From positions 129,172 to 193,171 of the forward strand of contig CADADB010000001.1 in the NCBI GenBank assembly GCA_902786595.1: a stretch of 64,000 bases of DNA, in the 5' to 3' direction. A model generated the notes under the pieces. That model saw only the letters and a list, made by a program, of their open reading frames with translations. It did not search any database and was not told the DNA's origin. The stretch is from an uncultured Bacteroidota bacterium (GTDB lineage: Bacteria > Bacteroidota > Bacteroidia > Bacteroidales > WCHB1-69). The translations under genes and the position numbers were made by a program. This document shows, one piece after another, positions 1 through 64,000 of the stretch; within the stretch, counting starts at the first letter, position 1, and the number at the start of each line of letters is the position of its first letter.

Positions 1-1462
<1,462 letters not shown>

Positions 1463-1478
1463 TCAAATAAAAACCGCG

Positions 1479-1486
1479 CAAAGGTA
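1479..1486 (-). promoter_or_regulatory. minus-7 box of nifJ
   Basis: Reads TACCTTTG on the minus strand, matching the Bacteroidota TAnnTTTG consensus. It leaves a leader of roughly 58 nt and lies just upstream of the 3' end of the GH114-like gene. Confidence 0.8.
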
Positions 1487-1495
1487 CAAAAATAT

Positions 1496-2473
1496 TCATT
1501 CAAAATATTCAAACGCATCAATAATATCCAGATATACCCCGTCGAAGCCGGCGGCGAGGATGCGGTTGAGGTAGCTGTCGCCAGCACCACAGATGATCTC
1601 CTGCCACGCAGGGTCCCAGTAGCGGACCTTGTAGTTGCCCCGCCACTCGGGGTTCTCACGTGCCAGCCACGCCGGTTTGTGACGCTTCCACTCCGATTGC
1701 CAGTAGTAACGGTAATCTTCCGCCTCGCCAATGGACATATAGCAGACAACTAACCGCTTGCCACCGTTCGCCTTATGCTTCATCCGTTCCACCTCTTCCG
1801 CCGTGAATGCCATGTCGTTGTCGAAAAACAGATCTATAATGATGAGATCATAGTTGGTGGCGGAAACGGCATCCAGAAATGCTGCCTTACTGGAAAAGTG
1901 TTCACAATTAAGAAGATACAGGAAATTTTGGGCATCGCTCAGATGGACAATGTCCTGTGCGTTCTCGTGTGTGGGCGCACCCGCGGGAATGACGTCCAAC
2001 TCGCGGCTCGGAGCGGCGAAGGAGACAAAACCCTCCGCATCGCAACGGCTTCTGGCGCCGGCCACATACTCCGAACGGGAGCAGTAGTTGGTCACGAGGA
2101 TGCAATTCCCCGTCTGCTTCGAGCGGCGGAGATACGACAGCAAATAGTCCGTTTCGGCTGCGGACGTGGGTTTGTCATCGCGATTGTACCCGTAGAAGAG
2201 ATCCTCCTGTCCGTGACCGTCAATGGCGGTCAGATATGGTGCAGCGAGCTCCGCATTGGCATCCTCGCCCACGGTCACCAACTCGATGCCGTTTTGCGGG
2301 ATCACGATGAAGTCAGGATGTTGCGACCGCGCCGTCTCGCTGATGCGCACCACAAAATCGCGCATCGCCTGCCGGTAATCGTCGCAGGGAACCACCTCCG
2401 TCCGATTGCAGGCGGTGGTGAGCAAGACTGCCAAAAGGAGCAGTCCGCATGTCCTATTATTTCGAGTCTTCAT
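1496..2473 (-). CDS. exported lipoprotein with GH114-like (TM1410 / endo-alpha-1,4-polygalactosaminidase type) domain
   Basis: 325-residue lipoprotein. The signal peptide ends in a lipobox (VLLTTAC), so the protein should be lipidated. The C-terminal half has the TIM-barrel signatures of the GH114/TM1410 family: YDLIIIDLFFD, VCYMSIGEAEDYRYYW, a KVRYWDPAWQ stretch and the terminal GFDGVYLDIIDAFEYF, whose acidic residues are the likely active site. Family members are predicted to act on galactosamine-containing polysaccharides, but the substrate here is inferred. I chose the ATG at 2473 because the two more upstream in-frame ATGs lie at or before the expected transcription start. The stop overlaps the upstream region of the nifJ promoter. 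Confidence 0.8.
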   Translation of the reverse strand: MKTRNNRTCGLLLLAVLLTTACNRTEVVPCDDYRQAMRDFVVRISETARSQHPDFIVIPQNGIELVTVGEDANAELAAPYLTAIDGHGQEDLFYGYNRDDKPTSAAETDYLLSYLRRSKQTGNCILVTNYCSRSEYVAGARSRCDAEGFVSFAAPSRELDVIPAGAPTHENAQDIVHLSDAQNFLYLLNCEHFSSKAAFLDAVSATNYDLIIIDLFFDNDMAFTAEEVERMKHKANGGKRLVVCYMSIGEAEDYRYYWQSEWKRHKPAWLARENPEWRGNYKVRYWDPAWQEIICGAGDSYLNRILAAGFDGVYLDIIDAFEYFE

Positions 2474-2483
2474 TAACATGCCG

Positions 2484-2491
2484 CAAAGGTA
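2484..2491 (-). promoter_or_regulatory. minus-7 box of the GH114-like gene
   Basis: TACCTTTG on the minus strand. It ends only about 11 nt before the chosen start codon, so the transcript should have a leader of a few nt or none. Confidence 0.7.
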
Positions 2492-2499
2492 CATTTTTT

Positions 2500-2591
2500 T
2501 TGCTATTTGCTATTTGCTATTTGCTATTAGCTTTTGGCTATTGGCTTTGGCTTTTAGCTTTTTGCCAATAGCTAAAAGCCAAAAGCCAAAG
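2500..2591. repeat. degenerate word array with inverted arms
   Basis: Forward words of the type TTTGCTATT and TTTTGGCTATTGGC (2500-2562) are followed by reverse-complement words such as GCTAAAAGCCAAAAGCC (2568-2591). The whole can fold into an imperfect hairpin. No coding potential. It fills the spacer between divergent genes. Confidence 0.7.
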
Positions 2592-2613
2592 TTTATCCAA
2601 AAGCAGATCTCCC

Positions 2614-2655
2614 CATTTTACATTCATCATTCATCATTCTTCATTCTACATTATT
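2614..2655. repeat. 7-bp word array (CATCATT type) next to a promoter
   Basis: Successive heptads CATCATT, CATCATT, CTTCATT, CTACATT. The array ends a few nt before the minus-7 box at 2659-2666, so it occupies the minus-33 region. Confidence 0.7.
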
Positions 2656-2658
2656 TCG

Positions 2659-2666
2659 TATTTTTG
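2659..2666 (+). promoter_or_regulatory. minus-7 box upstream of outer-membrane protein gene
   Basis: TATTTTTG. Leader of about 65 nt before the ATG at 2737. Confidence 0.65.
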
Positions 2667-2736
2667 TCGCTACGCTCCAATAGGCGCAAATATGTTATAA
2701 CCTATTGTATATTAGAAAAATAAAAGTCATACCATT

Positions 2737-3261
2737 ATGAAACGAACATTCATTTTCATACTGCTTGTTATGTTTTTTGCCGGCTTTAGGTTTCATGCAA
2801 ATGGCCAAGCCCCCTACAAACATGGCATTGGCGTGACCGTAGGTACCACGCAAGCCGTTTCGTACAAGACCTTCATCGGCGACCACTTCACTATCCAGCT
2901 TGATGCAGGTACGAAATACTGCTATGTCTATGGTTCCCATCTTTGGTCGGCGGAACTCGCCCCGAATTTCATGTACGAGGGACGGCTCTCCGGCGACTTG
3001 TTCGGACTTGTGGGTGCAGGTGGGAGCATCGGCTACACATGGAACAATCTTTTCAGCTATTTCAACGAATATGGGCAGCAATGGAGCCGCCACAACGCCA
3101 AAGGCGGTGCGAATGCCATTATTGGTTTGGAATACCTCATCGACACTTACCTCGCTTTCCAGTTCGATTTTCGTCCGGGTTACCGCTGCGTCTTCAACCG
3201 GTATTTTGCTGACCATAAATTCGATTGGGGATTGAATTTCGGTGTGCGCTACACATTCTGA
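2737..3261 (+). CDS. small outer-membrane beta-barrel protein
   Basis: 174 residues. An N-terminal signal peptide (MKRTFIFILLVMFFAGFRFH, likely cleaved after ANGQA) is followed by alternating hydrophobic/polar strands with glycines and aromatic residues. The C-terminus GVRYTF ends in phenylalanine, the usual BAM recognition pattern of outer-membrane barrels. Size suits an 8-stranded barrel. I recognise no specific family and function is unknown. The next gene also encodes a barrel but has its own minus-7 box immediately after this stop codon. Confidence 0.75.
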   Translation: MKRTFIFILLVMFFAGFRFHANGQAPYKHGIGVTVGTTQAVSYKTFIGDHFTIQLDAGTKYCYVYGSHLWSAELAPNFMYEGRLSGDLFGLVGAGGSIGYTWNNLFSYFNEYGQQWSRHNAKGGANAIIGLEYLIDTYLAFQFDFRPGYRCVFNRYFADHKFDWGLNFGVRYTF

Positions 3262-3268
3262 AAAATTG

Positions 3269-3276
3269 TATTTTTG
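3269..3276 (+). promoter_or_regulatory. minus-7 box of the second barrel gene
   Basis: TATTTTTG, starting 8 nt after the stop of the preceding gene and about 20 nt before the ATG at 3297. Confidence 0.7.
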
Positions 3277-3296
3277 CTGCTTCAAAATTAAAACCT

Positions 3297-4076
3297 ATGG
3301 ATATGAAAAAGACAATTCTGTTATTGGCGGTTATCGTATGCGCAGGCACGATGATGCTTTCCGCACAGGACGTGAACAAATCAAAAAAGCCACGGATGTC
3401 CTCGACGTATATCAAAGACCCGTGCAACGGGGGACGTATCAACTTCGGAGTCACTTTTGGACAAGCTTTTGACTGGATGTATAACCATACAGAAGGATAT
3501 GAGAAAAACGGTATAGTGATAGGACTTCGCTATGGACTGAATTTGAATATTAACCTTACCCAAAAGAAAAGTTTTTATTTTTCAACTGGCTTTTTCGTTG
3601 AACACAGAGGTGGGAAGATGGAATTTTTAGACAATATCCCATTCGGTTCGTTGGTAATTGCCGACAGTACTCACACGCAGCGGACATATCGAGCTACCTA
3701 TATCACTATTCCTACGATGATTACGTTAAAGACAGGTTCCATCAATAATTTCTTTATCTGCGGTAATGCCGGATTATTGCACAGTTTCAATGTGAAGGCC
3801 TCCAACATCGATAGCTATATGATCGGAAATGAGGTGTGGTCACGTCAAAGAGTGCCTTCCGACGAGGCGGCTTTGTTGCGGGAGTCTTTTATCGCGGGTC
3901 TCGGATTTGAGTATTCCATTACCCGCAATATGCGCGCGGGCTTGATGGTCAACTATATACAAGGTATTACCAATTACTTCAAAGGTAAAGGAAAAGCACA
4001 GAACAGTCTCAGCAAGCTGGATCAACGCGCCAATCTCGGCTGTGTGGAGATTGCCGTGAATATCAATTTCTTCTAA
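3297..4076 (+). CDS. outer-membrane beta-barrel protein (OmpW/porin-like fold)
   Basis: 259 residues starting MDMKKTILLL; a second possible start is the ATG at 3303. A signal peptide ends near MLSAQ. The mature part shows barrel-type alternation and ends in ...EIAVNINFF, a terminal aromatic residue typical of outer-membrane barrels. The central strand FFICGNAGLLHSF and the strand FIAGLGFEYSI resemble Bacteroidota outer-membrane barrel domains (PF13568-like), but I cannot assign a function. Starts upstream of 3297 are rejected because the minus-7 box at 3269 places transcription start near 3283. The FAH-family gene follows after 5 nt and is probably co-transcribed. Confidence 0.75.
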   Translation: MDMKKTILLLAVIVCAGTMMLSAQDVNKSKKPRMSSTYIKDPCNGGRINFGVTFGQAFDWMYNHTEGYEKNGIVIGLRYGLNLNINLTQKKSFYFSTGFFVEHRGGKMEFLDNIPFGSLVIADSTHTQRTYRATYITIPTMITLKTGSINNFFICGNAGLLHSFNVKASNIDSYMIGNEVWSRQRVPSDEAALLRESFIAGLGFEYSITRNMRAGLMVNYIQGITNYFKGKGKAQNSLSKLDQRANLGCVEIAVNINFF

Positions 4077-4081
4077 TCGGC

Positions 4082-4693
4082 ATGAAGTTCATTTGTATCG
4101 GGCGGAATTATGCGGCACATGCGGCGGAGTTACATAATGCGGTTCCGTCTCAACCGGTATTCTTCCTGAAACCGGAATCGGCAATTACCCGCTGCAATCG
4201 TCCTTTCTTTTTACCTGATTTTTCAGACGAGGTGCATTATGAAACCGAGATTATCGTGAAGATCAATCGGTTGGGGAAGTGTATCTCCGAAAAGTTTGCA
4301 CATAAATATTATGATGAAATCGGTCTCGGGGTGGATTTCACCGCCCGCGACATCCAGCGCAAGTGCATGGCCGAAGGAGAACCCTGGGAAATCGCCAAGG
4401 CCTTCGACGGCTCCGCAGTCGTGGGGAAGTTTGTCCCCAAAACCCGGTTTGCCGATGTGCAGGATTTGCATTTCCATTTGCTGCTGAATGGGGAAAAGGT
4501 ACAGTCCGGGCATACAAAAGATATGCTTTTCTCCATAGACACGCTCATTTCGTATGTTTCCCGCTTTATGACACTGAAGATGGGGGACATTTTGTTTACG
4601 GGCACTCCTGTTGGCGTGGGACCTGTCCATATCAACGACCATCTTCAGGGCTATCTCGAAGGTGAGTGCTTTTTTGATTTCAAAGTGAAGTGA
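4082..4693 (+). CDS. fumarylacetoacetate hydrolase family protein (YcgM-like)
   Basis: 203 residues, the compact single-domain form of the FAH family, which cleaves C-C bonds of acylpyruvates or decarboxylates oxaloacetate with a bound divalent metal. Visible signatures: start MKFICIGRNYAAHAAEL (family usual IGRNYxxHAxE), the metal-binding ETE of HYETEIIVKI, the GLGVDFTARDIQ segment, the EPWEIAKAFDGSAVVG stretch and the MGDILFTGTPVGVGPV motif near the C-terminus. True substrate is unknown. It follows the barrel gene by 5 nt. Its TGA stop is immediately followed by a heptad array. Confident of family, not of reaction. Confidence 0.88.
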   Translation: MKFICIGRNYAAHAAELHNAVPSQPVFFLKPESAITRCNRPFFLPDFSDEVHYETEIIVKINRLGKCISEKFAHKYYDEIGLGVDFTARDIQRKCMAEGEPWEIAKAFDGSAVVGKFVPKTRFADVQDLHFHLLLNGEKVQSGHTKDMLFSIDTLISYVSRFMTLKMGDILFTGTPVGVGPVHINDHLQGYLEGECFFDFKVK

Positions 4694-4725
4694 ACTGAGG
4701 ACTCAGGACTGTGGACTTGGGATAT
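4691..4725. repeat. 7-bp word array (GAGGACT type) starting at a stop codon
   Basis: Heptads GAGGACT, CAGGACT, GTGGACT directly after the TGA stop of the FAH-family gene. Confidence 0.65.
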
Positions 4726-4759
4726 AGGATTTTAGACATAAACTTAAACCAATAATATT

Positions 4760-6028
4760 ATGAACGTTAAAGTTAGACTCGTTCTTATGAATTTTCTCCA
4801 GTTTGCTGTCTGGGGAGCGTATTTGACCTGCATGGGCACCTATCTGCATATTCACGGATTGGGTCGTCAGATCGGCCTTTTTTATTCGATACAAGGTATT
4901 GTCTCTATTTTCATGCCTGCCATCATCGGCATTATCGCTGACCGTTGGATTCAGGCACAGAAAATGTTGGGAATAAGCCACTTGATTTCGGGTATGGCTA
5001 TGATTTGCGCCGGCCTCTATGGCTTGAGCGCGGGAGATGCGGTGCAGTTCGGCCCGCTGTTCACCTTATACACCATTGGTGTTGCGTTTTACATGCCCAC
5101 TATCGCGCTTTCCAATTCGGTGGCCTATTACGCACTGGAGGCGGCTGGTCTTGACCGGGTGAAACATTTTCCGCCGATCCGTGTTTTCGGTACCATAGGA
5201 TTTATTGTTTCTATGTGGTGCGTGGACTTGTTGGGATTCCAACCGACGGCCAGTCAGTTTGTGATGAGTGGAGGCATCGGCCTGGTGCTGGGATTGTATG
5301 CTTTCACCCTGCCGAAGTGCAACAGCAACAACGACGGCAAAGTCACCTCTCTGGTGGATATGTTTGGGTTGCGTGCGTTCACTCTTTTCAAACAGAAGAA
5401 AATGGCGGTTTTCTTTATTTTCTCCATGTTGTTAGGAGTATCGTTGCAGATCACCAACGGATTCGCCAACCCGTTCCTGCATAGTTTTGGTCATATCGCC
5501 GAATATGCCGACACCTTCGGTGTGAAACACGCTAACATGCTGATTTCCTTGTCGCAAATCTCCGAAACGTTGTGTATCTTGCTGATTCCCTTCTGTTTGA
5601 AGAAGTTCGGCATAAAGAAAGTGATGTTGATCGCCATGTTCGCTTGGGTGTTGCGCTTCGGATTCTTCGGATTGGGTAACCCCGGCCCTGGCGTATGGCT
5701 TTTCATCCTGTCCTGCATCGTCTATGGTGTCGCTTTCGACTTCTTCAATATCAGCGGTTCGCTGTTCGTGGACCAGCAGACCGATGCTTCCATTCGCTCT
5801 TCCGCTCAAGGTTTGTTCATGCTGATGACCAACGGCATAGGTGCCACCTTAGGTACTTTTGGCGCCCAACTGGTACTTAACCATTTTGTCTTCAACCCGT
5901 TAAAGAATGGCGCTGAACCGACCACCATTATGCAAGGATGGTCCTCTGCATGGTATGTTTTCGCCGCCTACGCCTTTGTGGTTGCAGTGACGTTCATCTT
6001 CGCGTTCAAAGAAGAGAAAAATAATTAG
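4760..6028 (+). CDS. nucleoside:H+ symporter (NupG/XapB family MFS transporter)
   Basis: 422-residue inner-membrane protein with about 12 hydrophobic segments, the length usual for the Nucleoside H+ Symporter family of the major facilitator superfamily. The start MNVKVRLVLMNFLQFAVWGAYLT and the phrase GLFYSIQGIVSIFMPAIIGI (about residues 39-58) are typical of NupG-like carriers, as are the ASIRSSAQGLFMLMTNGIGA segment and the loop PIRVFGTIGFI. It should import nucleosides by proton symport. No TAnnTTTG box is visible in the 66-bp spacer, so it may be read from the upstream unit. The TAG stop lies inside a heptad array. Confidence 0.87.
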   Translation: MNVKVRLVLMNFLQFAVWGAYLTCMGTYLHIHGLGRQIGLFYSIQGIVSIFMPAIIGIIADRWIQAQKMLGISHLISGMAMICAGLYGLSAGDAVQFGPLFTLYTIGVAFYMPTIALSNSVAYYALEAAGLDRVKHFPPIRVFGTIGFIVSMWCVDLLGFQPTASQFVMSGGIGLVLGLYAFTLPKCNSNNDGKVTSLVDMFGLRAFTLFKQKKMAVFFIFSMLLGVSLQITNGFANPFLHSFGHIAEYADTFGVKHANMLISLSQISETLCILLIPFCLKKFGIKKVMLIAMFAWVLRFGFFGLGNPGPGVWLFILSCIVYGVAFDFFNISGSLFVDQQTDASIRSSAQGLFMLMTNGIGATLGTFGAQLVLNHFVFNPLKNGAEPTTIMQGWSSAWYVFAAYAFVVAVTFIFAFKEEKNN

Positions 6029-6068
6029 CTTTTAGCTTTTAGCTCTTGGCTTTTGGCTTTATTTTAGC
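6026..6068. repeat. 7-bp word array (TTTTAGC type) containing a stop codon
   Basis: Heptads TTTTAGC, TTTTAGC, TCTTGGC, TTTTGGC. The TAG stop of the nucleoside transporter is part of the first unit. Confidence 0.7.
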
Positions 6069-6097
6069 ATTGCTATTTTATAGAAATAAGGTATTAT

Positions 6098-6139
6098 GTT
6101 AGCCAATAGCCAATGGCTAATAGCTCTAAAAGCCAAGAA
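6098..6139. repeat. word array (GCCAATA / AAAAGCC type), inverse of the 6026 array
   Basis: Words GCCAATA, GCCAATG and AAAAGCC face the TTTTAGC/TTTTGGC array 30 bp to the left, and could pair with it. It abuts the TAG stop (6140-6142) of the minus-strand M23 gene with no gap. Confidence 0.7.
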
Positions 6140-7279
6140 CTATTTCACCCGCAGTTTTTGACCTTCGACAATTCTGTCGGCGTTCTTCAAATTGTTGAGT
6201 TTAAGGATTTTATCAACAGTAGTGTTGTATTTTGCGGAAATCCGGTAGAGGGTTTCCCCTGCGACGACAGTGTGATAAACCGCTTCAGAATCCTGTTCCT
6301 GGGGGTTCGGTTGCACTTGTGGCACGGACTGTCCGGATACTTCGGGCGATTGAGCATCAGGATCCAAGCTGCGGGGCTGTTCTGAGCGCTCCTGGTGGTT
6401 TGTCATTTCAGGGGATTGTGCGTCTGGATCCAATCCCGAAACTTTAGGTTGAGGTTTTTCCTCCGGTGTAACGGTTTGTGCCTTTTCTGGTTGGATCTCT
6501 GGCGCCGCAGTTTTGGGCTTTGGTGCGGCCGGCTTCCAGTTGCCCACTTCATTCAAGGAGATGATGTTGAAATCGCGGGACATCAGTGCCATGTTGTTTT
6601 GCACAACGTCTTCCTCCTCAAAATCAACAACAATCTCGGGATCAAAATACTCGTTCATGAAACGGGTTTCAAAATGGAGGATGCACTCTTTGGTGTTGCC
6701 GGAGGTTCCCGTTTGTCCGATAACTTGGCCGGCTTTGACGATTTGGTTGGGCTTCACGCTGATCTTGTCCAGATGGGCATACACCGTTTCTAGACCGTTG
6801 TAGTGACGCACCACCACAGTAACACCGTAATCACCGTAGTTTCTGGCCATGCGCACTACCCCGTCGAAGCAGCTCTTGACCAATGTCTGCGGCTCTGTCT
6901 TCAAATCTATGCCAGGATGGAAAGCTCCGTTTTTGGTTTCGCCATACGTTGTGCGGACCCTGTCGAACTGGCAGGGCATCACAAAAGGCGTGTTGGCATC
7001 CTGCACTAACATCAACATCAGACGGTCGTTGGAGAACGGAATCTCCAGCATCTTGCTCCGCAGGTTAGCCGTGTCCCAATACCGTTGGTACAGACTATAC
7101 GCCGGAATTTCGTAAAGTTCTGATATATAGGGATATGATGCTGTTTGTCTGGGAAAATCCTGTTTGATGTTTTGGGAATCCGCCAATGCTATATTTTGGG
7201 AATAGGCGGACACATCCAAATTTTGAGCCATCAAGGAGGTGGCAAATAATGACAATAGGATAATGGTTAATTTCTTCAT
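6140..7279 (-). CDS. exported M23-type peptidase domain protein with C-terminal LysM
   Basis: 379 residues: signal peptide to about residue 19 (TSLMAQ), an M23/LytM domain at about 95-215, a proline/glutamate-rich linker holding two LDPDAQSPE repeats (about 275-315), and a C-terminal LysM (TVVAGETLYRISAKYNT to the end), which binds peptidoglycan. M23 enzymes are zinc endopeptidases acting on cross-links. H121 and D125 (FHPGID) and H169 (YAHLDK) are present, but the HxH motif reads I200-L-H202, so one conserved active-site histidine is missing; it may be a non-catalytic regulator like EnvC or NlpD. The ATG overlaps the TAA of the heptose gene (TAATG), so they are translationally coupled. The stop is followed directly by a word array. 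Confidence 0.85.
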   Translation of the reverse strand: MKKLTIILLSLFATSLMAQNLDVSAYSQNIALADSQNIKQDFPRQTASYPYISELYEIPAYSLYQRYWDTANLRSKMLEIPFSNDRLMLMLVQDANTPFVMPCQFDRVRTTYGETKNGAFHPGIDLKTEPQTLVKSCFDGVVRMARNYGDYGVTVVVRHYNGLETVYAHLDKISVKPNQIVKAGQVIGQTGTSGNTKECILHFETRFMNEYFDPEIVVDFEEEDVVQNNMALMSRDFNIISLNEVGNWKPAAPKPKTAAPEIQPEKAQTVTPEEKPQPKVSGLDPDAQSPEMTNHQERSEQPRSLDPDAQSPEVSGQSVPQVQPNPQEQDSEAVYHTVVAGETLYRISAKYNTTVDKILKLNNLKNADRIVEGQKLRVK

Positions 7280-7767
7280 TATGTGGTTTTTAATTGTTCA
7301 ATGATCTGGGAGGAGGAAAATCCTTCCACAAAGGGGATTGTGGTGACGGTGCCGCCGTTTTCTCTCACGAAGTCTGCTCCAACGATTTGGTCAAGAGCGT
7401 AGTCGCCGCCTTTCACCAACACGTCCGGCCGCACGGCTTTGATGAGATTTTCGGGTGTATCTTCTTCAAATAGAACGACATAATCCACAAAGCTGAGTGC
7501 AGCCAGCACGAAGGCGCGTTCTTTTTCCCCATTGATGGGTCTTGACGGCCCTTTCAGCCGCCGCACAGAATCGTCGCTGTTCAAACCCACCACCAAAATG
7601 TCGCCCAACTTCTTGGCTTCCAGAAGATAATGAACGTGTCCGAAGTGCAGTACATCAAAACAACCGTTGGTGAATACGATTTTCTGACGGTGCAATTCCA
7701 GGGCATTTTCAGTGAAAAAGTCCCACCTGACAATTTTTCGTTCAATATTTATATTAGAGTCACTCAT
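7279..7767 (-). CDS. rfaE2: D-glycero-beta-D-manno-heptose 1-phosphate adenylyltransferase (RfaE2/HldE C-domain type)
   Basis: 162-residue cytosolic nucleotidyltransferase that transfers AMP from ATP to heptose-1-phosphate in ADP-heptose synthesis for lipopolysaccharide or surface glycans. The cytidylyltransferase-fold signature [21 protein letters not shown] (about residues 31-52) with the HxGH-type motif is clear, as are [15 protein letters not shown] and the end [11 protein letters not shown]. It is the stand-alone adenylyltransferase half; the kinase half is not in this window. It overlaps the upstream membrane-protein gene by 8 bp and the downstream M23 gene by one base, so all three form an envelope operon. 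Confidence 0.93.
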
Positions 7768-8839
7768 TTTCTTCCGGAATTAGAGCCGCATCATGTTTTT
7801 TATAGAAAGAGGTGACGGCGAGGGAGAAAAATCCAAGTATCAAAGACACAGCGGTTTGCAGAATCCAACCAATCCATCCGGCGGCCAATCCTTGCGTGTA
7901 GGAGATGCCGTAAAGCATAACGATGCCGGCAGTGATGAGCGGGTACGCGCCCAAACCGCCCTGGGAGATGATGAAGGCGATGGTGCCGAAAACGAGAACG
8001 GTGAACGCGGCACCGGGACCGACATGCTGCAGATAGGGAAGGGCATGGAAGAAAAGATAGACACCAAAGAAGTAGAATACCCACATGGCAACGGTCCAGA
8101 ACACAAAATGCCACGGTTTCGGGATATCCTTGATGGAAACAAAGCCATGCCAGATGCCCTTGAAGAAATCGGCAACTTTGACCAGCGCGGGTTTCTTCTG
8201 CCACCAGCTACGTGTTGCACGGATAATAATAACGATTAGGACTATAACAGCTATGACAATGTAGATCAAGTAGTTGCCAATATAGCTAAGTCCTTTTTGC
8301 GCGAACCATTCTTGGAGGGTTGTGCCCGTTTCCTGATCCACGACAAGTTGCGACAGCAGACCGTTGTTCAGCAACATCGCAACGATGAGCAAGAAGAGCC
8401 AGCAGACCAAATCAACGGCGCGTTCGAGGATAACCGTGCCAAGGGATTTCTGGAAGGGAACGTTTTCGTAGCGTTGCAGAAAGGTGCAGCGGAGGACTTC
8501 TCCGAGACGGGGCAGGGCGAGGTTGGCCAGGTAGCAGACCATCACGGAGTAGAACATCATCGACAAGCGCGGTTTGTAGTGAATGGACTTGAGGAGGAGT
8601 TTCGCTCTGGCGGCACGTACAAGGTCCGCCGCTACAATTGCCGCGGCCGAAAGCGTGATGAAAAACCATCCGCGCGGGTTGTTGACCAGCGACATCGAAG
8701 AGAAGATCATCTGGACATCTTCTTTGCTTAAATCTTTGATTGATAACCAAATAAATAGAATCCCTAATCCTAAAAAGAGAGTTACCTTGAGGATATCGGG
8801 TAATATTTTCTTCAGTTTTTCCATATTTTCCTGAATCAT
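7760..8839 (-). CDS. lysylphosphatidylglycerol-synthase TM region / YbhN-type flippase-like membrane protein
   Basis: 359 residues, with about 8 hydrophobic helices, matching the LPG_synthase_TM / UPF0104 family (PF03706). The family hallmarks are visible: [18 protein letters not shown] (about residues 102-119) and the [11 protein letters not shown] segment. Family members are proposed lipid or glycolipid flippases or regulators of glycan synthesis; no catalytic aminoacyl-transferase domain is present here. Start at 8839 or at the ATG at 8824 (MEKLKK); the minus-7 box at 8854-8861 allows either. First gene of the operon with rfaE2 and the LysM/M23 gene, which suggests a role in envelope glycan assembly. 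Confidence 0.82.
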
Positions 8840-8853
8840 TCGAAATCAAACGG

Positions 8854-8861
8854 CAAAGGTA
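8854..8861 (-). promoter_or_regulatory. minus-7 box of the flippase-rfaE2-M23 operon
   Basis: TACCTTTG on the minus strand, divergent from the alaS promoter. Confidence 0.75.
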
Positions 8862-8889
8862 TAAAAAATTGGGAAATAATAGAGGAATG

Positions 8890-8926
8890 ATAATTCTCAA
8901 TTCCCCATCCTCCATTCTCAATTATT
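8890..8926. repeat. 7-bp word array (CAATTCT type) next to the alaS promoter
   Basis: Words ATTCTCA, ATTCCCC, ATCCTCC, ATTCTCA run up to the minus-7 box at 8930 and lie where a minus-33 element would be expected. Confidence 0.6.
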
Positions 8927-8929
8927 TTG

Positions 8930-8937
8930 TACTTTTG
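8930..8937 (+). promoter_or_regulatory. minus-7 box of alaS
   Basis: TACTTTTG, with the ATG of alaS 20 nt downstream. Confidence 0.75.
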
Positions 8938-8957
8938 CACCTTTAATTTTTCAGATT

Positions 8958-11570
8958 ATGACATCCAACGAAATACGCTCCGCTTTTCTGGACTTTTTCA
9001 AGTCCAAAGGCCACCAGATTGTGCCCTCCGCACCGATGGTGATTAAGAATGACCCGACATTGATGTTCACCAATGCCGGTATGAACCAGTTCAAGGACAT
9101 TTTCCTCGGCAACACACCGCGCGAATTTCCGCGCGTGGCCGATTCGCAGAAATGCCTCCGCGTCTCCGGCAAACATAACGATCTTGAGGAGGTCGGTCGC
9201 GACACCTATCACCACACCATGTTCGAGATGCTCGGTAACTGGTCGTTCGGCGACTACTTCAAAAAAGAGGCCATCGCCTACGCGTGGGAGTTCCTCACCG
9301 AGGTGATGAAACTCGACAAATCCCGCCTCTACGCCACCGTTTTCGCCGGTGACGAGAAGGACGGTACCGCCTTCGACCAGGAGGCCTTCGACTTCTGGAA
9401 GGCGTATCTTCCCGAAGACCGGATCCTCAAGGGCAATAAGAAAGACAATTTCTGGGAGATGGGCGACACGGGTCCGTGCGGCCCCTGCTCCGAAATCCAC
9501 ATAGACCTGCGCGATGATGACGAGCGCGCCAAAGTTCCCGGTGCCGAGCTGGTGAACAAGGACAATCCGCTCGTTATTGAAATCTGGAACCTCGTGTTTA
9601 TGCAGTTCAACCGTGTGGTTTCCGGCGAGCTGCACCCGTTGTCTGCCAAGCATGTCGATACAGGCATGGGCTTCGAGCGTCTTTGCATGGCTGTCCAGAA
9701 TAAAAAATCCAACTACGACACGGATGTTTTCCAGCCGATTATCCAAAAGATCGCGCAGAATGCCGGGGTGAAGTACGGCGAGAAGCACGATGTGGATGTG
9801 GCCTTGCGTGTGGTGGCAGACCACCTGCGTGCCGTCTCCTTTGCCATCGCTGACGGGCAGCTGCCTTCCAACACGGGAGCCGGCTACGTGATTCGTCGCA
9901 TCCTTCGCCGCGCTATCCGTTACGGTTTCACTTTCCTCAACTTCAAAGAACCCTTCATGCACGCGCTCGTCGCTGACCTCGTGGCGCAGATGGGACACCA
10001 GTTCCCGGAAATCAAGGCACAGCAGCAGCTTATTGAGAATGTCATCCGCGAGGAGGAGACCTCCTTCCTCAAAACCCTTGACTCCGGTATTCTCAAGTTC
10101 GAGAACTACGTCAAGAAGATGGCTGGCAAGACGGTCATCGACGGTGATTTCGCTTTCGAACTGTTCGATACATACGGATTCCCAATAGATCTCACCTGCC
10201 TGATGGCTTCTGAGAAGAATCTGACGGTCGATATGGACGGTTTCGCAGAAGGCTTGCGTCAACAGAAGGAACGTTCCCGCGCTGCCACTTCTATCTCCGC
10301 CGGCGACTGGGTGGAATTGATGCCGCAGGAAAACCCCACTGTGTTTGTCGGTTACAAAGAAGCGGAATGCAGTTGTAAAATCGTGAAATACAGACAAGTA
10401 ACCGCCAAAAACAAGACTTACTTCCAGATTGTCCTCGACAAAACCCCATTCTACGCGGAGTCGGGCGGACAGGTAGGCGACACTGGTGTGCTGACCAACG
10501 GCACGGAGACAGTGGATATCTACAACACCACGAAAGAGAACAATTTGGTGATTCACCACGCCAACAAGATCCCTGCCGATGTGACGGCCGATTTCACTGC
10601 TCACATTGATGAGGTGAAGCGGCAGAAGACGGCTAACAACCACTCTGCCACGCACCTGCTTGACCATGCGTTGCGTGCGGTTTTGGGCACGCACGTGGAG
10701 CAGAAGGGTTCCATGGTGGCTTCCGACCGTCTGCGTTTCGATTTCTCCCACTTCGCCAAGGTGACGGATGAAGAGCTGCGCGCTGCCGAGAAGATGGTGA
10801 ACGCTATGATCCGTCAGAACCTGCCGTTGCAGGAGTTTGTCGATGTGCCGATTGAAGAGGCCCGCGAGCGCGGAGCCATCGCTCTGTTCGGCGAGAAGTA
10901 CGGCAAGACCGTTCGCGTGATCCAGTTCGGCAACGCGGTGGAGCTTTGCGGTGGAACGCACACATCCGCAACAGGCAACATCGGTCTCTTCAAGATTGTG
11001 TCTGAAGGCGCGGTGGCCGCTGGCGTGCGCCGTATCGAGGCGGTAACAGGAGAGGCCGCTGAGAATCTCGTTTACGAAGAACAGGATACTATTGCTCAGC
11101 TAAAGGCCATGACGAATGCTTCCAATCTACTGCAGTCGGTGCAGAAGTTGCAAGACGACTGCCAGATGCTGCGTAAGAAGATGGAAGACATCGACCGTCA
11201 GATGGCTTTGGAGTTCGGTAAATCCCTGATGGAGAATGCTGAAGAGGTTAATGGCGTTTTATTTATGTCGAAAGTTGTCGATTACTCAGCTGACATGCTG
11301 CGGCAAGTCGCCCTGCAGTTGCGTGAGGGTGACAACCACGTGGTAGTGCTGGGCAGCGTGCACGACGGCAAACCGAATCTGGCGGTGGCCATCAGCACAA
11401 ATCTCACGGACAAAGTGGATGCTCCGACATTGGTGCGTACGGCTGGCAAGCTGATGCAAGGCGGTGGCGGCGGTCACCCGACCCTCGCCATGGCTGGCGG
11501 CAAGAACCCCGACGGAGTATCTGCTGCAGTTGAAGAAGCCATGCGATTGGCGAAGGAGAAATTGCAGTAG
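8958..11570 (+). CDS. alaS: alanyl-tRNA synthetase
   Basis: Complete 870-residue class II synthetase, normal family length; charges tRNA-Ala in the cytosol. The start MTSNEIRSAFLDFFKSKGH and motif 2 region TYHHTMFEMLGNWSFGDYF are diagnostic. The editing domain zinc ligands are present: HSATH (HxxxH) near residue 563 and CGGTH (CxxxH) near 662. The C-terminal GGGGGHPTLAMAGGK belongs to the C-Ala/DHHA1 domain. GC-rich, strongly biased codons, which also produce a very long open frame on the opposite strand. A hairpin follows at 11604-11631. Confidence 0.98.
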   Translation: MTSNEIRSAFLDFFKSKGHQIVPSAPMVIKNDPTLMFTNAGMNQFKDIFLGNTPREFPRVADSQKCLRVSGKHNDLEEVGRDTYHHTMFEMLGNWSFGDYFKKEAIAYAWEFLTEVMKLDKSRLYATVFAGDEKDGTAFDQEAFDFWKAYLPEDRILKGNKKDNFWEMGDTGPCGPCSEIHIDLRDDDERAKVPGAELVNKDNPLVIEIWNLVFMQFNRVVSGELHPLSAKHVDTGMGFERLCMAVQNKKSNYDTDVFQPIIQKIAQNAGVKYGEKHDVDVALRVVADHLRAVSFAIADGQLPSNTGAGYVIRRILRRAIRYGFTFLNFKEPFMHALVADLVAQMGHQFPEIKAQQQLIENVIREEETSFLKTLDSGILKFENYVKKMAGKTVIDGDFAFELFDTYGFPIDLTCLMASEKNLTVDMDGFAEGLRQQKERSRAATSISAGDWVELMPQENPTVFVGYKEAECSCKIVKYRQVTAKNKTYFQIVLDKTPFYAESGGQVGDTGVLTNGTETVDIYNTTKENNLVIHHANKIPADVTADFTAHIDEVKRQKTANNHSATHLLDHALRAVLGTHVEQKGSMVASDRLRFDFSHFAKVTDEELRAAEKMVNAMIRQNLPLQEFVDVPIEEARERGAIALFGEKYGKTVRVIQFGNAVELCGGTHTSATGNIGLFKIVSEGAVAAGVRRIEAVTGEAAENLVYEEQDTIAQLKAMTNASNLLQSVQKLQDDCQMLRKKMEDIDRQMALEFGKSLMENAEEVNGVLFMSKVVDYSADMLRQVALQLREGDNHVVVLGSVHDGKPNLAVAISTNLTDKVDAPTLVRTAGKLMQGGGGGHPTLAMAGGKNPDGVSAAVEEAMRLAKEKLQ

Positions 11571-11603
11571 GTGCGTGCCACGGTGCGTTTCTACAAATAA
11601 TAA

Positions 11604-11631
11604 CAAACGGCGGTCACTTGGCCGCCGTTTG
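11604..11631. terminator. hairpin between convergent alaS and ssb
   Basis: Perfect 10-bp stem CAAACGGCGG / CCGCCGTTTG with an 8-nt loop. No long T run, so a bidirectional terminator is plausible but not certain. Confidence 0.6.
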
Positions 11632-11664
11632 TGTTGAAAACCATGGAAACAAAAAGAAAGAACC

Positions 11665-12123
11665 CTAAAAAGGTAAGTCGTCAGAGAAATTCTCTTCTGG
11701 AACCTTCGGCTCCGGCGGAGCAGGCTGCGGTTGCGGCGGCGGTGTCACAATTGTCTGGTTGGGCACCTGCGTCACTGTCGGACCGCTGTTCTCCTTGGGC
11801 GACAGGAAGGTAAAGGTGTTGGCCTCCACTTCCGTGATGTAGTGTTTCACGCCGTTGGCATCATCCCAGTTTCGGGTGCGCAAACGGCCCTCCACGTAGA
11901 TTTGCCGCCCTTTGGACAGATACTTCTCCGCAAGCTCTGCCAAGTTGCGCCACATCACAATGTTGTGCCACTCGGTCATTTCAATGCGGTTGCCGTCCTT
12001 GTCCTTGCGGTACTCGGTCGTCGCTAACGAGAAACTCGCCTTCTTGCTGCCGTTCTCAAATGTTCTGATTTCCGGGTCTTTTCCTAAATAACCCACTAAA
12101 ATTACTTTGTTAATACCTGACAT
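11665..12123 (-). CDS. ssb: single-stranded DNA-binding protein
   Basis: 152 residues: N-terminal OB fold beginning SGINKVILVGYLGKDPEIR, with the TEWHNIVMWRNLAELAEKYL and GRQIYVEGRLRTRNW segments typical of bacterial SSB, a Pro/Gln-rich flexible linker (PPPQPQPAPPEP), and an acidic tip ENFSDDLPF that recruits repair and replication partners. Length and order of parts are normal. Own promoter at 12149-12156. Confidence 0.97.
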   Translation of the reverse strand: MSGINKVILVGYLGKDPEIRTFENGSKKASFSLATTEYRKDKDGNRIEMTEWHNIVMWRNLAELAEKYLSKGRQIYVEGRLRTRNWDDANGVKHYITEVEANTFTFLSPKENSGPTVTQVPNQTIVTPPPQPQPAPPEPKVPEENFSDDLPF

Positions 12124-12148
12124 AATATTTGTGTTTTAAAGTTCACGG

Positions 12149-12156
12149 CAAAGATA
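12149..12156 (-). promoter_or_regulatory. minus-7 box of ssb
   Basis: TATCTTTG on the minus strand, about 26 nt upstream of the ssb ATG. Confidence 0.75.
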
Positions 12157-12246
12157 CAACTGTTTCGGAACAATTGTATATAGTTAAAAATATTTTTATC
12201 AAATGTTAAATGTTAATAAATATTTAATAAGCTAAGGGCCAGGGGG

Positions 12247-13290
12247 TTATTTGGGCTTATAACCTGAATCTTTTAGGAACTTTTGGCTGTCGGTCATCTT
12301 CATCAGCTCTTTTAGAGTGGTTCCAGGATGGTTTTTCATATAGCTTTGCACGATTTGGAAACCGATGAAGTAACCCAGCCGTCCTGGCGAATCGTTTCCG
12401 AAGTCGCGGGTGAATGGCGTTTCGTCAATCATACGGCGGATGACATTTTCGGTGTTGTCATAGACCAGATTTTTTTCGACAAGATAGTGCCACACGGAAG
12501 ATTCGTGTGAGGTAGCCCACTCGTACTGTTTTTTTGAGTAACCGAGGATATCCTGTGCCGGCACATTCGGGAACATGGTTTGCGTGAACAGCATCTTTTT
12601 TCCGGCATCCACCATGTTGTCCAAAAGTGTCACTAATGTTTTGTCTGGCAGGTGTCTGTAAACCAATGCTTTTGAAAAACAATCCGTAGCCATGTATTTC
12701 GGTTCGCAGCGTGCGGCGATGTATTTCGGCATTCCGGCTTGGCCATATTGCTTGTAATCTTTGCCCATATACATATCAAGGCAGACGAAAATGGTGTTCT
12801 CGTAGCCGAAAACGGATGGCATCTGGAAATCAATGCCGGAAACTAACGTGCAGAAACCAGGGGTCCTCTCATCTGGGAAATGTGTGAGATAAAGGGTCAG
12901 AGCTGGAATAATCTGGTTCTCGAAATCCGACAGGTCTCCGTATTTTGCCTCGGCGTCTTTGTAGATCTCCTTGATAATAGGGTCACTGACGAATCCTTTG
13001 ATGGATTGCAGCATCTCGGTGTTGTTCCAGGCACCATTAGCAATGATGTTTTCAGGATATTTGCCATATAGGGCCTTGAAACCGCCTGCCATGTCTTTGG
13101 TGTCCATATTGAACAAATCCTGCTCGTACCGTAAAATGTTGATTTCAACATTCTTGGCGGTTTTAACTTGTTCCTCAGTTAGGTCGGGTTTGGCAACCTT
13201 CACTTGGGCGGCTTTCTTCTTGCAGCTGGTGAGTACAACGCAGAAAGTCAGAATAATACAAAAGATGACAGTGATTTTTTTATTCGTCAT
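12247..13290 (-). CDS. gldB: GldB-type lipoprotein
   Basis: 347-residue lipoprotein. The signal peptide ends in VVLTSC, with Cys as the lipid anchor. The body fits the gliding-motility lipoprotein GldB family: INILRYEQDLFNMD, the YGKYPENIIANG stretch, IDFQMPSVFGYENTIFVCLDMYMGKDYKQY and RLGYFIGFQIVQSYM near the end. The family resembles DUF2268-type metallopeptidases in layout but I see no HExxH. In flavobacteria GldB is needed for gliding; in Bacteroidales its role is unclear. Start at 13290 (MTNKK) places the signal peptide correctly; the longer frame begins at or before the expected transcription start. Confidence 0.85.
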   Translation of the reverse strand: MTNKKITVIFCIILTFCVVLTSCKKKAAQVKVAKPDLTEEQVKTAKNVEINILRYEQDLFNMDTKDMAGGFKALYGKYPENIIANGAWNNTEMLQSIKGFVSDPIIKEIYKDAEAKYGDLSDFENQIIPALTLYLTHFPDERTPGFCTLVSGIDFQMPSVFGYENTIFVCLDMYMGKDYKQYGQAGMPKYIAARCEPKYMATDCFSKALVYRHLPDKTLVTLLDNMVDAGKKMLFTQTMFPNVPAQDILGYSKKQYEWATSHESSVWHYLVEKNLVYDNTENVIRRMIDETPFTRDFGNDSPGRLGYFIGFQIVQSYMKNHPGTTLKELMKMTDSQKFLKDSGYKPK

Positions 13291-13311
13291 AATAATGATG
13301 GTTTCAGAGCG

Positions 13312-13319
13312 CAAACATA
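13312..13319 (-). promoter_or_regulatory. minus-7 box of gldB
   Basis: TATGTTTG on the minus strand, about 22 nt upstream of the start codon. Confidence 0.65.
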
Positions 13320-13366
13320 CATTTTTTTTGTATAGCCATATCAGTGCATATTTCCGAAAATTTGTG

Positions 13367-13374
13367 TATGTTTG
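13367..13374 (+). promoter_or_regulatory. minus-7 box of fucI
   Basis: TATGTTTG, back-to-back with the gldB promoter; gives fucI a leader of about 90 nt. Confidence 0.65.
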
Positions 13375-13469
13375 CGGCGCGTTAGGAACTACCGATGAGG
13401 TTAAATAGACTTCGCCTTGTTTGTGGTTCTGTGTAATGTTTTGAAAATCAGAAGTCTAAAAATTAATAT

Positions 13470-15239
13470 ATGTATCCCAAAATCGGTATCCGCCCCACCA
13501 TTGACGGTCGTCAGGGCGGTGTTAGAGAAAGTCTTGAAGAGAAGACAATGGCCTTGGCGCATGCCGTGGCCGACCTGATTAGCAATAATTTACGTAATGG
13601 TGACGGTACTCCTGTGGAGTGTGTCATCGCCGACAGCACCATCGGGCGCGTGGCTGAAACTGCCGCCTGCCAGGAGAAGTTCGAGCGCGAGGGCGTGGGC
13701 GCCACCATCACCGTGACCTCCTGCTGGTGCTACGGCAGCGAGACCATGGACATGCACCCGCACTGGCCCAAAGCGGTGTGGGGCTTCAACGGCACAGAGC
13801 GTCCCGGCGCGGTCTATCTCGCCGCCGTGCTCGCTGCACATGCCCAGAAGGGACTGCCCGCTTTCGGCATCTACGGCCATGACGTGCAGGACCTCGCCGA
13901 CAACACCATTCCCGCCGACGTAGCCGAGAAGATCCTACGCTGGGCACGCGCAGCCATGGCGATGGCCACCATGCGCGGCAAGAGCTACCTCTCCTTCGGC
14001 AGCGTTGCCATGGGCATCGCCGGCAGCATCGTCAACCCCGACTTCTACCAAGAATACCTCGGGATGCGCAATGAGCAGGTCGATGAAACCGAAATCCTGC
14101 GCCGCATGGACGAGGGCATTTACGACAAGGACGAATACGCAAAGGCCTTCGAATGGGTGACGAAATATTGCAAAGTGAACGAGGGCTGGGACAAAAACCG
14201 TCCTGAGAAGCAGAAAACACGCGAGGAAAAAGACCAAGATTGGGAGTTTGTGACGAAAATGTACCTTATCATGCGCGACCTGATGCACGGCAATCCGAAA
14301 CTCCGCGAGATGGGGTTCAAAGAGGAGGCACTAGGACACAACGCCATCGCGGGCGGCTTCCAAGGACAGCGGCAGTGGACCGACTGGAAGCCCAATGGCG
14401 ACTTCGTGGAGGCGCTCCTCAACACACAGTTCGACTGGAACGGAAAGCGCGAGGCGGTGATCCTTGCCACGGAGAACGACGCACTCAATGGCACGGCTAT
14501 GCTCTTCGGCCACCTGCTGACCCAGAAAGCGCAGATTTTCAGCGATGTGCGCACCTATTGGAGTCCCGAGGCAGTGAAAAGAGTCACCGGCAAGGAGCTC
14601 AACGGCAGGGCTGCCAACGGCATCATCCACCTCATCAACTCCGGCGCCACCACGTTGGACGGCAACGGCTACGCCACGGACGCAGAGGGCAATCCGACAA
14701 TGAAGTGCTGGTGGGATTTGACCGATGAGGATCAGAAGGAGATTCTGGCGCACACCCACTGGATGCCCGCCGACCGGGACTATTTCCGCGGTGGCGGCTT
14801 CTCCAGCAACTTCCTCACCCGCGGCGGTATGCCCGTCACGATGATGCGCCTCAACCTCGTGAAAGGTCTCGGTCCCGTGTTCCAACTGGCCGAGGGCTGG
14901 ACCGTCGATATTGACCCTGAAATCCACAAGGTGCTCGACATGCGCACCGACCCGACCTGGCCCACCACGTGGTTTGTGCCGCGCCTTGACCCGACAAGAG
15001 ACTGCTTCAAAGACGTCTATAGCGTGATGAACTGCTGGGGCGCCAACCACGGGGCCATCAGCTACGGCCACATCGGCGCCGACTTGATCACCCTCTGCTC
15101 CATGCTGCGCATCCCCGTATGCATGCACAACGTCCCCGACGACAAGATTTTCCGTCCGGCGGCCTGGAACGCCTTCGGCATGGACAAGGAGGGCGCGGAC
15201 TTCCGGGCGTGCAAGAACTTCGGACCAACGTATAAATAG
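13470..15239 (+). CDS. fucI: L-fucose isomerase
   Basis: 589 residues, close to the 591 of E. coli FucI. Converts L-fucose to L-fuculose in the cytosol with Mn2+. The start [25 protein letters not shown] contains the hallmark [32 protein letters not shown] and the [20 protein letters not shown] metal-binding region are also conserved. GC-rich. It has its own promoter and a perfect palindromic terminator, and is separated from the rest of the fucose genes by the 15.3-21.2 kb island. Confidence 0.97.
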
Positions 15240-15257
15240 CCACATTGCATTTGATTA

Positions 15258-15293
15258 AAACGAGAAATCCCCAAATTTGGGGATTTCTCGTTT
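15258..15293. terminator. perfect palindrome after fucI
   Basis: 36-nt perfect inverted repeat with 18-nt arms (AAACGAGAAATCCCCAAA and its complement) and T/A-rich flanks; works as a terminator for fucI and for the opposing six-gene operon. Confidence 0.85.
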
Positions 15294-15362
15294 GTGTACA
15301 TGTAAAAGTTACATATTAATAAAGGATACTGAACCGTCACTTTCTGTGAATATGTTTTATAA

Positions 15363-15947
15363 TTAAAATCGGTAGCCAACGCCAAGGTTTATTATCCCCT
15401 TGTATCCAAAACCGACTTCAGCACTGCCAAACCAATGTTCAGATCCGGCATTGAACCCAAATAACGTGACATGAGTCAGTATAGCCTTCATACCTGGAGA
15501 AACACTTATCAAAGGACAAGAGAGTTCTGAGTACAATGTCACTGCGTCGCGATTGTAGTAGGATAAGCGAGTTGTAAAAAATAAACTAATCGAAAATGCA
15601 TTCGTATGGTGCTTGTTGCCATTTAGATCGGTTGCATTTCCTCCAAAATAAAAAAAAGACAAATCGCCACCGATCCATAGCCATTTTAGTGCCCTATATC
15701 GATAACCAAAAGTTATTGGCGACGTTGTGACAACATCTTCTATTCCGTCTGGCTTTTGGAAGATGTTATGCAAGGAGAGCTCGTTGATATAAGCGCCTTT
15801 CACTTGATGTAAATGAAAGACGGGATCTCCTATGCTCAGCCGAAATTCATGAATACGATGGTCTTTTTGTGCAATTTGATTTGAAGTTTGTCCGAAAGAC
15901 CACGCACAACCGCATATTAAAATTAATATTAAACAAGTGTTTTTCAT
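15363..15947 (-). CDS. exported beta-barrel protein, last gene of the island operon
   Basis: 194 residues. The signal peptide (MKNTCLILILICGCAWSFGQ) may be of type I with a nearby Cys, and the mature part consists of amphipathic strands ending NLGVGYRF, an outer-membrane-barrel-type C-terminus. Markedly AT-rich codons compared with fucI next door. It follows the upstream gene by 10 bp. Family not recognised; probably an outer-membrane barrel of unknown function. Confidence 0.65.
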   Translation of the reverse strand: MKNTCLILILICGCAWSFGQTSNQIAQKDHRIHEFRLSIGDPVFHLHQVKGAYINELSLHNIFQKPDGIEDVVTTSPITFGYRYRALKWLWIGGDLSFFYFGGNATDLNGNKHHTNAFSISLFFTTRLSYYNRDAVTLYSELSCPLISVSPGMKAILTHVTLFGFNAGSEHWFGSAEVGFGYKGIINLGVGYRF

Positions 15948-15957
15948 AATATTTGTA

Positions 15958-17118
15958 TTATTCTATTGATTCTATCGTTTCATTTAATGTTGATATATTG
16001 TAACGGTATTTGCTCCCATCATAGTAACAACTTATCCAACTTTCTTGCGGATCTATTCGAAATGATTCTGTTTCGATTTTTTTAAAATAGTATCCGTTTA
16101 TAGTTATTGTAGAGTCATATATGGTAGCAACAGGGGGCGTTTTTTTTCTTTTAGACCAATATCTTTTTGGGAAAACGCTTTCCAAATAAATGGAATCTTC
16201 GATAAATGGAGTGCATGAAGAATCCTGATAAGAATATTTGTATAATGTAGTGTATGACGCTAATCCGCTTCTTATTTTATCTTTTTTCCACTTCCCGTGA
16301 GACAATTTGTAGTTTGTCATTGTAATACTTGTTTTATACCTATGTCCACTAAGTGCTTTCCTATATAAAAAAGACCAGGTGAAATTTTTGTTTGCATTAT
16401 GAGGATTAATTCTCCACCCTTCTCTGTAACAATAAGGAGTATAGCATCCTTGCCCATGGTTACCATTGTTCACCACCACATTTGGATAAATTTCCATGAT
16501 TGCTTCAACATCGTCAATCCTTCTGATTGTCGAGAGATCACCAATGAGTGCAATAGGTATTTCCAATATAGTACCACCTCTTCGCAATTGGTAGATAGTT
16601 TCACCAACACATACCTCATAATGCGTGGAGAGTAATGTTTGTTCTATAGGGCAATTAACTAACGAGTCTGTTGGTGGATTTGTCATCCGTCCCTGCTCGG
16701 CCCATATCTCAGTTTGAGCTTCACAGGATGTCCTAAGATTTCTATTAAACGAAAATTGCTGTTCGAAGATACGTAAAGGTTTATATTCATCAAACCCAAG
16801 ACTGTCTGCAAGATTTGACAACTGATCGTCAGTATAATTTCTGTATGCTTCGTAAAAAACATTTGCCCAACTATCACATTGATGCTGTAATCCCTCTAAA
16901 ACATGGTAATATTGATCTTCATCCAAAAATCTTAATATTTCCCCATTGAAAAGAGTTGTAATGTTTCCAAATTCGACGGTGGGGACTTCTTGATACAAAT
17001 GTAATAATTCCGCCGACATTTCTTGAATTCTGACATCGAATGGAGATTTTTTTTCGCATTTAAAGAAAAGAGATATTAACAATAGTGACACAATGGTCAT
17101 AAGATAGTTTTTTTTCAT
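15958..17118 (-). CDS. AT-rich hypothetical lipoprotein
   Basis: 386 residues. MKKNYLMTIVSLLLISLFFKC gives a signal peptide with a possible lipidated Cys21. I recognise no family. Visible features: an N-terminal helical part (to about residue 130), a Cys pair in CYTPYCYREGWRINPHNANK and a strand-rich C-terminal half. The upstream 35 bp and the first bases of the gene are homologous to the same region of the 18621-19424 gene, as part of a duplicated segment. Distinctly AT-rich, suggesting horizontal origin. Confidence 0.6.
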   Translation of the reverse strand: MKKNYLMTIVSLLLISLFFKCEKKSPFDVRIQEMSAELLHLYQEVPTVEFGNITTLFNGEILRFLDEDQYYHVLEGLQHQCDSWANVFYEAYRNYTDDQLSNLADSLGFDEYKPLRIFEQQFSFNRNLRTSCEAQTEIWAEQGRMTNPPTDSLVNCPIEQTLLSTHYEVCVGETIYQLRRGGTILEIPIALIGDLSTIRRIDDVEAIMEIYPNVVVNNGNHGQGCYTPYCYREGWRINPHNANKNFTWSFLYRKALSGHRYKTSITMTNYKLSHGKWKKDKIRSGLASYTTLYKYSYQDSSCTPFIEDSIYLESVFPKRYWSKRKKTPPVATIYDSTITINGYYFKKIETESFRIDPQESWISCYYDGSKYRYNISTLNETIESIE

Positions 17119-17153
17119 GTTGTTGAATTTTTAGTGAATAAATATAATAATTC

Positions 17154-18026
17154 TTAATAATTGTAATATACTGCTGTGTCGCTAAAGAATAATCCGGTGA
17201 AAGTGAACTGTCGGGTCAAACTGTCGCGTTCGAGCAGCTGGGAAGGGATGTTCAAAAACCGTGCAATGGCATTTCTTTCCACAATATAATCTGGATTGTC
17301 AACATAAATCAATTCATCAAGCATGTTGCACCAATCAAACTGTTCTGTTCTATTTGGTTGCCAGATAGGAAAATTCCAATATTTCATGATTTGTGCCATT
17401 GCTGTGGCCACACAACCAGCCAGACACCGTAAACATCCTGGTATTGGGTTGGGATCCAAACGCGCATTATAGGCGTACGTGTCGGGGTTTGTTACATCGT
17501 TTGAGTGCTGCTGACCCCACTTTGTTGTCAGTAAGGGGATAATGATTACCGTAGTAGCGGCTTTCCCTCCGTCATAATCCCGTTGCAGACTGTCCCATTG
17601 CCTACCATAGCGCGAACTGATAGCATTATGGAAACAATAATCGATTTGATCCGCATATTCACAAACCATTGCTTTCAGACCAGCGGGTATTTCTTCGTTG
17701 TCGGAAAGAATGGAGTAAGGAGGCAGAGAAGTGGTGTCAGAGTCAAAAAAGCCCAAAACAGGCTGGCAACCACGATGACCCGAAAGCAACACTCTTTCCC
17801 CTGATGCAAATGACACCTCATATAACAGTGTGTTCCCGTTTCGAACCATTTTGAAAACACTATCAACAGATGCTTCTGACAATGCCGCTTTATCAGGATT
17901 GTTCCTCTTAAGAGTGTTGACGGACGCTTTGACTGCCTCCGCCCTGGAAATCTGAACCTGTCCGAAAGAAGCCGCTGCAAAACCGCCAACCAACAAAACA
18001 ACTAAAAGGTATCTATTACGATTCAT
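17154..18026 (-). CDS. truncated C10 (streptopain-like) protease with exchanged C-terminal tail
   Basis: 290 residues: signal peptide (to about residue 22), a SpeB-like propeptide region (about 25-155), then the N-terminal half of a C10 cysteine protease catalytic domain with PLLTTKWGQQ and GC205VATAMAQIMKYW, where Cys205 is the expected nucleophile. The protein then stops short: the second half with the catalytic His and the WGWGG-type loop is absent. Instead residues 256-290 (RFLNIPSQLLERDSL...GLFFSDTA) match the tail of the 19462-19980 lipoprotein. Only 35 bp separate its stop from the next gene, so the missing half is not hidden in another frame. Likely catalytically dead or a binding or propeptide-like protein. 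Confidence 0.75.
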   Translation of the reverse strand: MNRNRYLLVVLLVGGFAAASFGQVQISRAEAVKASVNTLKRNNPDKAALSEASVDSVFKMVRNGNTLLYEVSFASGERVLLSGHRGCQPVLGFFDSDTTSLPPYSILSDNEEIPAGLKAMVCEYADQIDYCFHNAISSRYGRQWDSLQRDYDGGKAATTVIIIPLLTTKWGQQHSNDVTNPDTYAYNARLDPNPIPGCLRCLAGCVATAMAQIMKYWNFPIWQPNRTEQFDWCNMLDELIYVDNPDYIVERNAIARFLNIPSQLLERDSLTRQFTFTGLFFSDTAVYYNY

Positions 18027-18037
18027 GACAGGTCAAT

Positions 18038-18616
18038 TTAATTGTGAATCTCGACAACGCGCAATACATAATCATCCATCAAGAAACACTCTTCCGTATG
18101 CTCATTTGAAGCATTCTTTCCGAGATGGTTTGGAAATTCCAAAATTCCAGTAAGGAAACAGGTGTCCGTTTTGTCATAAAATCCTGCAAAATCCCAGATA
18201 TTCAACAGCGTCAATTTCGGGCAATCCACACCGAGCCATGGTTTTGTATCTCCAAACAAGACTGTATCGAGTGATTCATCGTCAGATTCCCAAAACCAAC
18301 CATAAACTTTGAGGGTGTCGCCTTGGTGGTTGTAATAAGGATAATCTGCATAAGACATGACATTAAAGTCAAAATTCATCCTCAAGGCACGAACACTGTT
18401 ATATGTGTTCGACGAAAGTTCAGGTATTTCACTCTTGTCACGATTGAAGCAGTCGCATCTTTTTGCTTCCTCATTGTAAACCATCCCTTGTTTGCACTCA
18501 CAGTCTTCTGTTTGCGAATTGTAAACCATATTCTTGTAACACTCCATCTGTCTGTTGCACCCGCATAACAATAAAATGCCGGTAATTGCCATTAAGATAA
18601 CTACATTCTTTCTCAT
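18038..18616 (-). CDS. Cys-repeat lipoprotein of unknown function
   Basis: 192 residues. The signal peptide ends LLLCGC, a lipobox. The N-terminal mature part carries a duplicated Cys motif (MVYNSQTEDCECKQG and MVYNEEAKRCDC, about residues 31-56), reminiscent of small EGF-like or Cys-knot repeats found in surface lipoproteins. The rest is unrecognised. It starts 4 bp after the stop of the tail-fibre-like gene, inside the six-gene operon. Confidence 0.6.
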   Translation of the reverse strand: MRKNVVILMAITGILLLCGCNRQMECYKNMVYNSQTEDCECKQGMVYNEEAKRCDCFNRDKSEIPELSSNTYNSVRALRMNFDFNVMSYADYPYYNHQGDTLKVYGWFWESDDESLDTVLFGDTKPWLGVDCPKLTLLNIWDFAGFYDKTDTCFLTGILEFPNHLGKNASNEHTEECFLMDDYVLRVVEIHN

Positions 18617-18620
18617 ACCC

Positions 18621-19424
18621 TTACTCCTTTCCTTTTTTCAGTTCGTCAATCTGGTTCTGCAAATCAATGACGTAGCGGGTCAGCTCCTCCACCTTCTCTA
18701 AAAGGAGGGCGTTCATTGATCCGAGGTCCACGTCACCCTGCGTTTCAATCTCCTGCGCAGAAGGAATGTTCGGAAGATGTTTGTACGTATTCACGTACTG
18801 TTCCAATTCTCTCAGACTCATCAAATTGTAATCGTTTCCGAACACATAGTCCGGCCAATAGGTGTTGGAGGTGTTCACCCGTACGCTTTTGGCCAGTATC
18901 TCGCCGTTCACCGCCAGCTTCGCCTGCGGGTTATCGGTTCCGATGCCTATGTTTCCGTTGTCCTTCAAGAAAAGACAATGGTTTGCACCTACATGGGATG
19001 TAGTCCACGGTCTCCAGAAGTTCAATCCGGAGCGCGCCGTGTCGCTGTTCACATATTCAATGCCCCACTCCCCGTACGGGTTCAATGTCGTGACAGTGTC
19101 TCCAAAAAGGAGTGAACCGTTGGCTGAACCTGGCGCACGATTCGCGGAAGTTCTGGAAATTAAGACGTTGCCATCTACAATGTGTAGCATCTGCTGGGGG
19201 ATAGCGGTGCCGATGCCCACGTTGCCCGCAGTGCTAATGTACATACGTTCTATGTTGTTCGTCCTGAATACCAAAGGGTAGGCATTCGTGGTGCCAAGGA
19301 AACTAGTGCTTGAGGTGGAAATGCTGTTGCCGGAAGTGCTCCACGACGTAGAATATGGTGTTTGCGCTGTCAAACCACCCAATGCCGCCATAATTACGGC
19401 CATCAATAAACAAATCTTTCTCAT
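18621..19424 (-). CDS. tail-fibre-like surface protein with GNVGIGT repeats and C-terminal coiled coil
   Basis: 267 residues with a signal peptide ending GGLTAQ. Two repeats of the type GNxGIGTxxPQ (about residues 68-83 and 162-177) are the beads typical of phage tail-fibre and Bacteroidota surface proteins related to the S74/endosialidase chaperone neighbourhood. The C-terminus has LRELEQYVNTYKHLPNIPSA, then DLGSMNALLLEKVEELTRYV and a coiled coil to the end, a layout common in Bacteroidota exported proteins. Exported, probably trimeric; function unknown. Second gene of the island operon, 37 bp after the first. Confidence 0.75.
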   Translation of the reverse strand: MRKICLLMAVIMAALGGLTAQTPYSTSWSTSGNSISTSSTSFLGTTNAYPLVFRTNNIERMYISTAGNVGIGTAIPQQMLHIVDGNVLISRTSANRAPGSANGSLLFGDTVTTLNPYGEWGIEYVNSDTARSGLNFWRPWTTSHVGANHCLFLKDNGNIGIGTDNPQAKLAVNGEILAKSVRVNTSNTYWPDYVFGNDYNLMSLRELEQYVNTYKHLPNIPSAQEIETQGDVDLGSMNALLLEKVEELTRYVIDLQNQIDELKKGKE

Positions 19425-19461
19425 ATTGTTGATTTTTTTAGTGAACGATATACGATTTGCA

Positions 19462-19980
19462 TTAATTATTGCTGTACGCTGCCGTGTCGCTGAAGAACAG
19501 CCCGTTGAATATAAACTGTTGCGTAAGGCTGTCGCGTTCGAGCAGTTGTGCAGGTATGTTCAAGAACCGAAAAGTTGCATCTGGATTGTCTAAAATGGTC
19601 AATGAACGCGCGGGCATGTTGAAGAAATCCCCGTATGTGGGTTCCCAAAGCGTGTCAACCACCATGCTGAAGGCCTCTCCTTTGGGTTGTCCTCCTATCG
19701 GCCATAATCGAATCTTGACCACGCAGGCATTGCCAGAGCCTTGACAGTCTGCATGGGATGGCACTCCATTCGCAATGATACAAGAGTTATTGCAATCGCT
19801 GGCTGTGTGACCAACCCTGTATGTGATTTCAATCGGGTGGCTTCCCTCTTTTGAGGGAGCTTCCCCAAACATTGCATAGTTTTCGGGCATTGGTTTGCGA
19901 TTATCGGAGACAAAGGTTTTGTCACAGGCACTCATTACCACAAGTGACATGATTAAAAAAAATAGAAAATCTTTTTTCAT
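19462..19980 (-). CDS. lipoprotein with Cys-rich middle and shared C-terminal tail; first gene of island operon
   Basis: 172 residues. Lipobox VMSAC at Cys19. The middle has SDCNNSC and HADCQGSGNACVVK, four or more cysteines likely in disulfides. Residues 138-172 (FRFLNIPAQLLERDSL...GLFFSDTA) match the tail of the truncated C10 protein. Family not recognised. Its promoter box at 20014-20021 lies next to the operator-like motif array, so this gene and the five after it are the probable targets of the divergent regulator. Confidence 0.65.
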   Translation of the reverse strand: MKKDFLFFLIMSLVVMSACDKTFVSDNRKPMPENYAMFGEAPSKEGSHPIEITYRVGHTASDCNNSCIIANGVPSHADCQGSGNACVVKIRLWPIGGQPKGEAFSMVVDTLWEPTYGDFFNMPARSLTILDNPDATFRFLNIPAQLLERDSLTQQFIFNGLFFSDTAAYSNN

Positions 19981-20013
19981 TTTAGATGTATTGGTTGTGT
20001 TAATTTTTTAGTA

Positions 20014-20021
20014 CAAAGGTA
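20014..20021 (-). promoter_or_regulatory. minus-7 box of the six-gene island operon
   Basis: TACCTTTG on the minus strand; leader of about 28 nt. No other TAnnTTTG box is visible before the operon's remaining genes, whose spacers are 4-37 bp. Confidence 0.75.
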
Positions 20022-20055
20022 CCATTTTCTCAAATTGAAAACACCAAAAATCGCG

Positions 20056-20202
20056 TGGCGGTGTAAATAATTTTTTTGCAAAAAAAAATGTCGGTATAAA
20101 ATGTTTTGGAACATGTTGATTTTTGGAAAGATACATGTTTATAACCAGAAAATCTTTGGCGGTATAAAACACATCTGGAAAACGAAAGTTTGGCGGTGAA
20201 AG
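20056..20202. promoter_or_regulatory. operator-like array: TGGCGGTATAAA motif at 33-34 bp steps
   Basis: Direct copies at 20056-20067 (TGGCGGTGTAAA), 20089-20100 (TGTCGGTATAAA), 20157-20168 (TGGCGGTATAAA) and 20191-20202 (TGGCGGTGAAAG). Start-to-start distances are 33, 68 and 34 bp; the 68 is two steps, and a weak copy (TTTGGAAAGATA) sits near 20122. The step is about three helical turns, so all copies face the same side of the DNA. Each is preceded by an A-tract. The array lies between two divergent promoters. Confidence 0.7.
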
Positions 20203-20257
20203 AACGCTTCCCTCTACGAATAATAAAACTTTTTTCGCAACATTTCAGAAGAAAAGT

Positions 20258-20265
20258 TACCTTTG
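20258..20265 (+). promoter_or_regulatory. minus-7 box of the membrane regulator gene
   Basis: TACCTTTG, about 22 nt before the ATG at 20288. Confidence 0.75.
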
Positions 20266-20287
20266 CAGCATCAAAAAACTTTCATCT

Positions 20288-21241
20288 ATGCACACATTTT
20301 ACCAAAAACACAAGAAAGGATTTACAATAGCGATGAACGTGCTGTTTTGGCTGTTTATCTGCTTGCTTTTTGTCAGGTTTTCATTTCTCAGACCGATGTG
20401 CAACACACATATTTACAAAGAGTTGCTATGCGTATTGCTGATATTGGCGGTTGTGCTGATAACACGTTATATCACCATTCCTAAACTGTTCATGTGTGGT
20501 CGGTACGGTGTGTTCTGGGCGATTTCCGTTTGTATGCTTGTATTTGCATCCCTCCTTGAAATGTTGCTTGTTAAGCCTGACATAGAGTGCAAAATCTATA
20601 CATCCCTTAAGATGGACATTTATCTTTTTTACATTTATGTGATAGTATGTTTACGGGATTCGCTGTTTTTTGCATGGTTCTTACTCCTCCGATTGTACAT
20701 TCTTCAAAAAGACACTTTTCGGGCGAAACAACGGGCATCGGTCATGGAGCATCAGTCAGTACAGTTCTCACTGCCAGACCATGCGGAGGCCTCCATCCCG
20801 ATTGATCTCATCCTCTACATCCAGGAGACCCATCACGAAACCCGAGTGCATTGCACCAACGGCGATACAGTCACCATTTCCAATCCGCTTTCCTATTGCA
20901 CGGAGATGATTCCCGCCCCACTTTGGACATTTGACGGCAAAGACAAAATGGTCTTTCACCAACATCTGTCGGAATATTTTGCCAGCCAGTCGGATCAGAA
21001 TGTTCATGAGATAAAGACCGTTGTGCTGCTCAGCCAACGCCAGTTTCAGATTTTCGATTTTATCAGGCACCATCCTAACTGCACAGCTCCATTCATTAAG
21101 GAGAATATGTCTGGGAAAGACTCCCTACGCACCATCGAACGGGAGATTGCCCTTTTGCGCGAAAAAGAGCTTGTCTCCCACACGGGAAGTAGCAAGGGCG
21201 GCGGGTACGAAGTGTGCAACTATAATGTAGTGGAGGTGTGA
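20288..21241 (+). CDS. membrane-anchored transcription regulator: 4 TM helices, LytTR-like domain, winged helix
   Basis: 317 residues. Hydrophobic helices at about 14-34, 44-63, 72-95 and 107-138 put the rest in the cytoplasm. Residues about 168-233 (IPIDLILYIQETHHETRVHC ... FHQHLSEYF) follow the LytTR DNA-binding pattern (I-L-xx-IxYIExxxxYxxIH). Residues about 246-308 (LSQRQFQIFDFIRHHPNC ... SLRTIEREIALLREKELV ... GSSKGGGYEV) read as a winged helix-turn-helix. No histidine-kinase H-box or ATPase is present, so it is a one-component regulator rather than a sensor kinase. Divergent from the island operon and adjacent to the motif array, its probable target. The domain order is unusual; the LytTR assignment is less certain than the winged helix. 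Confidence 0.65.
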   Translation: MHTFYQKHKKGFTIAMNVLFWLFICLLFVRFSFLRPMCNTHIYKELLCVLLILAVVLITRYITIPKLFMCGRYGVFWAISVCMLVFASLLEMLLVKPDIECKIYTSLKMDIYLFYIYVIVCLRDSLFFAWFLLLRLYILQKDTFRAKQRASVMEHQSVQFSLPDHAEASIPIDLILYIQETHHETRVHCTNGDTVTISNPLSYCTEMIPAPLWTFDGKDKMVFHQHLSEYFASQSDQNVHEIKTVVLLSQRQFQIFDFIRHHPNCTAPFIKENMSGKDSLRTIEREIALLREKELVSHTGSSKGGGYEVCNYNVVEV

Positions 21242-21268
21242 TTCAAATCACAACTCACAACTCTCAAA
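21241..21268. repeat. short word array (CAACTCA type) upstream of fucA
   Basis: Heptads CAACTCA, CAACTCT, CAAAAAA just before the fucA minus-7 box. Confidence 0.5.
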
Positions 21269-21273
21269 AAATG

Positions 21274-21281
21274 TATTTTTG
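21274..21281 (+). promoter_or_regulatory. minus-7 box of fucA
   Basis: TATTTTTG, 27 nt before the ATG. Confidence 0.7.
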
Positions 21282-21307
21282 CGGTTGAAAAAAAACGAAA
21301 AAAGACA

Positions 21308-21946
21308 ATGATTACCGACAAACATATCGAAACATTCGTGGCCCAGGCGCACCGCGTCGGTGAGCTTGGGCTCACGATTTGCTCCAGTGGCAATCTCAGC
21401 TGGAGAATTGGCGACCAGGCATTGGTCAGCGGCACAGGCTCATGGGTGCCCTCGTTACGCGAAGACCAAGTTTCCATCTGCGAAGTTGCCACGGGCAAGG
21501 TGCTCAATGACGTACGACCCTCTATGGAGAGCGTTTTCCACTTGGGCGTGATGCGTCAGCGCGAAGACGTGGGCGTGGTGCTTCACTTCCAGTCGCCCTA
21601 TGCCACGCAGGTGGCCTGCTCGGCGATACGCCCCAAAAGTTACAATGTCACAGCGGAGATTCCGCTGCACGTGGGGCGCGTAATCCCTGAGATCCCCTTC
21701 TACCGTCCTGGCAGTCCCGAGCTGGCCGAAGCGGTTGTCAATGCGCTCAGGGGGCACAATTCCGCCCTGATGCTCAAGCACGGGCAGGTGGTCTGCGGAA
21801 AAGACTTCAACGACGTGATTCAGCGGGCCATGTTCTTCGAGATGGCTTGTCGCATCTGCGTTCTCGCCGACATGTACCCCGCCGTCCTCACCGAAGAGGA
21901 AGTCGATGCACTGGAACAGCACTTTTTAGGGAAGATTTCGATTTAG
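21308..21946 (+). CDS. fucA: L-fuculose-1-phosphate aldolase (class II)
   Basis: 212 residues, the usual length. Cleaves L-fuculose-1-phosphate to dihydroxyacetone phosphate and L-lactaldehyde with a Zn2+ ion. E74 and H78 (MESVFHLG), H93 and H158 (LMLKHGQ) correspond to family active-site positions, but the HxH zinc pair reads H93-F-Q95, so the second histidine is glutamine. This may be a trait of the Bacteroidota branch. SSGNLSWR is the family phosphate-binding loop region. It heads the fucA-fucK pair and has its own promoter. Confidence 0.88.
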   Translation: MITDKHIETFVAQAHRVGELGLTICSSGNLSWRIGDQALVSGTGSWVPSLREDQVSICEVATGKVLNDVRPSMESVFHLGVMRQREDVGVVLHFQSPYATQVACSAIRPKSYNVTAEIPLHVGRVIPEIPFYRPGSPELAEAVVNALRGHNSALMLKHGQVVCGKDFNDVIQRAMFFEMACRICVLADMYPAVLTEEEVDALEQHFLGKISI

Positions 21947-22006
21947 AATTCAAAATACATAATGCCCCAAACGCAAAATCTATGATCATTTTGCCGTGTC
22001 ACTTGA

Positions 22007-22073
22007 CATTAACCCTCTAACCTCATAACTCTAACCCCAGCTTCAATAACCCATAACCCATAACCCATAACCA
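22007..22073. repeat. dispersed repeat with ATAACCC words, copy 1
   Basis: About 65 bp; reverse complement matches 45089-45155 at high identity, including the non-repetitive part around TTGAAGC and GGGGTTA. The internal heptad is ATAACCC. The array ends 3 nt before the ATG of the kinase gene. Confidence 0.75.
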
Positions 22074-22075
22074 TT

Positions 22076-23398
22076 ATGAAGATCCACCTCGCATGTGACT
22101 TCGGCGGCGGCAGCGGCCGCGTGATGGCCGGATGGCTGGAATACGGGCCGGTCCGTCTCGAAGAGATTCACCGCTTCCAGAATCGCCAAGTGCGCCTCGG
22201 CGACACCCTCTACTGGGACTTCCCTGCACTGTTTCAGGATATGAAAGACGGGCTGCGCAAGGCCGCCGAACGGTACGGCAGCAGCATCGTCTCCATCGGC
22301 ATCGACACGTGGGGCGTCGATTTCGGCCTCATTGACCGGCAGGGACACCTCCTCGGTTTGCCCGTCTGCTACCGCGATGCGCGCACGAAGGGTCTTCCTG
22401 AACGCTATTTCGCCACCCGCGACCGCCACGAGCACTACGCCCACAACGGCACGCAGGTGATGGAGATCAACACGCTGTTCCAACTGCTGGCTCTCAAGGA
22501 GTCTTCGCTTCCAAGCGAAGCCACCCTCCTCTTCATGCCCGACCTCTTCAGCTACTACCTCACCGGCGTCGCCAACAACGAATACACGATTGCCTCGACG
22601 AGCGAGCTGCTCAATGCCCGCACCCGCGACTGGGATTGGGAACTCATTGACGATGCGGGGCTGCCTCGTTCACTGTTCGGGCCGATTGTGATGCCCGGCA
22701 CTGTGCGCGGTCCCATCCTGCCGCACATCGCCGAGGAGACGGGACTTGCCCCGACGGTGAAAGTCGTCGCCGTGGCCAGTCACGACACGGCTTCGGCCGT
22801 CATGAGCATCCCCGAACTCGACGAGCCCGCTGCCTGGATCTCCTCTGGCACGTGGAGTCTGCTCGGCGTGACGGTGGACGAGCCGATCCTGACCCCGGAG
22901 GCCTGCGACGCGGGTTTCACCAACGAGGGCGGCGCCGACGGCAAGATCACCTTCCTGAGCAATATCACTGGACTCTGGATTCTGCAGCAGCTGGCCAAAG
23001 AGTGGCATACCAACGACTGGGCCGCCATGACCGCCGAGGCGCGGAAAGTACAGGATTCTCCGCTCATCGACGTGGACGACAGCGCGTTTTCCGCACCTGA
23101 GTCCATGCAGAAGGCCATCTTCGCTGCAGTTGGGCGCGAACTTACGCGCGGCGAGACCGTCCGTTGCGTCCTGGGGAGCTTGGCGAAGCGCTACGCCACT
23201 GCCATCCGTAAGCTGAACACGATGCTGGATAACCCCGTCCGGCGACTGCACATCATCGGCGGCGGCTCGCAGAACACCCTGCTGAACGAGCTTACAGCCC
23301 AGGCCACGGGGCTGAAGGTCACCACCGGCGATGTAGAGGCCACAGCGGTGGGAAACGTGATGGGGCAGTTGCGAGCGATGGGAGAAGGACAGCTGTAG
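22076..23398 (+). CDS. fucK: FGGY-family sugar kinase, rhamnulokinase-like; probable L-fuculokinase
   Basis: 440-residue cytosolic carbohydrate kinase. Start MKIHLACDFGGGSGRVMAG is the first ATP-binding loop; IGIDTWGVDFGLIDRQG and MPDLFSYYLTG are RhaB-type sugar-site signatures; ASHDTASAV and WISSGTWSLLG are the FGGY ATPase motifs; IIGGGSQNTLLNELTA is near the C-terminus. By sequence it is RhaB-like, but its position between fucA and fucP suggests that it phosphorylates L-fuculose, as in Bacteroides fucose operons. The TAG stop is contributed by a 28-nt palindrome. Confidence 0.88.
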   Translation: MKIHLACDFGGGSGRVMAGWLEYGPVRLEEIHRFQNRQVRLGDTLYWDFPALFQDMKDGLRKAAERYGSSIVSIGIDTWGVDFGLIDRQGHLLGLPVCYRDARTKGLPERYFATRDRHEHYAHNGTQVMEINTLFQLLALKESSLPSEATLLFMPDLFSYYLTGVANNEYTIASTSELLNARTRDWDWELIDDAGLPRSLFGPIVMPGTVRGPILPHIAEETGLAPTVKVVAVASHDTASAVMSIPELDEPAAWISSGTWSLLGVTVDEPILTPEACDAGFTNEGGADGKITFLSNITGLWILQQLAKEWHTNDWAAMTAEARKVQDSPLIDVDDSAFSAPESMQKAIFAAVGRELTRGETVRCVLGSLAKRYATAIRKLNTMLDNPVRRLHIIGGGSQNTLLNELTAQATGLKVTTGDVEATAVGNVMGQLRAMGEGQL

Positions 23399-23422
23399 AG
23401 AATTTGCGCGCAACGTCTCTAC
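23395..23422. repeat. GTAGAGA palindrome copy 1, contains the fucK stop codon
   Basis: 28-nt element beginning GTAGAGA and ending TCTCTAC. The TAG stop of the kinase gene is bases 2-4 of the element. Core TTGCGCGCAA is self-complementary. Confidence 0.75.
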
Positions 23423-23462
23423 GGCAACAAAAACGTATCTATTCGTGTGTGTGGTTATTTTG

Positions 23463-23470
23463 TACCTTTG
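23463..23470 (+). promoter_or_regulatory. minus-7 box of fucP
   Basis: TACCTTTG, about 32 nt before the ATG at 23502. Confidence 0.75.
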
Positions 23471-23501
23471 CCACACCTTATTCACGAATTAGAATGTTTT
23501 T

Positions 23502-24818
23502 ATGAGCGATAGCAATTCTTTGAAAACCAACAATTTGAAACTCGTGGAGCGGCAGTATCTGCTCCCGTTCATCCTCATTACCTCACTTTTTGCGCTGTGG
23601 GGCTTCGCCAACGATATTACCAATCCGATGGTGGCGGCCTTCCAGACGGTGATGGAGCTGAGTGCGGCAAAGGCCTCTCTCGTGCAGTTCGCCTTCTACG
23701 GCGGCTATGCCACGATGGCCATCCCGGCCGCCCTCTTCATCCGGAAATTCTCCTACAAGAAGGGCATCCTGCTCGGCCTCGCCCTCTACGCCGTGGGCGC
23801 TTTCCTCTTCATCCCGGCGGCTAATTACCAGAAATTCTCCTACTTCTGTTTCTCACTCTACATCCTCACCTTCGGCTTGGCATTCCTCGAAACTACTGCC
23901 AGTCCCTTCATCCTCTCGCTCGGACGCAAGGAGAACGCTACTCGCCGGCTGAACCTCGCACAGTCGTTCAACCCGATGGGCTCGCTCTGCGGTATGTCGG
24001 TGGCCTCGCTCATCGTGCTGCCCAACCTGCTCTCCGACCAGCGCGACGCAGCCGGCAACATCATCTTCCCCACGCTTTCGGAAGCCGAAAAGGCCTCCAT
24101 TCGCCTCCATGACCTTGCCGTCATCCGTGACCCCTACGTGGCCATCGGACTCATCGTGCTCATCATGTTCATCATTATTGCATTGGTGAAGATGCCAGAC
24201 ACCACTGGTGCGGGCGAGAAGCAGAACAGCGTTCGCCAGACGCTCTCCAACCTTTGGCACAATAAAGTATATCGCGAAGGAGTTTTCACGCAGGTTTTCT
24301 ATGTGGCAGCCCAGATCATGACATGGACGTTTATTATCCAATATGCTGATAATTTGGGAATTAACAAAGCCACGGCGCAGAACTACAACATCGTGGCGAT
24401 GATTCTGTTCCTGTGCGGGCGGTTTATCTCCACGTTTCTGATGAAGTATGTGAACGGTCGTAAGTTGTTGGCTATCTTCGGTATAGGAGCCGGGCTTTGT
24501 GCATTGGGCGCAGTGCTCATCGTCGGGATGCCGGGGCTGTACTGTTTGGTGGGCATCAGCATCTTTATGAGTCTGATGTTCCCGACCATTTACGGCATTG
24601 CGTTGGAGAATGTCTCCCTGCAGGATTCCTCTCTCGGTGCGGCTTTCTTGGTGATGGCTATCGTCGGCGGTGCGCTGATGCCTCCGTTGCAGGGCATGAT
24701 CATCGACCAGGGCACTCTCTTCGGCCACCCCGCCGTCAATGTCAGCTATGCCCTGCCGCTGCTCTGCTTCGTGGTGGTGACGATTTACGGAATCCGTTCC
24801 TATCGCAGAACGTTGTAG
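23502..24818 (+). CDS. fucP: L-fucose:H+ symporter
   Basis: 438-residue inner-membrane MFS transporter of the FHS family with about 12 helices. The hallmark FALWGFANDITNPMVAAFQTVMEL (about 28-51) carries the Asp of the proton/fucose site (ND near residue 38); QFAFYGGYATMAIPA, ASPFILSLG and NLAQSFNPMGSLCG are typical of FucP. Imports L-fucose for FucI. Own promoter; its TAG stop is bases 2-4 of the second copy of the 28-nt palindrome. Confidence 0.95.
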   Translation: MSDSNSLKTNNLKLVERQYLLPFILITSLFALWGFANDITNPMVAAFQTVMELSAAKASLVQFAFYGGYATMAIPAALFIRKFSYKKGILLGLALYAVGAFLFIPAANYQKFSYFCFSLYILTFGLAFLETTASPFILSLGRKENATRRLNLAQSFNPMGSLCGMSVASLIVLPNLLSDQRDAAGNIIFPTLSEAEKASIRLHDLAVIRDPYVAIGLIVLIMFIIIALVKMPDTTGAGEKQNSVRQTLSNLWHNKVYREGVFTQVFYVAAQIMTWTFIIQYADNLGINKATAQNYNIVAMILFLCGRFISTFLMKYVNGRKLLAIFGIGAGLCALGAVLIVGMPGLYCLVGISIFMSLMFPTIYGIALENVSLQDSSLGAAFLVMAIVGGALMPPLQGMIIDQGTLFGHPAVNVSYALPLLCFVVVTIYGIRSYRRTL

Positions 24819-24842
24819 GGACGATGTATGCATTGTCTCTAC
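24815..24842. repeat. GTAGGGA palindrome copy 2, contains the fucP stop codon
   Basis: 28-nt element beginning GTAGGGACG and ending TGTCTCTAC, with core ATGTATGCAT. The fucP TAG is bases 2-4, as for fucK. Confidence 0.75.
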
Positions 24843-24851
24843 TAGTGTGTG

Positions 24852-24882
24852 TTCAATTATCCATTATCCATTATCAATTAAA
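24852..24882. repeat. 7-bp word array (TATCCAT type) next to a promoter
   Basis: Heptads TATCCAT, TATCCAT, TATCAAT ending 5 nt before the minus-7 box at 24887. Confidence 0.7.
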
Positions 24883-24886
24883 TTTG

Positions 24887-24894
24887 TATCTTTG
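24887..24894 (+). promoter_or_regulatory. minus-7 box of carboxynorspermidine dehydrogenase gene
   Basis: TATCTTTG, about 38 nt before the ATG at 24933. Confidence 0.75.
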
Positions 24895-24932
24895 CGCTTT
24901 CAAACCGAATCAATCATCAAAAGAATAAAGAA

Positions 24933-26138
24933 ATGGCAAGAGTACTCATCATCGGAGCGGGCGGCGTTGGTTCCGTCGTGGCTCACAAATGCGCTTCCGT
25001 ACCGGAAGTTTTCACTGAAATCATGCTGGCTTCGCGTACGAAGGCGAAATGCGACGCTATCGCTGCGCAGATTGGCGGCAACCGTATCCAGACGGCCCAA
25101 GTTGATGCCGACAACGTAGAGGAGACCGTTCGTCTGCTCGAAAGCTACAAACCCGACTTGCTGATCAACGTGGCGCTGCCCTATCAGGATCTGCCCTTGA
25201 TGGACGCCTGTCTCGCTACGAAGACCAACTACATGGACACCGCCAACTACGAGCCCCGCGACAAAGCGAAGTTCGAATACAGCTGGCAGTGGGCCTACCA
25301 CGACCGTTTCAAAGAGGCCGGCATCATGGCCCTCCTCGGCTGCGGCTTCGACCCTGGTGTGACCAGCATCTACACGGCCTACGCTGCCAAACACTATTTC
25401 GACGAGATGCACTATCTCGATATCGTGGACTGCAATGCCGGTGACCACGGCAAGGCGTTCGCCACTAACTTCAACCCCGAAATTAATATCCGTGAGATCA
25501 CCCAACGCGGCAAATATTGGGAGAATGGACAGTGGGTGGAGATTGACCCGATGTCAATCCATCGCCCCGTTGAGTACCCGAATATCGGCGATCGTGAATC
25601 GTATCTGCTTTATCATGAAGAACTTGAGTCTCTCGTGAAGAGCTACCCGACCATCAAGCGTGCCCGTTTCTGGATGACTTTCGGACAAAAATACCTTACC
25701 GTGCTGAACGTGCTGCAGGAAATCGGCATGACGAGCATCAAACCCATCAACTACAAGGGCATGGAGATTGTGCCGCTGCAGTTCCTGAAGGCGGTGCTGC
25801 CGGAACCTTCCTCTCTTGGTGAGGGCTATCATGGACAGACCTCCATCGGCTGCCAGATCAAGGGTATAAAGGATGGTAAAGAACGCACTTACTATGTCTG
25901 GAACAACTGCGATCACGCCGAATGTTTCAAGGAAGTGGGCGCACAGGCCGTTTCCTACACCACAGGTGTGCCCGCCATGCTCTGCGCGAAGATGATTCTC
26001 ACTGGAAAATGGCAGGGGAAGGGTGTCTTCAATGTCGAACAGTTTGATCCGGATCCCTTCATGAACGAGATCGGCGGTTACGGCCTGCCTTGGAACGAAC
26101 AGATCGACCAGCCGCTGCCCGTGTACAAACATGAGTAA
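24933..26138 (+). CDS. carboxynorspermidine (carboxyspermidine) dehydrogenase, saccharopine dehydrogenase family
   Basis: 401 residues. NADPH-dependent enzyme that condenses a diamine with aspartate semialdehyde in the alternative spermidine pathway common in gut Bacteroidota. N-terminal Rossmann signature VLIIGAGGVGSVVAHKCA; LLINVALPYQDLPLMDAC and CGFDPGVTSIYTAYA are typical of the family, as is the C-terminal VNVEQFDPDPF-type ending. Length matches known enzymes. The decarboxylase partner (nspC) is not in this window. The TAA stop merges into a heptad array. Confidence 0.88.
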   Translation: MARVLIIGAGGVGSVVAHKCASVPEVFTEIMLASRTKAKCDAIAAQIGGNRIQTAQVDADNVEETVRLLESYKPDLLINVALPYQDLPLMDACLATKTNYMDTANYEPRDKAKFEYSWQWAYHDRFKEAGIMALLGCGFDPGVTSIYTAYAAKHYFDEMHYLDIVDCNAGDHGKAFATNFNPEINIREITQRGKYWENGQWVEIDPMSIHRPVEYPNIGDRESYLLYHEELESLVKSYPTIKRARFWMTFGQKYLTVLNVLQEIGMTSIKPINYKGMEIVPLQFLKAVLPEPSSLGEGYHGQTSIGCQIKGIKDGKERTYYVWNNCDHAECFKEVGAQAVSYTTGVPAMLCAKMILTGKWQGKGVFNVEQFDPDPFMNEIGGYGLPWNEQIDQPLPVYKHE

Positions 26139-26174
26139 GACGTAGGACGTGTGACGTAAGACGTAAGAAAGACG
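26136..26174. repeat. 7-bp word array (ACGTAAG type) at a stop codon, left arm
   Basis: Units GACGTAG, GACGTGT, GACGTAA, GACGTAA start with the TAA stop of the preceding gene. 26153-26168 is a perfect 16-nt inverse of 27063-27078, so the pair flanks the 26244-27032 gene. Confidence 0.75.
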
Positions 26175-26187
26175 TTTGAAAAATGAA

Positions 26188-26216
26188 GTAGGGACGTGCC
26201 ATTGGCGCGTCCCTAC
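26188..26216. terminator. GTAGGGACG palindrome copy 3, probable bidirectional terminator
   Basis: 29-nt element from the family at 23395, 24815 and 52580, extended by GAA/TTC to a 12-bp stem, followed by T-rich sequence. Lies between convergent genes. Confidence 0.75.
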
Positions 26217-26243
26217 TTCTTTATTGCATATTCCTATAGATAG

Positions 26244-27032
26244 TTACCTCATTATGTGAGCAATGTTGTTGGTGTCAATGTAATACAATGTATTTTGAAA
26301 AAAGTGAAACTGCTTGATGTCAGGCAGCTGGATGTTTATGATATCTATAGACATTGGAGAAGAGGCGGTGGGAAGGTTATATCTATATAATTTATTGTCT
26401 TTTAGATAAATCAATTGATCTTTCATCAGTTGCATGGCCTTTACTTCGGGAATCGGAATCTCCCTCTCGAACGTGCCGAAGAAGTCAAACAGACAGATGC
26501 CGTGAAGCGTGTCCAAAAGCGCAATGCGATGTTCTGGAACTACTTGCATGTCTGTCGGATGGAATTCGCCTGGGAAGGTGATATGTGAGCGACTTAACTC
26601 GTTCAAACTCAAATCGGTGATGATGAGGTCTTGGTTGGCTTCGTCGTAAAGCATGATCTTGTTAGGATTTCCCATGGCTGCCAAACTGATGGTCATCAAT
26701 GATTTGTCGAATAGTCTTAATGGTTTGCCAATAGGAGATAACTCGTTGTTTAACAATGTTATAGTGCCGCTTTCACGGTAGAAGACAAGAATTTTCGGGG
26801 AGATTCCTGCATCCACATTCGTGATATTGCCCCAAGTTTGTTCGCTATAGTTCAGATGCCGCTTGCCATCGGGCGTGAAAAAGTCCAGACTAGTACCGGA
26901 TGTCAGATAAAGGTTCCCTTGAATATCCGTTGTGATGGATTCGTAGAGATTATCCGCATAAAAAAGTCGCTCCTGGGCGTTCGCACAACCCAGGGCGACT
27001 GTAAAAGTTATGATGATGATGAGTTGTTTCAA
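26244..27032 (-). CDS. exported beta-propeller-like protein with TTG start inside a repeat array
   Basis: 262 residues with a signal peptide (KQLIIIITFTVALGCANAQ). The mature part repeats blade-like strands with YxDxxxNLYL-type turns (GNLYLTSGTSLDFF, NKIMLYDEANQDLIITD, HRIALLDTLHGICLFD), suggesting a 6-bladed NHL/WD-like propeller; exact family not recognised. The start codon is TTG at 27030-27032: the words CTTGAAA of the adjacent array run into it, and a TGA lies in frame two codons upstream, so no ATG start exists that keeps the signal peptide. The array may have replaced an original ATG. Confidence 0.65.
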   Translation of the reverse strand: MKQLIIIITFTVALGCANAQERLFYADNLYESITTDIQGNLYLTSGTSLDFFTPDGKRHLNYSEQTWGNITNVDAGISPKILVFYRESGTITLLNNELSPIGKPLRLFDKSLMTISLAAMGNPNKIMLYDEANQDLIITDLSLNELSRSHITFPGEFHPTDMQVVPEHRIALLDTLHGICLFDFFGTFEREIPIPEVKAMQLMKDQLIYLKDNKLYRYNLPTASSPMSIDIINIQLPDIKQFHFFQNTLYYIDTNNIAHIMR

Positions 27033-27080
27033 GTTTCAAGTTTCAGGTTCTCAAGTCTCACGTCTTACGTCTTACGTCTA
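27030..27080. repeat. 7-bp word array (TTTCAAG and CTTACGT types), right arm
   Basis: Units TTTCAAG, TTTCAGG, TCTCAAG, TCTCACG, TCTTACG, TCTTACG. It spans the whole spacer from the TTG start of the propeller gene to the TAG stop of the OmpP1-like gene. Confidence 0.75.
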
Positions 27081-28520
27081 GAACTTGCATCCAATAGTGG
27101 CCACCACACTGTGGATTTTGGAGGCATAGTTGCAGGGAGCTCCGTAAGCGTCATAGAGCCAGTAGGAGTCTTTGTTCATGCGCAGAACGTAAGCCAGGTC
27201 GCCGAACATCACTTTTCCTCTGAAACCAACACCTGCGGAGATGAAGTGAGTGGTGTTGTTATACGGGGAATCTGTCATCTTGTAAGGAGATGTCTTCAGA
27301 CGGTAGCCGGCGCGCAGGGCAAACCCTTGCGTGATGTTGATTTCGCCGCCCACTCGGATGCTGTGAGAGATACCGAATTTCTCACGGATGGCATCATTCT
27401 CCATGACATAATCATAATTGTCCTCATACAAGGTGGCCATTCCGTAATCCTGAAATTCGTATTCGGCGGAAATGAACGCTCGCTTGGCAATGAGAAAGGC
27501 AGCATCTACATTGAATTTCAGAGGTGTGGTGAGGGTGAAACTGTTATAGTTGCTGTAGGAATCTTCGTTGCTGTTACCGTTAGAATAGTTGGTTGTCATG
27601 GATCTATAAAAGTTATCCTTGACTTTCCAATAGTAGGTGGGAGTGTGGAAAGCTGCACCAATGCGCACGAAATCAGCAGGTTGATAGATAATGCCTACCT
27701 TGAGATTCACACCTGTGCCCGAATTCCGTTGTTCGGAAAAGAGTGTATAATTGTTGATGCCATACAAATCGCCGCCTTCTGCGGGAGCTTCGGAGTAGCT
27801 GGTTGTCTCCTTGAAGTCGAGGAACGGGAATCCGAGAGTGGCACCGATGTACAGTTTGTCACCATAGTTGCCGCCGAAGCTGAACACCATCTCGTCAATG
27901 GCACCGCGACGGGTCACTAAAGCTCGTTGATCGAGGTCCTGGTTGCTGAAGCGGCTGAAATATTGGTCGTTTGTGCCTGAAATAGTATCTATCAGCCAGC
28001 TGTTCCAAAACAGGTATCCATCACCGGTCAGGTTATTGAAAGAGGTTCCGTTGACGCGGTTTAACACCATATCCATCAAAGTGCTATTCACTTGCGTGTT
28101 GGCGCGGAAGGTGTTGTTGTAGTCCATAATCCGGTTGTACCCGAACCCGAACTGCCAGGATTTCCATTCGTTGTCGCGGTGAATGTTGTGCGTCATAACG
28201 ATGCCCGCCTGAGGAAGGGTGTATCTGAACTTCTGGGCAGAACTTTTGTCACCATGATAATACGTGTCGGTATAACCGAAGTTGAGCGACATGGGGGTAA
28301 AGGAAACCTCGTAGCGTTTATATAATCCGATAGAAGCGGGATTGGTGCTGAGTGCGGAGAAATCACCGCCTGTCGCACCAAATGCGCCGCCGGCACCCAT
28401 GAAACGCGCCGTGCCCAAATAGTCCGCCTGCGAAAAGGTGAAGGCCTCGTAATCCCCTTGTGCATTGGCTATGCCGAATACACCCATTATAACGATAATC
28501 AATGTTGCTATTCTTTTCAT
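27078..28520 (-). CDS. OmpP1/FadL-type outer-membrane transport protein
   Basis: 480 residues. Signal peptide MKRIATLIIVIMGVFGIANAQ; then EAFTFSQADYLGTARFMGAGGAFGATGGDFSALSTNPASIGLYKR, in which the GGAFGATGGDFSALxxNPA pattern is diagnostic of the FadL/OmpP1 N-terminal hatch. The rest is a long series of beta strands ending IGCKF. Such proteins import hydrophobic compounds across the outer membrane. No TAnnTTTG box is seen in the 72-bp upstream spacer, which is a heptad array; read-through from the lipoprotein gene at 28593-30197 is likely. Confidence 0.85.
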   Translation of the reverse strand: MKRIATLIIVIMGVFGIANAQGDYEAFTFSQADYLGTARFMGAGGAFGATGGDFSALSTNPASIGLYKRYEVSFTPMSLNFGYTDTYYHGDKSSAQKFRYTLPQAGIVMTHNIHRDNEWKSWQFGFGYNRIMDYNNTFRANTQVNSTLMDMVLNRVNGTSFNNLTGDGYLFWNSWLIDTISGTNDQYFSRFSNQDLDQRALVTRRGAIDEMVFSFGGNYGDKLYIGATLGFPFLDFKETTSYSEAPAEGGDLYGINNYTLFSEQRNSGTGVNLKVGIIYQPADFVRIGAAFHTPTYYWKVKDNFYRSMTTNYSNGNSNEDSYSNYNSFTLTTPLKFNVDAAFLIAKRAFISAEYEFQDYGMATLYEDNYDYVMENDAIREKFGISHSIRVGGEINITQGFALRAGYRLKTSPYKMTDSPYNNTTHFISAGVGFRGKVMFGDLAYVLRMNKDSYWLYDAYGAPCNYASKIHSVVATIGCKF

Positions 28521-28535
28521 TTTTTACGATTTATG

Positions 28536-28595
28536 TCCAAAGTCTTATGTTTCAAGTTTCAGGTTTCAAGTCTCAAGTCTTACGTCTCAAGTCTA
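28536..28595. repeat. 7-bp word array (TTTCAAG / TCTCAAG type)
   Basis: Units TTTCAAG, TTTCAGG, TTTCAAG, TCTCAAG, TCTTACG, TCTCAAG. Starts at the TAG stop of the lipoprotein gene and shares words with the 27030 array, across the OmpP1-like gene. Confidence 0.7.
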
Positions 28596-30197
28596 TCTTC
28601 TCCCGCTGTGTGATGAACTGGAAGAACTGCTGTGAGACGAGCTTGACGAACTACTGTAGGAGGATCTGCCACTTGACGAACTGCTGCTCGAAGGGCTGCT
28701 GTACGAGGATCTTGATGGAGAGGAATAACTGGGTCTGCTATTATTGCTCGACGGAGTGGAGTAACTGGGCCGATTGTTGCTCGATGGAGTGTTGTAGTGA
28801 GAAGGAGTGCTGTTGGAGCGAGGAGCACCAGTCGTAGCTGGTCTGTTGTAGCTAGGATTGCTATAGGTGGAGGGCCTATTGGTCGAAGGAGTGGACGGAG
28901 TGTCGTAATTTCTTGGATTAGAATATGTTGGACTTGACGAGGCAGGTCTGGTTGTAGTGGTGGGTCTTGTAGGGGTGGCCGGACGTGTGACCACTCTGGA
29001 GGGGGTTACGACAGTGCGTGTTACCGTACTGCTCGGTTTGCTGGTGGTAGTTGTATTCGTTCTCGAAGAGGTGACATGAGTGGTTGGGTTATTCGTGGAA
29101 GCGGGCTTTGCAACCGATGCGTTCGCGGCAGCAGATTCCGATCTGGAAGTAGTTACATTATTTGCGGGTGCAGAAACCCCAGTGTTTGTCGGCTGGTCAT
29201 TGTGAATCGTGGGCTGGATGGCGGGTTTCGCGTCCGTGCGGGCGCCAGAGACAATCGGGGTGGCTGTGGCAGAAGTGGAACCCCCGTTGTTGAAGGAACT
29301 TCCCGTGCCCGTGGCCCCGTTTGCAAGTCCTTCATACCGTTGGTTGAAGGAGGTCGGGGTTGAGGTCACAGAATAGTGGTTGTTGGTTTCACCGTTGCCG
29401 TATCCTCCGCCGGCCATTCCGCCATGGTGGTTGTCTTCAGGAAGCTCTCCGCGTCCGTTGCCGTTGCCCACTGACGGTCCGATGTTATTGCGGTGACCAA
29501 AATAATAGCTGTGATTCTGGTCGTGGTGGTTGTGGTAGTAGTCAATTGGATCGCAGCCGTGATGATGATAATGATACCAAGGGTCAATGTAGGCCAGATT
29601 ATGGTAAGGGTAGTGCCAGCCCCAGCCATAGTGGAAACCATAGTCATACCAATAAGGAGAATAGTAGTAAGGACGATAATAATAGCTCGGCCACCACCAG
29701 TTGTAACCCATGTAAATACTTAAACCCCAGTTAGATGGATAATAGTCGTACCAATACATGTTGGTGAAATAGGGGTCATAATATCCCCAGCCGGTATAAT
29801 AGTTGTTGTGGAACCGGCGGATACGGGAACTGTAATAATAGTCGTAATAGTCATCGGGATCGTAAGTATAACTGCTGCCGCCGGAAGCGTATGCAGGAGC
29901 AGCGGATTCTTGCTCATCCGCAACTTCCATATAGGTGGTGATTACCGGCTCTGTACTACCTGGATAATAGGTTAACGTACGCAACAGATTTCCGTTTTCG
30001 TCGGTCTCGTAAATGATGGAATCCGCCTCCACGGTGGCATTGTTGTTGGCCGTTTGTGCGGCGGCTGGTTTCACGGTTTTGGCACTTTTTTCACCCGAAG
30101 ATGAGTAAATGTCATCGTAATAGGCGAAATTTGCAGTGGAACAAGCTGCTAATAAGCAGATTATTGCGCTTGCAAAGATTAAAAATTGTTTCTTCAT
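28593..30197 (-). CDS. low-complexity lipoprotein rich in Tyr/Asp/His/Trp, then Ser/Thr/Pro
   Basis: 534 residues. Lipobox LLAAC at Cys19. After a short linker, residues about 105-250 are extremely rich in Tyr, Trp, His and Asp (for example YYDYYYSSRIRRFH, YNWWWPSYYYRPYYYSP, DPWYHYHHHGCDP). The C-terminal 200 residues are Ser/Thr/Pro/Asn-rich, ending in runs of Ser and a final GRR. No recognised domain. Related proteins occur in Bacteroidales as hypothetical lipoproteins. The start at 30197 has a good GGAGGA ribosome site; the His-rich stretch could bind metal but this is only inference. Confidence 0.7.
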   Translation of the reverse strand: MKKQFLIFASAIICLLAACSTANFAYYDDIYSSSGEKSAKTVKPAAAQTANNNATVEADSIIYETDENGNLLRTLTYYPGSTEPVITTYMEVADEQESAAPAYASGGSSYTYDPDDYYDYYYSSRIRRFHNNYYTGWGYYDPYFTNMYWYDYYPSNWGLSIYMGYNWWWPSYYYRPYYYSPYWYDYGFHYGWGWHYPYHNLAYIDPWYHYHHHGCDPIDYYHNHHDQNHSYYFGHRNNIGPSVGNGNGRGELPEDNHHGGMAGGGYGNGETNNHYSVTSTPTSFNQRYEGLANGATGTGSSFNNGGSTSATATPIVSGARTDAKPAIQPTIHNDQPTNTGVSAPANNVTTSRSESAAANASVAKPASTNNPTTHVTSSRTNTTTTSKPSSTVTRTVVTPSRVVTRPATPTRPTTTTRPASSSPTYSNPRNYDTPSTPSTNRPSTYSNPSYNRPATTGAPRSNSTPSHYNTPSSNNRPSYSTPSSNNSRPSYSSPSRSSYSSPSSSSSSSGRSSYSSSSSSSHSSSSSSSHSGRR

Positions 30198-30223
30198 AGT
30201 GTCCTCCTTATCTCTTATTTTAT

Positions 30224-30231
30224 TATTTTTG
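30224..30231 (+). promoter_or_regulatory. minus-7 box of proS
   Basis: TATTTTTG. It faces the opposing box at 30255, so transcription of proS must run across that box. Confidence 0.65.
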
Positions 30232-30254
30232 CACCTTAATTTTTTAATAGACGG

Positions 30255-30262
30255 CAAAAGTA
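30255..30262 (-). promoter_or_regulatory. minus-7 box of the low-complexity lipoprotein gene
   Basis: TACTTTTG on the minus strand, about 58 nt before the start codon at 30197; interlocked with the proS promoter. Confidence 0.65.
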
Positions 30263-30289
30263 ATAAAAAGTTAATTTATATCAGTTTTT

Positions 30290-31765
30290 ATGGCAAAAAA
30301 TTTTTGTACAAGAGATGAGAATTATTCACAGTGGTATAATGACATTGTGAAGAAAGCGGATTTGGCAGAGAACTCCTCAGTTCGAGGTTGTATGGTGATA
30401 AAACCCTACGGATATGCCATTTGGGAGAAAATGCAGCGTCAACTGGACCAAATGTTTAAAGATACAGGCCATTCTAATGCCTATTTCCCGATTTTTATTC
30501 CAAAATCGTTTTTCAGCCGTGAGGCCAGCCATGTGGAGGGATTCGCCAAAGAGTGTGCGGTGGTAACACATTACCGGTTGAAAAATGACCCCAATGGTGG
30601 GGGAGTAGTGGTCGATCCCGATGCCAAACTGGAAGAAGAACTTATTGTGCGTCCCACTTCCGAAACCATTATCTGGGATACCTATAAAAATTGGATCCAG
30701 TCATACCGTGACCTTCCGATTCTCTGCAACCAGTGGGCGAATGTTGTTCGTTGGGAGATGCGCACCCGCCTTTTCCTCCGTACCGCCGAGTTTCTCTGGC
30801 AAGAAGGACACACCGCTCACGCTACTCGTGAGGAAGCGCTTGAGGAAACCGACAAAATGATCCACGTATATGCCGATTTTGCGGAAAAACACATGGCCAT
30901 TCCGGTCATCATGGGCGTCAAATCCCCGAACGAACGCTTCGGCGGTGCTCTTGACACCTACTGCATCGAAGCGTTGATGCAAGACGGAAAGGCCCTGCAG
31001 GCCGGTACTTCCCACTTCCTCGGTCAGAATTTCGCCAAAGCATTCGACGTGAAATTCCTCAACCAAAAGAATGAACAAGAATATGTATGGGCTACCTCCT
31101 GGGGCGTTTCCACCCGTTTGATCGGAGCCCTTATCATGACGCACTCTGATGACAACGGTCTTGTCTTGCCGCCGGTTCTCGCCCCCATTCAAGTCGTTAT
31201 TGTACCGATTTACAAGACCGATGAGCAACGTGAACAGATTGCAGCTAAGGCAGATACGCTTGTGCAAAAACTGAAAGCGCTCGGCATCGCTGTCAAGTTC
31301 GACAACGACGACACGAAGCGCTCCGGATGGAAATTCAACGAATATGAACTCAAGGGCGTTCCTGTGCGTGTGGCTATTGGACCGAAAGATATGGAAAACA
31401 ACGAGGCCGAAGTCGCCCGCCGTGACACGATGGAGAAATACAATGTCTCTTTCGATGCTTTAGTGGAGCATATTCAGAAACTTTTGGATGAAATCCAGCA
31501 GAATTTATTCAACAAGGCGTTAAAATTCCGTGAAGAGCACACCTATAAGGCCGACACTTGGGATGAATTTGTCGATTTGCTGGACAACAAGCCCGGCTTT
31601 GTGTATGCACACTGGGACGGCACTCCTGAAACCGAAGAGAAAATCAAGGATCTCTGCAAAGCGACCATCCGCTGCATCCCGTTCAACAACCCGCAAGAGG
31701 AAGGCAAGTGTATCCTGACAGGAAAACCGTCACATCAACGTGTCCTTTTCGCCCGTGCGTACTAA
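30290..31765 (+). CDS. proS: prolyl-tRNA synthetase, archaeal/eukaryotic type
   Basis: 491-residue class II synthetase that charges tRNA-Pro. Signatures: [31 protein letters not shown], motif 2 region [24 protein letters not shown] and the motif 3 region [18 protein letters not shown] with following [11 protein letters not shown]. The C-terminal part ends VLFARAY, as in the archaeal-type enzyme without the bacterial editing insertion. Complete. The TAA stop is the first unit of a 6-bp word array. Confidence 0.96.
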
Positions 31766-31871
31766 CAATAACAATAACTATAACTATAACCAGGACTAAG
31801 AACACTCATAGTCAATAGTCATAGTCATAGTTATAGTCATAGTTATAGTCATAGTCATAGTCATAGTCATG
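31763..31871. repeat. 6-bp word arrays (ATAACA/ATAACT then ATAGTC/ATAGTT)
   Basis: 31763-31791 repeats ATAACA, ATAACA, ATAACT; 31805-31871 repeats ATAGTC and ATAGTT about ten times. The array begins with the proS stop and ends with the mazG start codon (ATAGTC-ATG). The unit is 6 rather than 7 bp. Confidence 0.75.
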
Positions 31872-32663
31872 AATAACCCCGACAAATACGCTGATGCGCT
31901 CGCCGGTTTCCGGCATCTTTTGGAAATCATGGATGAGTTACGCGAGAAATGCCCGTGGGATCGCGAGCAGACGTTTGATTCTTTGCGTAATCTGACGGTG
32001 GAGGAGACTTTTGAGCTTTCCGATGCCATCTTCCAGAAGGATTACAAGGATATGTGCAAGGAACTCGGCGATCTGATGCTGCACATCGTTTTTTATTCAA
32101 AAATTGCATCTGAACAACAATTATTTGAGGTAAAAGACGTTTTGAAACAGTTGTGTGACAAATTGATCCGAAGACATCCGCATATCTATGGCGAAATGAA
32201 AGCGGATTCTGCCAACGAGGTGCATGAGAACTGGGAGAAGATAAAACTGCAGACGGAAGGCAACCGGTCGGTGCTTGGTGGCATTCCTTCCGGAATGCCT
32301 GCCCTCACCAAAGCTTACCGTATTCAGGACAAAGTGAGTGGTGTTGGGTTCGACTGGGACAACAAGGAAGATGTTTGGGACAAGGTTCAAGAGGAACTTG
32401 GGGAACTGAAAGAGGAAGTTGACACTGGCAATCAAGCTCGCATGGAAGAGGAGTTTGGCGATGTGTTGTTCTCTCTCATCAATTACGCCCGGTTTCTTCA
32501 TGTGCATCCGGAAGACGCCTTGGAAAAAACGAACCGCAAGTTCATGAGTCGCTTCCAGTTGCTGGAACAAATGGTCAAAGCAGACAATCGACAACTTACC
32601 GACATGACCCTTGCTGAAATGGATGTGTATTGGGAAAGAGCGAAAGAAAAGACAAATGAATAA
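31869..32663 (+). CDS. mazG: nucleoside triphosphate pyrophosphohydrolase
   Basis: 264 residues, the usual length of tandem-domain MazG. Hydrolyses (d)NTPs to monophosphate and pyrophosphate. The N-terminal domain shows CPWDREQTFDSL, VEETFELSDAI (the ExxE metal motif) and CKELGDLMLHIVFY (ExxD). The second domain repeats the pattern with VQEELGELKEEV and MEEEFGDVLFSLINYARF. The start codon is the last unit of the word array, with no recognisable Shine-Dalgarno. It overlaps the porE-like gene by 8 bp. Confidence 0.95.
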   Translation: MNNPDKYADALAGFRHLLEIMDELREKCPWDREQTFDSLRNLTVEETFELSDAIFQKDYKDMCKELGDLMLHIVFYSKIASEQQLFEVKDVLKQLCDKLIRRHPHIYGEMKADSANEVHENWEKIKLQTEGNRSVLGGIPSGMPALTKAYRIQDKVSGVGFDWDNKEDVWDKVQEELGELKEEVDTGNQARMEEEFGDVLFSLINYARFLHVHPEDALEKTNRKFMSRFQLLEQMVKADNRQLTDMTLAEMDVYWERAKEKTNE

Positions 32664-34605
32664 TAGAATTATGTATAGTAAAATTTATATAGTATATATT
32701 GTATTATTGTCTGTTTTGACTTCTTTTGTGCCGTTGAAAATGCACGCGCAAAAATCCTCAAAAGCGGCTCCGTTGTGTGAAAAAGCCAAAAAAGCCATGC
32801 AAATGCAGGATTTCACCAAGGCGATGGGGTATCTCAACCAAGCACAATCCAAGGATCCCGATTTTGCCGACATCTACATTATGAAGGGCGATATCTTTAA
32901 TTTCACCCTTAGGTCAGATTCGGCTATGTGGAACTATCAGCGCGCCATTGATCTGATTGGTGATCCAGATCCGATGTTGTATTATATCGCAGGCAATGAG
33001 GGCGCCAAGTGTGGTGCGTATGAGTATGCGCTCAACACATTGCAGCGTTTCCTGCAGACGGGTCTCCAATATTCCGATGTTCTCCCTGAAGCGCAGAAAA
33101 CCATCGCCAATTGCAAATTTGCCATAGAGGCGAAGAAGAATCCTATGCGGTATGAGCTGATGAACTTGGGACGGAACATTAATTCCGAATGGGATGAGTA
33201 TTTGGCGGCTATCACTGCTGATGACGAACAGATTGTGTTTACGGTGAAACGCCCGCGAGACCAGGGAACCGTATGCGCCTTCTGCCTGAATGAGGAGGAT
33301 TTGTATGCCAGCAAGAAATCTGTGGGCGAGTGGCTTCCCCGGGAGGCGTTGAGCACACCCGTGAAGTCGGGCTATAATGAAGGAGCCCAGTGTTTGTCGC
33401 CAGACGGCAAGTATCTTCTCTACACCATGTGTGATGCCGATTTTGGGATGGGGAGCTGTGACCTTTATTGGGTCAAGCGTATCGGTGACCGATGGTCGCG
33501 GCCCCGAAACTTCGGTGCTCCGGTGAATACATCCTCCTGGGAAAGCCAGCCCTCCATGGCTGCTGATGGCATGACCGTCTATTTTGCATCTTCCCGTGCC
33601 GGCGGATTCGGCGGCATGGACATTTGGAAGACCACGATGACGGCTGAGGGTGAGTTCTCTATCCCCGAGAATCTTGGTCCCGCCATCAACACTCCTGGTG
33701 ATGATGCGGCACCGTTCATCCATAGCGATGGTAGAACTTTGTACTTCGCCTCCAACGGTCGAGTGGGAATGGGCGGCTATGATTTGTATTACAGTACTTT
33801 GCAACCAGATGGTTCATGGAGCGAGCCAGTCAACATGGGCTATCCGATCAATTCTCCCGCTGATGAAATCAACATTTTCATCAATGCTTCCGGAACAGTG
33901 GCTTACATTGCCTCCGATAAGGATGGCGGTTTCGGAGGTCTTGACCTCTACAGTTTTGAACTGGATGACCAGCTCCGCCCGAATCCTGTCACCTATATCA
34001 AGGGGCATGTGAAAGACGCTTTCTCCGGCGAACCTTTGGCCGCACGCATTGAAATGATCGACTTGAACACAAAACAGCTGTTGACTTCCACGACATCTGA
34101 TTCGCAGACGGGGAGCTATCTTGCATGCGTTCACACCGGCGGAAATATCCTGCTCAACGTCTCCCATCCTGATTATCCCTTCTTTTCGGAGAACTTCCAG
34201 TTAGAAAAATCCTATACGGAGCTTTCGCCTTATCTCAAGGACATCTTCCTGCAACCCACGGATGTAGGTACGGTGGTCACGCTCAAGAATGTGTTCTTTG
34301 ATTTCGACAAAACCGAATTGAAACCGGAGTCCTTTGTGGAATTGGACAAGTTGGTCTCATATCTGCAGCATAACACGGTGCGCATCGAGATTGGCGGACA
34401 TACCGACAACCAAGGTTCTGACGAGTACAACGACCGTCTTTCTGAGAACCGCGCGAAAGCGGTCTATGACTATCTTGTGCAGAAGGGCATCCCCGCCAAC
34501 CGCCTGCAGTATAAGGGATATGGCATGAGGGTGCCGGTGGCGGACAATAGTACCGACGAGGGGAGAGCCGCCAATCGACGGACCGAGTTTAAGATCATCC
34601 GCTAA
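32656..34605 (+). CDS. porE: PorE-like T9SS protein: TPR, beta-propeller, CRD, OmpA-type peptidoglycan-binding domain
   Basis: 649 residues. Signal peptide to about residue 30 (LKMHAQ); TPR-like helices about 38-135 (AMQMQDFTKAMGYLNQAQ); WD40/PD40 propeller about 165-440 with repeated phrases such as SPDGKYLLYTMCD, MTVYFASSRAGGFGGMDIWK, LYFASNGRVGMGGYDLYY and IASDKDGGFGGLDLYS; a carboxypeptidase-regulatory-like domain from about 448 (IKGHVKDAFSGEPLAARI); and an OmpA C-domain from about 545 (FFDFDKTELKPES, IGGHTDNQGSDEYNDRLSEN). This is exactly the layout of Porphyromonas PorE, which links the T9SS to peptidoglycan. Start at 32656 overlaps mazG; 32671 is an alternative. Confidence 0.85.
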   Translation: MNNRIMYSKIYIVYIVLLSVLTSFVPLKMHAQKSSKAAPLCEKAKKAMQMQDFTKAMGYLNQAQSKDPDFADIYIMKGDIFNFTLRSDSAMWNYQRAIDLIGDPDPMLYYIAGNEGAKCGAYEYALNTLQRFLQTGLQYSDVLPEAQKTIANCKFAIEAKKNPMRYELMNLGRNINSEWDEYLAAITADDEQIVFTVKRPRDQGTVCAFCLNEEDLYASKKSVGEWLPREALSTPVKSGYNEGAQCLSPDGKYLLYTMCDADFGMGSCDLYWVKRIGDRWSRPRNFGAPVNTSSWESQPSMAADGMTVYFASSRAGGFGGMDIWKTTMTAEGEFSIPENLGPAINTPGDDAAPFIHSDGRTLYFASNGRVGMGGYDLYYSTLQPDGSWSEPVNMGYPINSPADEINIFINASGTVAYIASDKDGGFGGLDLYSFELDDQLRPNPVTYIKGHVKDAFSGEPLAARIEMIDLNTKQLLTSTTSDSQTGSYLACVHTGGNILLNVSHPDYPFFSENFQLEKSYTELSPYLKDIFLQPTDVGTVVTLKNVFFDFDKTELKPESFVELDKLVSYLQHNTVRIEIGGHTDNQGSDEYNDRLSENRAKAVYDYLVQKGIPANRLQYKGYGMRVPVADNSTDEGRAANRRTEFKIIR

Positions 34606-34649
34606 TCCATATATAAACATATTAATTGTATATATATATAATAACATTG

Positions 34650-34681
34650 ATTGCGCCGGAATCCTGGAATCCCGGCGCGAT
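34650..34681 (+). terminator. hairpin after the porE-like gene
   Basis: 10-bp stem ATTGCGCCGG / CCGGCGCGAT with one G-T pair and a 12-nt loop. Confidence 0.55.
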
Positions 34682-34949
34682 GTCGTTTTCTGTGTTTGTG
34701 AAATCTGAAAGAATTGCAAGGGTTTGTAACCATCTGTAACGATTCCTCGTATATTGTAATAAGGTAGAATATGAACAATGATGGAATAGTTTGATGCAAA
34801 TTCCCTTGTGTGTAAAGGAATATGCGCCATGTTGAAAAAAAAACGAAATTGTTGATTATTTTTAATTAACTTATAATCAGCAATATAAGTATGAATCTAA
34901 AAAAAAATGAAAAAAATAAGAGAAATGGACAAACAATTAAAAAAAAATG

Positions 34950-34957
34950 TATTTTTG
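34950..34957 (+). promoter_or_regulatory. minus-7 box of the giant surface protein gene
   Basis: TATTTTTG preceded by a long A-tract, which may act as an UP-like element. Confidence 0.7.
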
Positions 34958-35071
34958 CAGGTTAAAAATTATGTATAGTGTAAAGTAATGTATAGTGTTG
35001 AAATATAGGCGAAAGAAAGTTCTGAATAAAATAAAATAAATAATATAAATTACAAATTAAACAAAAACAGT

Positions 35072-38000
35072 ATGAAAAAACTATTATCAATTTGCTTTCT
35101 AAGCATGCTGCTGGGGCTTTTGAGCTTCGGCGTTAGGGCGCAGAATGACAATGGCTGTACGAGTGGTTTCTGGATTGAGAATCTTCAACCCGACACTATT
35201 TACGGCGTTGTGAACATGCCGCCGGATGGCAAATTACCGTTGATTCATACGCTGGGTTCAGGTCACTTCAACACCTCCGGCGTATTTCAAGGTAATGCCA
35301 CAGTTGGTAATACCGAACTGTACGAACTGCATTTCTGCAATACGTGCGGTTTGGATCCCAAAACAAAGGTTTCCATTGACTGGGTGCTGTTGCAGAACGT
35401 CAACGGCGAGTGGGTGGAAGTGAATGACCATCTCTCCAATTATGTGCAGATGGGTATTTTCACCTTCTACAACCACCTCAACCAGTACGGCGAATGTCAG
35501 TCCATCCAATGGTTGGGCGGTCGCGTGTTTGATGGATTCGGTTATTGCGATGACCAAACTATCGGATCGGGCAATACCTTGTTGGACACCATGGCAGGTG
35601 TGAACGGCCCTTGCTTTGATCCTACGAACTACCCGGGTGCCATGCACGTGGAACAGGGCACTCCTATGGCTGTCTTGTCCCAGCTCGGACAAATCGTCCC
35701 CGCTGCCGGCCAAGTTAACATTTACAGCCAAAATCACGACTACTTCTATTTAGACTTCTTTGAGCAGACGAGAAATATCGTTGTTCTTAACTGGAAACAG
35801 GCCGGCAACTACAAGCTGGTCATGCGTGTGCGTCAACGCCTCGGCGGTACACCTTGGATGAACGAATTCTGGAAACAGAATCCTGATGGAACAATGTCTG
35901 AAGTTGACTATGTCGGTGGCCACCAGTCTTGCTGCGGCCCTGTCTTGGTTGAAGACACTATCGGCTATCCTACTTTCGGCGAGGACATGAAGGAAGTCTG
36001 TGCCGATGCGAATGCAGAAGATCCTTTCGTGTACGGTCGTCCTCCTTACACCTTCACCGAAACCATGCCTGACACCAATGTTGTCTTTGGCGAATACAGA
36101 GGTGAAGATCCCTCCGCTTGCTTCTATTTCCATACCGACAGCGTGAACCGCTTCCACTTCTTCGTTCGTGAGAACCCGCAAGTGCAAGCACAAGATATCG
36201 CTATCTGCAAATGTACGGAATTCGGACAGAATGAACTGAACGCATTGGTGACCATGGCTGACACAGCCAACAAGGGCGTCGTCGATGTGAGATTCGAGTG
36301 GGCTACCAATGCTAACGGTCCTTGGAGCGTGACAATCCCGACTCCTCCTACCGCTGTTGGTGTTTACCACTTCTTCGTCCGTCAAGTCAATATCTACCAA
36401 ACGATTGAGTGTATTGGCGATCCTGCTGAGATCGTTCTGACGATCAACGAGCTCCCGGCTCCTACCGGCGGTGCTTATGATATCTGTAACGAGAGCGAAG
36501 ACGCTACGTTGACCATGACGGTCAGCCGCGCAGCCGATGTTAACAACTGCTCCAACACGAGCGTTTGGTTCCTTGGCGACGAGGCAGTCCACACGGGCGA
36601 CATCTATAACGTTACCCTCGCTGATATCAGACCGGAGACGAATGTTGACAAGGTGGTCACTTATCATGTCTATGCTTACAATTCAACAACGGATTGCTAT
36701 TCCGCAGAGTACAGCATCGTGACCCTCACTTTCCACCAGACTCCGACAATCCATCTCAGCTATCTGGATACGATCTGCCCTCATGCAGACAATGTGATAT
36801 TCACCATGTTGATTACCTCAACGCAGACGGAATATCCTTATACCGTGAATCAGGTTTCCGACTTCGATGGAAATGTTAACGATGTGCTGAACACTCCGAA
36901 CATTAGTCTGACCACTGAGTACAGTAAACCCTACTCAAAGATTGAAGACTTCATCTGTGACAGTGTTTACCATCTCTACTATACGGTTACAGACGGTAAC
37001 GGTTGTTTCGTGAAAGACACGGCTACATTCATTGCCAAGGATGTCATTGCTCCTTCGGTTGAACCCGCTACATGGGCGCAAACATTCAACATTTGCAATT
37101 TCGAAGGCGTGAATCGTCCTGACACAATCAAAGAGATCGAAGGTTTTGATGGTCTGACCTCTGTTTCTGACTACTGTGGTATTGATCATTTCACCTGCAA
37201 AGATTCCACATACGTTGTCAGTGCTTGTGAGAATGTTTTGGTGAGAACCTACACTTTCTATGACTATTGTAACAATGCTTCCACGTTTACCCAGACGTTC
37301 ACTGCTCATGATTCCACCGCTCCTTATTTTGTGGGCGTGGAAGGAAGACCTATCTACGAACGTCTTGCTGCGAAACGCGATACGAACTGCACATTCAACT
37401 CCCTTACCAAGGCAGAATTCGTGATGGCTTTCTTGGGTAAGGTTGAAGACAATTGCGTTGAGTTTGACTCTGCTTACTTGTATGATCACTCTGACTTCTA
37501 CTGGGAGGAATCCTCTCGTTTCGGTCATGTGTTGGCATACGAAACCCCGGATATCTTCAGAGACATGGTGGGTAACCAGCTGACCGTTGAGGTTGTGGTT
37601 TGGGATGACTGCTATAATATGGCTGACACCTTAGCTTTCTGGTTTGAACCTGACACCCTGAAAGTCGGAGCTCCTGTTATCAATCCTAACAGCATCTGCT
37701 TGGGTGACACCGCTTTCTTGACCTTCGATTCCAACACCGTTGATTTCGGTATCCACTTCGAAGTGGCTCATCCGCTCACATTCCAATGGGGTAGTCTTGA
37801 GAATGACAGTATTATCAACTTCACTGAGGTTGACAGTGTTACCGCAGCTGTGTCTCCTTTAATGGGCGATGCATACTATCATGTTAACATGACAGTCACG
37901 GATGCTTACGGTTGTTCCGCTACCTCTGAATATGCTAGAGTTTATGTTAAAGACAATCCTCATGTTGTGATCGTTCCTGTTACTGAGAATGGTGGTGAGC

Positions 38001-41000
38001 TTCCTTACTGCCCGACAGTTGGACGTGTGCACTTGGTTGTTGTGAGCGCTGAGGATTCCACGTTTGTTCCTAATCTTACTTATCAATGGACTTCTTCACA
38101 GAGTTTGGATATTTCCTCCTATGGTGACACCGCTGGATTGTACGTCCTTCCTATTTTGTGCTCTCATATCTATGATGCACAAGTTTTTGTGACGGATACA
38201 ATTTATGGTTGTACAGCTACTGCCTCTATCTTGATCCCTGTTGAGGACAAGGCCCCGATTTACATTGGCGAAGAACATCACGATATTGTTCCTGTTGTGG
38301 ACAGCTGTAAGATGCGCGTGACGGATTTCACTCATTATGTGAATGCGGCTACGATTGACAATATTTGTGGTTGGCCGTTTGAACGTTATACCATCTGGCA
38401 GGAACCTGCTGTTGGAACTGAAATGACGGTTAATACTCCTGTGACGGTCTTCATTAAGACTCCTTGTGATGAGGATGTTGTTGCGATTTCTGACAAGTTT
38501 GTTGCTTTGGTTGACACTAACAGAATCATTGTTACCGCAACAGTTGACCCGAGAGAAGGTTGTTCTCCGACATTGTTCACCTTTGACGCTAGTAGCGAGC
38601 GCGCTATTGGACCTGTGACCTATACATGGACGAAGGGTACTACAGTGATGTCAAATGCACAGTCTTTCTCCAATGTTGAAACTGTTGAAGAAGGTGTTCC
38701 CGTATCTGTATATGTTTATCAAGTTGAAGCAGTTGACTCTGTGGGTTGTAAATCCACCGATACGGTACACGTTACGGTTAATGAAACATTGCCGATACCT
38801 GAATATGAAGTGTTCCCGAACCATCGTTGTGAATTCCCCTATGACGGTATTATTCGTCTGATCGACATGCCTAAGGGTTATGTTTATGAATTGTTCAACG
38901 AGCAAGATGTGTTGGTCGATGCTATCATCACCCAAATTCCTGTCTTCGATTATGAAGTTCCTACCACTTCTATTATTTTCGACGAATTGGAAGGTGACCG
39001 CACTTACACGGTCAAGATCACTACCACTGCTGGTTGTGTGACCGAGTTTGACATCTATGTTCCTGATGCAAGACAAAATCCTGAATTCAACAATGAGATC
39101 ACCACAAATGATCCTACCTATTGTACGAATGACAACGGTTCTATCGTGATCAATAATCAACAGGGCTTCACTTACTATGTATTTGATAGCAATGGTGATG
39201 AGATCTTAGCTCCTTATATTGATTTGGTTGTTGGTAATTATACAATTGTCAAGGTTGACAACCTTACCGCTTGTGATACTGATACCGTAGTTACCATCAA
39301 TCCTTCTGCTGCAACTCTTACTTTCCAAGTGACTACTACTGGTAATACCCTTTGCGGTGGTGAGAATTTCAATGGTACTCTTACTTTCACCAAAGCAAAT
39401 ATTCAGTATGTTGTGACAAATGAAAATAACGAGGTGATTTATGAAGGCCTTGCTGCTACTGTTGATGGTTTGGCTCCTGGTCTCTATCATATCCATGGTA
39501 CTGATTTGATCACGGGTTGTGAGAATACGATTGATAAACAAGTGCCGAACAACACTGTAAATCCTGTATTCACTGTCACTCCTGCTCCTAACCAATATTG
39601 TGATAATGAGGAAGGTCTTGTGAACGGTCACGTGACCATCGCTGCAACGACTACTTACACGTATGCATTCTATACTGAGGAAGATGTTGTTGTTACTGAT
39701 CCTACTCATTTGAGCGCTGGTAATTATTATGTTGTCGCTACTGACGCCAATGGTTGTCAGACCGAGCATGAATTTGAAATTGTTGACGCTACGGTTGTTC
39801 CTGTTGTTGATGATTCAACTGTTGTGAACACCATTTGCGACAATCAAATCGCTCCTTATGACGGCAAGGTTATCCTTACCATCACCAACTATAATGTTAA
39901 CAACAAACCTTACACGGTTACGCTTGACACACTTGATGCAGAAGGTGTTGCTCATGCAATCTTCACCTCTGAAGATGTCACTTCTCCTGTCACATTCAAT
40001 TCTTTGAATTCAGGTACTTACCACTACACTGTTACCGATAAGTACATGTGTGTTGCAGAAGGCCTTGTTGAGGTTGATACTGCTGTACGTCCTGAACTGC
40101 TGTTGACTCAAACTCCGAATACCATGTGTGCTCCTACCTTCGATCATCCGGGTAATGGTACGATTACCGTTTTGCCTCCTTACGATGATTACGAAAGTGG
40201 TAATTTCTCTTACGCTTATTACTATGCACCTGTTGGTATGTTTGAACCCGGTGACACTTTGCATGTCGATTATCACAATCTGACCCAAACGATGTTCCAC
40301 TTGATCGATTCCTTGTATTATGTTACCGTTTTGGATAACCGTACGGGCTGTATCACTGCTGATACGATTACTGTTGAACTGGGTCGCGACACTGTTTTGG
40401 CTACTGGTATTCCTACACCTAACAAGAACTGTATCGCTCCGTTTGATGGTACTATCCAATTGCATACCATTTATAAGAGATATGCTTTCGACTACACTGT
40501 TAATCCTTATCTCTTCATCCCGGATCCTGGTTATAAGTTCAGCATTGATAATGGCTTGACTTATCAGACTGACAGTTTGTTCACTGGTCTTGCTGATGGT
40601 GTTTACTACGTTACAGTACTTGATACCAATACCGGTTGTCTCTATAATGAGTTCGATTCCATCGTGGTTGAGAAGACTGAGAACGACATCGTGATTGTTC
40701 CTACTGTTACCCCGAACCACGCTTGTGTTGAGGGCTTGTACGATGGTACTATTACGGTTACCGCTACTAGCGAGATGTTCAATCCTGCACAGTTCGAGTA
40801 CAGCTTCCAAGGTGGTGAGTTCAGCACTGTGAACACTTGGAACGCTTTGGCTCCTGACGTTTATCACATTGTTGCTCGTGAAATCGTTTCTGGTTGTGAG
40901 AACTCCATTGATGTCACCATCAATACGGAGAACGAATGTACTCCTATTATTGATGTTGACGTGCGTAAGTACTGTCTCAATGAGGAGAACGCTACTATCA

Positions 41001-44000
41001 CCGCTCAAGCTTACTATCCGGAAGGCAGCGATTGCGAAGGCGATTTCGACTACAGATGGCACAAAGAATGCCACAACGTGTACTTCGATGGCGCTACCGC
41101 TCCTGTTGCTACGGATGAGGAAATGTGCTGTTACTACACTGTAACTGCTACCAACCAATTAACAGGATGTACTGCTGTTGAGCGTGTTGAAGTCTGTGTC
41201 TATGCTGCTCACTCCATTGTTTACACGGTTGATCTTGAGCCCATCACTGGCAATTCTACCACAGTTTGTGAGAATGAAGATCTGACTATCGGTGTTGTTC
41301 ATAACGGTTGGGAGCAGGCATGGTGGACGATGAACCATGTGACTGATACGACTGTTATCAATCCTGAATATGAGTTCTTCGTTAGCACTGCTGACTCAGT
41401 GGCTGCATACCAAGATGTTGCTAACAAGTGGAAATTCAACAAGAATATCACGTTCTGTCTCGATGTGGTTGACACCAACGGATGTCATGCTACTGGTTTG
41501 TTCAATTTAGTTATCAATCCTCTTGTTCGTCTCACGAATGAGGAGACTGTCTGTGAACTTCCGACTCTCGATGGCTATGACATCGACGAGGAACTGATGG
41601 CTGCCATCAACGATGGTACTGTTGAGTATCCGTATTCTGTCAGCCGTGTTGATACGATTCCTGCTGTTGAGGAGGGTTGTGACACTGTCTTGACGACCAT
41701 TCTTACTGTGATGGGTTATCCGACCATCACTGGTGAAGTTGAGGATTCTTTCTGTGAGGGAACTACTATCGCTGAGGTTATTGAGAACATCACCATCACT
41801 AATGCTGCAGAGGGTTCTGTTGTCATGACGTTGAATGGCGAAGAAGTTGACGAAACCCATGTCCTTGAGTTCAATCCTGATGGCTATTCCTTGAATATCT
41901 CTTGCTACTCCTATTCTGATCCGGAGACGCAGATGATTTGTGGCGCATCCGAAGATTATGACTTCAGTGTTACCAAGAAACCTTATGTGGAATCTGTTAT
42001 ATTACTCGATACACTTTGCGCTGGCGGTGAGGTCGAAATTGATGTTCCTTATTATGAGTGCAATAGTGTAAACGGATGTACGGTTAGCGTTGTCATGGTG
42101 GATTCCACCGATGCTGAGAATGTGGTTGTTACGGTTCTTGAAGAGAACTTTGAAGAAGATTCTTATCTCCTTGACCCGGTTAAGCTGTCCTACAATGGCA
42201 TGTATATCGGCTTCAAGGTGGAGAACGAATGTGACGATACCACTGTTCTTGCTAAGTTGAATGTGGACACGATTCCTGTTGGTCAAGTGAATGCGGCTGC
42301 AATCTGCGCTAATCAGACTATCGATGCTTCATATACTATCACCAATACGGATGATTTGTTAGATGTTGACAATATTGTTGTGACCGCATACTTGAAGAAG
42401 GTCAATGATGCTGATTTCAGTATCTTTGATTTGAGCCAGACTGTGGACTATACCTTCAATGGTGCTGAGTTGTATTATGAACTCTGGAACATCCGTTGCG
42501 GTTACTCTAATACGGATATAGCAACTATCACGGTTAACGATAAACCTACTATCCATATCAATGTTCAAGGTTTGTCTGTCTGTGCAGATGAGTTCGAGGA
42601 ACAATTTGCCGCTACATTCGGCAGCTACATTCCTAGCCCGACACCGGTTGAGAATCCTACTATCTTGGAGCAACAATTTGAGCCCATGAAGTATGATGCT
42701 GGTGTTCCGGTTCCGGAAGATCTGTCAACAATTGATGAGTTCAACTATGTCTTGGCAAATGGTACTCCTTTCATAAGCACCTATTGGGCGATTGCTACTT
42801 TGGATGAAGATGGTAATATTGTTTCCCTGAATCCTGTTTCAGTTGAAGAAATCAAGACTTTGGCAACCGATACTTGTATTGACATTTATTACTTTGCTTC
42901 TAATGCTTGTGGTAATGACACAGTTGGACCGTTGCAGGTGTGTATCACAGATGCTCCTGAAATCACTTACACTACAGGTGACATCTGTCTCACTTCTACG
43001 GTGTCTGAAGTGTTGAATATTACCAATATTGAATGGCATAAGAGTCAATATTGGTCCGGCTACACGCTGCATTATCCTTCTGATGGTATGCAGATGATGA
43101 TGGTTGAACCCAATACGACAATTGCTAGTTTGGTTGACTACAACGGTTACAAACTTGTCTTCTCTGCCGTGAACGAATGTGATTCTGTTGGAGTTGAAAT
43201 CGTCTTGAATATCCCGACTTGGGAAGTTGAAGAGGGTACAATGAAACCTGCTTGCGTTGGTTCTCAATTCTCCGAGTTCATTGAAGCAGCTCCTTCTATC
43301 ACTTATGAAAATGTTACGATTGAATCTGAGGGCTGGTATGTTCTCAATGCTGATGCTACAACAGCCACTGAGGATGAAGCTATCGAACTCACAACAGTTG
43401 TGAATGAACCTATTGAGGTTTACTACAAGTGGGTTACCTCTTGTGAAGACATTATCACTTCTGATACGATGACGCTCGAGCTTCTCTATCAACCTGAGGT
43501 TACTATCAACGACATTACCATCTGTGCTGGTTCTACTGTTGACCTTGCCGAAGCTAATCTGAATGTTGTTGACAATTACAACGTGGTTAACGGTGATCCT
43601 ACTTGGACAATCAACGGTGAGTCATGGTCTGCAACCAACATCTACGGTGACGAGTATGACAATACAGACATTGTTGTTACCGTTCCGAGCGAATGTGGTG
43701 CAGTCACTGCTACTGCTAAGTTGCATGTCAATCCTAATCCTGAGGTTGAAATCACTGGTGAGGATGTTTGCGCTGGTGCTGAAGCAACGTTCACCGCAAC
43801 TCCTGGATTTGCATCCTACACGTTCACGTTGGATGGTGGTGAACCTGTCACCCAAACCGACAACGTGTTCATCCAGACCTTGGATGTTGATGAAACTCTG
43901 AATTCATTCCATACGGTTACTGTTTCTGTGGTTGACGAGAATGGTTGTGCAAGCACTGTTGATGGCAGTGTGACTGTTAAGGCAACTGGAGCTCCTCAAT

Positions 44001-45031
44001 TCACCTTCAAGACTATGGATGGAACTGAAACGCATCAATTTGAAGCTCTATCTGGTGATTTGTTCCCGTATATTTGGATGGTTGGTGGCGAATGTAACAA
44101 CGAAGACTTGTTAGTCTATGTTGAATACGACATCTACTACAATGACCAACTGCTCACTTTGAATAATCTCAATGAATATTTCTGCGTACAGAACACTGAT
44201 ATTAATAGTGCTTCTAACGTAGAATGGAACACTTCAAATTCATTCGTTTACTACGATAATAATAACAATTATCAATTCGACCTCTCTTATTATCTTGGCG
44301 CTTCTGCTAACGTTGCTAACAATTATAATCCTTATGGTAACCACTTCCCGTATTCTACGATTGTTCACGGTGGTTTCACCACGTCAAACTACTATGATGA
44401 TCTTTGGATGCACTTCCTCAGAAATCGTGAGATTACACAAACGGTTGCTCCTATGAAACTTCCGGGCGAGTATAAGATAGTGTTCAGACTGTATCAAACG
44501 AATCGTCCTAATAACTATCAAAACTCCCATACGGATGTTGATGGCGTCATTTGTCCGGAAGGTTATACCTATGGACAACATCCAGCAGCTGCTATTGGTG
44601 GTGGCGGATTCAACACGATCAGCCAAGGACAAGATCCTATTCTTACTTTACTTGCAATAGACTCCATTACTATTGATGTTACAGGTGCTGAACTTGTTGA
44701 GTGTGTTCCTGCAACTGCTCCTGCTCTTGCTCCTAGTTTGACTGTGGATGCTGGCAAGATTGCTCCTGAGATGGAAGTTTGGCCGAACCCGGCTCCTGCT
44801 ATCACAACCACGCTGAAGGCACGTGTTCATAACATGAGCGGTGACGCTACGGTTACGCTGAATTCTCTCAGCGGTACGCAGATCTATGCTGGTAAGACCT
44901 ACATCGACAGCGATAACTACTACTTCGAATTTGATGTTAACAACCTGAGCGTCGGTTCTTACATCTTGACCGTGCGCACCAACGATGCTATCATCACTAA
45001 GAAAGTGGTTGTGTCTGCCTTAGCTCGCTAG
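35072..45031 (+). CDS. giant T9SS-secreted multidomain surface protein with SprB-like repeats
   Basis: 3319 residues. Signal peptide MKKLLSICFLSMLLGLLSFG...RAQ. The N-terminal ~280 residues form a unique domain with many Cys. About 290-1240 consists of Ig/PKD-like modules. From about 1250 to 1980 there are eight repeats of about 75-100 residues, each opening with a Cys-centred phrase: PNHRCEFPYDG, NDPTYCTNDNG, GNTLCGGENFNG, PNQYCDNEEG, TICDNQIAPYDG, PNTMCAPTFDHPGNG, PNKNCIAPFDG and PNHACVEGLYDG, resembling SprB-type gliding-adhesin repeats. About 1980-3000 has more Ig-like modules with CAGSTVDL-type openings. The last ~80 residues (MEVWPNPAPAITTTLKARV ... SYILTVRTNDAIITKKVVV) are a type A T9SS sorting domain. 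Codon use is strikingly rich in GTT, ACT, GCT and GAT. Likely a cell-surface adhesin. Confidence 0.85.
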   Translation: MKKLLSICFLSMLLGLLSFGVRAQNDNGCTSGFWIENLQPDTIYGVVNMPPDGKLPLIHTLGSGHFNTSGVFQGNATVGNTELYELHFCNTCGLDPKTKVSIDWVLLQNVNGEWVEVNDHLSNYVQMGIFTFYNHLNQYGECQSIQWLGGRVFDGFGYCDDQTIGSGNTLLDTMAGVNGPCFDPTNYPGAMHVEQGTPMAVLSQLGQIVPAAGQVNIYSQNHDYFYLDFFEQTRNIVVLNWKQAGNYKLVMRVRQRLGGTPWMNEFWKQNPDGTMSEVDYVGGHQSCCGPVLVEDTIGYPTFGEDMKEVCADANAEDPFVYGRPPYTFTETMPDTNVVFGEYRGEDPSACFYFHTDSVNRFHFFVRENPQVQAQDIAICKCTEFGQNELNALVTMADTANKGVVDVRFEWATNANGPWSVTIPTPPTAVGVYHFFVRQVNIYQTIECIGDPAEIVLTINELPAPTGGAYDICNESEDATLTMTVSRAADVNNCSNTSVWFLGDEAVHTGDIYNVTLADIRPETNVDKVVTYHVYAYNSTTDCYSAEYSIVTLTFHQTPTIHLSYLDTICPHADNVIFTMLITSTQTEYPYTVNQVSDFDGNVNDVLNTPNISLTTEYSKPYSKIEDFICDSVYHLYYTVTDGNGCFVKDTATFIAKDVIAPSVEPATWAQTFNICNFEGVNRPDTIKEIEGFDGLTSVSDYCGIDHFTCKDSTYVVSACENVLVRTYTFYDYCNNASTFTQTFTAHDSTAPYFVGVEGRPIYERLAAKRDTNCTFNSLTKAEFVMAFLGKVEDNCVEFDSAYLYDHSDFYWEESSRFGHVLAYETPDIFRDMVGNQLTVEVVVWDDCYNMADTLAFWFEPDTLKVGAPVINPNSICLGDTAFLTFDSNTVDFGIHFEVAHPLTFQWGSLENDSIINFTEVDSVTAAVSPLMGDAYYHVNMTVTDAYGCSATSEYARVYVKDNPHVVIVPVTENGGELPYCPTVGRVHLVVVSAEDSTFVPNLTYQWTSSQSLDISSYGDTAGLYVLPILCSHIYDAQVFVTDTIYGCTATASILIPVEDKAPIYIGEEHHDIVPVVDSCKMRVTDFTHYVNAATIDNICGWPFERYTIWQEPAVGTEMTVNTPVTVFIKTPCDEDVVAISDKFVALVDTNRIIVTATVDPREGCSPTLFTFDASSERAIGPVTYTWTKGTTVMSNAQSFSNVETVEEGVPVSVYVYQVEAVDSVGCKSTDTVHVTVNETLPIPEYEVFPNHRCEFPYDGIIRLIDMPKGYVYELFNEQDVLVDAIITQIPVFDYEVPTTSIIFDELEGDRTYTVKITTTAGCVTEFDIYVPDARQNPEFNNEITTNDPTYCTNDNGSIVINNQQGFTYYVFDSNGDEILAPYIDLVVGNYTIVKVDNLTACDTDTVVTINPSAATLTFQVTTTGNTLCGGENFNGTLTFTKANIQYVVTNENNEVIYEGLAATVDGLAPGLYHIHGTDLITGCENTIDKQVPNNTVNPVFTVTPAPNQYCDNEEGLVNGHVTIAATTTYTYAFYTEEDVVVTDPTHLSAGNYYVVATDANGCQTEHEFEIVDATVVPVVDDSTVVNTICDNQIAPYDGKVILTITNYNVNNKPYTVTLDTLDAEGVAHAIFTSEDVTSPVTFNSLNSGTYHYTVTDKYMCVAEGLVEVDTAVRPELLLTQTPNTMCAPTFDHPGNGTITVLPPYDDYESGNFSYAYYYAPVGMFEPGDTLHVDYHNLTQTMFHLIDSLYYVTVLDNRTGCITADTITVELGRDTVLATGIPTPNKNCIAPFDGTIQLHTIYKRYAFDYTVNPYLFIPDPGYKFSIDNGLTYQTDSLFTGLADGVYYVTVLDTNTGCLYNEFDSIVVEKTENDIVIVPTVTPNHACVEGLYDGTITVTATSEMFNPAQFEYSFQGGEFSTVNTWNALAPDVYHIVAREIVSGCENSIDVTINTENECTPIIDVDVRKYCLNEENATITAQAYYPEGSDCEGDFDYRWHKECHNVYFDGATAPVATDEEMCCYYTVTATNQLTGCTAVERVEVCVYAAHSIVYTVDLEPITGNSTTVCENEDLTIGVVHNGWEQAWWTMNHVTDTTVINPEYEFFVSTADSVAAYQDVANKWKFNKNITFCLDVVDTNGCHATGLFNLVINPLVRLTNEETVCELPTLDGYDIDEELMAAINDGTVEYPYSVSRVDTIPAVEEGCDTVLTTILTVMGYPTITGEVEDSFCEGTTIAEVIENITITNAAEGSVVMTLNGEEVDETHVLEFNPDGYSLNISCYSYSDPETQMICGASEDYDFSVTKKPYVESVILLDTLCAGGEVEIDVPYYECNSVNGCTVSVVMVDSTDAENVVVTVLEENFEEDSYLLDPVKLSYNGMYIGFKVENECDDTTVLAKLNVDTIPVGQVNAAAICANQTIDASYTITNTDDLLDVDNIVVTAYLKKVNDADFSIFDLSQTVDYTFNGAELYYELWNIRCGYSNTDIATITVNDKPTIHINVQGLSVCADEFEEQFAATFGSYIPSPTPVENPTILEQQFEPMKYDAGVPVPEDLSTIDEFNYVLANGTPFISTYWAIATLDEDGNIVSLNPVSVEEIKTLATDTCIDIYYFASNACGNDTVGPLQVCITDAPEITYTTGDICLTSTVSEVLNITNIEWHKSQYWSGYTLHYPSDGMQMMMVEPNTTIASLVDYNGYKLVFSAVNECDSVGVEIVLNIPTWEVEEGTMKPACVGSQFSEFIEAAPSITYENVTIESEGWYVLNADATTATEDEAIELTTVVNEPIEVYYKWVTSCEDIITSDTMTLELLYQPEVTINDITICAGSTVDLAEANLNVVDNYNVVNGDPTWTINGESWSATNIYGDEYDNTDIVVTVPSECGAVTATAKLHVNPNPEVEITGEDVCAGAEATFTATPGFASYTFTLDGGEPVTQTDNVFIQTLDVDETLNSFHTVTVSVVDENGCASTVDGSVTVKATGAPQFTFKTMDGTETHQFEALSGDLFPYIWMVGGECNNEDLLVYVEYDIYYNDQLLTLNNLNEYFCVQNTDINSASNVEWNTSNSFVYYDNNNNYQFDLSYYLGASANVANNYNPYGNHFPYSTIVHGGFTTSNYYDDLWMHFLRNREITQTVAPMKLPGEYKIVFRLYQTNRPNNYQNSHTDVDGVICPEGYTYGQHPAAAIGGGGFNTISQGQDPILTLLAIDSITIDVTGAELVECVPATAPALAPSLTVDAGKIAPEMEVWPNPAPAITTTLKARVHNMSGDATVTLNSLSGTQIYAGKTYIDSDNYYFEFDVNNLSVGSYILTVRTNDAIITKKVVVSALAR

Positions 45032-45050
45032 TCAGTTAACTAAATAATCC

Positions 45051-45089
45051 AAGGGAGTTGTGCGCACACTGCGTGCAACTCCCTTTTTT
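45051..45089 (+). terminator. rho-independent terminator of the giant gene
   Basis: 15-bp stem (AAGGGAGTTGTGCGC, two G-T pairs) with 5-nt loop, followed by TTTTTT. Confidence 0.9.
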
Positions 45090-45192
45090 AATGGTTATTG
45101 GTTATGGGTTATGGGTTATTGAAGCGGGGTTATAGTATATAAGGTTAGAGGGGTAGAAGGTTATGGTTAAGGTTATGTCTAAGTCATAGTTT
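45089..45192. repeat. dispersed repeat with GGTTATG words, copy 2
   Basis: 45089-45155 is the inverse of 22007-22073 with high identity; further GGTTATG and GGTTAAG words follow to about 45180. It fills the spacer before the ABC exporter gene. Confidence 0.75.
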
Positions 45193-45201
45193 AACAAAGG
45201 T

Positions 45202-46980
45202 ATGAGAAAAGGTTTTGTTATACAGTTTATTCGGCAGTATGCTGGTCGTTTGGCGGGGATATTCCTGCTGAATGTGGTGTATGTCCTGCTTACTATATTT
45301 ACCTTTTTGATGATCGAACCATTTGTGAAGTTGCTTTTCCGTGGAAATCTGGAAAACCTGAGCCCTCTGTCATCGTATGTTGTGACTGCTATAGGAGGAA
45401 TCATCCCCTTTGGCTCATTACAGCAGTCTATGGCTTTGATTATTGTGTGTGCCGCTGTTCTCTATTTCCTTCGTAATTTGGCTGCCTATTCTTCACAATG
45501 GGTTATGGCCCATGTGCGTAGTGATTTTCTCTATAAGTTGCGAAATCAACTTTATAATAAGATGATTTCTCTGCCGTTGGGCTACTTTACGCGTCAGAAC
45601 AAGGGTGATGCTGTTACGCGGGCGGTGAACGACGCTCAAGAGGTGGAATACACAATCTTGGTTTCCATACATAAGTTTTTGACGGACCCTATTGCTCTGC
45701 TTTGCTATTTGTTTTTCCTCTTTTATATTGACTATCAACTGTCGTTATGGGCGGTATTGTTGATGCCTGTTTCTTTCTTGATAATCGGCTTTTTAGCTCA
45801 TCTCTTGAAAAAGTCTTCAAAAACGTATCGTCAAAGATTGGGAGTGTTGCTTTCCCATGTAGAGGAGACATTGTCTGGGTTGCGGGTGATATACAGTTTC
45901 AATGCGCAAGAGCGTGCTTATCGTCGTTTTGCTCAGCATAATCGTCATTTCCATCAGAACCAAAAGAAAGTTTATCGGCAAAGTTATCTGGCTTCTCCGT
46001 TGAGTGAGTTCCTCGGTGTGGCCTCTGTTATGGTGGTGTTGGTTATTGGTGGCACTCTTGTTTTGTCGGATCGCTCTTCTCTTTCTCCGGAATTGTTCAT
46101 CACGTATATCGCACTTTTCACTCAAATCATTACCCCCGTATCCAATATTTCTTCCGCTTTTTCTGACTACAAGCGTGGGGAGGCCGCTTTGGATCGTATC
46201 TATGAGTTCTTGTCCATCCGGGATGCTGTGGAAGACACTCTTGACGCTCTGCCAGTTTCTGAATTCAAAGACAGGATTGATTTCTGCGATGTTTCGTTTG
46301 CCTATTCAGATGCAGAGGTAATCAAACATTTGAATTTGGAGGTGAAGAAAGGCCAGACGGTTGCGTTTGTTGGTCAGTCGGGGGCGGGGAAGAGCACCTT
46401 GGCGGATTTGTTGATGCGTTTCTATGATCCTACGGATGGTGAGATTCTTCTTGACGGAGTTTCTGTAGATAAATTCCGTATTTCGGACTACAGAGGGCTT
46501 TTCGCATTGGTGTCGCAGGATGTGATGTTGTTCCATGACACCATCTACAACAATATTACCCTTGGGCGAGACTTCACGATGGAGGAAGTTGTAGAGGCGA
46601 CTAAGACGGCCAATATTTACGATTTTATTATGTCGTTACCGGAGGGTTTCAACCATATTGTTGGTGACCGCGGAACGGTGCTTTCCGGTGGTCAGCGGCA
46701 ACGGGTGAGCATTGCACGGGCAGTGCTCCGCAAGGCGCCCGTGTTGGTGTTGGACGAAGCCACCTCCGCGATGGACACGGAGTCGGAGCGGCTGATCCAA
46801 CAGTCGGTGGAGGAACTCTCCAAACAGTGCACGGTGGTGATGATTGCGCATCGGCTTTCTACGGTTCGCAATGCCGATTGTATTTGCGTTTTGGATGAAG
46901 GCCGCATTGTGGAGCAGGGCACACATGAGGAGTTGATGGCGGCACGGGGAGAGTATTATCAATTAGTAATTAGGAATTAG
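45202..46980 (+). CDS. msbA: MsbA-like ABC exporter (fused permease and ATPase)
   Basis: 592 residues. Six hydrophobic helices in the first ~310 residues (ABC exporter fold) followed by a complete ATPase: Walker A GQSGAGKSTL (about 391-400), Q-loop LVSQDVMLFHDT, signature LSGGQRQRVSIARAVL, Walker B APVLVLDEATSAMDTESE and H-loop IAHRLSTV. By similarity it exports lipid A or another lipid-linked substrate from the inner membrane; specificity is inferred. The last residues (QLVIRN) and the TAG stop are written by AATTAG words of a repeat array, so the C-terminus was probably remodelled. Confidence 0.88.
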   Translation: MRKGFVIQFIRQYAGRLAGIFLLNVVYVLLTIFTFLMIEPFVKLLFRGNLENLSPLSSYVVTAIGGIIPFGSLQQSMALIIVCAAVLYFLRNLAAYSSQWVMAHVRSDFLYKLRNQLYNKMISLPLGYFTRQNKGDAVTRAVNDAQEVEYTILVSIHKFLTDPIALLCYLFFLFYIDYQLSLWAVLLMPVSFLIIGFLAHLLKKSSKTYRQRLGVLLSHVEETLSGLRVIYSFNAQERAYRRFAQHNRHFHQNQKKVYRQSYLASPLSEFLGVASVMVVLVIGGTLVLSDRSSLSPELFITYIALFTQIITPVSNISSAFSDYKRGEAALDRIYEFLSIRDAVEDTLDALPVSEFKDRIDFCDVSFAYSDAEVIKHLNLEVKKGQTVAFVGQSGAGKSTLADLLMRFYDPTDGEILLDGVSVDKFRISDYRGLFALVSQDVMLFHDTIYNNITLGRDFTMEEVVEATKTANIYDFIMSLPEGFNHIVGDRGTVLSGGQRQRVSIARAVLRKAPVLVLDEATSAMDTESERLIQQSVEELSKQCTVVMIAHRLSTVRNADCICVLDEGRIVEQGTHEELMAARGEYYQLVIRN

Positions 46981-46982
46981 AG
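46960..46982. repeat. 7-bp word array (AATTAGT/AATTAGG type) spanning a stop codon
   Basis: Words AATTAGT, AATTAGG, AATTAGA. It encodes the C-terminal LVIRN of the exporter and includes the TAG. Confidence 0.65.
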
Positions 46983-47037
46983 ATTTCCTTGAGCAGCCCC
47001 GGTAGGGGCAAGAGCTCGGTAGAAATTAGAAATATAA

Positions 47038-47075
47038 ATGTTCATTGTATATTGTACATTTTACATTGTTAATTG
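47038..47075. repeat. 7-bp word array (TACATTG type) before trmB
   Basis: Heptads TTCATTG, TATATTG, TACATTT, TACATTG, TTAATTG. A small GC hairpin (GCCCC/GGGGC) lies upstream at 46996-47009. Confidence 0.65.
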
Positions 47076-47082
47076 AAAGAAT

Positions 47083-47754
47083 ATGGCAAAACATAAATTG
47101 GCAAGATTCGCGGAGAACGCGACATTTGGGAATTTGTTCCAACATACGGAATACGATAGGATAGGGGAGGCGTTCCCGTTGCGGGGGCGTTGGCGGGAGG
47201 ATTATTTCCACAATGACCGACCGATAGTGCTTGAGTTGGGCTGCGGAAAGGGAGAATACACGCTTGCGATGGCGAAGCGTTTCCCCGAGCGTAATTACGT
47301 CGGCATAGACCGGAAGGGGGCACGGTTGTGGCGCGGCTGCAAGGATGCGATCGAGCAGGGATTGGACAATGTGGCGTTCCTGCGCATTACCATCGATCAT
47401 ATAGAGCAATATTTTGCGCTTGGAGAGGTGGATGAGATCTGGGTGACCTTCCCGGACCCGCAGATCAAGAAGGAGAGGAAACGGTTGGTCGGACCTCATT
47501 TCGTCAATGATTATTACCGCAAAATCTGGCCCGAAAACGGCGGTGCTTTGCACTTGAAGTCCGACAGCGACTTCCTGTACGAATATCTTCTGGAAACGGC
47601 TGCAGAGCAGCGTTGGGAGCTTGTCGAAAATATTCCTGACGTTTATACCGGCGGAGCCGATCCGTTGCTCACCGAGGTGCAGACGTTCTACGAGAAGATG
47701 TGGTTGGCGGAAGGGAAGACGATACACTATGTGCAATTAAGAATTAAGAATTAA
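47083..47754 (+). CDS. trmB: tRNA (guanine-N7)-methyltransferase
   Basis: 223 residues, normal length. Uses SAM to methylate G46 of tRNAs. The SAM-binding motif VLELGCGKGEYTLAMAKR, the NYVGIDRKGARL loop, and the signature EIWVTFPDPQIKKERKRLVGPHF are diagnostic. It ends HYVQLRIKN; RIKN and the TAA are encoded by AATTAAG words of the following array, as in the exporter just upstream. Confidence 0.96.
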   Translation: MAKHKLARFAENATFGNLFQHTEYDRIGEAFPLRGRWREDYFHNDRPIVLELGCGKGEYTLAMAKRFPERNYVGIDRKGARLWRGCKDAIEQGLDNVAFLRITIDHIEQYFALGEVDEIWVTFPDPQIKKERKRLVGPHFVNDYYRKIWPENGGALHLKSDSDFLYEYLLETAAEQRWELVENIPDVYTGGADPLLTEVQTFYEKMWLAEGKTIHYVQLRIKN

Positions 47755-47766
47755 GAATTAAGAATG
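47734..47766. repeat. 7-bp word array (AATTAAG type) spanning the trmB stop
   Basis: Four near-perfect AATTAAG heptads. The TAA stop at 47752-47754 is inside. Confidence 0.75.
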
Positions 47767-47802
47767 TTATGGCGTGAGGGAATTTTTTAGGTTTTCGCAA
47801 TA

Positions 47803-47834
47803 ATTATCCATTATTCATTCTCAATTCTCAATTA
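47803..47834. repeat. 7-bp word array (CAATTCT type) next to a promoter
   Basis: Words TTATCCA, TTATTCA, TTCTCAA, TTCTCAA ending about 7 nt before the minus-7 box at 47841. Confidence 0.65.
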
Positions 47835-47840
47835 TTTTTG

Positions 47841-47848
47841 TATCTTTG
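47841..47848 (+). promoter_or_regulatory. minus-7 box of small lipoprotein gene
   Basis: TATCTTTG; leader of about 92 nt. Confidence 0.7.
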
Positions 47849-47946
47849 CTGTGTCGTTTTCGCGGAACGGGCATAACGGGGCTTCGTCCGGGCCGATGAT
47901 GCGATGTAAGCAAATTATAACCGGGAAGCTCCGAATATTTAAAGTG

Positions 47947-48339
47947 ATGAAAATTAAACGTTTATCAATCATTTTGTTGGCTATGACCTTGTCGGTCGTA
48001 CTTGTTTCATGTTCCAAGAACATTGAAAAGAAAATCATTGGCAAGTGGCATGTTTCCAGTATCATGGAGATAAATTCACCTGACGGGGATTGGCACGATG
48101 CGCTGTATAATCAGAACTTTGATTATGAATTCAAAGATGGCGGTTCTGTGACTGCGTACGTAAACGGATCACCGGCTGGTTCGAGTAGTTGGTCGTACGA
48201 TAAGGATGCGGAGAAACTCGTGTTCGCATCCCGTCCATACGATATTGAGCAGTTAGATGACCATCAGATGGTCCTCTACTACAGCTATATCACAGATGTG
48301 GTTCGTTTAGAGCAGAGGATGACGTTGGATAAACAGTAA
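47947..48339 (+). CDS. small lipocalin-like lipoprotein
   Basis: 130 residues. Lipobox VVLVSC. The mature part starts KNIEKKIIGKWHVSSIMEI, the IxGKWxxxS pattern common to Bacteroidota lipocalin-like (DUF4923/DUF5004-type) lipoproteins, and continues as strands to LEQRMTLDKQ. Ligand and function are unknown. The start at 47947 gives a proper signal peptide; the longer frame lacks one. Confidence 0.65.
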   Translation: MKIKRLSIILLAMTLSVVLVSCSKNIEKKIIGKWHVSSIMEINSPDGDWHDALYNQNFDYEFKDGGSVTAYVNGSPAGSSSWSYDKDAEKLVFASRPYDIEQLDDHQMVLYYSYITDVVRLEQRMTLDKQ

Positions 48340-48363
48340 TAAACTGCAGATAGCGTAACCATT

Positions 48364-48397
48364 AAAGGTCCCGGAGGTGATTCGTGGACCTTTTTTA
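48364..48397 (+). terminator. terminator of the lipocalin-like gene
   Basis: 8-bp stem AAAGGTCC / GGACCTTT followed by TTTTT. Confidence 0.75.
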
Positions 48398-48423
48398 GGC
48401 AAAAGGCAATAGGATGAGGTTAC

Positions 48424-48485
48424 TTCGATTTGCAATTTGTGGTTTGCGATTATCCGAAAATCGTAAACCGTAAATCGTAAACCGA
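48424..48485. repeat. 7-bp word array (TTTGCGA / CGTAAAC type) with inverted arms
   Basis: Forward words GATTTGC, AATTTGT, GGTTTGC, then reverse words ATCGTAA, ACCGTAA, ATCGTAA, ACCG. It ends 10 nt before the gcvT minus-7 box. Confidence 0.7.
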
Positions 48486-48494
48486 AAAAAATCG

Positions 48495-48502
48495 TATTTT
48501 TG
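48495..48502 (+). promoter_or_regulatory. minus-7 box of gcvT
   Basis: TATTTTTG, about 40 nt before the ATG. No glycine riboswitch is visible. Confidence 0.7.
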
Positions 48503-48541
48503 CGGTCAGAAATTTAAAAACAAACAATAAATCAAACCAAT

Positions 48542-49636
48542 ATGAAAGAAACCGTTTACAGAGCGAAACATGAGGCGTTGGGCGCCAAAATGGAAGAATT
48601 TGCCGGCTTTTACATGCCGATTCAGTACGACAGCATCACCAACGAGCACTTGCAGGTGCGTAACAAGGTGGGCGTGTTCGACGTGTCCCACATGGGTGAG
48701 TTCACCGTGAAAGGTCCCAAGGCCTTGGCGTTGCTGCAACATATCACCACGAACGACGTGGCCGCATTGTTCCCGGGCAAGGTGCAGTACAGCTGCTTCC
48801 CGAACGGCAAAGGCGGCATCGTGGATGACCTGCTGGTCTATAACCTCCACGACGAGGATTATCTGTTGGTGGTGAACGCCGCCAACATCGACAAGGACTG
48901 GGCATGGGTGGTCGAACAGAACAAGGCCTTCGGTGCCGAGATCGAGAACATCTCCGACGGCATTTCCCAATTGGCAGTCCAGGGTCCTTTGGCTCTCAAG
49001 GCCATGCAGAAGCTGACCAATGCCAACGTGGTGGATATGGAGTACTACACCAACCAGATCATCACCTTCGCCGGCATCGACAACATCCTCTTCTCCACGA
49101 CCGGTTACACGGGCAGCGGCGGATGCGAGATCTATTTCCCGAACGAGGTGGCCATGAAGATTTGGGACGCTGTGTTCGAGGCAGGTGCCGAGTACGACAT
49201 CAAACCGATCGGTTTGGGTGCTCGCGACACTTTGCGCTTGGAGATGGGCTTCTGCCTGTACGGTCACGAGATTGACGACACGATTTCACCGATCGAGGCC
49301 GGTCTGGGCTGGATCACGAAGTTCGTGGATGGCAAGGATTTCATCGATCGCAAGTACATGGAAGACCTGAAGGCCAACGGCGTGACCCGCAGAATCGCCG
49401 GTTTCGAGCTGATTGACCGCGGTATTCCGAGAAACGGTTACGAAGTGTGCGACGCCGAGGGCAACGTGATCGGCGAAGTGCGTTCTGGCACATTCGGTCC
49501 GTCCGTGAACAAGGGTATCGGCACGGCGCTGATCAAGAAAGAGTTCGCGAAGGCCGGCACGGAGATTTTCATCAAGGTGAGAAACCGTCTGCTGAAGGCC
49601 GTGACGGTGAAGATGCCCTTCTACAAACCGGAATAG
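48542..49636 (+). CDS. gcvT: aminomethyltransferase (glycine cleavage T protein)
   Basis: 364 residues, normal length. Tetrahydrofolate-dependent T protein of glycine cleavage, releasing ammonia and making methylene-THF. Signatures: [38 protein letters not shown] (pattern YxxxxxxxGGIxDDLxV), [36 protein letters not shown] and [17 protein letters not shown]. The partner P, H and L genes are not in this window. Own promoter and terminator. Confidence 0.96.
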
Positions 49637-49669
49637 TTATTGCGTGAATTTGCGGAAAATACGAAAAAG

Positions 49670-49701
49670 TGCGGAAATCTTTGAGGTTTCCGCATTTTTT
49701 T
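49670..49701 (+). terminator. terminator of gcvT
   Basis: 8-bp stem TGCGGAAA / TTTCCGCA followed by TTTTTTT. Confidence 0.85.
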
Positions 49702-49782
49702 GCGATTTGCGATTTACGATTTACGGTTTGCGGTTTGCGATTTTCGATTTACCGCAAACCGTAAATCGCAAAACGTAAACCG
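49700..49782. repeat. 7-bp word array (TTTGCGA / TTTACGA type) with inverted arms
   Basis: TGCGATT, TGCGATT, TACGATT, TACGGTT, TGCGGTT, TGCGATT, then ACCGCAA, ACCGTAA, ATCGCAA, AACGTAA, ACCG. It starts in the gcvT terminator and touches the TAA stop of the opposing kinase gene. Confidence 0.8.
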
Positions 49783-50415
49783 TTATAGCGGGTATTTCCG
49801 ACGGACGTTTTCGGCGAGGAACTGTGCCACCTGGTCGGTGGTGAAGCCCGACACGTTGAGGACCATGTCGTAGTTGCGGGCGTCGTAGCGGGAGGTGCCA
49901 GCGAAAGACTTGGTGTAGTTCTCGCGGGCTTTGTCGGCGCGTTCCATGATGTCGCGGGCGCCTTTCTCGTTCACGCCTTGCCGATCCATCAGTCGTTTTA
50001 TGCGGCATTCGGGATTGGCGATGATGAGCAGCCGCATGGCGTCGGGATTGTCCTTGAAAATGTGGAATCCAGTGCGTCCCACGATGATGCAGGACTCCTG
50101 TTCGGCAAGATTGCGAAGGATTTGTTCCTCTTCGGCGTAGAGTTGCTTCGAATCGACCTCGAATGAGTCGTAAGCAATGGCGGCTGTGGTGCCGAATTGC
50201 TTGTAGAAGCGGCAGAAATCCGCCCACCAGCCCGGTTTCGTCGCCTTGATTTTCTCGACATCCTCATGAGTCAGGTTGTACTTTTCGAGGATGGAGGCGA
50301 GAATTTCCTTGCCGTATACTTTCACACCGAGCAGCTTGCCCAATTTTTCGGCGATTTCTTTCCCTCCGGAACCCGCCTCGCGGTTGATGGTGATGACGAA
50401 TTTCTGATTTTCCAT
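49783..50415 (-). CDS. cytidylate kinase-like family protein
   Basis: 210 residues of the Cytidylate_kin-like family (PF13189), relatives of CMP kinase. The P-loop NREAGSGGKEIAEKLGKLLG (about residues 11-30) is clear; the FxVDSKQLYAEEEQILRNLAEQESCIIVGRTG segment and the NPECRIKRLMDRQGVNEKGARDIMERADKAR lid follow. It should be a P-loop NMP kinase but the physiological substrate of this branch is unknown. Own promoter at 50448-50455. Confidence 0.85.
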   Translation of the reverse strand: MENQKFVITINREAGSGGKEIAEKLGKLLGVKVYGKEILASILEKYNLTHEDVEKIKATKPGWWADFCRFYKQFGTTAAIAYDSFEVDSKQLYAEEEQILRNLAEQESCIIVGRTGFHIFKDNPDAMRLLIIANPECRIKRLMDRQGVNEKGARDIMERADKARENYTKSFAGTSRYDARNYDMVLNVSGFTTDQVAQFLAENVRRKYPL

Positions 50416-50447
50416 ATCGTTTATTATTATCTTCGAAATTGAGACCG

Positions 50448-50455
50448 CAAAAGTA
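50448..50455 (-). promoter_or_regulatory. minus-7 box of the cytidylate kinase-like gene
   Basis: TACTTTTG on the minus strand; leader about 27 nt. Confidence 0.7.
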
Positions 50456-50458
50456 CGA

Positions 50459-50546
50459 TTTTTCGGTTTTCGGTTTACGGTTTATGATTTGCGATTTGCG
50501 ATTTTTTTCAGATCACTGTTCACTAGTCTCTATTCACTATTCACTA
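50459..50546. repeat. two word arrays (CGGTTTA/GCGATTT, then TATTCAC) between divergent promoters
   Basis: 50459-50509 uses TTTCGG, TTTACGG, TTTGCGA words; 50512-50546 uses TCACTGT, TCACTAG, TATTCAC, TATTCAC. Each ends close to one minus-7 box. Confidence 0.7.
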
Positions 50547-50555
50547 AAAAAATAC

Positions 50556-50563
50556 TACTTTTG
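50556..50563 (+). promoter_or_regulatory. minus-7 box of the guanine deaminase gene
   Basis: TACTTTTG, 21 nt before the ATG at 50585. Confidence 0.75.
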
Positions 50564-50584
50564 CACCTGAAAAAACAAACGGAA

Positions 50585-51055
50585 ATGTATAATCCTGATT
50601 TTATGAAAGAGGCCATCCGCTTGGCCAATGAGTGTTTTGAGACGGGTATTGGCGGGCCGTTCGGGGCGGTGGTGGTGAAGGACGGCGAAATCGTGGGGCG
50701 CGGACGCAACATGGTGACGGCGCACAATGATCCCACGGCCCATGCAGAGGTGCAAGCCATCCGCGATGCTTGCCGCAACCTCGGAACCTTCCAGCTTATC
50801 GGTTGCGAACTCTACGCCAGCAGTGAGCCCTGTCCGATGTGCTTCGGCGCCATCTATTGGGCGCGTCCCGACCGAATCTATTACGGTGCTTCTTGCGAAG
50901 TGGCCGCTGACGCCGGCTTCGACGACACCTTCATCTACGAGGAGATCGGCAAGCCCATTGAGGAGTATTCCATCCCCACCGAACAGCACGACGCGGAACT
51001 CGCCGCGATGACATTTGAGCGGTGGAAGCGGTTTGAGGGGCGGGTCGAGTATTGA
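50585..51055 (+). CDS. guaD: guanine deaminase (cytidine-deaminase fold, GuaD type)
   Basis: 156 residues, the length of B. subtilis GuaD. Deaminates guanine to xanthine with Zn2+. GIGGPFGAVVVKDGEIVGRG, NDPTAHAEVQAIRDAC (HAE: zinc His and catalytic Glu), SSEPCPMCFGAIYWARPDRIYYG (PCxxC) and AGFDDTFIYEEIGKP match GuaD more closely than TadA. The ATG at 50585 is chosen since it follows the promoter; the longer frame begins upstream of it in repeats. The TGA stop is followed directly by a heptad array. Confidence 0.9.
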   Translation: MYNPDFMKEAIRLANECFETGIGGPFGAVVVKDGEIVGRGRNMVTAHNDPTAHAEVQAIRDACRNLGTFQLIGCELYASSEPCPMCFGAIYWARPDRIYYGASCEVAADAGFDDTFIYEEIGKPIEEYSIPTEQHDAELAAMTFERWKRFEGRVEY

Positions 51056-51124
51056 TTACGGTTTACGGTTTACGATTTACGATTATTCGAGTACCGTAAA
51101 TCGCAAATCGTAAATCGTAAATCG
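51056..51124. repeat. 7-bp word array (TTTACGG / AAATCGT type), left copy of a 27-nt direct repeat
   Basis: Forward words TTACGGT, TTACGAT, then reverse words AAATCGC, AAATCGT, AAATCGT, AAATCG. Segment 51098-51124 is identical over 27 nt to 51562-51588. It begins at the guaD stop. Confidence 0.8.
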
Positions 51125-51127
51125 AAA

Positions 51128-51493
51128 CTATAGACTGCTTAGTTTTCTATATCTTAAACCTTTTAGCATTTTTTCAATTCGTTCTATTTTAACACTGATA
51201 GTTCCCATTTGTTCCGATGTGATATAATTCAAGTCGAAAGCCAACAATAATTGACAATAAACCTCCATTAATGATCCTGTAGATATGTCAATAAAATGTA
51301 TTTGTTCTTTTGCAGAATGTCGTGAGCTGCCTTCGGCTATGTTGGAAGGGATAGATATTACGGCGCGCCTCAATTGGTCGCCTAAACCAAATCTCTCTAT
51401 TGAAGGAAATGACTGTTGAATTTTGTAAACGTCCACGACCAATTCTCGAGATAATTTCCAAACATCCAGATTTTCAAAAGAATATGTTTTCAT
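51128..51493 (-). CDS. four-helix-bundle protein of the S23 / 23S-rRNA intervening-sequence family
   Basis: 121 residues. MKTYSFENLDVWKLSRELVVDVYK and FGLGDQLRRAVISIPSNIAEGSSR are the hallmark phrases of the IVS/S23 four-helix family (TIGR02436), whose relatives include the Avd accessory proteins of diversity-generating retroelements. Biochemical role unknown. Usually such genes sit within 23S rRNA insertions; here it is stand-alone with its own promoter (51527-51534), and gene plus promoter are flanked by perfect 27-nt direct repeats. The start at 51493 is chosen over upstream starts, which precede the promoter. Confidence 0.85.
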   Translation of the reverse strand: MKTYSFENLDVWKLSRELVVDVYKIQQSFPSIERFGLGDQLRRAVISIPSNIAEGSSRHSAKEQIHFIDISTGSLMEVYCQLLLAFDLNYITSEQMGTISVKIERIEKMLKGLRYRKLSSL

Positions 51494-51526
51494 AATGGTA
51501 AATAATATATTTAATAATTTATTTTG

Positions 51527-51534
51527 CAAAAATA
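51527..51534 (-). promoter_or_regulatory. minus-7 box of the IVS gene
   Basis: TATTTTTG on the minus strand, inside the region bounded by the direct repeats. Confidence 0.65.
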
Positions 51535-51561
51535 ATATTTTTATTAATATCATGGATGTCA

Positions 51562-51597
51562 AAATCGCAAATCGTAAATCGTAAATCGTAAATTGCA
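51562..51597. repeat. 7-bp word array (AAATCGT type), right copy of the 27-nt direct repeat
   Basis: AAATCGC, AAATCGT, AAATCGT, AAATCGT, AAATTGC; 51562-51588 equals 51098-51124. It ends 6 nt before the ATG of the next gene. Confidence 0.8.
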
Positions 51598-51602
51598 AAA
51601 CT

Positions 51603-52319
51603 ATGATCGGCAAACTATACCTCATTCCCACTCCGATCGCGGAGGGCGCGTTCGGGAGCTTCTTCCCGGTGGTGAACGCGGATATTATCAATGAAACGGA
51701 CTACTACATTGTGGAGGCGGTGCGGACGGCACGGCGCTTCCTGCGGTATGCGGGCATCAAGAAGCCCATCGACGAGTTGACCTTCTTCGAGCTGAACGAG
51801 CACACGCAGGGGGTGGAAATCAACGATTTTCTGCAGCCCTGCTTGGAAGGCAAGAATGTGGCGGTGATGTCGGAGGCCGGAGTGCCGTGTGTGGCCGATC
51901 CGGGTCACAAGGCGGTGGAGAAGGCCCACCAGTTAGGCATCGAGGTGGTGCCGCTCATCGGGCCGAGTTCGCTGATTCTCGCGCTGATGGGCAGCGGCAT
52001 GAACGGACAGAGTTTCGTGTTCCACGGGTATCTGCCGTCGGAGCAGTATGACCGGGAGAAGCGGCTGAAGGAGCTTGAGGCGGTGGCGGTGAAAACGGGG
52101 CAGACGCAGATGTTCATTGAGACGCCCTACCGCAACAACCGGATGACGGCTTCGATTTGCCATGTGTTGCAGCCGGCCACGCGGATATGCATTGCCGCGA
52201 ACTTGACGGGCGAGAATGCGTTGTTGAAGACGCAGTCGGTGTCGAAATGGCGCAAATATTTCGAGAAGGAGGAGAACCAGTTAGGGAAGATTCCGTGTAT
52301 ATATCTGATTAACAGATAG
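51603..52319 (+). CDS. SAM-dependent methyltransferase, tetrapyrrole methylase family (RsmI-like)
   Basis: 238 residues. MIGKLYLIPTPIAEG at the start, the VRTARRFLRYAG segment, NVAVMSEAGVPCVADPGHKAVEKAHQLGIEVVPLIGPSSLILALMGSGMNGQ and YLP are typical of the RsmI-related branch, which methylates the 2'-O of C1402 in 16S rRNA. Bacteroidota often carry this second, divergent paralogue in addition to RsmI; the exact target is not certain. It has no TAnnTTTG box; the spacer is the AAATCGT array. Confidence 0.82.
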   Translation: MIGKLYLIPTPIAEGAFGSFFPVVNADIINETDYYIVEAVRTARRFLRYAGIKKPIDELTFFELNEHTQGVEINDFLQPCLEGKNVAVMSEAGVPCVADPGHKAVEKAHQLGIEVVPLIGPSSLILALMGSGMNGQSFVFHGYLPSEQYDREKRLKELEAVAVKTGQTQMFIETPYRNNRMTASICHVLQPATRICIAANLTGENALLKTQSVSKWRKYFEKEENQLGKIPCIYLINR

Positions 52320-52363
52320 AAAAATTTTTCATGCAAGAAAGTGGGCGATATCAAAAAAAGTGT

Positions 52364-52371
52364 ATTTTTGC
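52364..52371 (+). promoter_or_regulatory. minus-7 box of the tRNA operon
   Basis: TATTTTTG, about 41 nt before the tRNA-Leu. Confidence 0.7.
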
Positions 52372-52412
52372 GCCGTCATTTTTGCAATGGTGAGTTCATT
52401 GGATGGCGTAAT

Positions 52413-52496
52413 GCCGAAGTGGTGGAATGGTAGACACGAGGGACTTAAAATCCCTTGCTTATTGCAAGCGTGTGGGTTCAAGTCCCACCTTCGGTA
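52413..52496 (+). tRNA. tRNA-Leu (anticodon UAA)
   Basis: Acceptor GCCGAAG pairs with CTTCGGT (one G-U), discriminator A. The anticodon arm AGGGA-CTTAAAA-TCCCT gives anticodon UAA at 52446-52448. A long variable arm (class II) and a standard T-arm GTGGGTTCAAGTCCCAC are present. CCA is not fully encoded. Confidence 0.95.
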
Positions 52497-52502
52497 CCGA
52501 AT

Positions 52503-52575
52503 GCGGAAGTAGCTCAGTTGGTAGAGCACAACCTTGCCAAGGTTGGGGTCGCGAGTTCGAGTCTCGTTTTCCGCT
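52503..52575 (+). tRNA. tRNA-Gly (anticodon GCC)
   Basis: Acceptor GCGGAAG with TTTCCGC, discriminator T. The anticodon arm CAACC-TTGCCAA-GGTTG gives GCC. D-arm GCTCAGTTGGTAGAGC and T-arm with GTTCGAGTC are standard. 73 nt, 6 nt after tRNA-Leu, so co-transcribed. Confidence 0.96.
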
Positions 52576-52579
52576 CTTT

Positions 52580-52607
52580 GTAGAGACGTTTCCTGAAACG
52601 TCTCTAC
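52580..52607 (+). terminator. GTAGAGACG palindrome copy 4, terminator of the tRNA operon
   Basis: Perfect inverted repeat with 13-nt arms (GTAGAGACGTTTC and complement), 4 nt after the tRNA-Gly and followed by GTGTTTT. Same family as 23395, 24815 and 26188. Confidence 0.8.
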
Positions 52608-52630
52608 GTGTTTTAAACCCGTAATGAAAA

Positions 52631-53689
52631 CTACCCTTGCCGTCCTGCTTTCTTGAGCATACGCGTCACTTTGCGGTGGCGCTTGATCATCCAATCCTCT
52701 ATCATCTCGTTCTCCGTCAAGGGGACGTTCTCCTTCTTGCGTTTTCTTGCGTTGGAGAAGCGGAGATAGGCCCCTATGTGACGGCTCTTCTTGTCGTGGT
52801 AGATGGAATCGAACGGGATTAGCACGCAAGAGTCTTCAATGTTGTGCATCAGGCGGTTCACTGCCGTGCCAAACATGACCATTTCGGAAGTGATGGAAAT
52901 GTATGCAGACACGTTCGGCGGGATGTTCACGCCTCTCATTCTGGCTGCGGACTTAAGCAATTTGTAATCTTCCACCAAGTCATCATTGCTCACGATCAGA
53001 TCCATCAATTCGGGATCGGAGTCGGGCATGATCGCCTGGTCATCCCATGGGCGGACGAGAAAATCCTTGTCTCCATAGTGCTTCCAGAGGAAATGGTAGA
53101 TCAGGTTTCTTGTGATGTGGTCGTATGAAGGATATACGGTGATCTTGCCAAAGTAATAAAGCAGGTTTGGGTTCTTCATGATAATGGCCACCAAGCCGTC
53201 CCAAAGGTTGTCCATGACATATATGGACTTGGAGCCATTCTTGGAACTCTGGTAGGCCGGAGCCACAAAATTTCGTCCAAGTTCCAATACATGAGGCAGA
53301 TACTCGTTGATGAACTTCTGGGAAAAATGGAACTGATGGGAACTGGCAATAACCGGCTGACCTTTCTCGTCAAACACCGCGTCAGAGCCATAGAAGAAGC
53401 GATAGCCGCCGACAATCGCCTCGTTTTCCGGATCCCAGACGATCAGTTGCTTGTAGGGTTTTTCCATCTTGTCGTATTCATCAAGGTCCACGGCGTTGCC
53501 TGTGGAGCCGCCGGCTTCACGGAAAGTGAGTTCGCGCAGTCTTCCAATCTCGGTGACGACATTGGGGGAATCATGCCAGGTAACGATGTAAAGCTCGTTA
53601 TTCCCTTTGTTGGTGTCTTCCAGTTTTTTGGATTTGGTGAGTTCTGCTTTAATCAGCTCAACGGGTACGGGATCAATTATTGTATTCAT
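52631..53689 (-). CDS. glsB: GNAT/hemolysin-type N-acyltransferase, GlsB-like (amino-acid lipid synthesis)
   Basis: 352 residues with the Acetyltransf_5 (OlsB/hemolysin) fold: IGRLRELTFREAGG, YKQLIVWDPENEAIVGGYRFFYG, and LPHVLELGRNFVAPAYQ, the acyl-ACP site typical of N-acyltransferases. In Bacteroides GlsB attaches a beta-hydroxy fatty acid to glycine and works with the O-acyltransferase GlsA; the adjacent PlsC-like gene supports the same role here. A TTG at 53707 would extend the frame by 6 residues, but the ATG at 53689 is the better start, 14 bp after the upstream stop. Substrate is inferred. Confidence 0.82.
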   Translation of the reverse strand: MNTIIDPVPVELIKAELTKSKKLEDTNKGNNELYIVTWHDSPNVVTEIGRLRELTFREAGGSTGNAVDLDEYDKMEKPYKQLIVWDPENEAIVGGYRFFYGSDAVFDEKGQPVIASSHQFHFSQKFINEYLPHVLELGRNFVAPAYQSSKNGSKSIYVMDNLWDGLVAIIMKNPNLLYYFGKITVYPSYDHITRNLIYHFLWKHYGDKDFLVRPWDDQAIMPDSDPELMDLIVSNDDLVEDYKLLKSAARMRGVNIPPNVSAYISITSEMVMFGTAVNRLMHNIEDSCVLIPFDSIYHDKKSRHIGAYLRFSNARKRKKENVPLTENEMIEDWMIKRHRKVTRMLKKAGRQG

Positions 53690-53703
53690 TTTGATGGAAT
53701 TTG

Positions 53704-54561
53704 TCAATCAATACTGGATGGCCATGGATTAGAAACCACACCGGCCATATCGAGCATGGTTTTGTGCGCAAGATCACGCATTCGGGCCGCCTCTTCTTTT
53801 CTGGATGCGCTGGGGTCAGGAACGATAGGGTCGCCCACACGAATGGTGAGCAGAGGGGTGTCTTTGCCGAAGAGTTTGCGCCATCCGGTGCGAGGCCGGA
53901 ACGAAATCATCAAAGGGAGCACGGGGAGGGAGTATCGGCAAGCCATGTTGAAGGCGCCTATTTTGAAAGGTCTGAGCGGAGCATAACCATACCAACTGCA
54001 GCTTTCAGGGAAGATGTGCAGCCATTGTTTTTTGGCATGGAGCTCATCCAAGGCCTGGTCGAACTTCCGAAGTCCGCTGAAGTTGTCCGGAATGGCAATG
54101 CCGCCTATGGTTTTCATAAGGAATCCGTCCTTGCCGTTGAATGCCTGGGCGTACATGGGAATCCAAGCCCTGCGGTAGCGCATTGTCTGCAGCACGCAGA
54201 TCATGTCCCACCGATGAACGTGATTGCAGACCGTCATCATCCCGTTGGTGAAAAGTTTACGGTTTTGACGGATTTTTTCACGGCCTTCAATCTTAAGGCC
54301 AAATCGTATCCGGTTCAGCGGGAACGCCAAAAACCAAGTGACACAATATATGATAAAATGCCATATTTTGAATTTCAGCGATTTGTCAAGATAGGGATAG
54401 GTGTCGTCAAACTTTATATCCTTGTATTTCCCGCGTATAGGGGTCATCTTCGTGAAGGGATCGTCAGCGGGGAATTCCACAGTCGGTTCGGGAACATAAA
54501 CACCTTCCTTGACTTTGAAGTTACGATACGCTGGACCAAAAGATGAACAATCCGTTAACAT
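53704..54561 (-). CDS. glsA: PlsC-type acyltransferase, GlsA-like
   Basis: 285-residue membrane-associated 1-acylglycerol-phosphate acyltransferase family protein. Motif I NHVHRWD (H-x4-D) at about residue 105 and motif III FPESCSW are present. A hydrophobic segment (about 65-80, WHFIIYCVTWFLAFPL) precedes motif I. The pairing with the N-acyltransferase gene suggests it adds the second, O-linked acyl chain of a glycine- or serine-type lipid. The start at 54561 is chosen because the minus-7 box at 54589-54596 makes the first ATG (54591) untranscribed. Confidence 0.82.
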   Translation of the reverse strand: MLTDCSSFGPAYRNFKVKEGVYVPEPTVEFPADDPFTKMTPIRGKYKDIKFDDTYPYLDKSLKFKIWHFIIYCVTWFLAFPLNRIRFGLKIEGREKIRQNRKLFTNGMMTVCNHVHRWDMICVLQTMRYRRAWIPMYAQAFNGKDGFLMKTIGGIAIPDNFSGLRKFDQALDELHAKKQWLHIFPESCSWYGYAPLRPFKIGAFNMACRYSLPVLPLMISFRPRTGWRKLFGKDTPLLTIRVGDPIVPDPSASRKEEAARMRDLAHKTMLDMAGVVSNPWPSSID

Positions 54562-54588
54562 AATGTTTTTCAAATAGTAATTGAAATG

Positions 54589-54596
54589 CAAAAGTA
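54589..54596 (-). promoter_or_regulatory. minus-7 box of the glsA-glsB operon
   Basis: TACTTTTG on the minus strand; leader about 22 nt. Confidence 0.7.
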
Positions 54597-54683
54597 CAAA
54601 AAAACTAATTATATATCTTTACTCAAATAATTTTGCGGAATAAAAATAGAAATTTTTTTGTCTTCATTTTTTTTAATATTTCG

Positions 54684-54691
54684 TATTTTTG
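54684..54691 (+). promoter_or_regulatory. minus-7 box of ddh
   Basis: TATTTTTG, 20 nt before the ATG at 54712. Confidence 0.75.
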
Positions 54692-54711
54692 CACCTTTAA
54701 AACGGAAAAAT

Positions 54712-55572
54712 ATGAAGACTCGCATCGCAATTATCGGATACGGCAACATCGGAAAGGCCGTGGAACAGGCGGTAATGGCCGCCGAAGACATGCAACTGTC
54801 AGGCATTTACCATCATAGCGACAATTTGGACAGTATTGAGGCGGATGTGGCCGCACTGTGCACGCCTACCCGTGAAGTGCCCGCCTTTGCGGAGAAACTT
54901 CTGCGTCGCGGCATCTGCACGGTCGATAGTTTCGACATTCACGGGCAGATTTATGACCTTCGCAAGCAGCTGACCCCGCTGGCTCAGGCCAACAAGGCGG
55001 TAAGTGTCATCGCTGCCGGTTGGGACCCTGGTTCTGACTCCGTGGTCCGCGCCCTGCTTACAGCCATCGCGCCCAAGGGCATCACCTACACCAACTTCGG
55101 TCCCGGCAGAAGCATGGGGCACACGGTGGCGGCCAAGGCCATCCCCGGCGTGAAGGACGCGCTCTCGATGACCATCCCGCTCGGCACGGGTATCCACCGT
55201 CGCATGGTCTATGTGGAACTGGAGGATGGCGCTGACTTCGCCACGGTAGAGAAACTGCTGCTTGCAGACGACTACTTTGCCCACGATGAAACCCACGTGA
55301 TTCCCGTTCCATCAGTTGATGTACTGAACAATGTGGCCCACGGCGTGCATCTGGAACGTTCCGGCGTGAGCGGTGACACCCACAACCAGCGTTTCGAGTT
55401 CAACATGACCATCAACAACCCGGCTCTCACAGGTCAGGTGCTGGTGGCCGTCGCCCGTGCGGCGGTGCGTATGCGCGCCGAACAACGCTTCGGAGCGTAC
55501 ACGATGATCGAGATTCCGCCCATCTATATGCTCCCCGGTGACGAGGAACAGCTGATCCGCTCATTAGTATAA
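54712..55572 (+). CDS. ddh: meso-diaminopimelate D-dehydrogenase
   Basis: 286 residues. NADP-dependent enzyme interconverting meso-diaminopimelate and tetrahydrodipicolinate, a one-step route in lysine and peptidoglycan precursor synthesis. Rossmann start MKTRIAIIGYGNIGKAVEQA; VSVIAAGWDPGSDSVVRAL and TNFGPGRSMGHTVAAKAIPGVKDALSMTIPLGTGIHRRMVYVEL are diagnostic; HGVHLERSGVSGDTHNQRFEF follows near the C-terminus. The ATG at 54712 is the only start after the promoter. Confidence 0.93.
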   Translation: MKTRIAIIGYGNIGKAVEQAVMAAEDMQLSGIYHHSDNLDSIEADVAALCTPTREVPAFAEKLLRRGICTVDSFDIHGQIYDLRKQLTPLAQANKAVSVIAAGWDPGSDSVVRALLTAIAPKGITYTNFGPGRSMGHTVAAKAIPGVKDALSMTIPLGTGIHRRMVYVELEDGADFATVEKLLLADDYFAHDETHVIPVPSVDVLNNVAHGVHLERSGVSGDTHNQRFEFNMTINNPALTGQVLVAVARAAVRMRAEQRFGAYTMIEIPPIYMLPGDEEQLIRSLV

Positions 55573-55649
55573 CCTGTCCGGCGGCACTAAGACATTTACG
55601 GTGGGTTCATGTTTTTCCGCAGCGACGGTGAATTAATAAGTAGGGAATT

Positions 55650-57719
55650 ATGCTATCTTTCAAAGACAAATATCAATTCGCCAAGAAGGAAGTCCTGAAG
55701 ATTATCATTGCTCTTTCCGCATTGATGATCGTCAGTCTAATCTACTATTTACATATTCGGCAAGAGGCACTTTTTGTTGCCGTAAAGCGGGCGGAGGCCA
55801 CCTTGGAAAACACGGAAAAGACAATACTCATCCGTATGGGGAAGATTGAGACCATTGTGAATTCCATACAACCTATGGTGGAATATGCTCTTGACGACCC
55901 TGATGCGATGTTCGACATAGCCCGTCACACCGTGGAGTCCAGTTCCCGAATCATGGGCTCGGGCATTGCGTTCAAAGAGGGTTACTTTCCCGAAAAAGGG
56001 CGTTGGTTCGAGGTTTACGTAGGATATCAGAAAGGCGATGACACATTGGTTGCCAGGCAGATAGGTGGCCCGAACCATGACTATCTCCAAAAGGAATGGT
56101 TTCAGGAAGGGATAGCATCCCAGAAGGGAATTTGGAGTGACCCGTATTACGACAATGCAGGCGGAATGACATTCCTGATGACCTACAGTGTTCCCGTCAG
56201 AGACGAGGAAGGTGAGGTGGTGGGTCTCATCGGCGCGGATATCGCGGTTGACACCTTCGTGAGTATCATTCGAGGTATAAAACTCTATCCCAACAGTTTT
56301 TGCACATTAGTTGCCGGCGACGGCACAACGTTGGTGCCTCCTCCGTCAAAGACCCCTAAAGGCAAGTGTCATGTCTTCTCGGAGGAGATTGACGGCAAGA
56401 ACCTGAAGTTGACTATCACCATTCCGGATGCCGACATGTACAAGCGTTTACGGCAATCCACCGCGTTTTTCGTGATTTTGGCTCTTTCAGGCATTTTGAC
56501 GGTGTTCTTCATTGCCTATCGCTCTGTACAGAACTTGTGGAAGTTAAACGAGGTGCGTGCCAAGGAGCAACACATTGAGGACGAACTCGCCATCGCCCGC
56601 CACATCCAGCAGTCGCTGTTGCCGTCCGATTCTCTTCCAGACATCGCCCAAAAAGTCGATATCAGCGGTTTGCAAGTGCCAGCCAAGTTTGTGGGCGGTG
56701 ACTTGTATGATTACTACATTCGCGACAACAAACTCATCTTCTGCATCGGCGATGTTTCCGGCAAAGGGGTCCCCGCCGCTTTGCTGATGGCCATCGCGCA
56801 TAGTCTGTTCCGCACCATTTCCGCTCACAGTGACCAGCCGGATCACATCACGAGGGAACTCAACCGTTCCATCAGCGACAACAATCCTGACATCATGTTC
56901 ATCACGATGTTCCTCGGGGTGCTTGATTCGGAAACCGGGCTCGTGACCTATTGTAATGCGGGACATAATCCGCCTGTTCTCCTCCAATCGGGAGAGGCAG
57001 GATATTTGGAGTTGGCGGACAATTTGCTGATTGGGGTGGAAAAAGATACGGAATATTCGTCCAGAACTCTGCAGTTGGGCGATGGGGACACGCTATTCCT
57101 CTACACTGACGGTCTGACCGAAGCCGAAAACACGCAAAAAGAACTTTTTGGAGAAGAAAGAGCGCTTGAAATTGCCCAAAAGTTATGTGGGGCGTCTGCT
57201 GAAGAACAGATTAAAGCTATGCAATCGGCCGTGAAGCAGTTTGTGGGCGATGCCGAGCAGAGCGATGATCTTACGCTGCTTGCTATACGCTATCTATCTA
57301 CTAAAGAGCAACTTACTTTGACCAATGACATTCAAGAGTTGGAGCGTCTGGAACCATTCTTGGAGAATTTTTTCAACAGGAACAATTTGGATGTGACCCT
57401 ACTGCCCAGTGTCAACCTCGCTTTGGAGGAGGCGTTGGCCAACGTCATCATGTATGCCTACCCTAAGGGTGTGCAAGGCGAAGTGACCCTCTCCACCAAT
57501 ATTAAAGGTGAAGATATTCTCATGGAAATCAAAGATAAAGGGGCTCCTTTCGACCCATTGCAGCAGCAGCAGGCCAACCTTGATGTTCCCCTTGAGGAAC
57601 GGCAAATCGGCGGGTTGGGTATTCATCTCATCAAGGAAATTATGGATGGAGTGGAATATGCGCGTGCAGATGGGAAGAATGTGTTGAAGATGCGGAAAAA
57701 GTTAGCAGTTAGTAGTTAG
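55650..57719 (+). CDS. membrane sensor PP2C phosphatase (SpoIIE) fused to an RsbW-type kinase domain
   Basis: 689 residues. Transmembrane helices at about 16-35 and 271-292 bracket a periplasmic Cache sensor (WFEVYVGYQKGD, SDPYYDNAGGMTFLMTYSVPV, GLIGADIAVD). The cytosolic part has a short coiled helix (EQHIEDELAIARHIQQSLLPS), a SpoIIE PP2C domain (FVGGDLYDYY, IGDVSGKGVPAALLMA, DGLTEAEN, QSDDLTLLAIRY) at about 330-545, and a HATPase_c_2 domain (LALEEALANVIMYAYP, GGLGIHLIKEIMD) at about 555-685. Such proteins control STAS antagonists by dephosphorylation and phosphorylation. A STAS gene follows. The last residues LAVSS and the TAG are written by GTTAGCA words. Confidence 0.88.
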   Translation: MLSFKDKYQFAKKEVLKIIIALSALMIVSLIYYLHIRQEALFVAVKRAEATLENTEKTILIRMGKIETIVNSIQPMVEYALDDPDAMFDIARHTVESSSRIMGSGIAFKEGYFPEKGRWFEVYVGYQKGDDTLVARQIGGPNHDYLQKEWFQEGIASQKGIWSDPYYDNAGGMTFLMTYSVPVRDEEGEVVGLIGADIAVDTFVSIIRGIKLYPNSFCTLVAGDGTTLVPPPSKTPKGKCHVFSEEIDGKNLKLTITIPDADMYKRLRQSTAFFVILALSGILTVFFIAYRSVQNLWKLNEVRAKEQHIEDELAIARHIQQSLLPSDSLPDIAQKVDISGLQVPAKFVGGDLYDYYIRDNKLIFCIGDVSGKGVPAALLMAIAHSLFRTISAHSDQPDHITRELNRSISDNNPDIMFITMFLGVLDSETGLVTYCNAGHNPPVLLQSGEAGYLELADNLLIGVEKDTEYSSRTLQLGDGDTLFLYTDGLTEAENTQKELFGEERALEIAQKLCGASAEEQIKAMQSAVKQFVGDAEQSDDLTLLAIRYLSTKEQLTLTNDIQELERLEPFLENFFNRNNLDVTLLPSVNLALEEALANVIMYAYPKGVQGEVTLSTNIKGEDILMEIKDKGAPFDPLQQQQANLDVPLEERQIGGLGIHLIKEIMDGVEYARADGKNVLKMRKKLAVSS

Positions 57720-57727
57720 CAGTTGTT
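57701..57727. repeat. 7-bp word array (GTTAGCA type) spanning a stop codon
   Basis: GTTAGCA, GTTAGTA, GTTAGCA, GTTGTTG. It encodes the C-terminus of the SpoIIE fusion and its TAG. Confidence 0.7.
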
Positions 57728-57755
57728 GGTGTCGAAACTGCCAACCGTAAATCAT

Positions 57756-57763
57756 TACTTTTG
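57756..57763 (+). promoter_or_regulatory. minus-7 box of the STAS gene
   Basis: TACTTTTG, about 47 nt before the ATG at 57811, so STAS and following genes can be read separately from the phosphatase. Confidence 0.65.
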
Positions 57764-57810
57764 CAAATTTGTAGATTAGCAAATAAATTATACCAAACAA
57801 AGAATACATT

Positions 57811-58116
57811 ATGGAAATTAACATCACGGAAAAGGGTAATACAATCACCGCTGTTTTTGACGGTCGTTTGGACACTGTGGCGGCGCTGCAAGTTGCGGAC
57901 ACACTTGACCCGTTGTTGCAACGAGCGGACAGCAATATCATTCTGGATTGCGAAAAAATGCCGTTTATCAGCAGTTCCGGTCTGCGAATCTTTTTGAAAA
58001 TCAGAAAAGAAGTAGCGGCGAAAGGTGGAAAGATGTGCTTGAAGAATGTCTGTCCCGACGTGCTGCAGGTCTTCAAGATGACCAAATTGGACGACATTTT
58101 CGAGATTGTTGAGTAA
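57811..58116 (+). CDS. STAS-domain anti-sigma factor antagonist
   Basis: 101 residues, a single STAS domain (SpoIIAA/RsbV type). VFDGRLDTVAALQV and ILDCEKMPFISSSGLRIFLKI follow the family; Ser56 just before Gly corresponds to the phosphorylated serine, while the usual Asp two positions before it is Ser. It is expected to be phosphorylated and dephosphorylated by the upstream fusion. No sigma factor or separate anti-sigma gene is nearby, so the output is unknown. The phosphopantetheinyl transferase gene follows after 2 bp. Confidence 0.92.
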   Translation: MEINITEKGNTITAVFDGRLDTVAALQVADTLDPLLQRADSNIILDCEKMPFISSSGLRIFLKIRKEVAAKGGKMCLKNVCPDVLQVFKMTKLDDIFEIVE

Positions 58117-58118
58117 CG

Positions 58119-58682
58119 ATGGTCTATCTCAACGACCACGTGGATGTGCTTGACCTCGACCTCGCGCTGGCGCGGGTGTCGGCGCAGCGGCGCGAGCAGG
58201 CGCTGAAGTTCCGACATGAAAACGGACGCCGCCTGTCACTCGCCGTCTATCTCCTGTTGATGGACGGTCTTCGCGATGAATACGGCCTCCTGACCCCTCC
58301 CGTGTTCGACTACACGGCTGAGGGTAAGCCATTTATCCTTGGTCGTCCCGACATTCATTTCAGTTTCAGCCATTCCGGCAACGTGGCACTATGCGCGCTC
58401 AGCGACCAGCCAGTGGGCGCAGACGTGGAGGTGCCCCGCAAGATCACGCCCTCGTTGGTTTCCTACACGATGAATGACCTTGAGCAGGAACAAATCAACT
58501 CCTCGGCAGATTCCGCGATGCAATTCCTCTATTTCTGGACACGAAAGGAGGCACTGCTCAAGCTTACCGGCGAAGGAATCCGAAACGACATGAAAATAGT
58601 CCTTTCGGAAGCGGAGAAGTATCATTTTGAAACCATCAAAACAAACCATTATATCTTTTCCGTTGTAAAACACCGTGAATAG
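58119..58682 (+). CDS. 4'-phosphopantetheinyl transferase, Sfp superfamily
   Basis: 187 residues. Transfers phosphopantetheine from CoA to carrier-protein serines. Signatures: FSFSHSGNVALCAL, VGADVE (D102, E104 metal ligands) and FYFWTRKEALLKLTGEG (E144, K148). Slightly short for Sfp but complete at both ends. It starts 2 bp after the STAS gene. The downstream NRPS with a carrier domain is its likely client. Confidence 0.88.
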   Translation: MVYLNDHVDVLDLDLALARVSAQRREQALKFRHENGRRLSLAVYLLLMDGLRDEYGLLTPPVFDYTAEGKPFILGRPDIHFSFSHSGNVALCALSDQPVGADVEVPRKITPSLVSYTMNDLEQEQINSSADSAMQFLYFWTRKEALLKLTGEGIRNDMKIVLSEAEKYHFETIKTNHYIFSVVKHRE

Positions 58683-58717
58683 TATTAATGATAGTCATAA
58701 ACCAAACAAGAAATAGT

Positions 58718-60091
58718 ATGCATGATTTTTACCACAGAAGTAACCGATGGATATTGACTGTTTTCGCCATTCTGGCGACAGTTGTGATGCAGGCCCAAAC
58801 AGAAATAATCGATTATGAAATTCCGCCCATTCCGGATAATGAGTTTACGATTGACGCCAGACTGAACACCCGTGGAGAGATCCGTGTCGGTGGTTTCGAT
58901 CCCGAGATAGAAGAGGAGGGCAAATCCCCGAAAGCCCAATTCATCATGGGCCAATACAGGATCAACCTTGGATACAAGCGGTCCGACTGGTTCGAAATGA
59001 GACTCTCGCCTCAGTTCTCTGGTATTTGGGGACAGGCCGGTGGGACACTGAGTCTTGCCGAAGGATGGTTTTCGATGAGACATAACAAAACCGGGCTTTT
59101 CGCCAAAATCGGCCGGCAAGTGTTGGAATACGACGACGAGCGTATCTTGGGTTACGATGACTGGACCATGACCGCGCCCACCCACGACGTGCTGAAATTC
59201 GGTTTTGAGGGTTACGGTCACAAAGTGCACGCGCTTCTGGCTTACAACCAGAATAGCGACAATGTGTCTGCCGGAACCAGCTATTATGCCGGTGGAATAC
59301 AACCATATAAGACCATGCAGGCGCTTTGGTATCACTATACTACCCCAAAATCAATTTTTGAGATATCATTACTCGGCATGAACGTCGGCATGCAGAGTCT
59401 GAAGTCGGAAAAGCCGGACAAGACCTTCTACCAACAGCTGTTTGGTACCTATATGGTCTTGAGCCCTAGCATTGTAAGGTTGGAGGGCGCCTTCTACTAC
59501 CAATTGGGCAAGGAGGAACACGGCATCCCGTTGAACGCCTATATGGGAAGTGCGAAACTCAAGGTTACGCCGAACGACATCTACAACCTCTATGTCGGAT
59601 ATGACTATATGAGTGGTGACAAGTACTTTGCTGTTCCGGCGGGAGGGAACCTCGGCATGGTTTACCACGATGTGATTCGGGGCTTCTGTCCTATTTTCGG
59701 CTCTCACCATGAATTCTACGGCGCCATGGACTTCTTCTATGTGGACAGTTATGTGGGCGGATTCACCCCTGGTTTGCAAAATCTCTACACCGGCGGTTCT
59801 GTCAGTCCTGTAAAGGGTTTGAACATCAATGCCGCTTACCACTTCTTCGCTATCGCCACCAACCTCGAAAAGCTGAAAAAGCCGTTGGGTCATGAGATCG
59901 AGTTGTCGCTCAACTACTCCTTTGCGAAATTTGTCAGAGTGGGAGCTGGTTACTCCTATATGCGCGGCGCCGAAACGATGGAGAAGCTCCAGCACGTGTC
60001 CGATAATCGCCAATTGCATTGGGGATGGGTAATGCTGTCCGTCACCCCTACCATCTTCACACACGCTTGGAACGACAAGAAGAAACAATAG
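58718..60091 (+). CDS. outer-membrane porin, alginate-export-family-like
   Basis: 457 residues. A signal peptide (WILTVFAILATVVMQAQ) precedes a long barrel with alternating strands and many aromatic girdle residues; phrases such as FAKIGRQVLEYDDERILGYDDW and GFEGYGHKVHALLAYNQNS resemble Alginate_exp / OprE-type porins (PF13372). It may import or export small molecules. Starts at 58718 (MHDFYH) or 58688. It precedes the NRPS without a visible terminator, so it may be co-transcribed. The TAG stop is directly followed by a word array. Confidence 0.72.
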   Translation: MHDFYHRSNRWILTVFAILATVVMQAQTEIIDYEIPPIPDNEFTIDARLNTRGEIRVGGFDPEIEEEGKSPKAQFIMGQYRINLGYKRSDWFEMRLSPQFSGIWGQAGGTLSLAEGWFSMRHNKTGLFAKIGRQVLEYDDERILGYDDWTMTAPTHDVLKFGFEGYGHKVHALLAYNQNSDNVSAGTSYYAGGIQPYKTMQALWYHYTTPKSIFEISLLGMNVGMQSLKSEKPDKTFYQQLFGTYMVLSPSIVRLEGAFYYQLGKEEHGIPLNAYMGSAKLKVTPNDIYNLYVGYDYMSGDKYFAVPAGGNLGMVYHDVIRGFCPIFGSHHEFYGAMDFFYVDSYVGGFTPGLQNLYTGGSVSPVKGLNINAAYHFFAIATNLEKLKKPLGHEIELSLNYSFAKFVRVGAGYSYMRGAETMEKLQHVSDNRQLHWGWVMLSVTPTIFTHAWNDKKKQ

Positions 60092-60145
60092 ACATTGGCT
60101 ATTGGCTGTTAACAGTTGGCGTAAGGCTAAAAGCCAAAAGCCAAG
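60092..60145. repeat. word array (TTGGCTA / AAAAGCC type) between porin and NRPS
   Basis: Forward words ATTGGCT, ATTGGCT and reverse words AGGCTAA, AAGCCAA, AAGCCAA. Same vocabulary as the arrays at 2500 and 6026-6139, over 50 kb away. Confidence 0.7.
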
Positions 60146-60177
60146 CAATAACAAATTGAAATAAATAAGACCTGAAT

Positions 60178-63100
60178 ATGAATATAACCGCACCTCTATC
60201 CAAAACCCAATATGGCATCTACGCGGAATGTGTAGGGCATGAGAACGAACCCTGTTACAACCTTCCTTTTCTGTATGTCTTTGATGGCTGCCTTGACACC
60301 GAGCGTTTGTGCCGTGCCATCGAGACAGCATTCAAAGCCCACCCCGCACTTTTCACACGGATTGAAATGGGCAGCGAAGGCGACCCTTTCCAGACCATTG
60401 ACATGGACAAGGAGGATTTCATCCTAACCGTCGAACAGATTACGGACATCGAAGAGGAGAAACGGAATTTTGTGCAGCCGTACGAGCTCGTCGGCGGAAG
60501 GCTTTTCCATACGCGGCTGATGCGTGATGCGGACCATATCTATTGGTTCTTCGATACACACCACATTATCTTCGACGGTGCCTCGTTGAAAGTGATGATG
60601 CAGGATGTGGAAAAAGCATACAACGGTGAAACGCTTGCGCCTGAAGAGCTTACCCTGGCGGAAATGGCTCTTGCCGAGGCCGAGCTGCGGAAGACCGCCG
60701 CTTTCGAAGAGGGAAAACGCTGGTATGCTCAGCACTTCGACTGTGGTGACATATACACCCAGCTTATGCCAGACCTGGAAATCAAGGAACCTTCCGAAGG
60801 GAAAATGGCGCGTCGCCTCCACACCGAAAAGGCTCGCGTCGAGGCATACTGTAATGCTAATGGCATCTTCAAAAGCACACTTTTTACCGCTGTGTATTCC
60901 TTTCTTTTAGCGAAATACAGTAATGAGCAAGAGGCTTTGTTCGAAACAATCTACGACGGTCGCTCCGACAAGCGCTTACTCCATTCCGTGGGCATGACCG
61001 TGAAGACTTTCCCTTTCTATGCGAAGTTCGATGACGAAACCACGGTGCTGGATTTTCTGAAAACCGGGCAGGAACTGATCAGCGGTTGCCGCCAACATGA
61101 GGCGTATGCCTACAGTGATGCCGTCCACGACATACAGCTGCAGTGTCCCTCCTCATTCGCCTGGCATGGTATGTTGTTTGCGGATGATATGTTGATGGGA
61201 AAGCCTATGCGGATGATACGCCTGAATAGCGATACACGGGGCAACTCTTTGTATATGAAGGCTTTTGTCCATGACGGCCAATATGTTTTGGAAGCGGAAT
61301 ATAATGCCAACGAGTACTCTGAAACGTTGATGGCCCAGTTCATGGAAAGTTACGAAGCCGTATTGGATGGCTTCCTGACTCAGACTTGCTTGCGTGACAT
61401 TGACATCACCACAAAAGAACAGATTGACTTGCTTGATGCCTTCAACCAGACCGATGTGCCTTACGATGAGAGCCAGACTGTCGTCTCCCTCTTCCGCAAG
61501 CAGGCAGCGTCCGTGCCCGACAAAGTGGCTGTGGTCTTTCAAGACAAGAGTTATACGTACAAGCAAGTGGACGAGCTAAGTGATTGTGTCGCTTATTACT
61601 TGGTTTCTAAAGGATTAGGGGTGGAAGATGTGGTCTCCGTCCTGATTCCGCGTTGCGAATGGATGGCGATTGCCTCTATCGGGGTGCTGAAAGCCGGTTG
61701 CGCCTACCAGCCGCTGGATCCCAGCTATCCCAAGGAGCGTCTCGAATTTATGATGAAGGATTCGGCTGCCAAATTGTTAATTGTGGACAAAGAGCTGCTT
61801 TCCTTGGTGGATTTTTATCAAGGCGAAACGCTGTTCACGGGTGACATCACCCCGGGTTTCGCGGCGCCCGTCGAGTTGGTCGAGCCGACCCCCCACAGCC
61901 TGATGACCATGATTTACACTTCCGGTACTACGGGTGTGCCCAAAGGGTGTCAGGTGGAACACCGCAACGTGGTGGCTTTCTGCCACATGCATCAGGCTTG
62001 TCACCACATCACCTCGCAGAGCAAAATCGCCGCATACGCCAGCTACGGCTTCGACGCTTCGATAGAGGAGATCTATGGCCCGCTCACCATCGGGGCCCAA
62101 CTCTATATCATCCCGGAGGAAATCCGTCTTGACTTGATGGCCTTGAAAGACTATTTCGAGCAGAACGGCATCACCCACGCCTTCATGACCACGCAGGTGG
62201 CTTTCCAGTTCGCCTCCAACTTTGAATGCAAGTCGCTGGAGCGGCTCCTCACAGGTGGTGAAAAACTGCCGTCACTGGTGCCGCCCGCGAACTATATCGT
62301 GGGCAATGGCTATGGTCCGTCCGAGTCCATCTGTTATGTGACCAACTACGATGTGACCGACCGGCGTAAGAACATCCCCGTCGGCAAGGCGCAGCAAAAC
62401 GTGAAATGCTACATTGTTGACAAACAAGGGCATAGACTTCCCATCGGGGCACCCGGCGAACTTTGGGTGGCGGGTCCGCAGGTGACGCGCGGTTACCTCA
62501 ACCGGCCGGAAAAGACCGCCGAGGTCTATCTGCCCAATCCGTTTGACCACGAGGAAAAATACGACCGGGTCTATCGTTCCGGCGACATTGTGCGCTACCT
62601 GCCGTCGGGCGATGTCGAGTTTGTGGGGCGCAAGGACGGACAGGTGAAAATCCGTGGCTTCCGTGTCGAACTTAAGGAGGTGGAGAGCATCGTCCGGGAG
62701 TTTCCCGGCATCAAAGACGCCACCGTGCAAGCTTTCGAGGAGGAAGGCGGCGGCAAGTTCATCGCCGCGTATGTCGTGGCGGATGAGCCAATTGACATCG
62801 AGGCACTGAACAACTTCATCCTGGACGAGAAGCCGCCCTATATGGTTCCGGCCGTCACGATGCAGATTGAGGCAATTCCGCTCAACCAGAACCAGAAAGT
62901 CAACAAGAAAGCCCTCCCGAAACCCGAGAAAAAAGCGGAAACCGTGGAGGAAAGCCATGTACCGATGAACATCCTCGAAGAGGAACTGCACGACATCGTG
63001 GCCGGCATCGTCGGCACGAAAGATTTCGGCGTGACCACCGTGCTCGGCTACGTTGGACTTACCTCCATCTCCGCCATCAAACTGGCCGTGCAACTCAACA

Positions 63101-64000
63101 AAAAGTACGGCGTCGCGGTGGATCCCAAAGAATTGGTCAAGAAAGGCAATATCCAATATATCGAAAATGATATTCTCAACCTTCTACTGAATGCAGCGGC
63201 GCATACACCGCAAGAATCGGAAGAACAACGTGCGGAATCCGCCACTCATCATGCGGAATCAAGCGATGTTCCGCTTTCTTACGCGCAGATGGGTGTGTAT
63301 GTCGAATGCATGAAGCAACCAACCTCCACCATCTACAACATCCCATCGTTGGTCGGTTTCCCCAAGGATACTGACACGGCGCGGCTGGCGCAGTCCGTTG
63401 AGACTATCATCAAGACGCATCCGCAGTTCAACGTGCATTTCGGCAGCGAAGGCAGCGACATCGTGCAAATCGTGGATGCCAACCAGCCTGTGGTTATCAC
63501 ACAGAGCAAGTTAAGCGAAGCGGAATTGGAGAAATACAAATTGGCGTTTGTTAAGCCGTTCAACCTGAAAAAAGGACCCTTGTACCGTATGGAAATCGTC
63601 ACGACGGAAAAGCGGGTTTACCTTTTGGCCGATGTCCATCACTTGATATTCGATGGCGGTTCTTTTGATTTGTTTGTCAACCAGTTATGCGATTTGATGA
63701 ACGGTCGTGAAATCGAATCCGAGGCCATCAGCTATGCCGATTTCGTCGCCGACGAGAAGGCGGCTGAGGAGAGTCCGAAACATGCCGAAGCCCAAGCCTT
63801 CTTCCAGGAACGTTTGGGCAAGTTGGAAGGCGTCACCGAGATTCCGTCCGATCTGACCAATCCCTTGGAGCAAGGTTCCGTCAGCGAGGTCTTCAGCCAA
63901 CTGGATTTCAACACGATAGAGGGCTTCTGCAAACAACACAACCTTTCGCCCGCGCACCTCACCTTGGCGGCGGTATTCTATGCGCTCTCGCGCTTCACCA
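60178..64000 (+). CDS. nonribosomal peptide synthetase, C-A-T-C..., partial
   Basis: 1274 codons, open at the right edge. Condensation domain from residue 5 (APLSKTQYGIYAEC) with HHIIFDG at about 127; adenylation domain about 435-925 with A2 LKAGCAYQPLDP, A3 YTSGTTGVPKG (about 579), A5 NGYGPSE, A7 YRSGDIVRY, A8 VKIRGFRVELKEVE and A10 NQNQKVNKK; a carrier domain with Ser963 (GLTSISAIKL); then a second condensation domain from about 1031 with HHLIFDG at about 1153. Hand alignment to the phenylalanine-activating domain gives pocket residues D-A-E-F-L-G-G-C-Y, which I cannot convert to a substrate. Start ATG at 60178; product unknown. Confidence 0.93.
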   Translation, partial: MNITAPLSKTQYGIYAECVGHENEPCYNLPFLYVFDGCLDTERLCRAIETAFKAHPALFTRIEMGSEGDPFQTIDMDKEDFILTVEQITDIEEEKRNFVQPYELVGGRLFHTRLMRDADHIYWFFDTHHIIFDGASLKVMMQDVEKAYNGETLAPEELTLAEMALAEAELRKTAAFEEGKRWYAQHFDCGDIYTQLMPDLEIKEPSEGKMARRLHTEKARVEAYCNANGIFKSTLFTAVYSFLLAKYSNEQEALFETIYDGRSDKRLLHSVGMTVKTFPFYAKFDDETTVLDFLKTGQELISGCRQHEAYAYSDAVHDIQLQCPSSFAWHGMLFADDMLMGKPMRMIRLNSDTRGNSLYMKAFVHDGQYVLEAEYNANEYSETLMAQFMESYEAVLDGFLTQTCLRDIDITTKEQIDLLDAFNQTDVPYDESQTVVSLFRKQAASVPDKVAVVFQDKSYTYKQVDELSDCVAYYLVSKGLGVEDVVSVLIPRCEWMAIASIGVLKAGCAYQPLDPSYPKERLEFMMKDSAAKLLIVDKELLSLVDFYQGETLFTGDITPGFAAPVELVEPTPHSLMTMIYTSGTTGVPKGCQVEHRNVVAFCHMHQACHHITSQSKIAAYASYGFDASIEEIYGPLTIGAQLYIIPEEIRLDLMALKDYFEQNGITHAFMTTQVAFQFASNFECKSLERLLTGGEKLPSLVPPANYIVGNGYGPSESICYVTNYDVTDRRKNIPVGKAQQNVKCYIVDKQGHRLPIGAPGELWVAGPQVTRGYLNRPEKTAEVYLPNPFDHEEKYDRVYRSGDIVRYLPSGDVEFVGRKDGQVKIRGFRVELKEVESIVREFPGIKDATVQAFEEEGGGKFIAAYVVADEPIDIEALNNFILDEKPPYMVPAVTMQIEAIPLNQNQKVNKKALPKPEKKAETVEESHVPMNILEEELHDIVAGIVGTKDFGVTTVLGYVGLTSISAIKLAVQLNKKYGVAVDPKELVKKGNIQYIENDILNLLLNAAAHTPQESEEQRAESATHHAESSDVPLSYAQMGVYVECMKQPTSTIYNIPSLVGFPKDTDTARLAQSVETIIKTHPQFNVHFGSEGSDIVQIVDANQPVVITQSKLSEAELEKYKLAFVKPFNLKKGPLYRMEIVTTEKRVYLLADVHHLIFDGGSFDLFVNQLCDLMNGREIESEAISYADFVADEKAAEESPKHAEAQAFFQERLGKLEGVTEIPSDLTNPLEQGSVSEVFSQLDFNTIEGFCKQHNLSPAHLTLAAVFYALSRFT

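Follow-up and report, generated by a model that had tools for sequence, protein, structure and literature searches.

The window, a stretch of 64,000 nucleotides from an uncultured bacterium of the Bacteroidales (WCHB1-69), carries the following short tandem arrays and related elements, most of them at gene edges:

4694..4717, + strand: weak heptamer array directly after the TGA (4691-4693) of the FAH gene; gap 0, lag-7 score 8
6025..6060, + strand: GCTNTTR array at the nucleoside transporter gene, with the stop TAG (6026-6028) as first triplet, in register
22043..22075, - strand: TTATGGG-family element whose AATGG end adjoins the start codon at 22076
26135..26168, + strand: GACGTAA-type array in register with the stop TAA (26136-26138) of the carboxynorspermidine dehydrogenase gene
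27049..27079, - strand: array adjoining the stop of the OmpP1-like gene, ACGTAAG on the gene strand; other families at this stop in sibling species
28549..28594, - strand: array adjoining the stop of the low-complexity lipoprotein gene
31763..31790, + strand: period-6 array TAACAA with the proS stop at its start
45090..45122, + strand: TTATGGG-family element, 58 nt past the stop of a 3319-aa ORF
46961..46980, + strand: AATTAGN array encoding the last residues of msbA and ending with its stop; gap -20, score 10
47735..47765, + strand: AATTAAG array encoding the trmB tail LRIKN and stop; gap -20, score 24; other families in siblings
49751..49783, - strand: weak TTTRCGR array adjoining the stop of the cytidylate-kinase-like gene; gap -1, score 8
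51056..51084, + strand: TTACGGT array from the base after the guaD stop; gap 0, score 19
51098-51124 and 51562-51593: inverted partner arrays of the guaD array
57700..57724, + strand: AGTTAGC array at the end of the SpoIIE fusion gene, coding for its tail LAVSS and its stop; gap -20, score 12
60094..60107, + strand: two-unit remnant near the porin stop; score 7, gap 2

An earlier note on this DNA had placed arrays exactly at the stop codons of at least 13 genes, and named 13. A lag-7 edge within -4..+2 of the stop was recovered for 7/13 (FAH and cytidylate-kinase-like, both weak, together with the nucleoside transporter, dehydrogenase, OmpP1-like, lipoprotein and guaD genes), and the remaining six departed from that description. 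In msbA, trmB and the SpoIIE fusion (3/13) the array already starts within the gene, 17 nt ahead of the stop codon, and at msbA it ends at the stop; proS carries a hexamer array, the porin gene only two units, and the M23 gene no lag-7 array at threshold 7. Genome-wide we applied a lag-7 score threshold of 11, below which the two score-8 arrays (FAH and cytidylate-kinase-like) fall. An Rfam scan of the window returned two tRNAs and nothing else. As set out below, a single group of uncultured Bacteroidales from the gut carries fast-changing heptamer arrays placed precisely at the ends of certain genes.

The period is almost exclusively 7, which places these arrays among heptameric simple sequence repeats (SSRs) of the LSSR type. 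Across 464 kb (the window plus 400 kb sampled), lag-7 arrays were found at 108 places, compared with 0-8 at each other lag from 3 to 12, and five rounds of block shuffling left none at lag 7.

Array edges peak at stop codons; the earlier observation is genuine, though it went too far. In 500 kb of G000, the genome from which the window comes, 30 array edges lay at -4..+3 nt of stops, against 8.4 expected from random placement in the same spacers (1000 runs, maximum 16, 0/1000 reaching 30), and edges dropped past the stop, from 30 in the eight positions -4..+3 to 9 in the nine positions +4..+12. Start codons in G000 showed no significant positional excess (8 edges, 4.4 expected, reached in 72/1000 random runs). 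Across 367 genes, per-position lag-7 identity ran at 0.23-0.33 over the last codons, apart from 0.41 at position -9, where the lag-7 partner is the stop codon, and at 0.32-0.41 between the first stop base and +23; lags 5, 6, 8 and 9 showed no such step. With genes called by a home-made gene caller, about one gene end in ten (37/370) had an array edge at -24..+3. Mid-spacer or near-start positions are common among arrays. Coverage in G000 reached 13-15 % of the first 30 nt past stops and 7-9 % of bases 40-80 nt past them, and at 42 abutting junctions the array made up a median share of 0.50 of the spacer; the earlier equation of the 3' UTR with the array was therefore too strong. On the coding side, only 0.3-0.5 % of bases fell in arrays at 21-30 nt before the stop's end, and just 4/237 arrays lay inside genes.

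Many abutting arrays are also in register with the stop codon. Using arrays detected from downstream sequence only, we found that 37/73 of those starting 0-3 nt past the stop were in register (12.9 expected, maximum 26 in 5000 runs), as were 25/59 once arrays reaching into the gene were set aside (10.1 expected, maximum 21 in 4000 runs), such that about half of abutting arrays are out of register. The effect was modest in G000 alone (10/27 versus 4.8 expected, p = 0.013) and not significant in the sibling G020 alone (5/14, p 0.078), and arrays starting 10-70 nt downstream had no clear register (14 versus 6-11 in other phases, n = 73). A first phase test showed no enrichment (exact stops by phase: 11, 7, 5, 13, 9, 11 and 14 of 62), but its edge-defined classes had put in-register arrays among the overlapping ones, and a stop-codon permutation test gave only weak matches, since the T common to all stops cannot be credited. 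No description of such register turned up in the literature searched, which covered only a minority of subscription papers.

As the period 7 is not divisible by 3, units containing a stop shut all three frames within 21 nt, and an array can consequently overrun the last codons of a gene and supply its stop. Units overlapping genes held a sense stop in 48/52 cases (35.5 for shuffled units), with no such excess among abutting units (28/45 versus 25.7). Measured to the stop's end, the overlap was at most 20 nt in 46/52 overlapping arrays and never more than 29 nt, and the array-encoded C-terminal tails include LAVSS, LRIKN and LVISN, each followed by the stop.

Arrays at gene edges are, moreover, polar, with the 5' end of the G-rich strand toward the gene and the strand reading into the spacer, both at stops (84:15) and at starts (33:3). 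At stops this polarity comes mostly from arrays with a sense stop (77:12), those without one being few (7:3), and it may simply follow from the stop triplets. Start-edge arrays are antisense to the mRNA, and the polarity is consequently not merely a 3' UTR matter. Among mid-spacer arrays, those nearer a start lean inward (35:14), whereas those nearer a stop do not (17:22). By eye, 9/10 spacers with a separate array at each edge carried inward G-rich arrays on both.

The arrays turn over rapidly between sibling species, and their lengths change in 7-nt steps. Comparing G000 with G020, 12/22 indels inside arrays were multiples of 7 (15/82 outside), the whole-unit length change between relatives that is characteristic of LSSR-type heptamers. 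At 13 orthologous gene ends, an array stood at the stop in 35/138 cases within an array-rich group and in 1/50 in other members of the genus, counts that include non-independent cases through the shared ancestry of siblings and come from a panel picked from the window partly for having arrays. This group, about 16 species of one genus, was delimited by trmB and proS identity rather than by a tree, and the compared genomes are uncultured assemblies where their records state so. The same gene ends carry different arrays or none across siblings. OmpP1 ends in GCKF in 10/13 group members while its array varies (ACGTAAG, ACGTGAA, ACTTAAG, TGAGACT, TAACCCA, TAAGATT or none), and at the proS stop heptamer arrays replace the hexamer in G016, G026 and G009. 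The dehydrogenase array is shorter in G020, and further siblings whose C-terminus is identical or almost so have a different array or none; at the msbA end, AGTTAGC-type arrays and VSS tails occur in several siblings. In G020 the nucleoside transporter lacks the array and differs in its C-terminus. Array-less orthologues, a comparison that the earlier note had suggested, match the C-termini at OmpP1, proS and the dehydrogenase.

Arrays are also present in Thermophagus xiamenensis, a cultured member of the Bacteroidota. Comparable repeats have been described in other bacteria. According to the accessible text of Rehm et al. (2015; PMC4692102), the G-rich heptamers GGGAATC and GGGGA(C/T)T of Xanthomonas and Nostoc resemble ours in having some variable positions, mostly about four units and few occurrences in genes, in being sense near stops and antisense near starts, in lying nearer the 5' neighbouring ORF whatever its orientation, with some overlapping the stop, and in varying extensively among close relatives (PMC4692102). 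Our edge arrays indeed show this polarity, with the G-rich 5' end toward the neighbouring ORF in any direction. The arrays here differ, as far as that text goes, in their many families, in stops that are often in register and in arrays that can encode C-terminal tails; distances there were binned at 50 bp, compared with single-base resolution here (PMC4692102). The GGGAATC unit, the one searched, gave no doublets in 840 kb, and Rehm-type G-quadruplex potential (four GGG runs) was present in just 3/160 arrays. In the available portions of MacGregor et al. (2015; PMC4679880), the TAACTGA direct repeats of Beggiatoaceae, Cyanobacteria and some Bacteroidetes are likewise heptamers with stops in all three frames, which limit gene-end overlap to 18 nt, with 13 stop overlaps in one genome (PMC4679880). 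They consist of a single unit, lying mostly just upstream of starts in forward sense (PMC4679880), whereas our arrays have many families, peak at stops and place the G-rich strand antisense at starts; TAACTGA doublets were absent from 840 kb. Long SSRs in prokaryotes, with heptamers most abundant and polymerase slippage proposed, were described by Mrazek et al. (2007), as cited in PMC4692102 and PMC4679880; they share the dominance of period 7, and gene-edge anchoring is absent from their account as cited there.

Taken as a whole, these observations are explained best, with a likelihood we put slightly above even, by replication-unstable heptamer arrays of many variant families that tend to start at stops and are lost or replaced between species. 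Their density is high in the group of about 16 species, and those at 3' ends tend to start at the stop codon, which often forms the first triplet of the first unit. Duplication or microhomology at a triplet resembling a stop (T-purine-purine) may seed a new array, whose family sequence would be copied from arrays elsewhere. As 7 = 1 mod 3, a stop-holding unit has a 21-nt cycle with at most six codons and a stop, so that an array can take the place of a gene's final few codons and provide its stop, while selection presumably clears the coding side by removing arrays that reach deeper into the gene. Arrays at either gene edge, stop or start, keep the 5' end of the G-rich strand geneward, and subsequently change by 7-nt steps and are lost or replaced between species. 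The earlier note had proposed that arrays either grow outward from the stop codon or are trimmed by selection to the gene border, and both ideas find traces here, the former in the register (37/73, and 25/59 without gene extension) and the latter in the scarcity of arrays within genes and just upstream of stops; neither covers the array-supplied stop and last codons, the polarity at starts with its antisense arrays, or the restriction to about one in ten gene ends.

Neutral slippage with purifying selection, in which arrays arise anywhere and are purged from coding DNA, the bases after the stop being least constrained, would fit the near absence of arrays in genes, their frequency in mid-spacer and the commonness of heptamer SSRs across bacteria in the accessible parts of PMC4679880 and PMC4692102; selection on leaders could also produce the start polarity, given the inward lean of mid-spacer arrays near starts only. 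It predicts, however, an edge plateau past the stop in place of the drop from 30 to 9 edges, and does not predict register in arrays stopping short of the gene; as a sole explanation it is already weakened, and we consider it unlikely. The arrays might alternatively be selected devices of the 3' UTR, acting as stop buffers independent of frame, as terminators formed by inverted pairs or as mRNA-stability elements. Sense arrays with stops close all frames, and in some spacers arrays of one family occur in inverted orientation (within 60 nt, 5 pairs were inverted and 2 direct, counting arrays assignable to a family). Yet close species that share the C-terminus differ in whether a given gene end carries an array, the start polarity sets arrays antisense to the mRNA, and a terminator-like hairpin persists 3' of the dehydrogenase array; the Xanthomonas authors, in the accessible text, could identify no gene-regulation role for their repeats (PMC4692102). 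A terminator role is not supported as a general account, and we hold selected devices of any kind to be improbable. An ORF-calling artefact, by which over-long ORFs end in arrays carrying stops in several frames, gains from the stops in gene-overlapping units (48/52) and from the home-made caller. It is refuted for genes with orthologues, where C-termini agree with array-less orthologues (OmpP1, proS and the dehydrogenase), and arrays detected from downstream sequence alone still adjoin stops in register, which makes it scarcely credible overall.

Two further alternatives concern how arrays arise. Possible, if doubtful, is the dispersal of polar short elements, in which at least the TTATGGG family inserts beside gene edges, commonly T-rich in sequence, and keeps its AATGG end geneward. 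The core of this repeat measures some 35 nt, with a single match reaching 69 nt, and its fixed ends are AATGG...TTATTGAAG; the AATGG end lies within 12 nt of a gene edge in 19/26 copies and 33/48 further copies, the opposite end near one in just 2/26 and 1/47, and the element occurs in 21/100 genomes, all within the same genus (40 searched) and 0/60 outside. Other families, however, show no fixed 3' end by eye, and two unshared sites yielded no clean empty site for the TTATGGG element, so that seeding or copying has never been observed directly. REP/RAYT elements are dispersed, intergenic and often near gene ends, and REPs are palindromic units; our arrays are likewise dispersed and intergenic, but their units read as tandem heptamers. 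Y1-type (RAYT-like, Y1_Tnp) transposase genes occur in 12/12 genomes, six array-rich and six not, and reverse transcriptases in 4/12, neither tracking array load; both were rejected as array drivers. Alternatively, arrays could be scars of end healing, whereby the chromosome breaks in a spacer, a templated or slipping polymerase, primed on gene-edge bases (stop codon or T-rich leader), adds G-rich heptamers to each 3' end, and the two lengthened ends are then joined. This would account for inward G-rich arrays on both edges, register, fixed families and the growth of tight-junction spacers, and would amount to interstitial telomere-like repeats in bacteria, though we judge it decidedly improbable.

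The stop-codon peak, the register with the stop and the G-rich strand reading into the spacer are rules testable in any genome, and since the polarity, in the parts of the literature accessible, has been reported for unrelated heptamers from two further phyla, they may reflect the birth of bacterial heptamer arrays. The arrays also give non-coding repeats a simple route to donate stop codons and short C-terminal tails, and offer a route for the growth of operon junctions. General spacer inflation was weak and mixed, with co-directional spacer medians of 83 and 119 nt versus 50.5 nt and junctions of at most 10 nt not rarer (0.18 and 0.14 versus 0.10). Spacer growth is clear at msbA-trmB, and was judged by eye at OmpP1; at some junctions, these two among them, a tight ancestral spacer alone explains the edge position.

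The genome containing the window (G000) comprises 2.84 Mb in 40 contigs, and a comparison of one protein places it nearest, among named relatives, to assemblies from uncultured Bacteroidales, for example RUG083 and Reindeer_1_mag_206. In 464 kb, lag-7 arrays occurred at 108 places versus 0-8 places for other lags, and shuffled sequence yielded zero lag-7 arrays. Arrays hold about four units (median 4.4-4.7, very short arrays being below the detection threshold), and variation between units of a single array is confined to a few positions, as in GCTNTTR, GACKTRA, TTTRCGR and TTATNGG.

An earlier note had placed the stop codons of 13 window genes exactly at array starts. This placement was borne out at 7 of the 13, with edges at -4 to +2 (two scoring below the genome-wide threshold of 11), while at msbA, trmB and the SpoIIE fusion the array begins 17 nt inside the gene, ahead of the stop; the proS array has period 6, not 7, the porin carries only a two-unit remnant, and no array was detected at M23. 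Across 500 kb of G000, with 107 array-spacer overlaps, 30 edges fell at -4 to +3 of a stop, compared with 8.4 under random placement (maximum 16 in 1000 trials). Neighboring bins were depleted (-24 to -5, 9 versus 17.8; +13 to +40, 16 versus 23.2) or equal to the null (+4 to +12, 9 versus 8.6). The first sample, analyzed with an earlier gene set and a wider bin, gave 37 stop edges against 22.6 (maximum 34 in 2000). At starts in the same 500 kb, edges were not significantly enriched at -4 to +3 (8 versus 4.4) or +4 to +12 (13 versus 8.9), and 3 arrays reached -24 to -5, where almost none (0.3) were expected. In both G000 and its sibling species G020, lag-7 identity steps up as the stop codon begins. 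Other siblings also show a lag-7 excess in the 25 nt 3' of stops (0.379), and array-poor relatives are only slightly raised (0.320; other lags, 0.28-0.30).

To examine register, arrays starting at 0-3 nt were detected solely in sequence downstream of the stop, and scored for a stop-like triplet (T-purine-purine) in phase with it. In-register arrays numbered 37 of 73, against a null of 12.9. Among arrays extending into the gene the share was 12/14, and among those that do not it was 25/59 (null 10.1, maximum 21 in 4000), contributed by G000 (10/27, p = 0.013), G020 (5/14, p = 0.078) and siblings (10/18). Of two earlier register tests, one was negative, limited by its class definition, and the other was weak, limited by the T common to all stops.

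Since a heptamer cycle spans 21 nt, a stop-bearing unit permits at most six codons before the stop. Measured to the end of the stop, overlap into the gene was at most 20 nt in 46 of 52 overlapping arrays and at most 23 nt in 50 (longest, 29 nt), and the units of 48 contain a sense stop. Such overlap of stop-bearing arrays with gene ends gives rise to recurrent C-terminal tails: VSS/ISS tails occur in 13/172 sibling genes (many of them orthologous to msbA, trmB or the gene that ends at 32663), 4/258 in G020, 2/372 in G000 and 0/143 in array-poor relatives.

Array polarity was defined by the strand where G exceeds C. Excluding 24 spacers in which a single array touches both edges, edge arrays pointed inward at stops (84 versus 15) and starts (33 versus 3, one tie). 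Mid-spacer arrays closer to a stop had no polarity (17:22), and those closer to a start leaned inward (35:14; four ties among mid-spacer arrays). By eye, separate arrays at both spacer edges were convergent in 9 of 10 spacers. The stop polarity may arise partly because stop triplets contain no C, and at stops, arrays lacking a sense stop gave just 7:3; A/C-rich leaders, possibly under selection, may similarly underlie the start polarity. However, Rehm et al. (PMC4692102) report an identical polarity rule for GGGAATC, which contains no stop on that strand.

The arrays turn over between species. At 13 orthologous gene ends, the array-rich group (counting G000) had an array at the stop in 35/138 cases, versus 1/50 for other genus members; array density at sampled loci was 36.1 versus 4.0 per 100 kb. 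Some member carries an array at guaD, the dehydrogenase and other panel ends, and five of the 13, four of them visible in the panel results, had none in any member examined. At OmpP1, arrays from several families, or no array at all, come after a conserved C-terminus; where an array is absent the next ATG lies, by eye, mostly 1-7 bases on. The gene that ends at 32663 shows the same pattern, as does trmB. Between G000 and G020, 12 of 22 array indels were multiples of 7. At the cytidylate-kinase-like gene end, genome G007 has 8-nt units (CCTGTAAG type) right after the stop, and some siblings have heptamers there.

Heptamer arrays, their stop content and slippage are already known. As far as our literature searches show, the new features are an edge peak resolved to single bases, arrays in register with the stop codon, their replacement from one species to the next at a given gene end, and a polarity that agrees with other phyla. 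New arrays may be born by duplication at the stop, microhomology copying from other arrays, polar elements or broken-end extension.

The dispersed TTATGGG element has fixed ends, and a search of 100 genomes detected it in 21, every one belonging to the same genus. Of 26 copies in a first set, 19 had their AATGG end no more than 12 nt from a gene edge. A second set, comprising 48 copies drawn from stretches spanning 51 of 52 further matches, had 33 such copies (23 at starts and 10 at stops), versus 1/47 for the opposite end. Stop-side copies were close in 9 of 11 cases in the first set, two orthologous copies lying at 58 nt, and all ten in the second had gaps of -2 to 4, with the stop TAA formed in five by a T plus the element's AA. 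Non-start elements often abut CAAAGATACAATTTT-like sequence (loci L163, L167, L173, L192, L198 and L199), the reverse complement of the TATCTTTG box known as the Bacteroidota -7 motif.

Other repeats were also seen. A dispersed hairpin repeat, TTGAGCAGCCCCGNNAGGGGCAAGAGCTNGGTAG, lies in spacers at 46989-47022 of the window and in the C1 and C2 stretches of G000, its core occurring six times in 464 kb. Palindromes of the GTAGGGACGTGCCAT..GGCGCGTCCCTAC and GTAGAGACGC..GCGTCTCTAC type recur 3' of gene ends and vary between species (window 26188-26216 and other G000 and G020 spacers). The window further contains:

35072-45031, a single open reading frame of 3319 residues
52413-52575, two tRNA genes

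Elsewhere in Bacteroidota, heptamer arrays appear sporadically (loci L051, L063, L072, L079 and L088), for example TTAGATG in Thermophagus xiamenensis.
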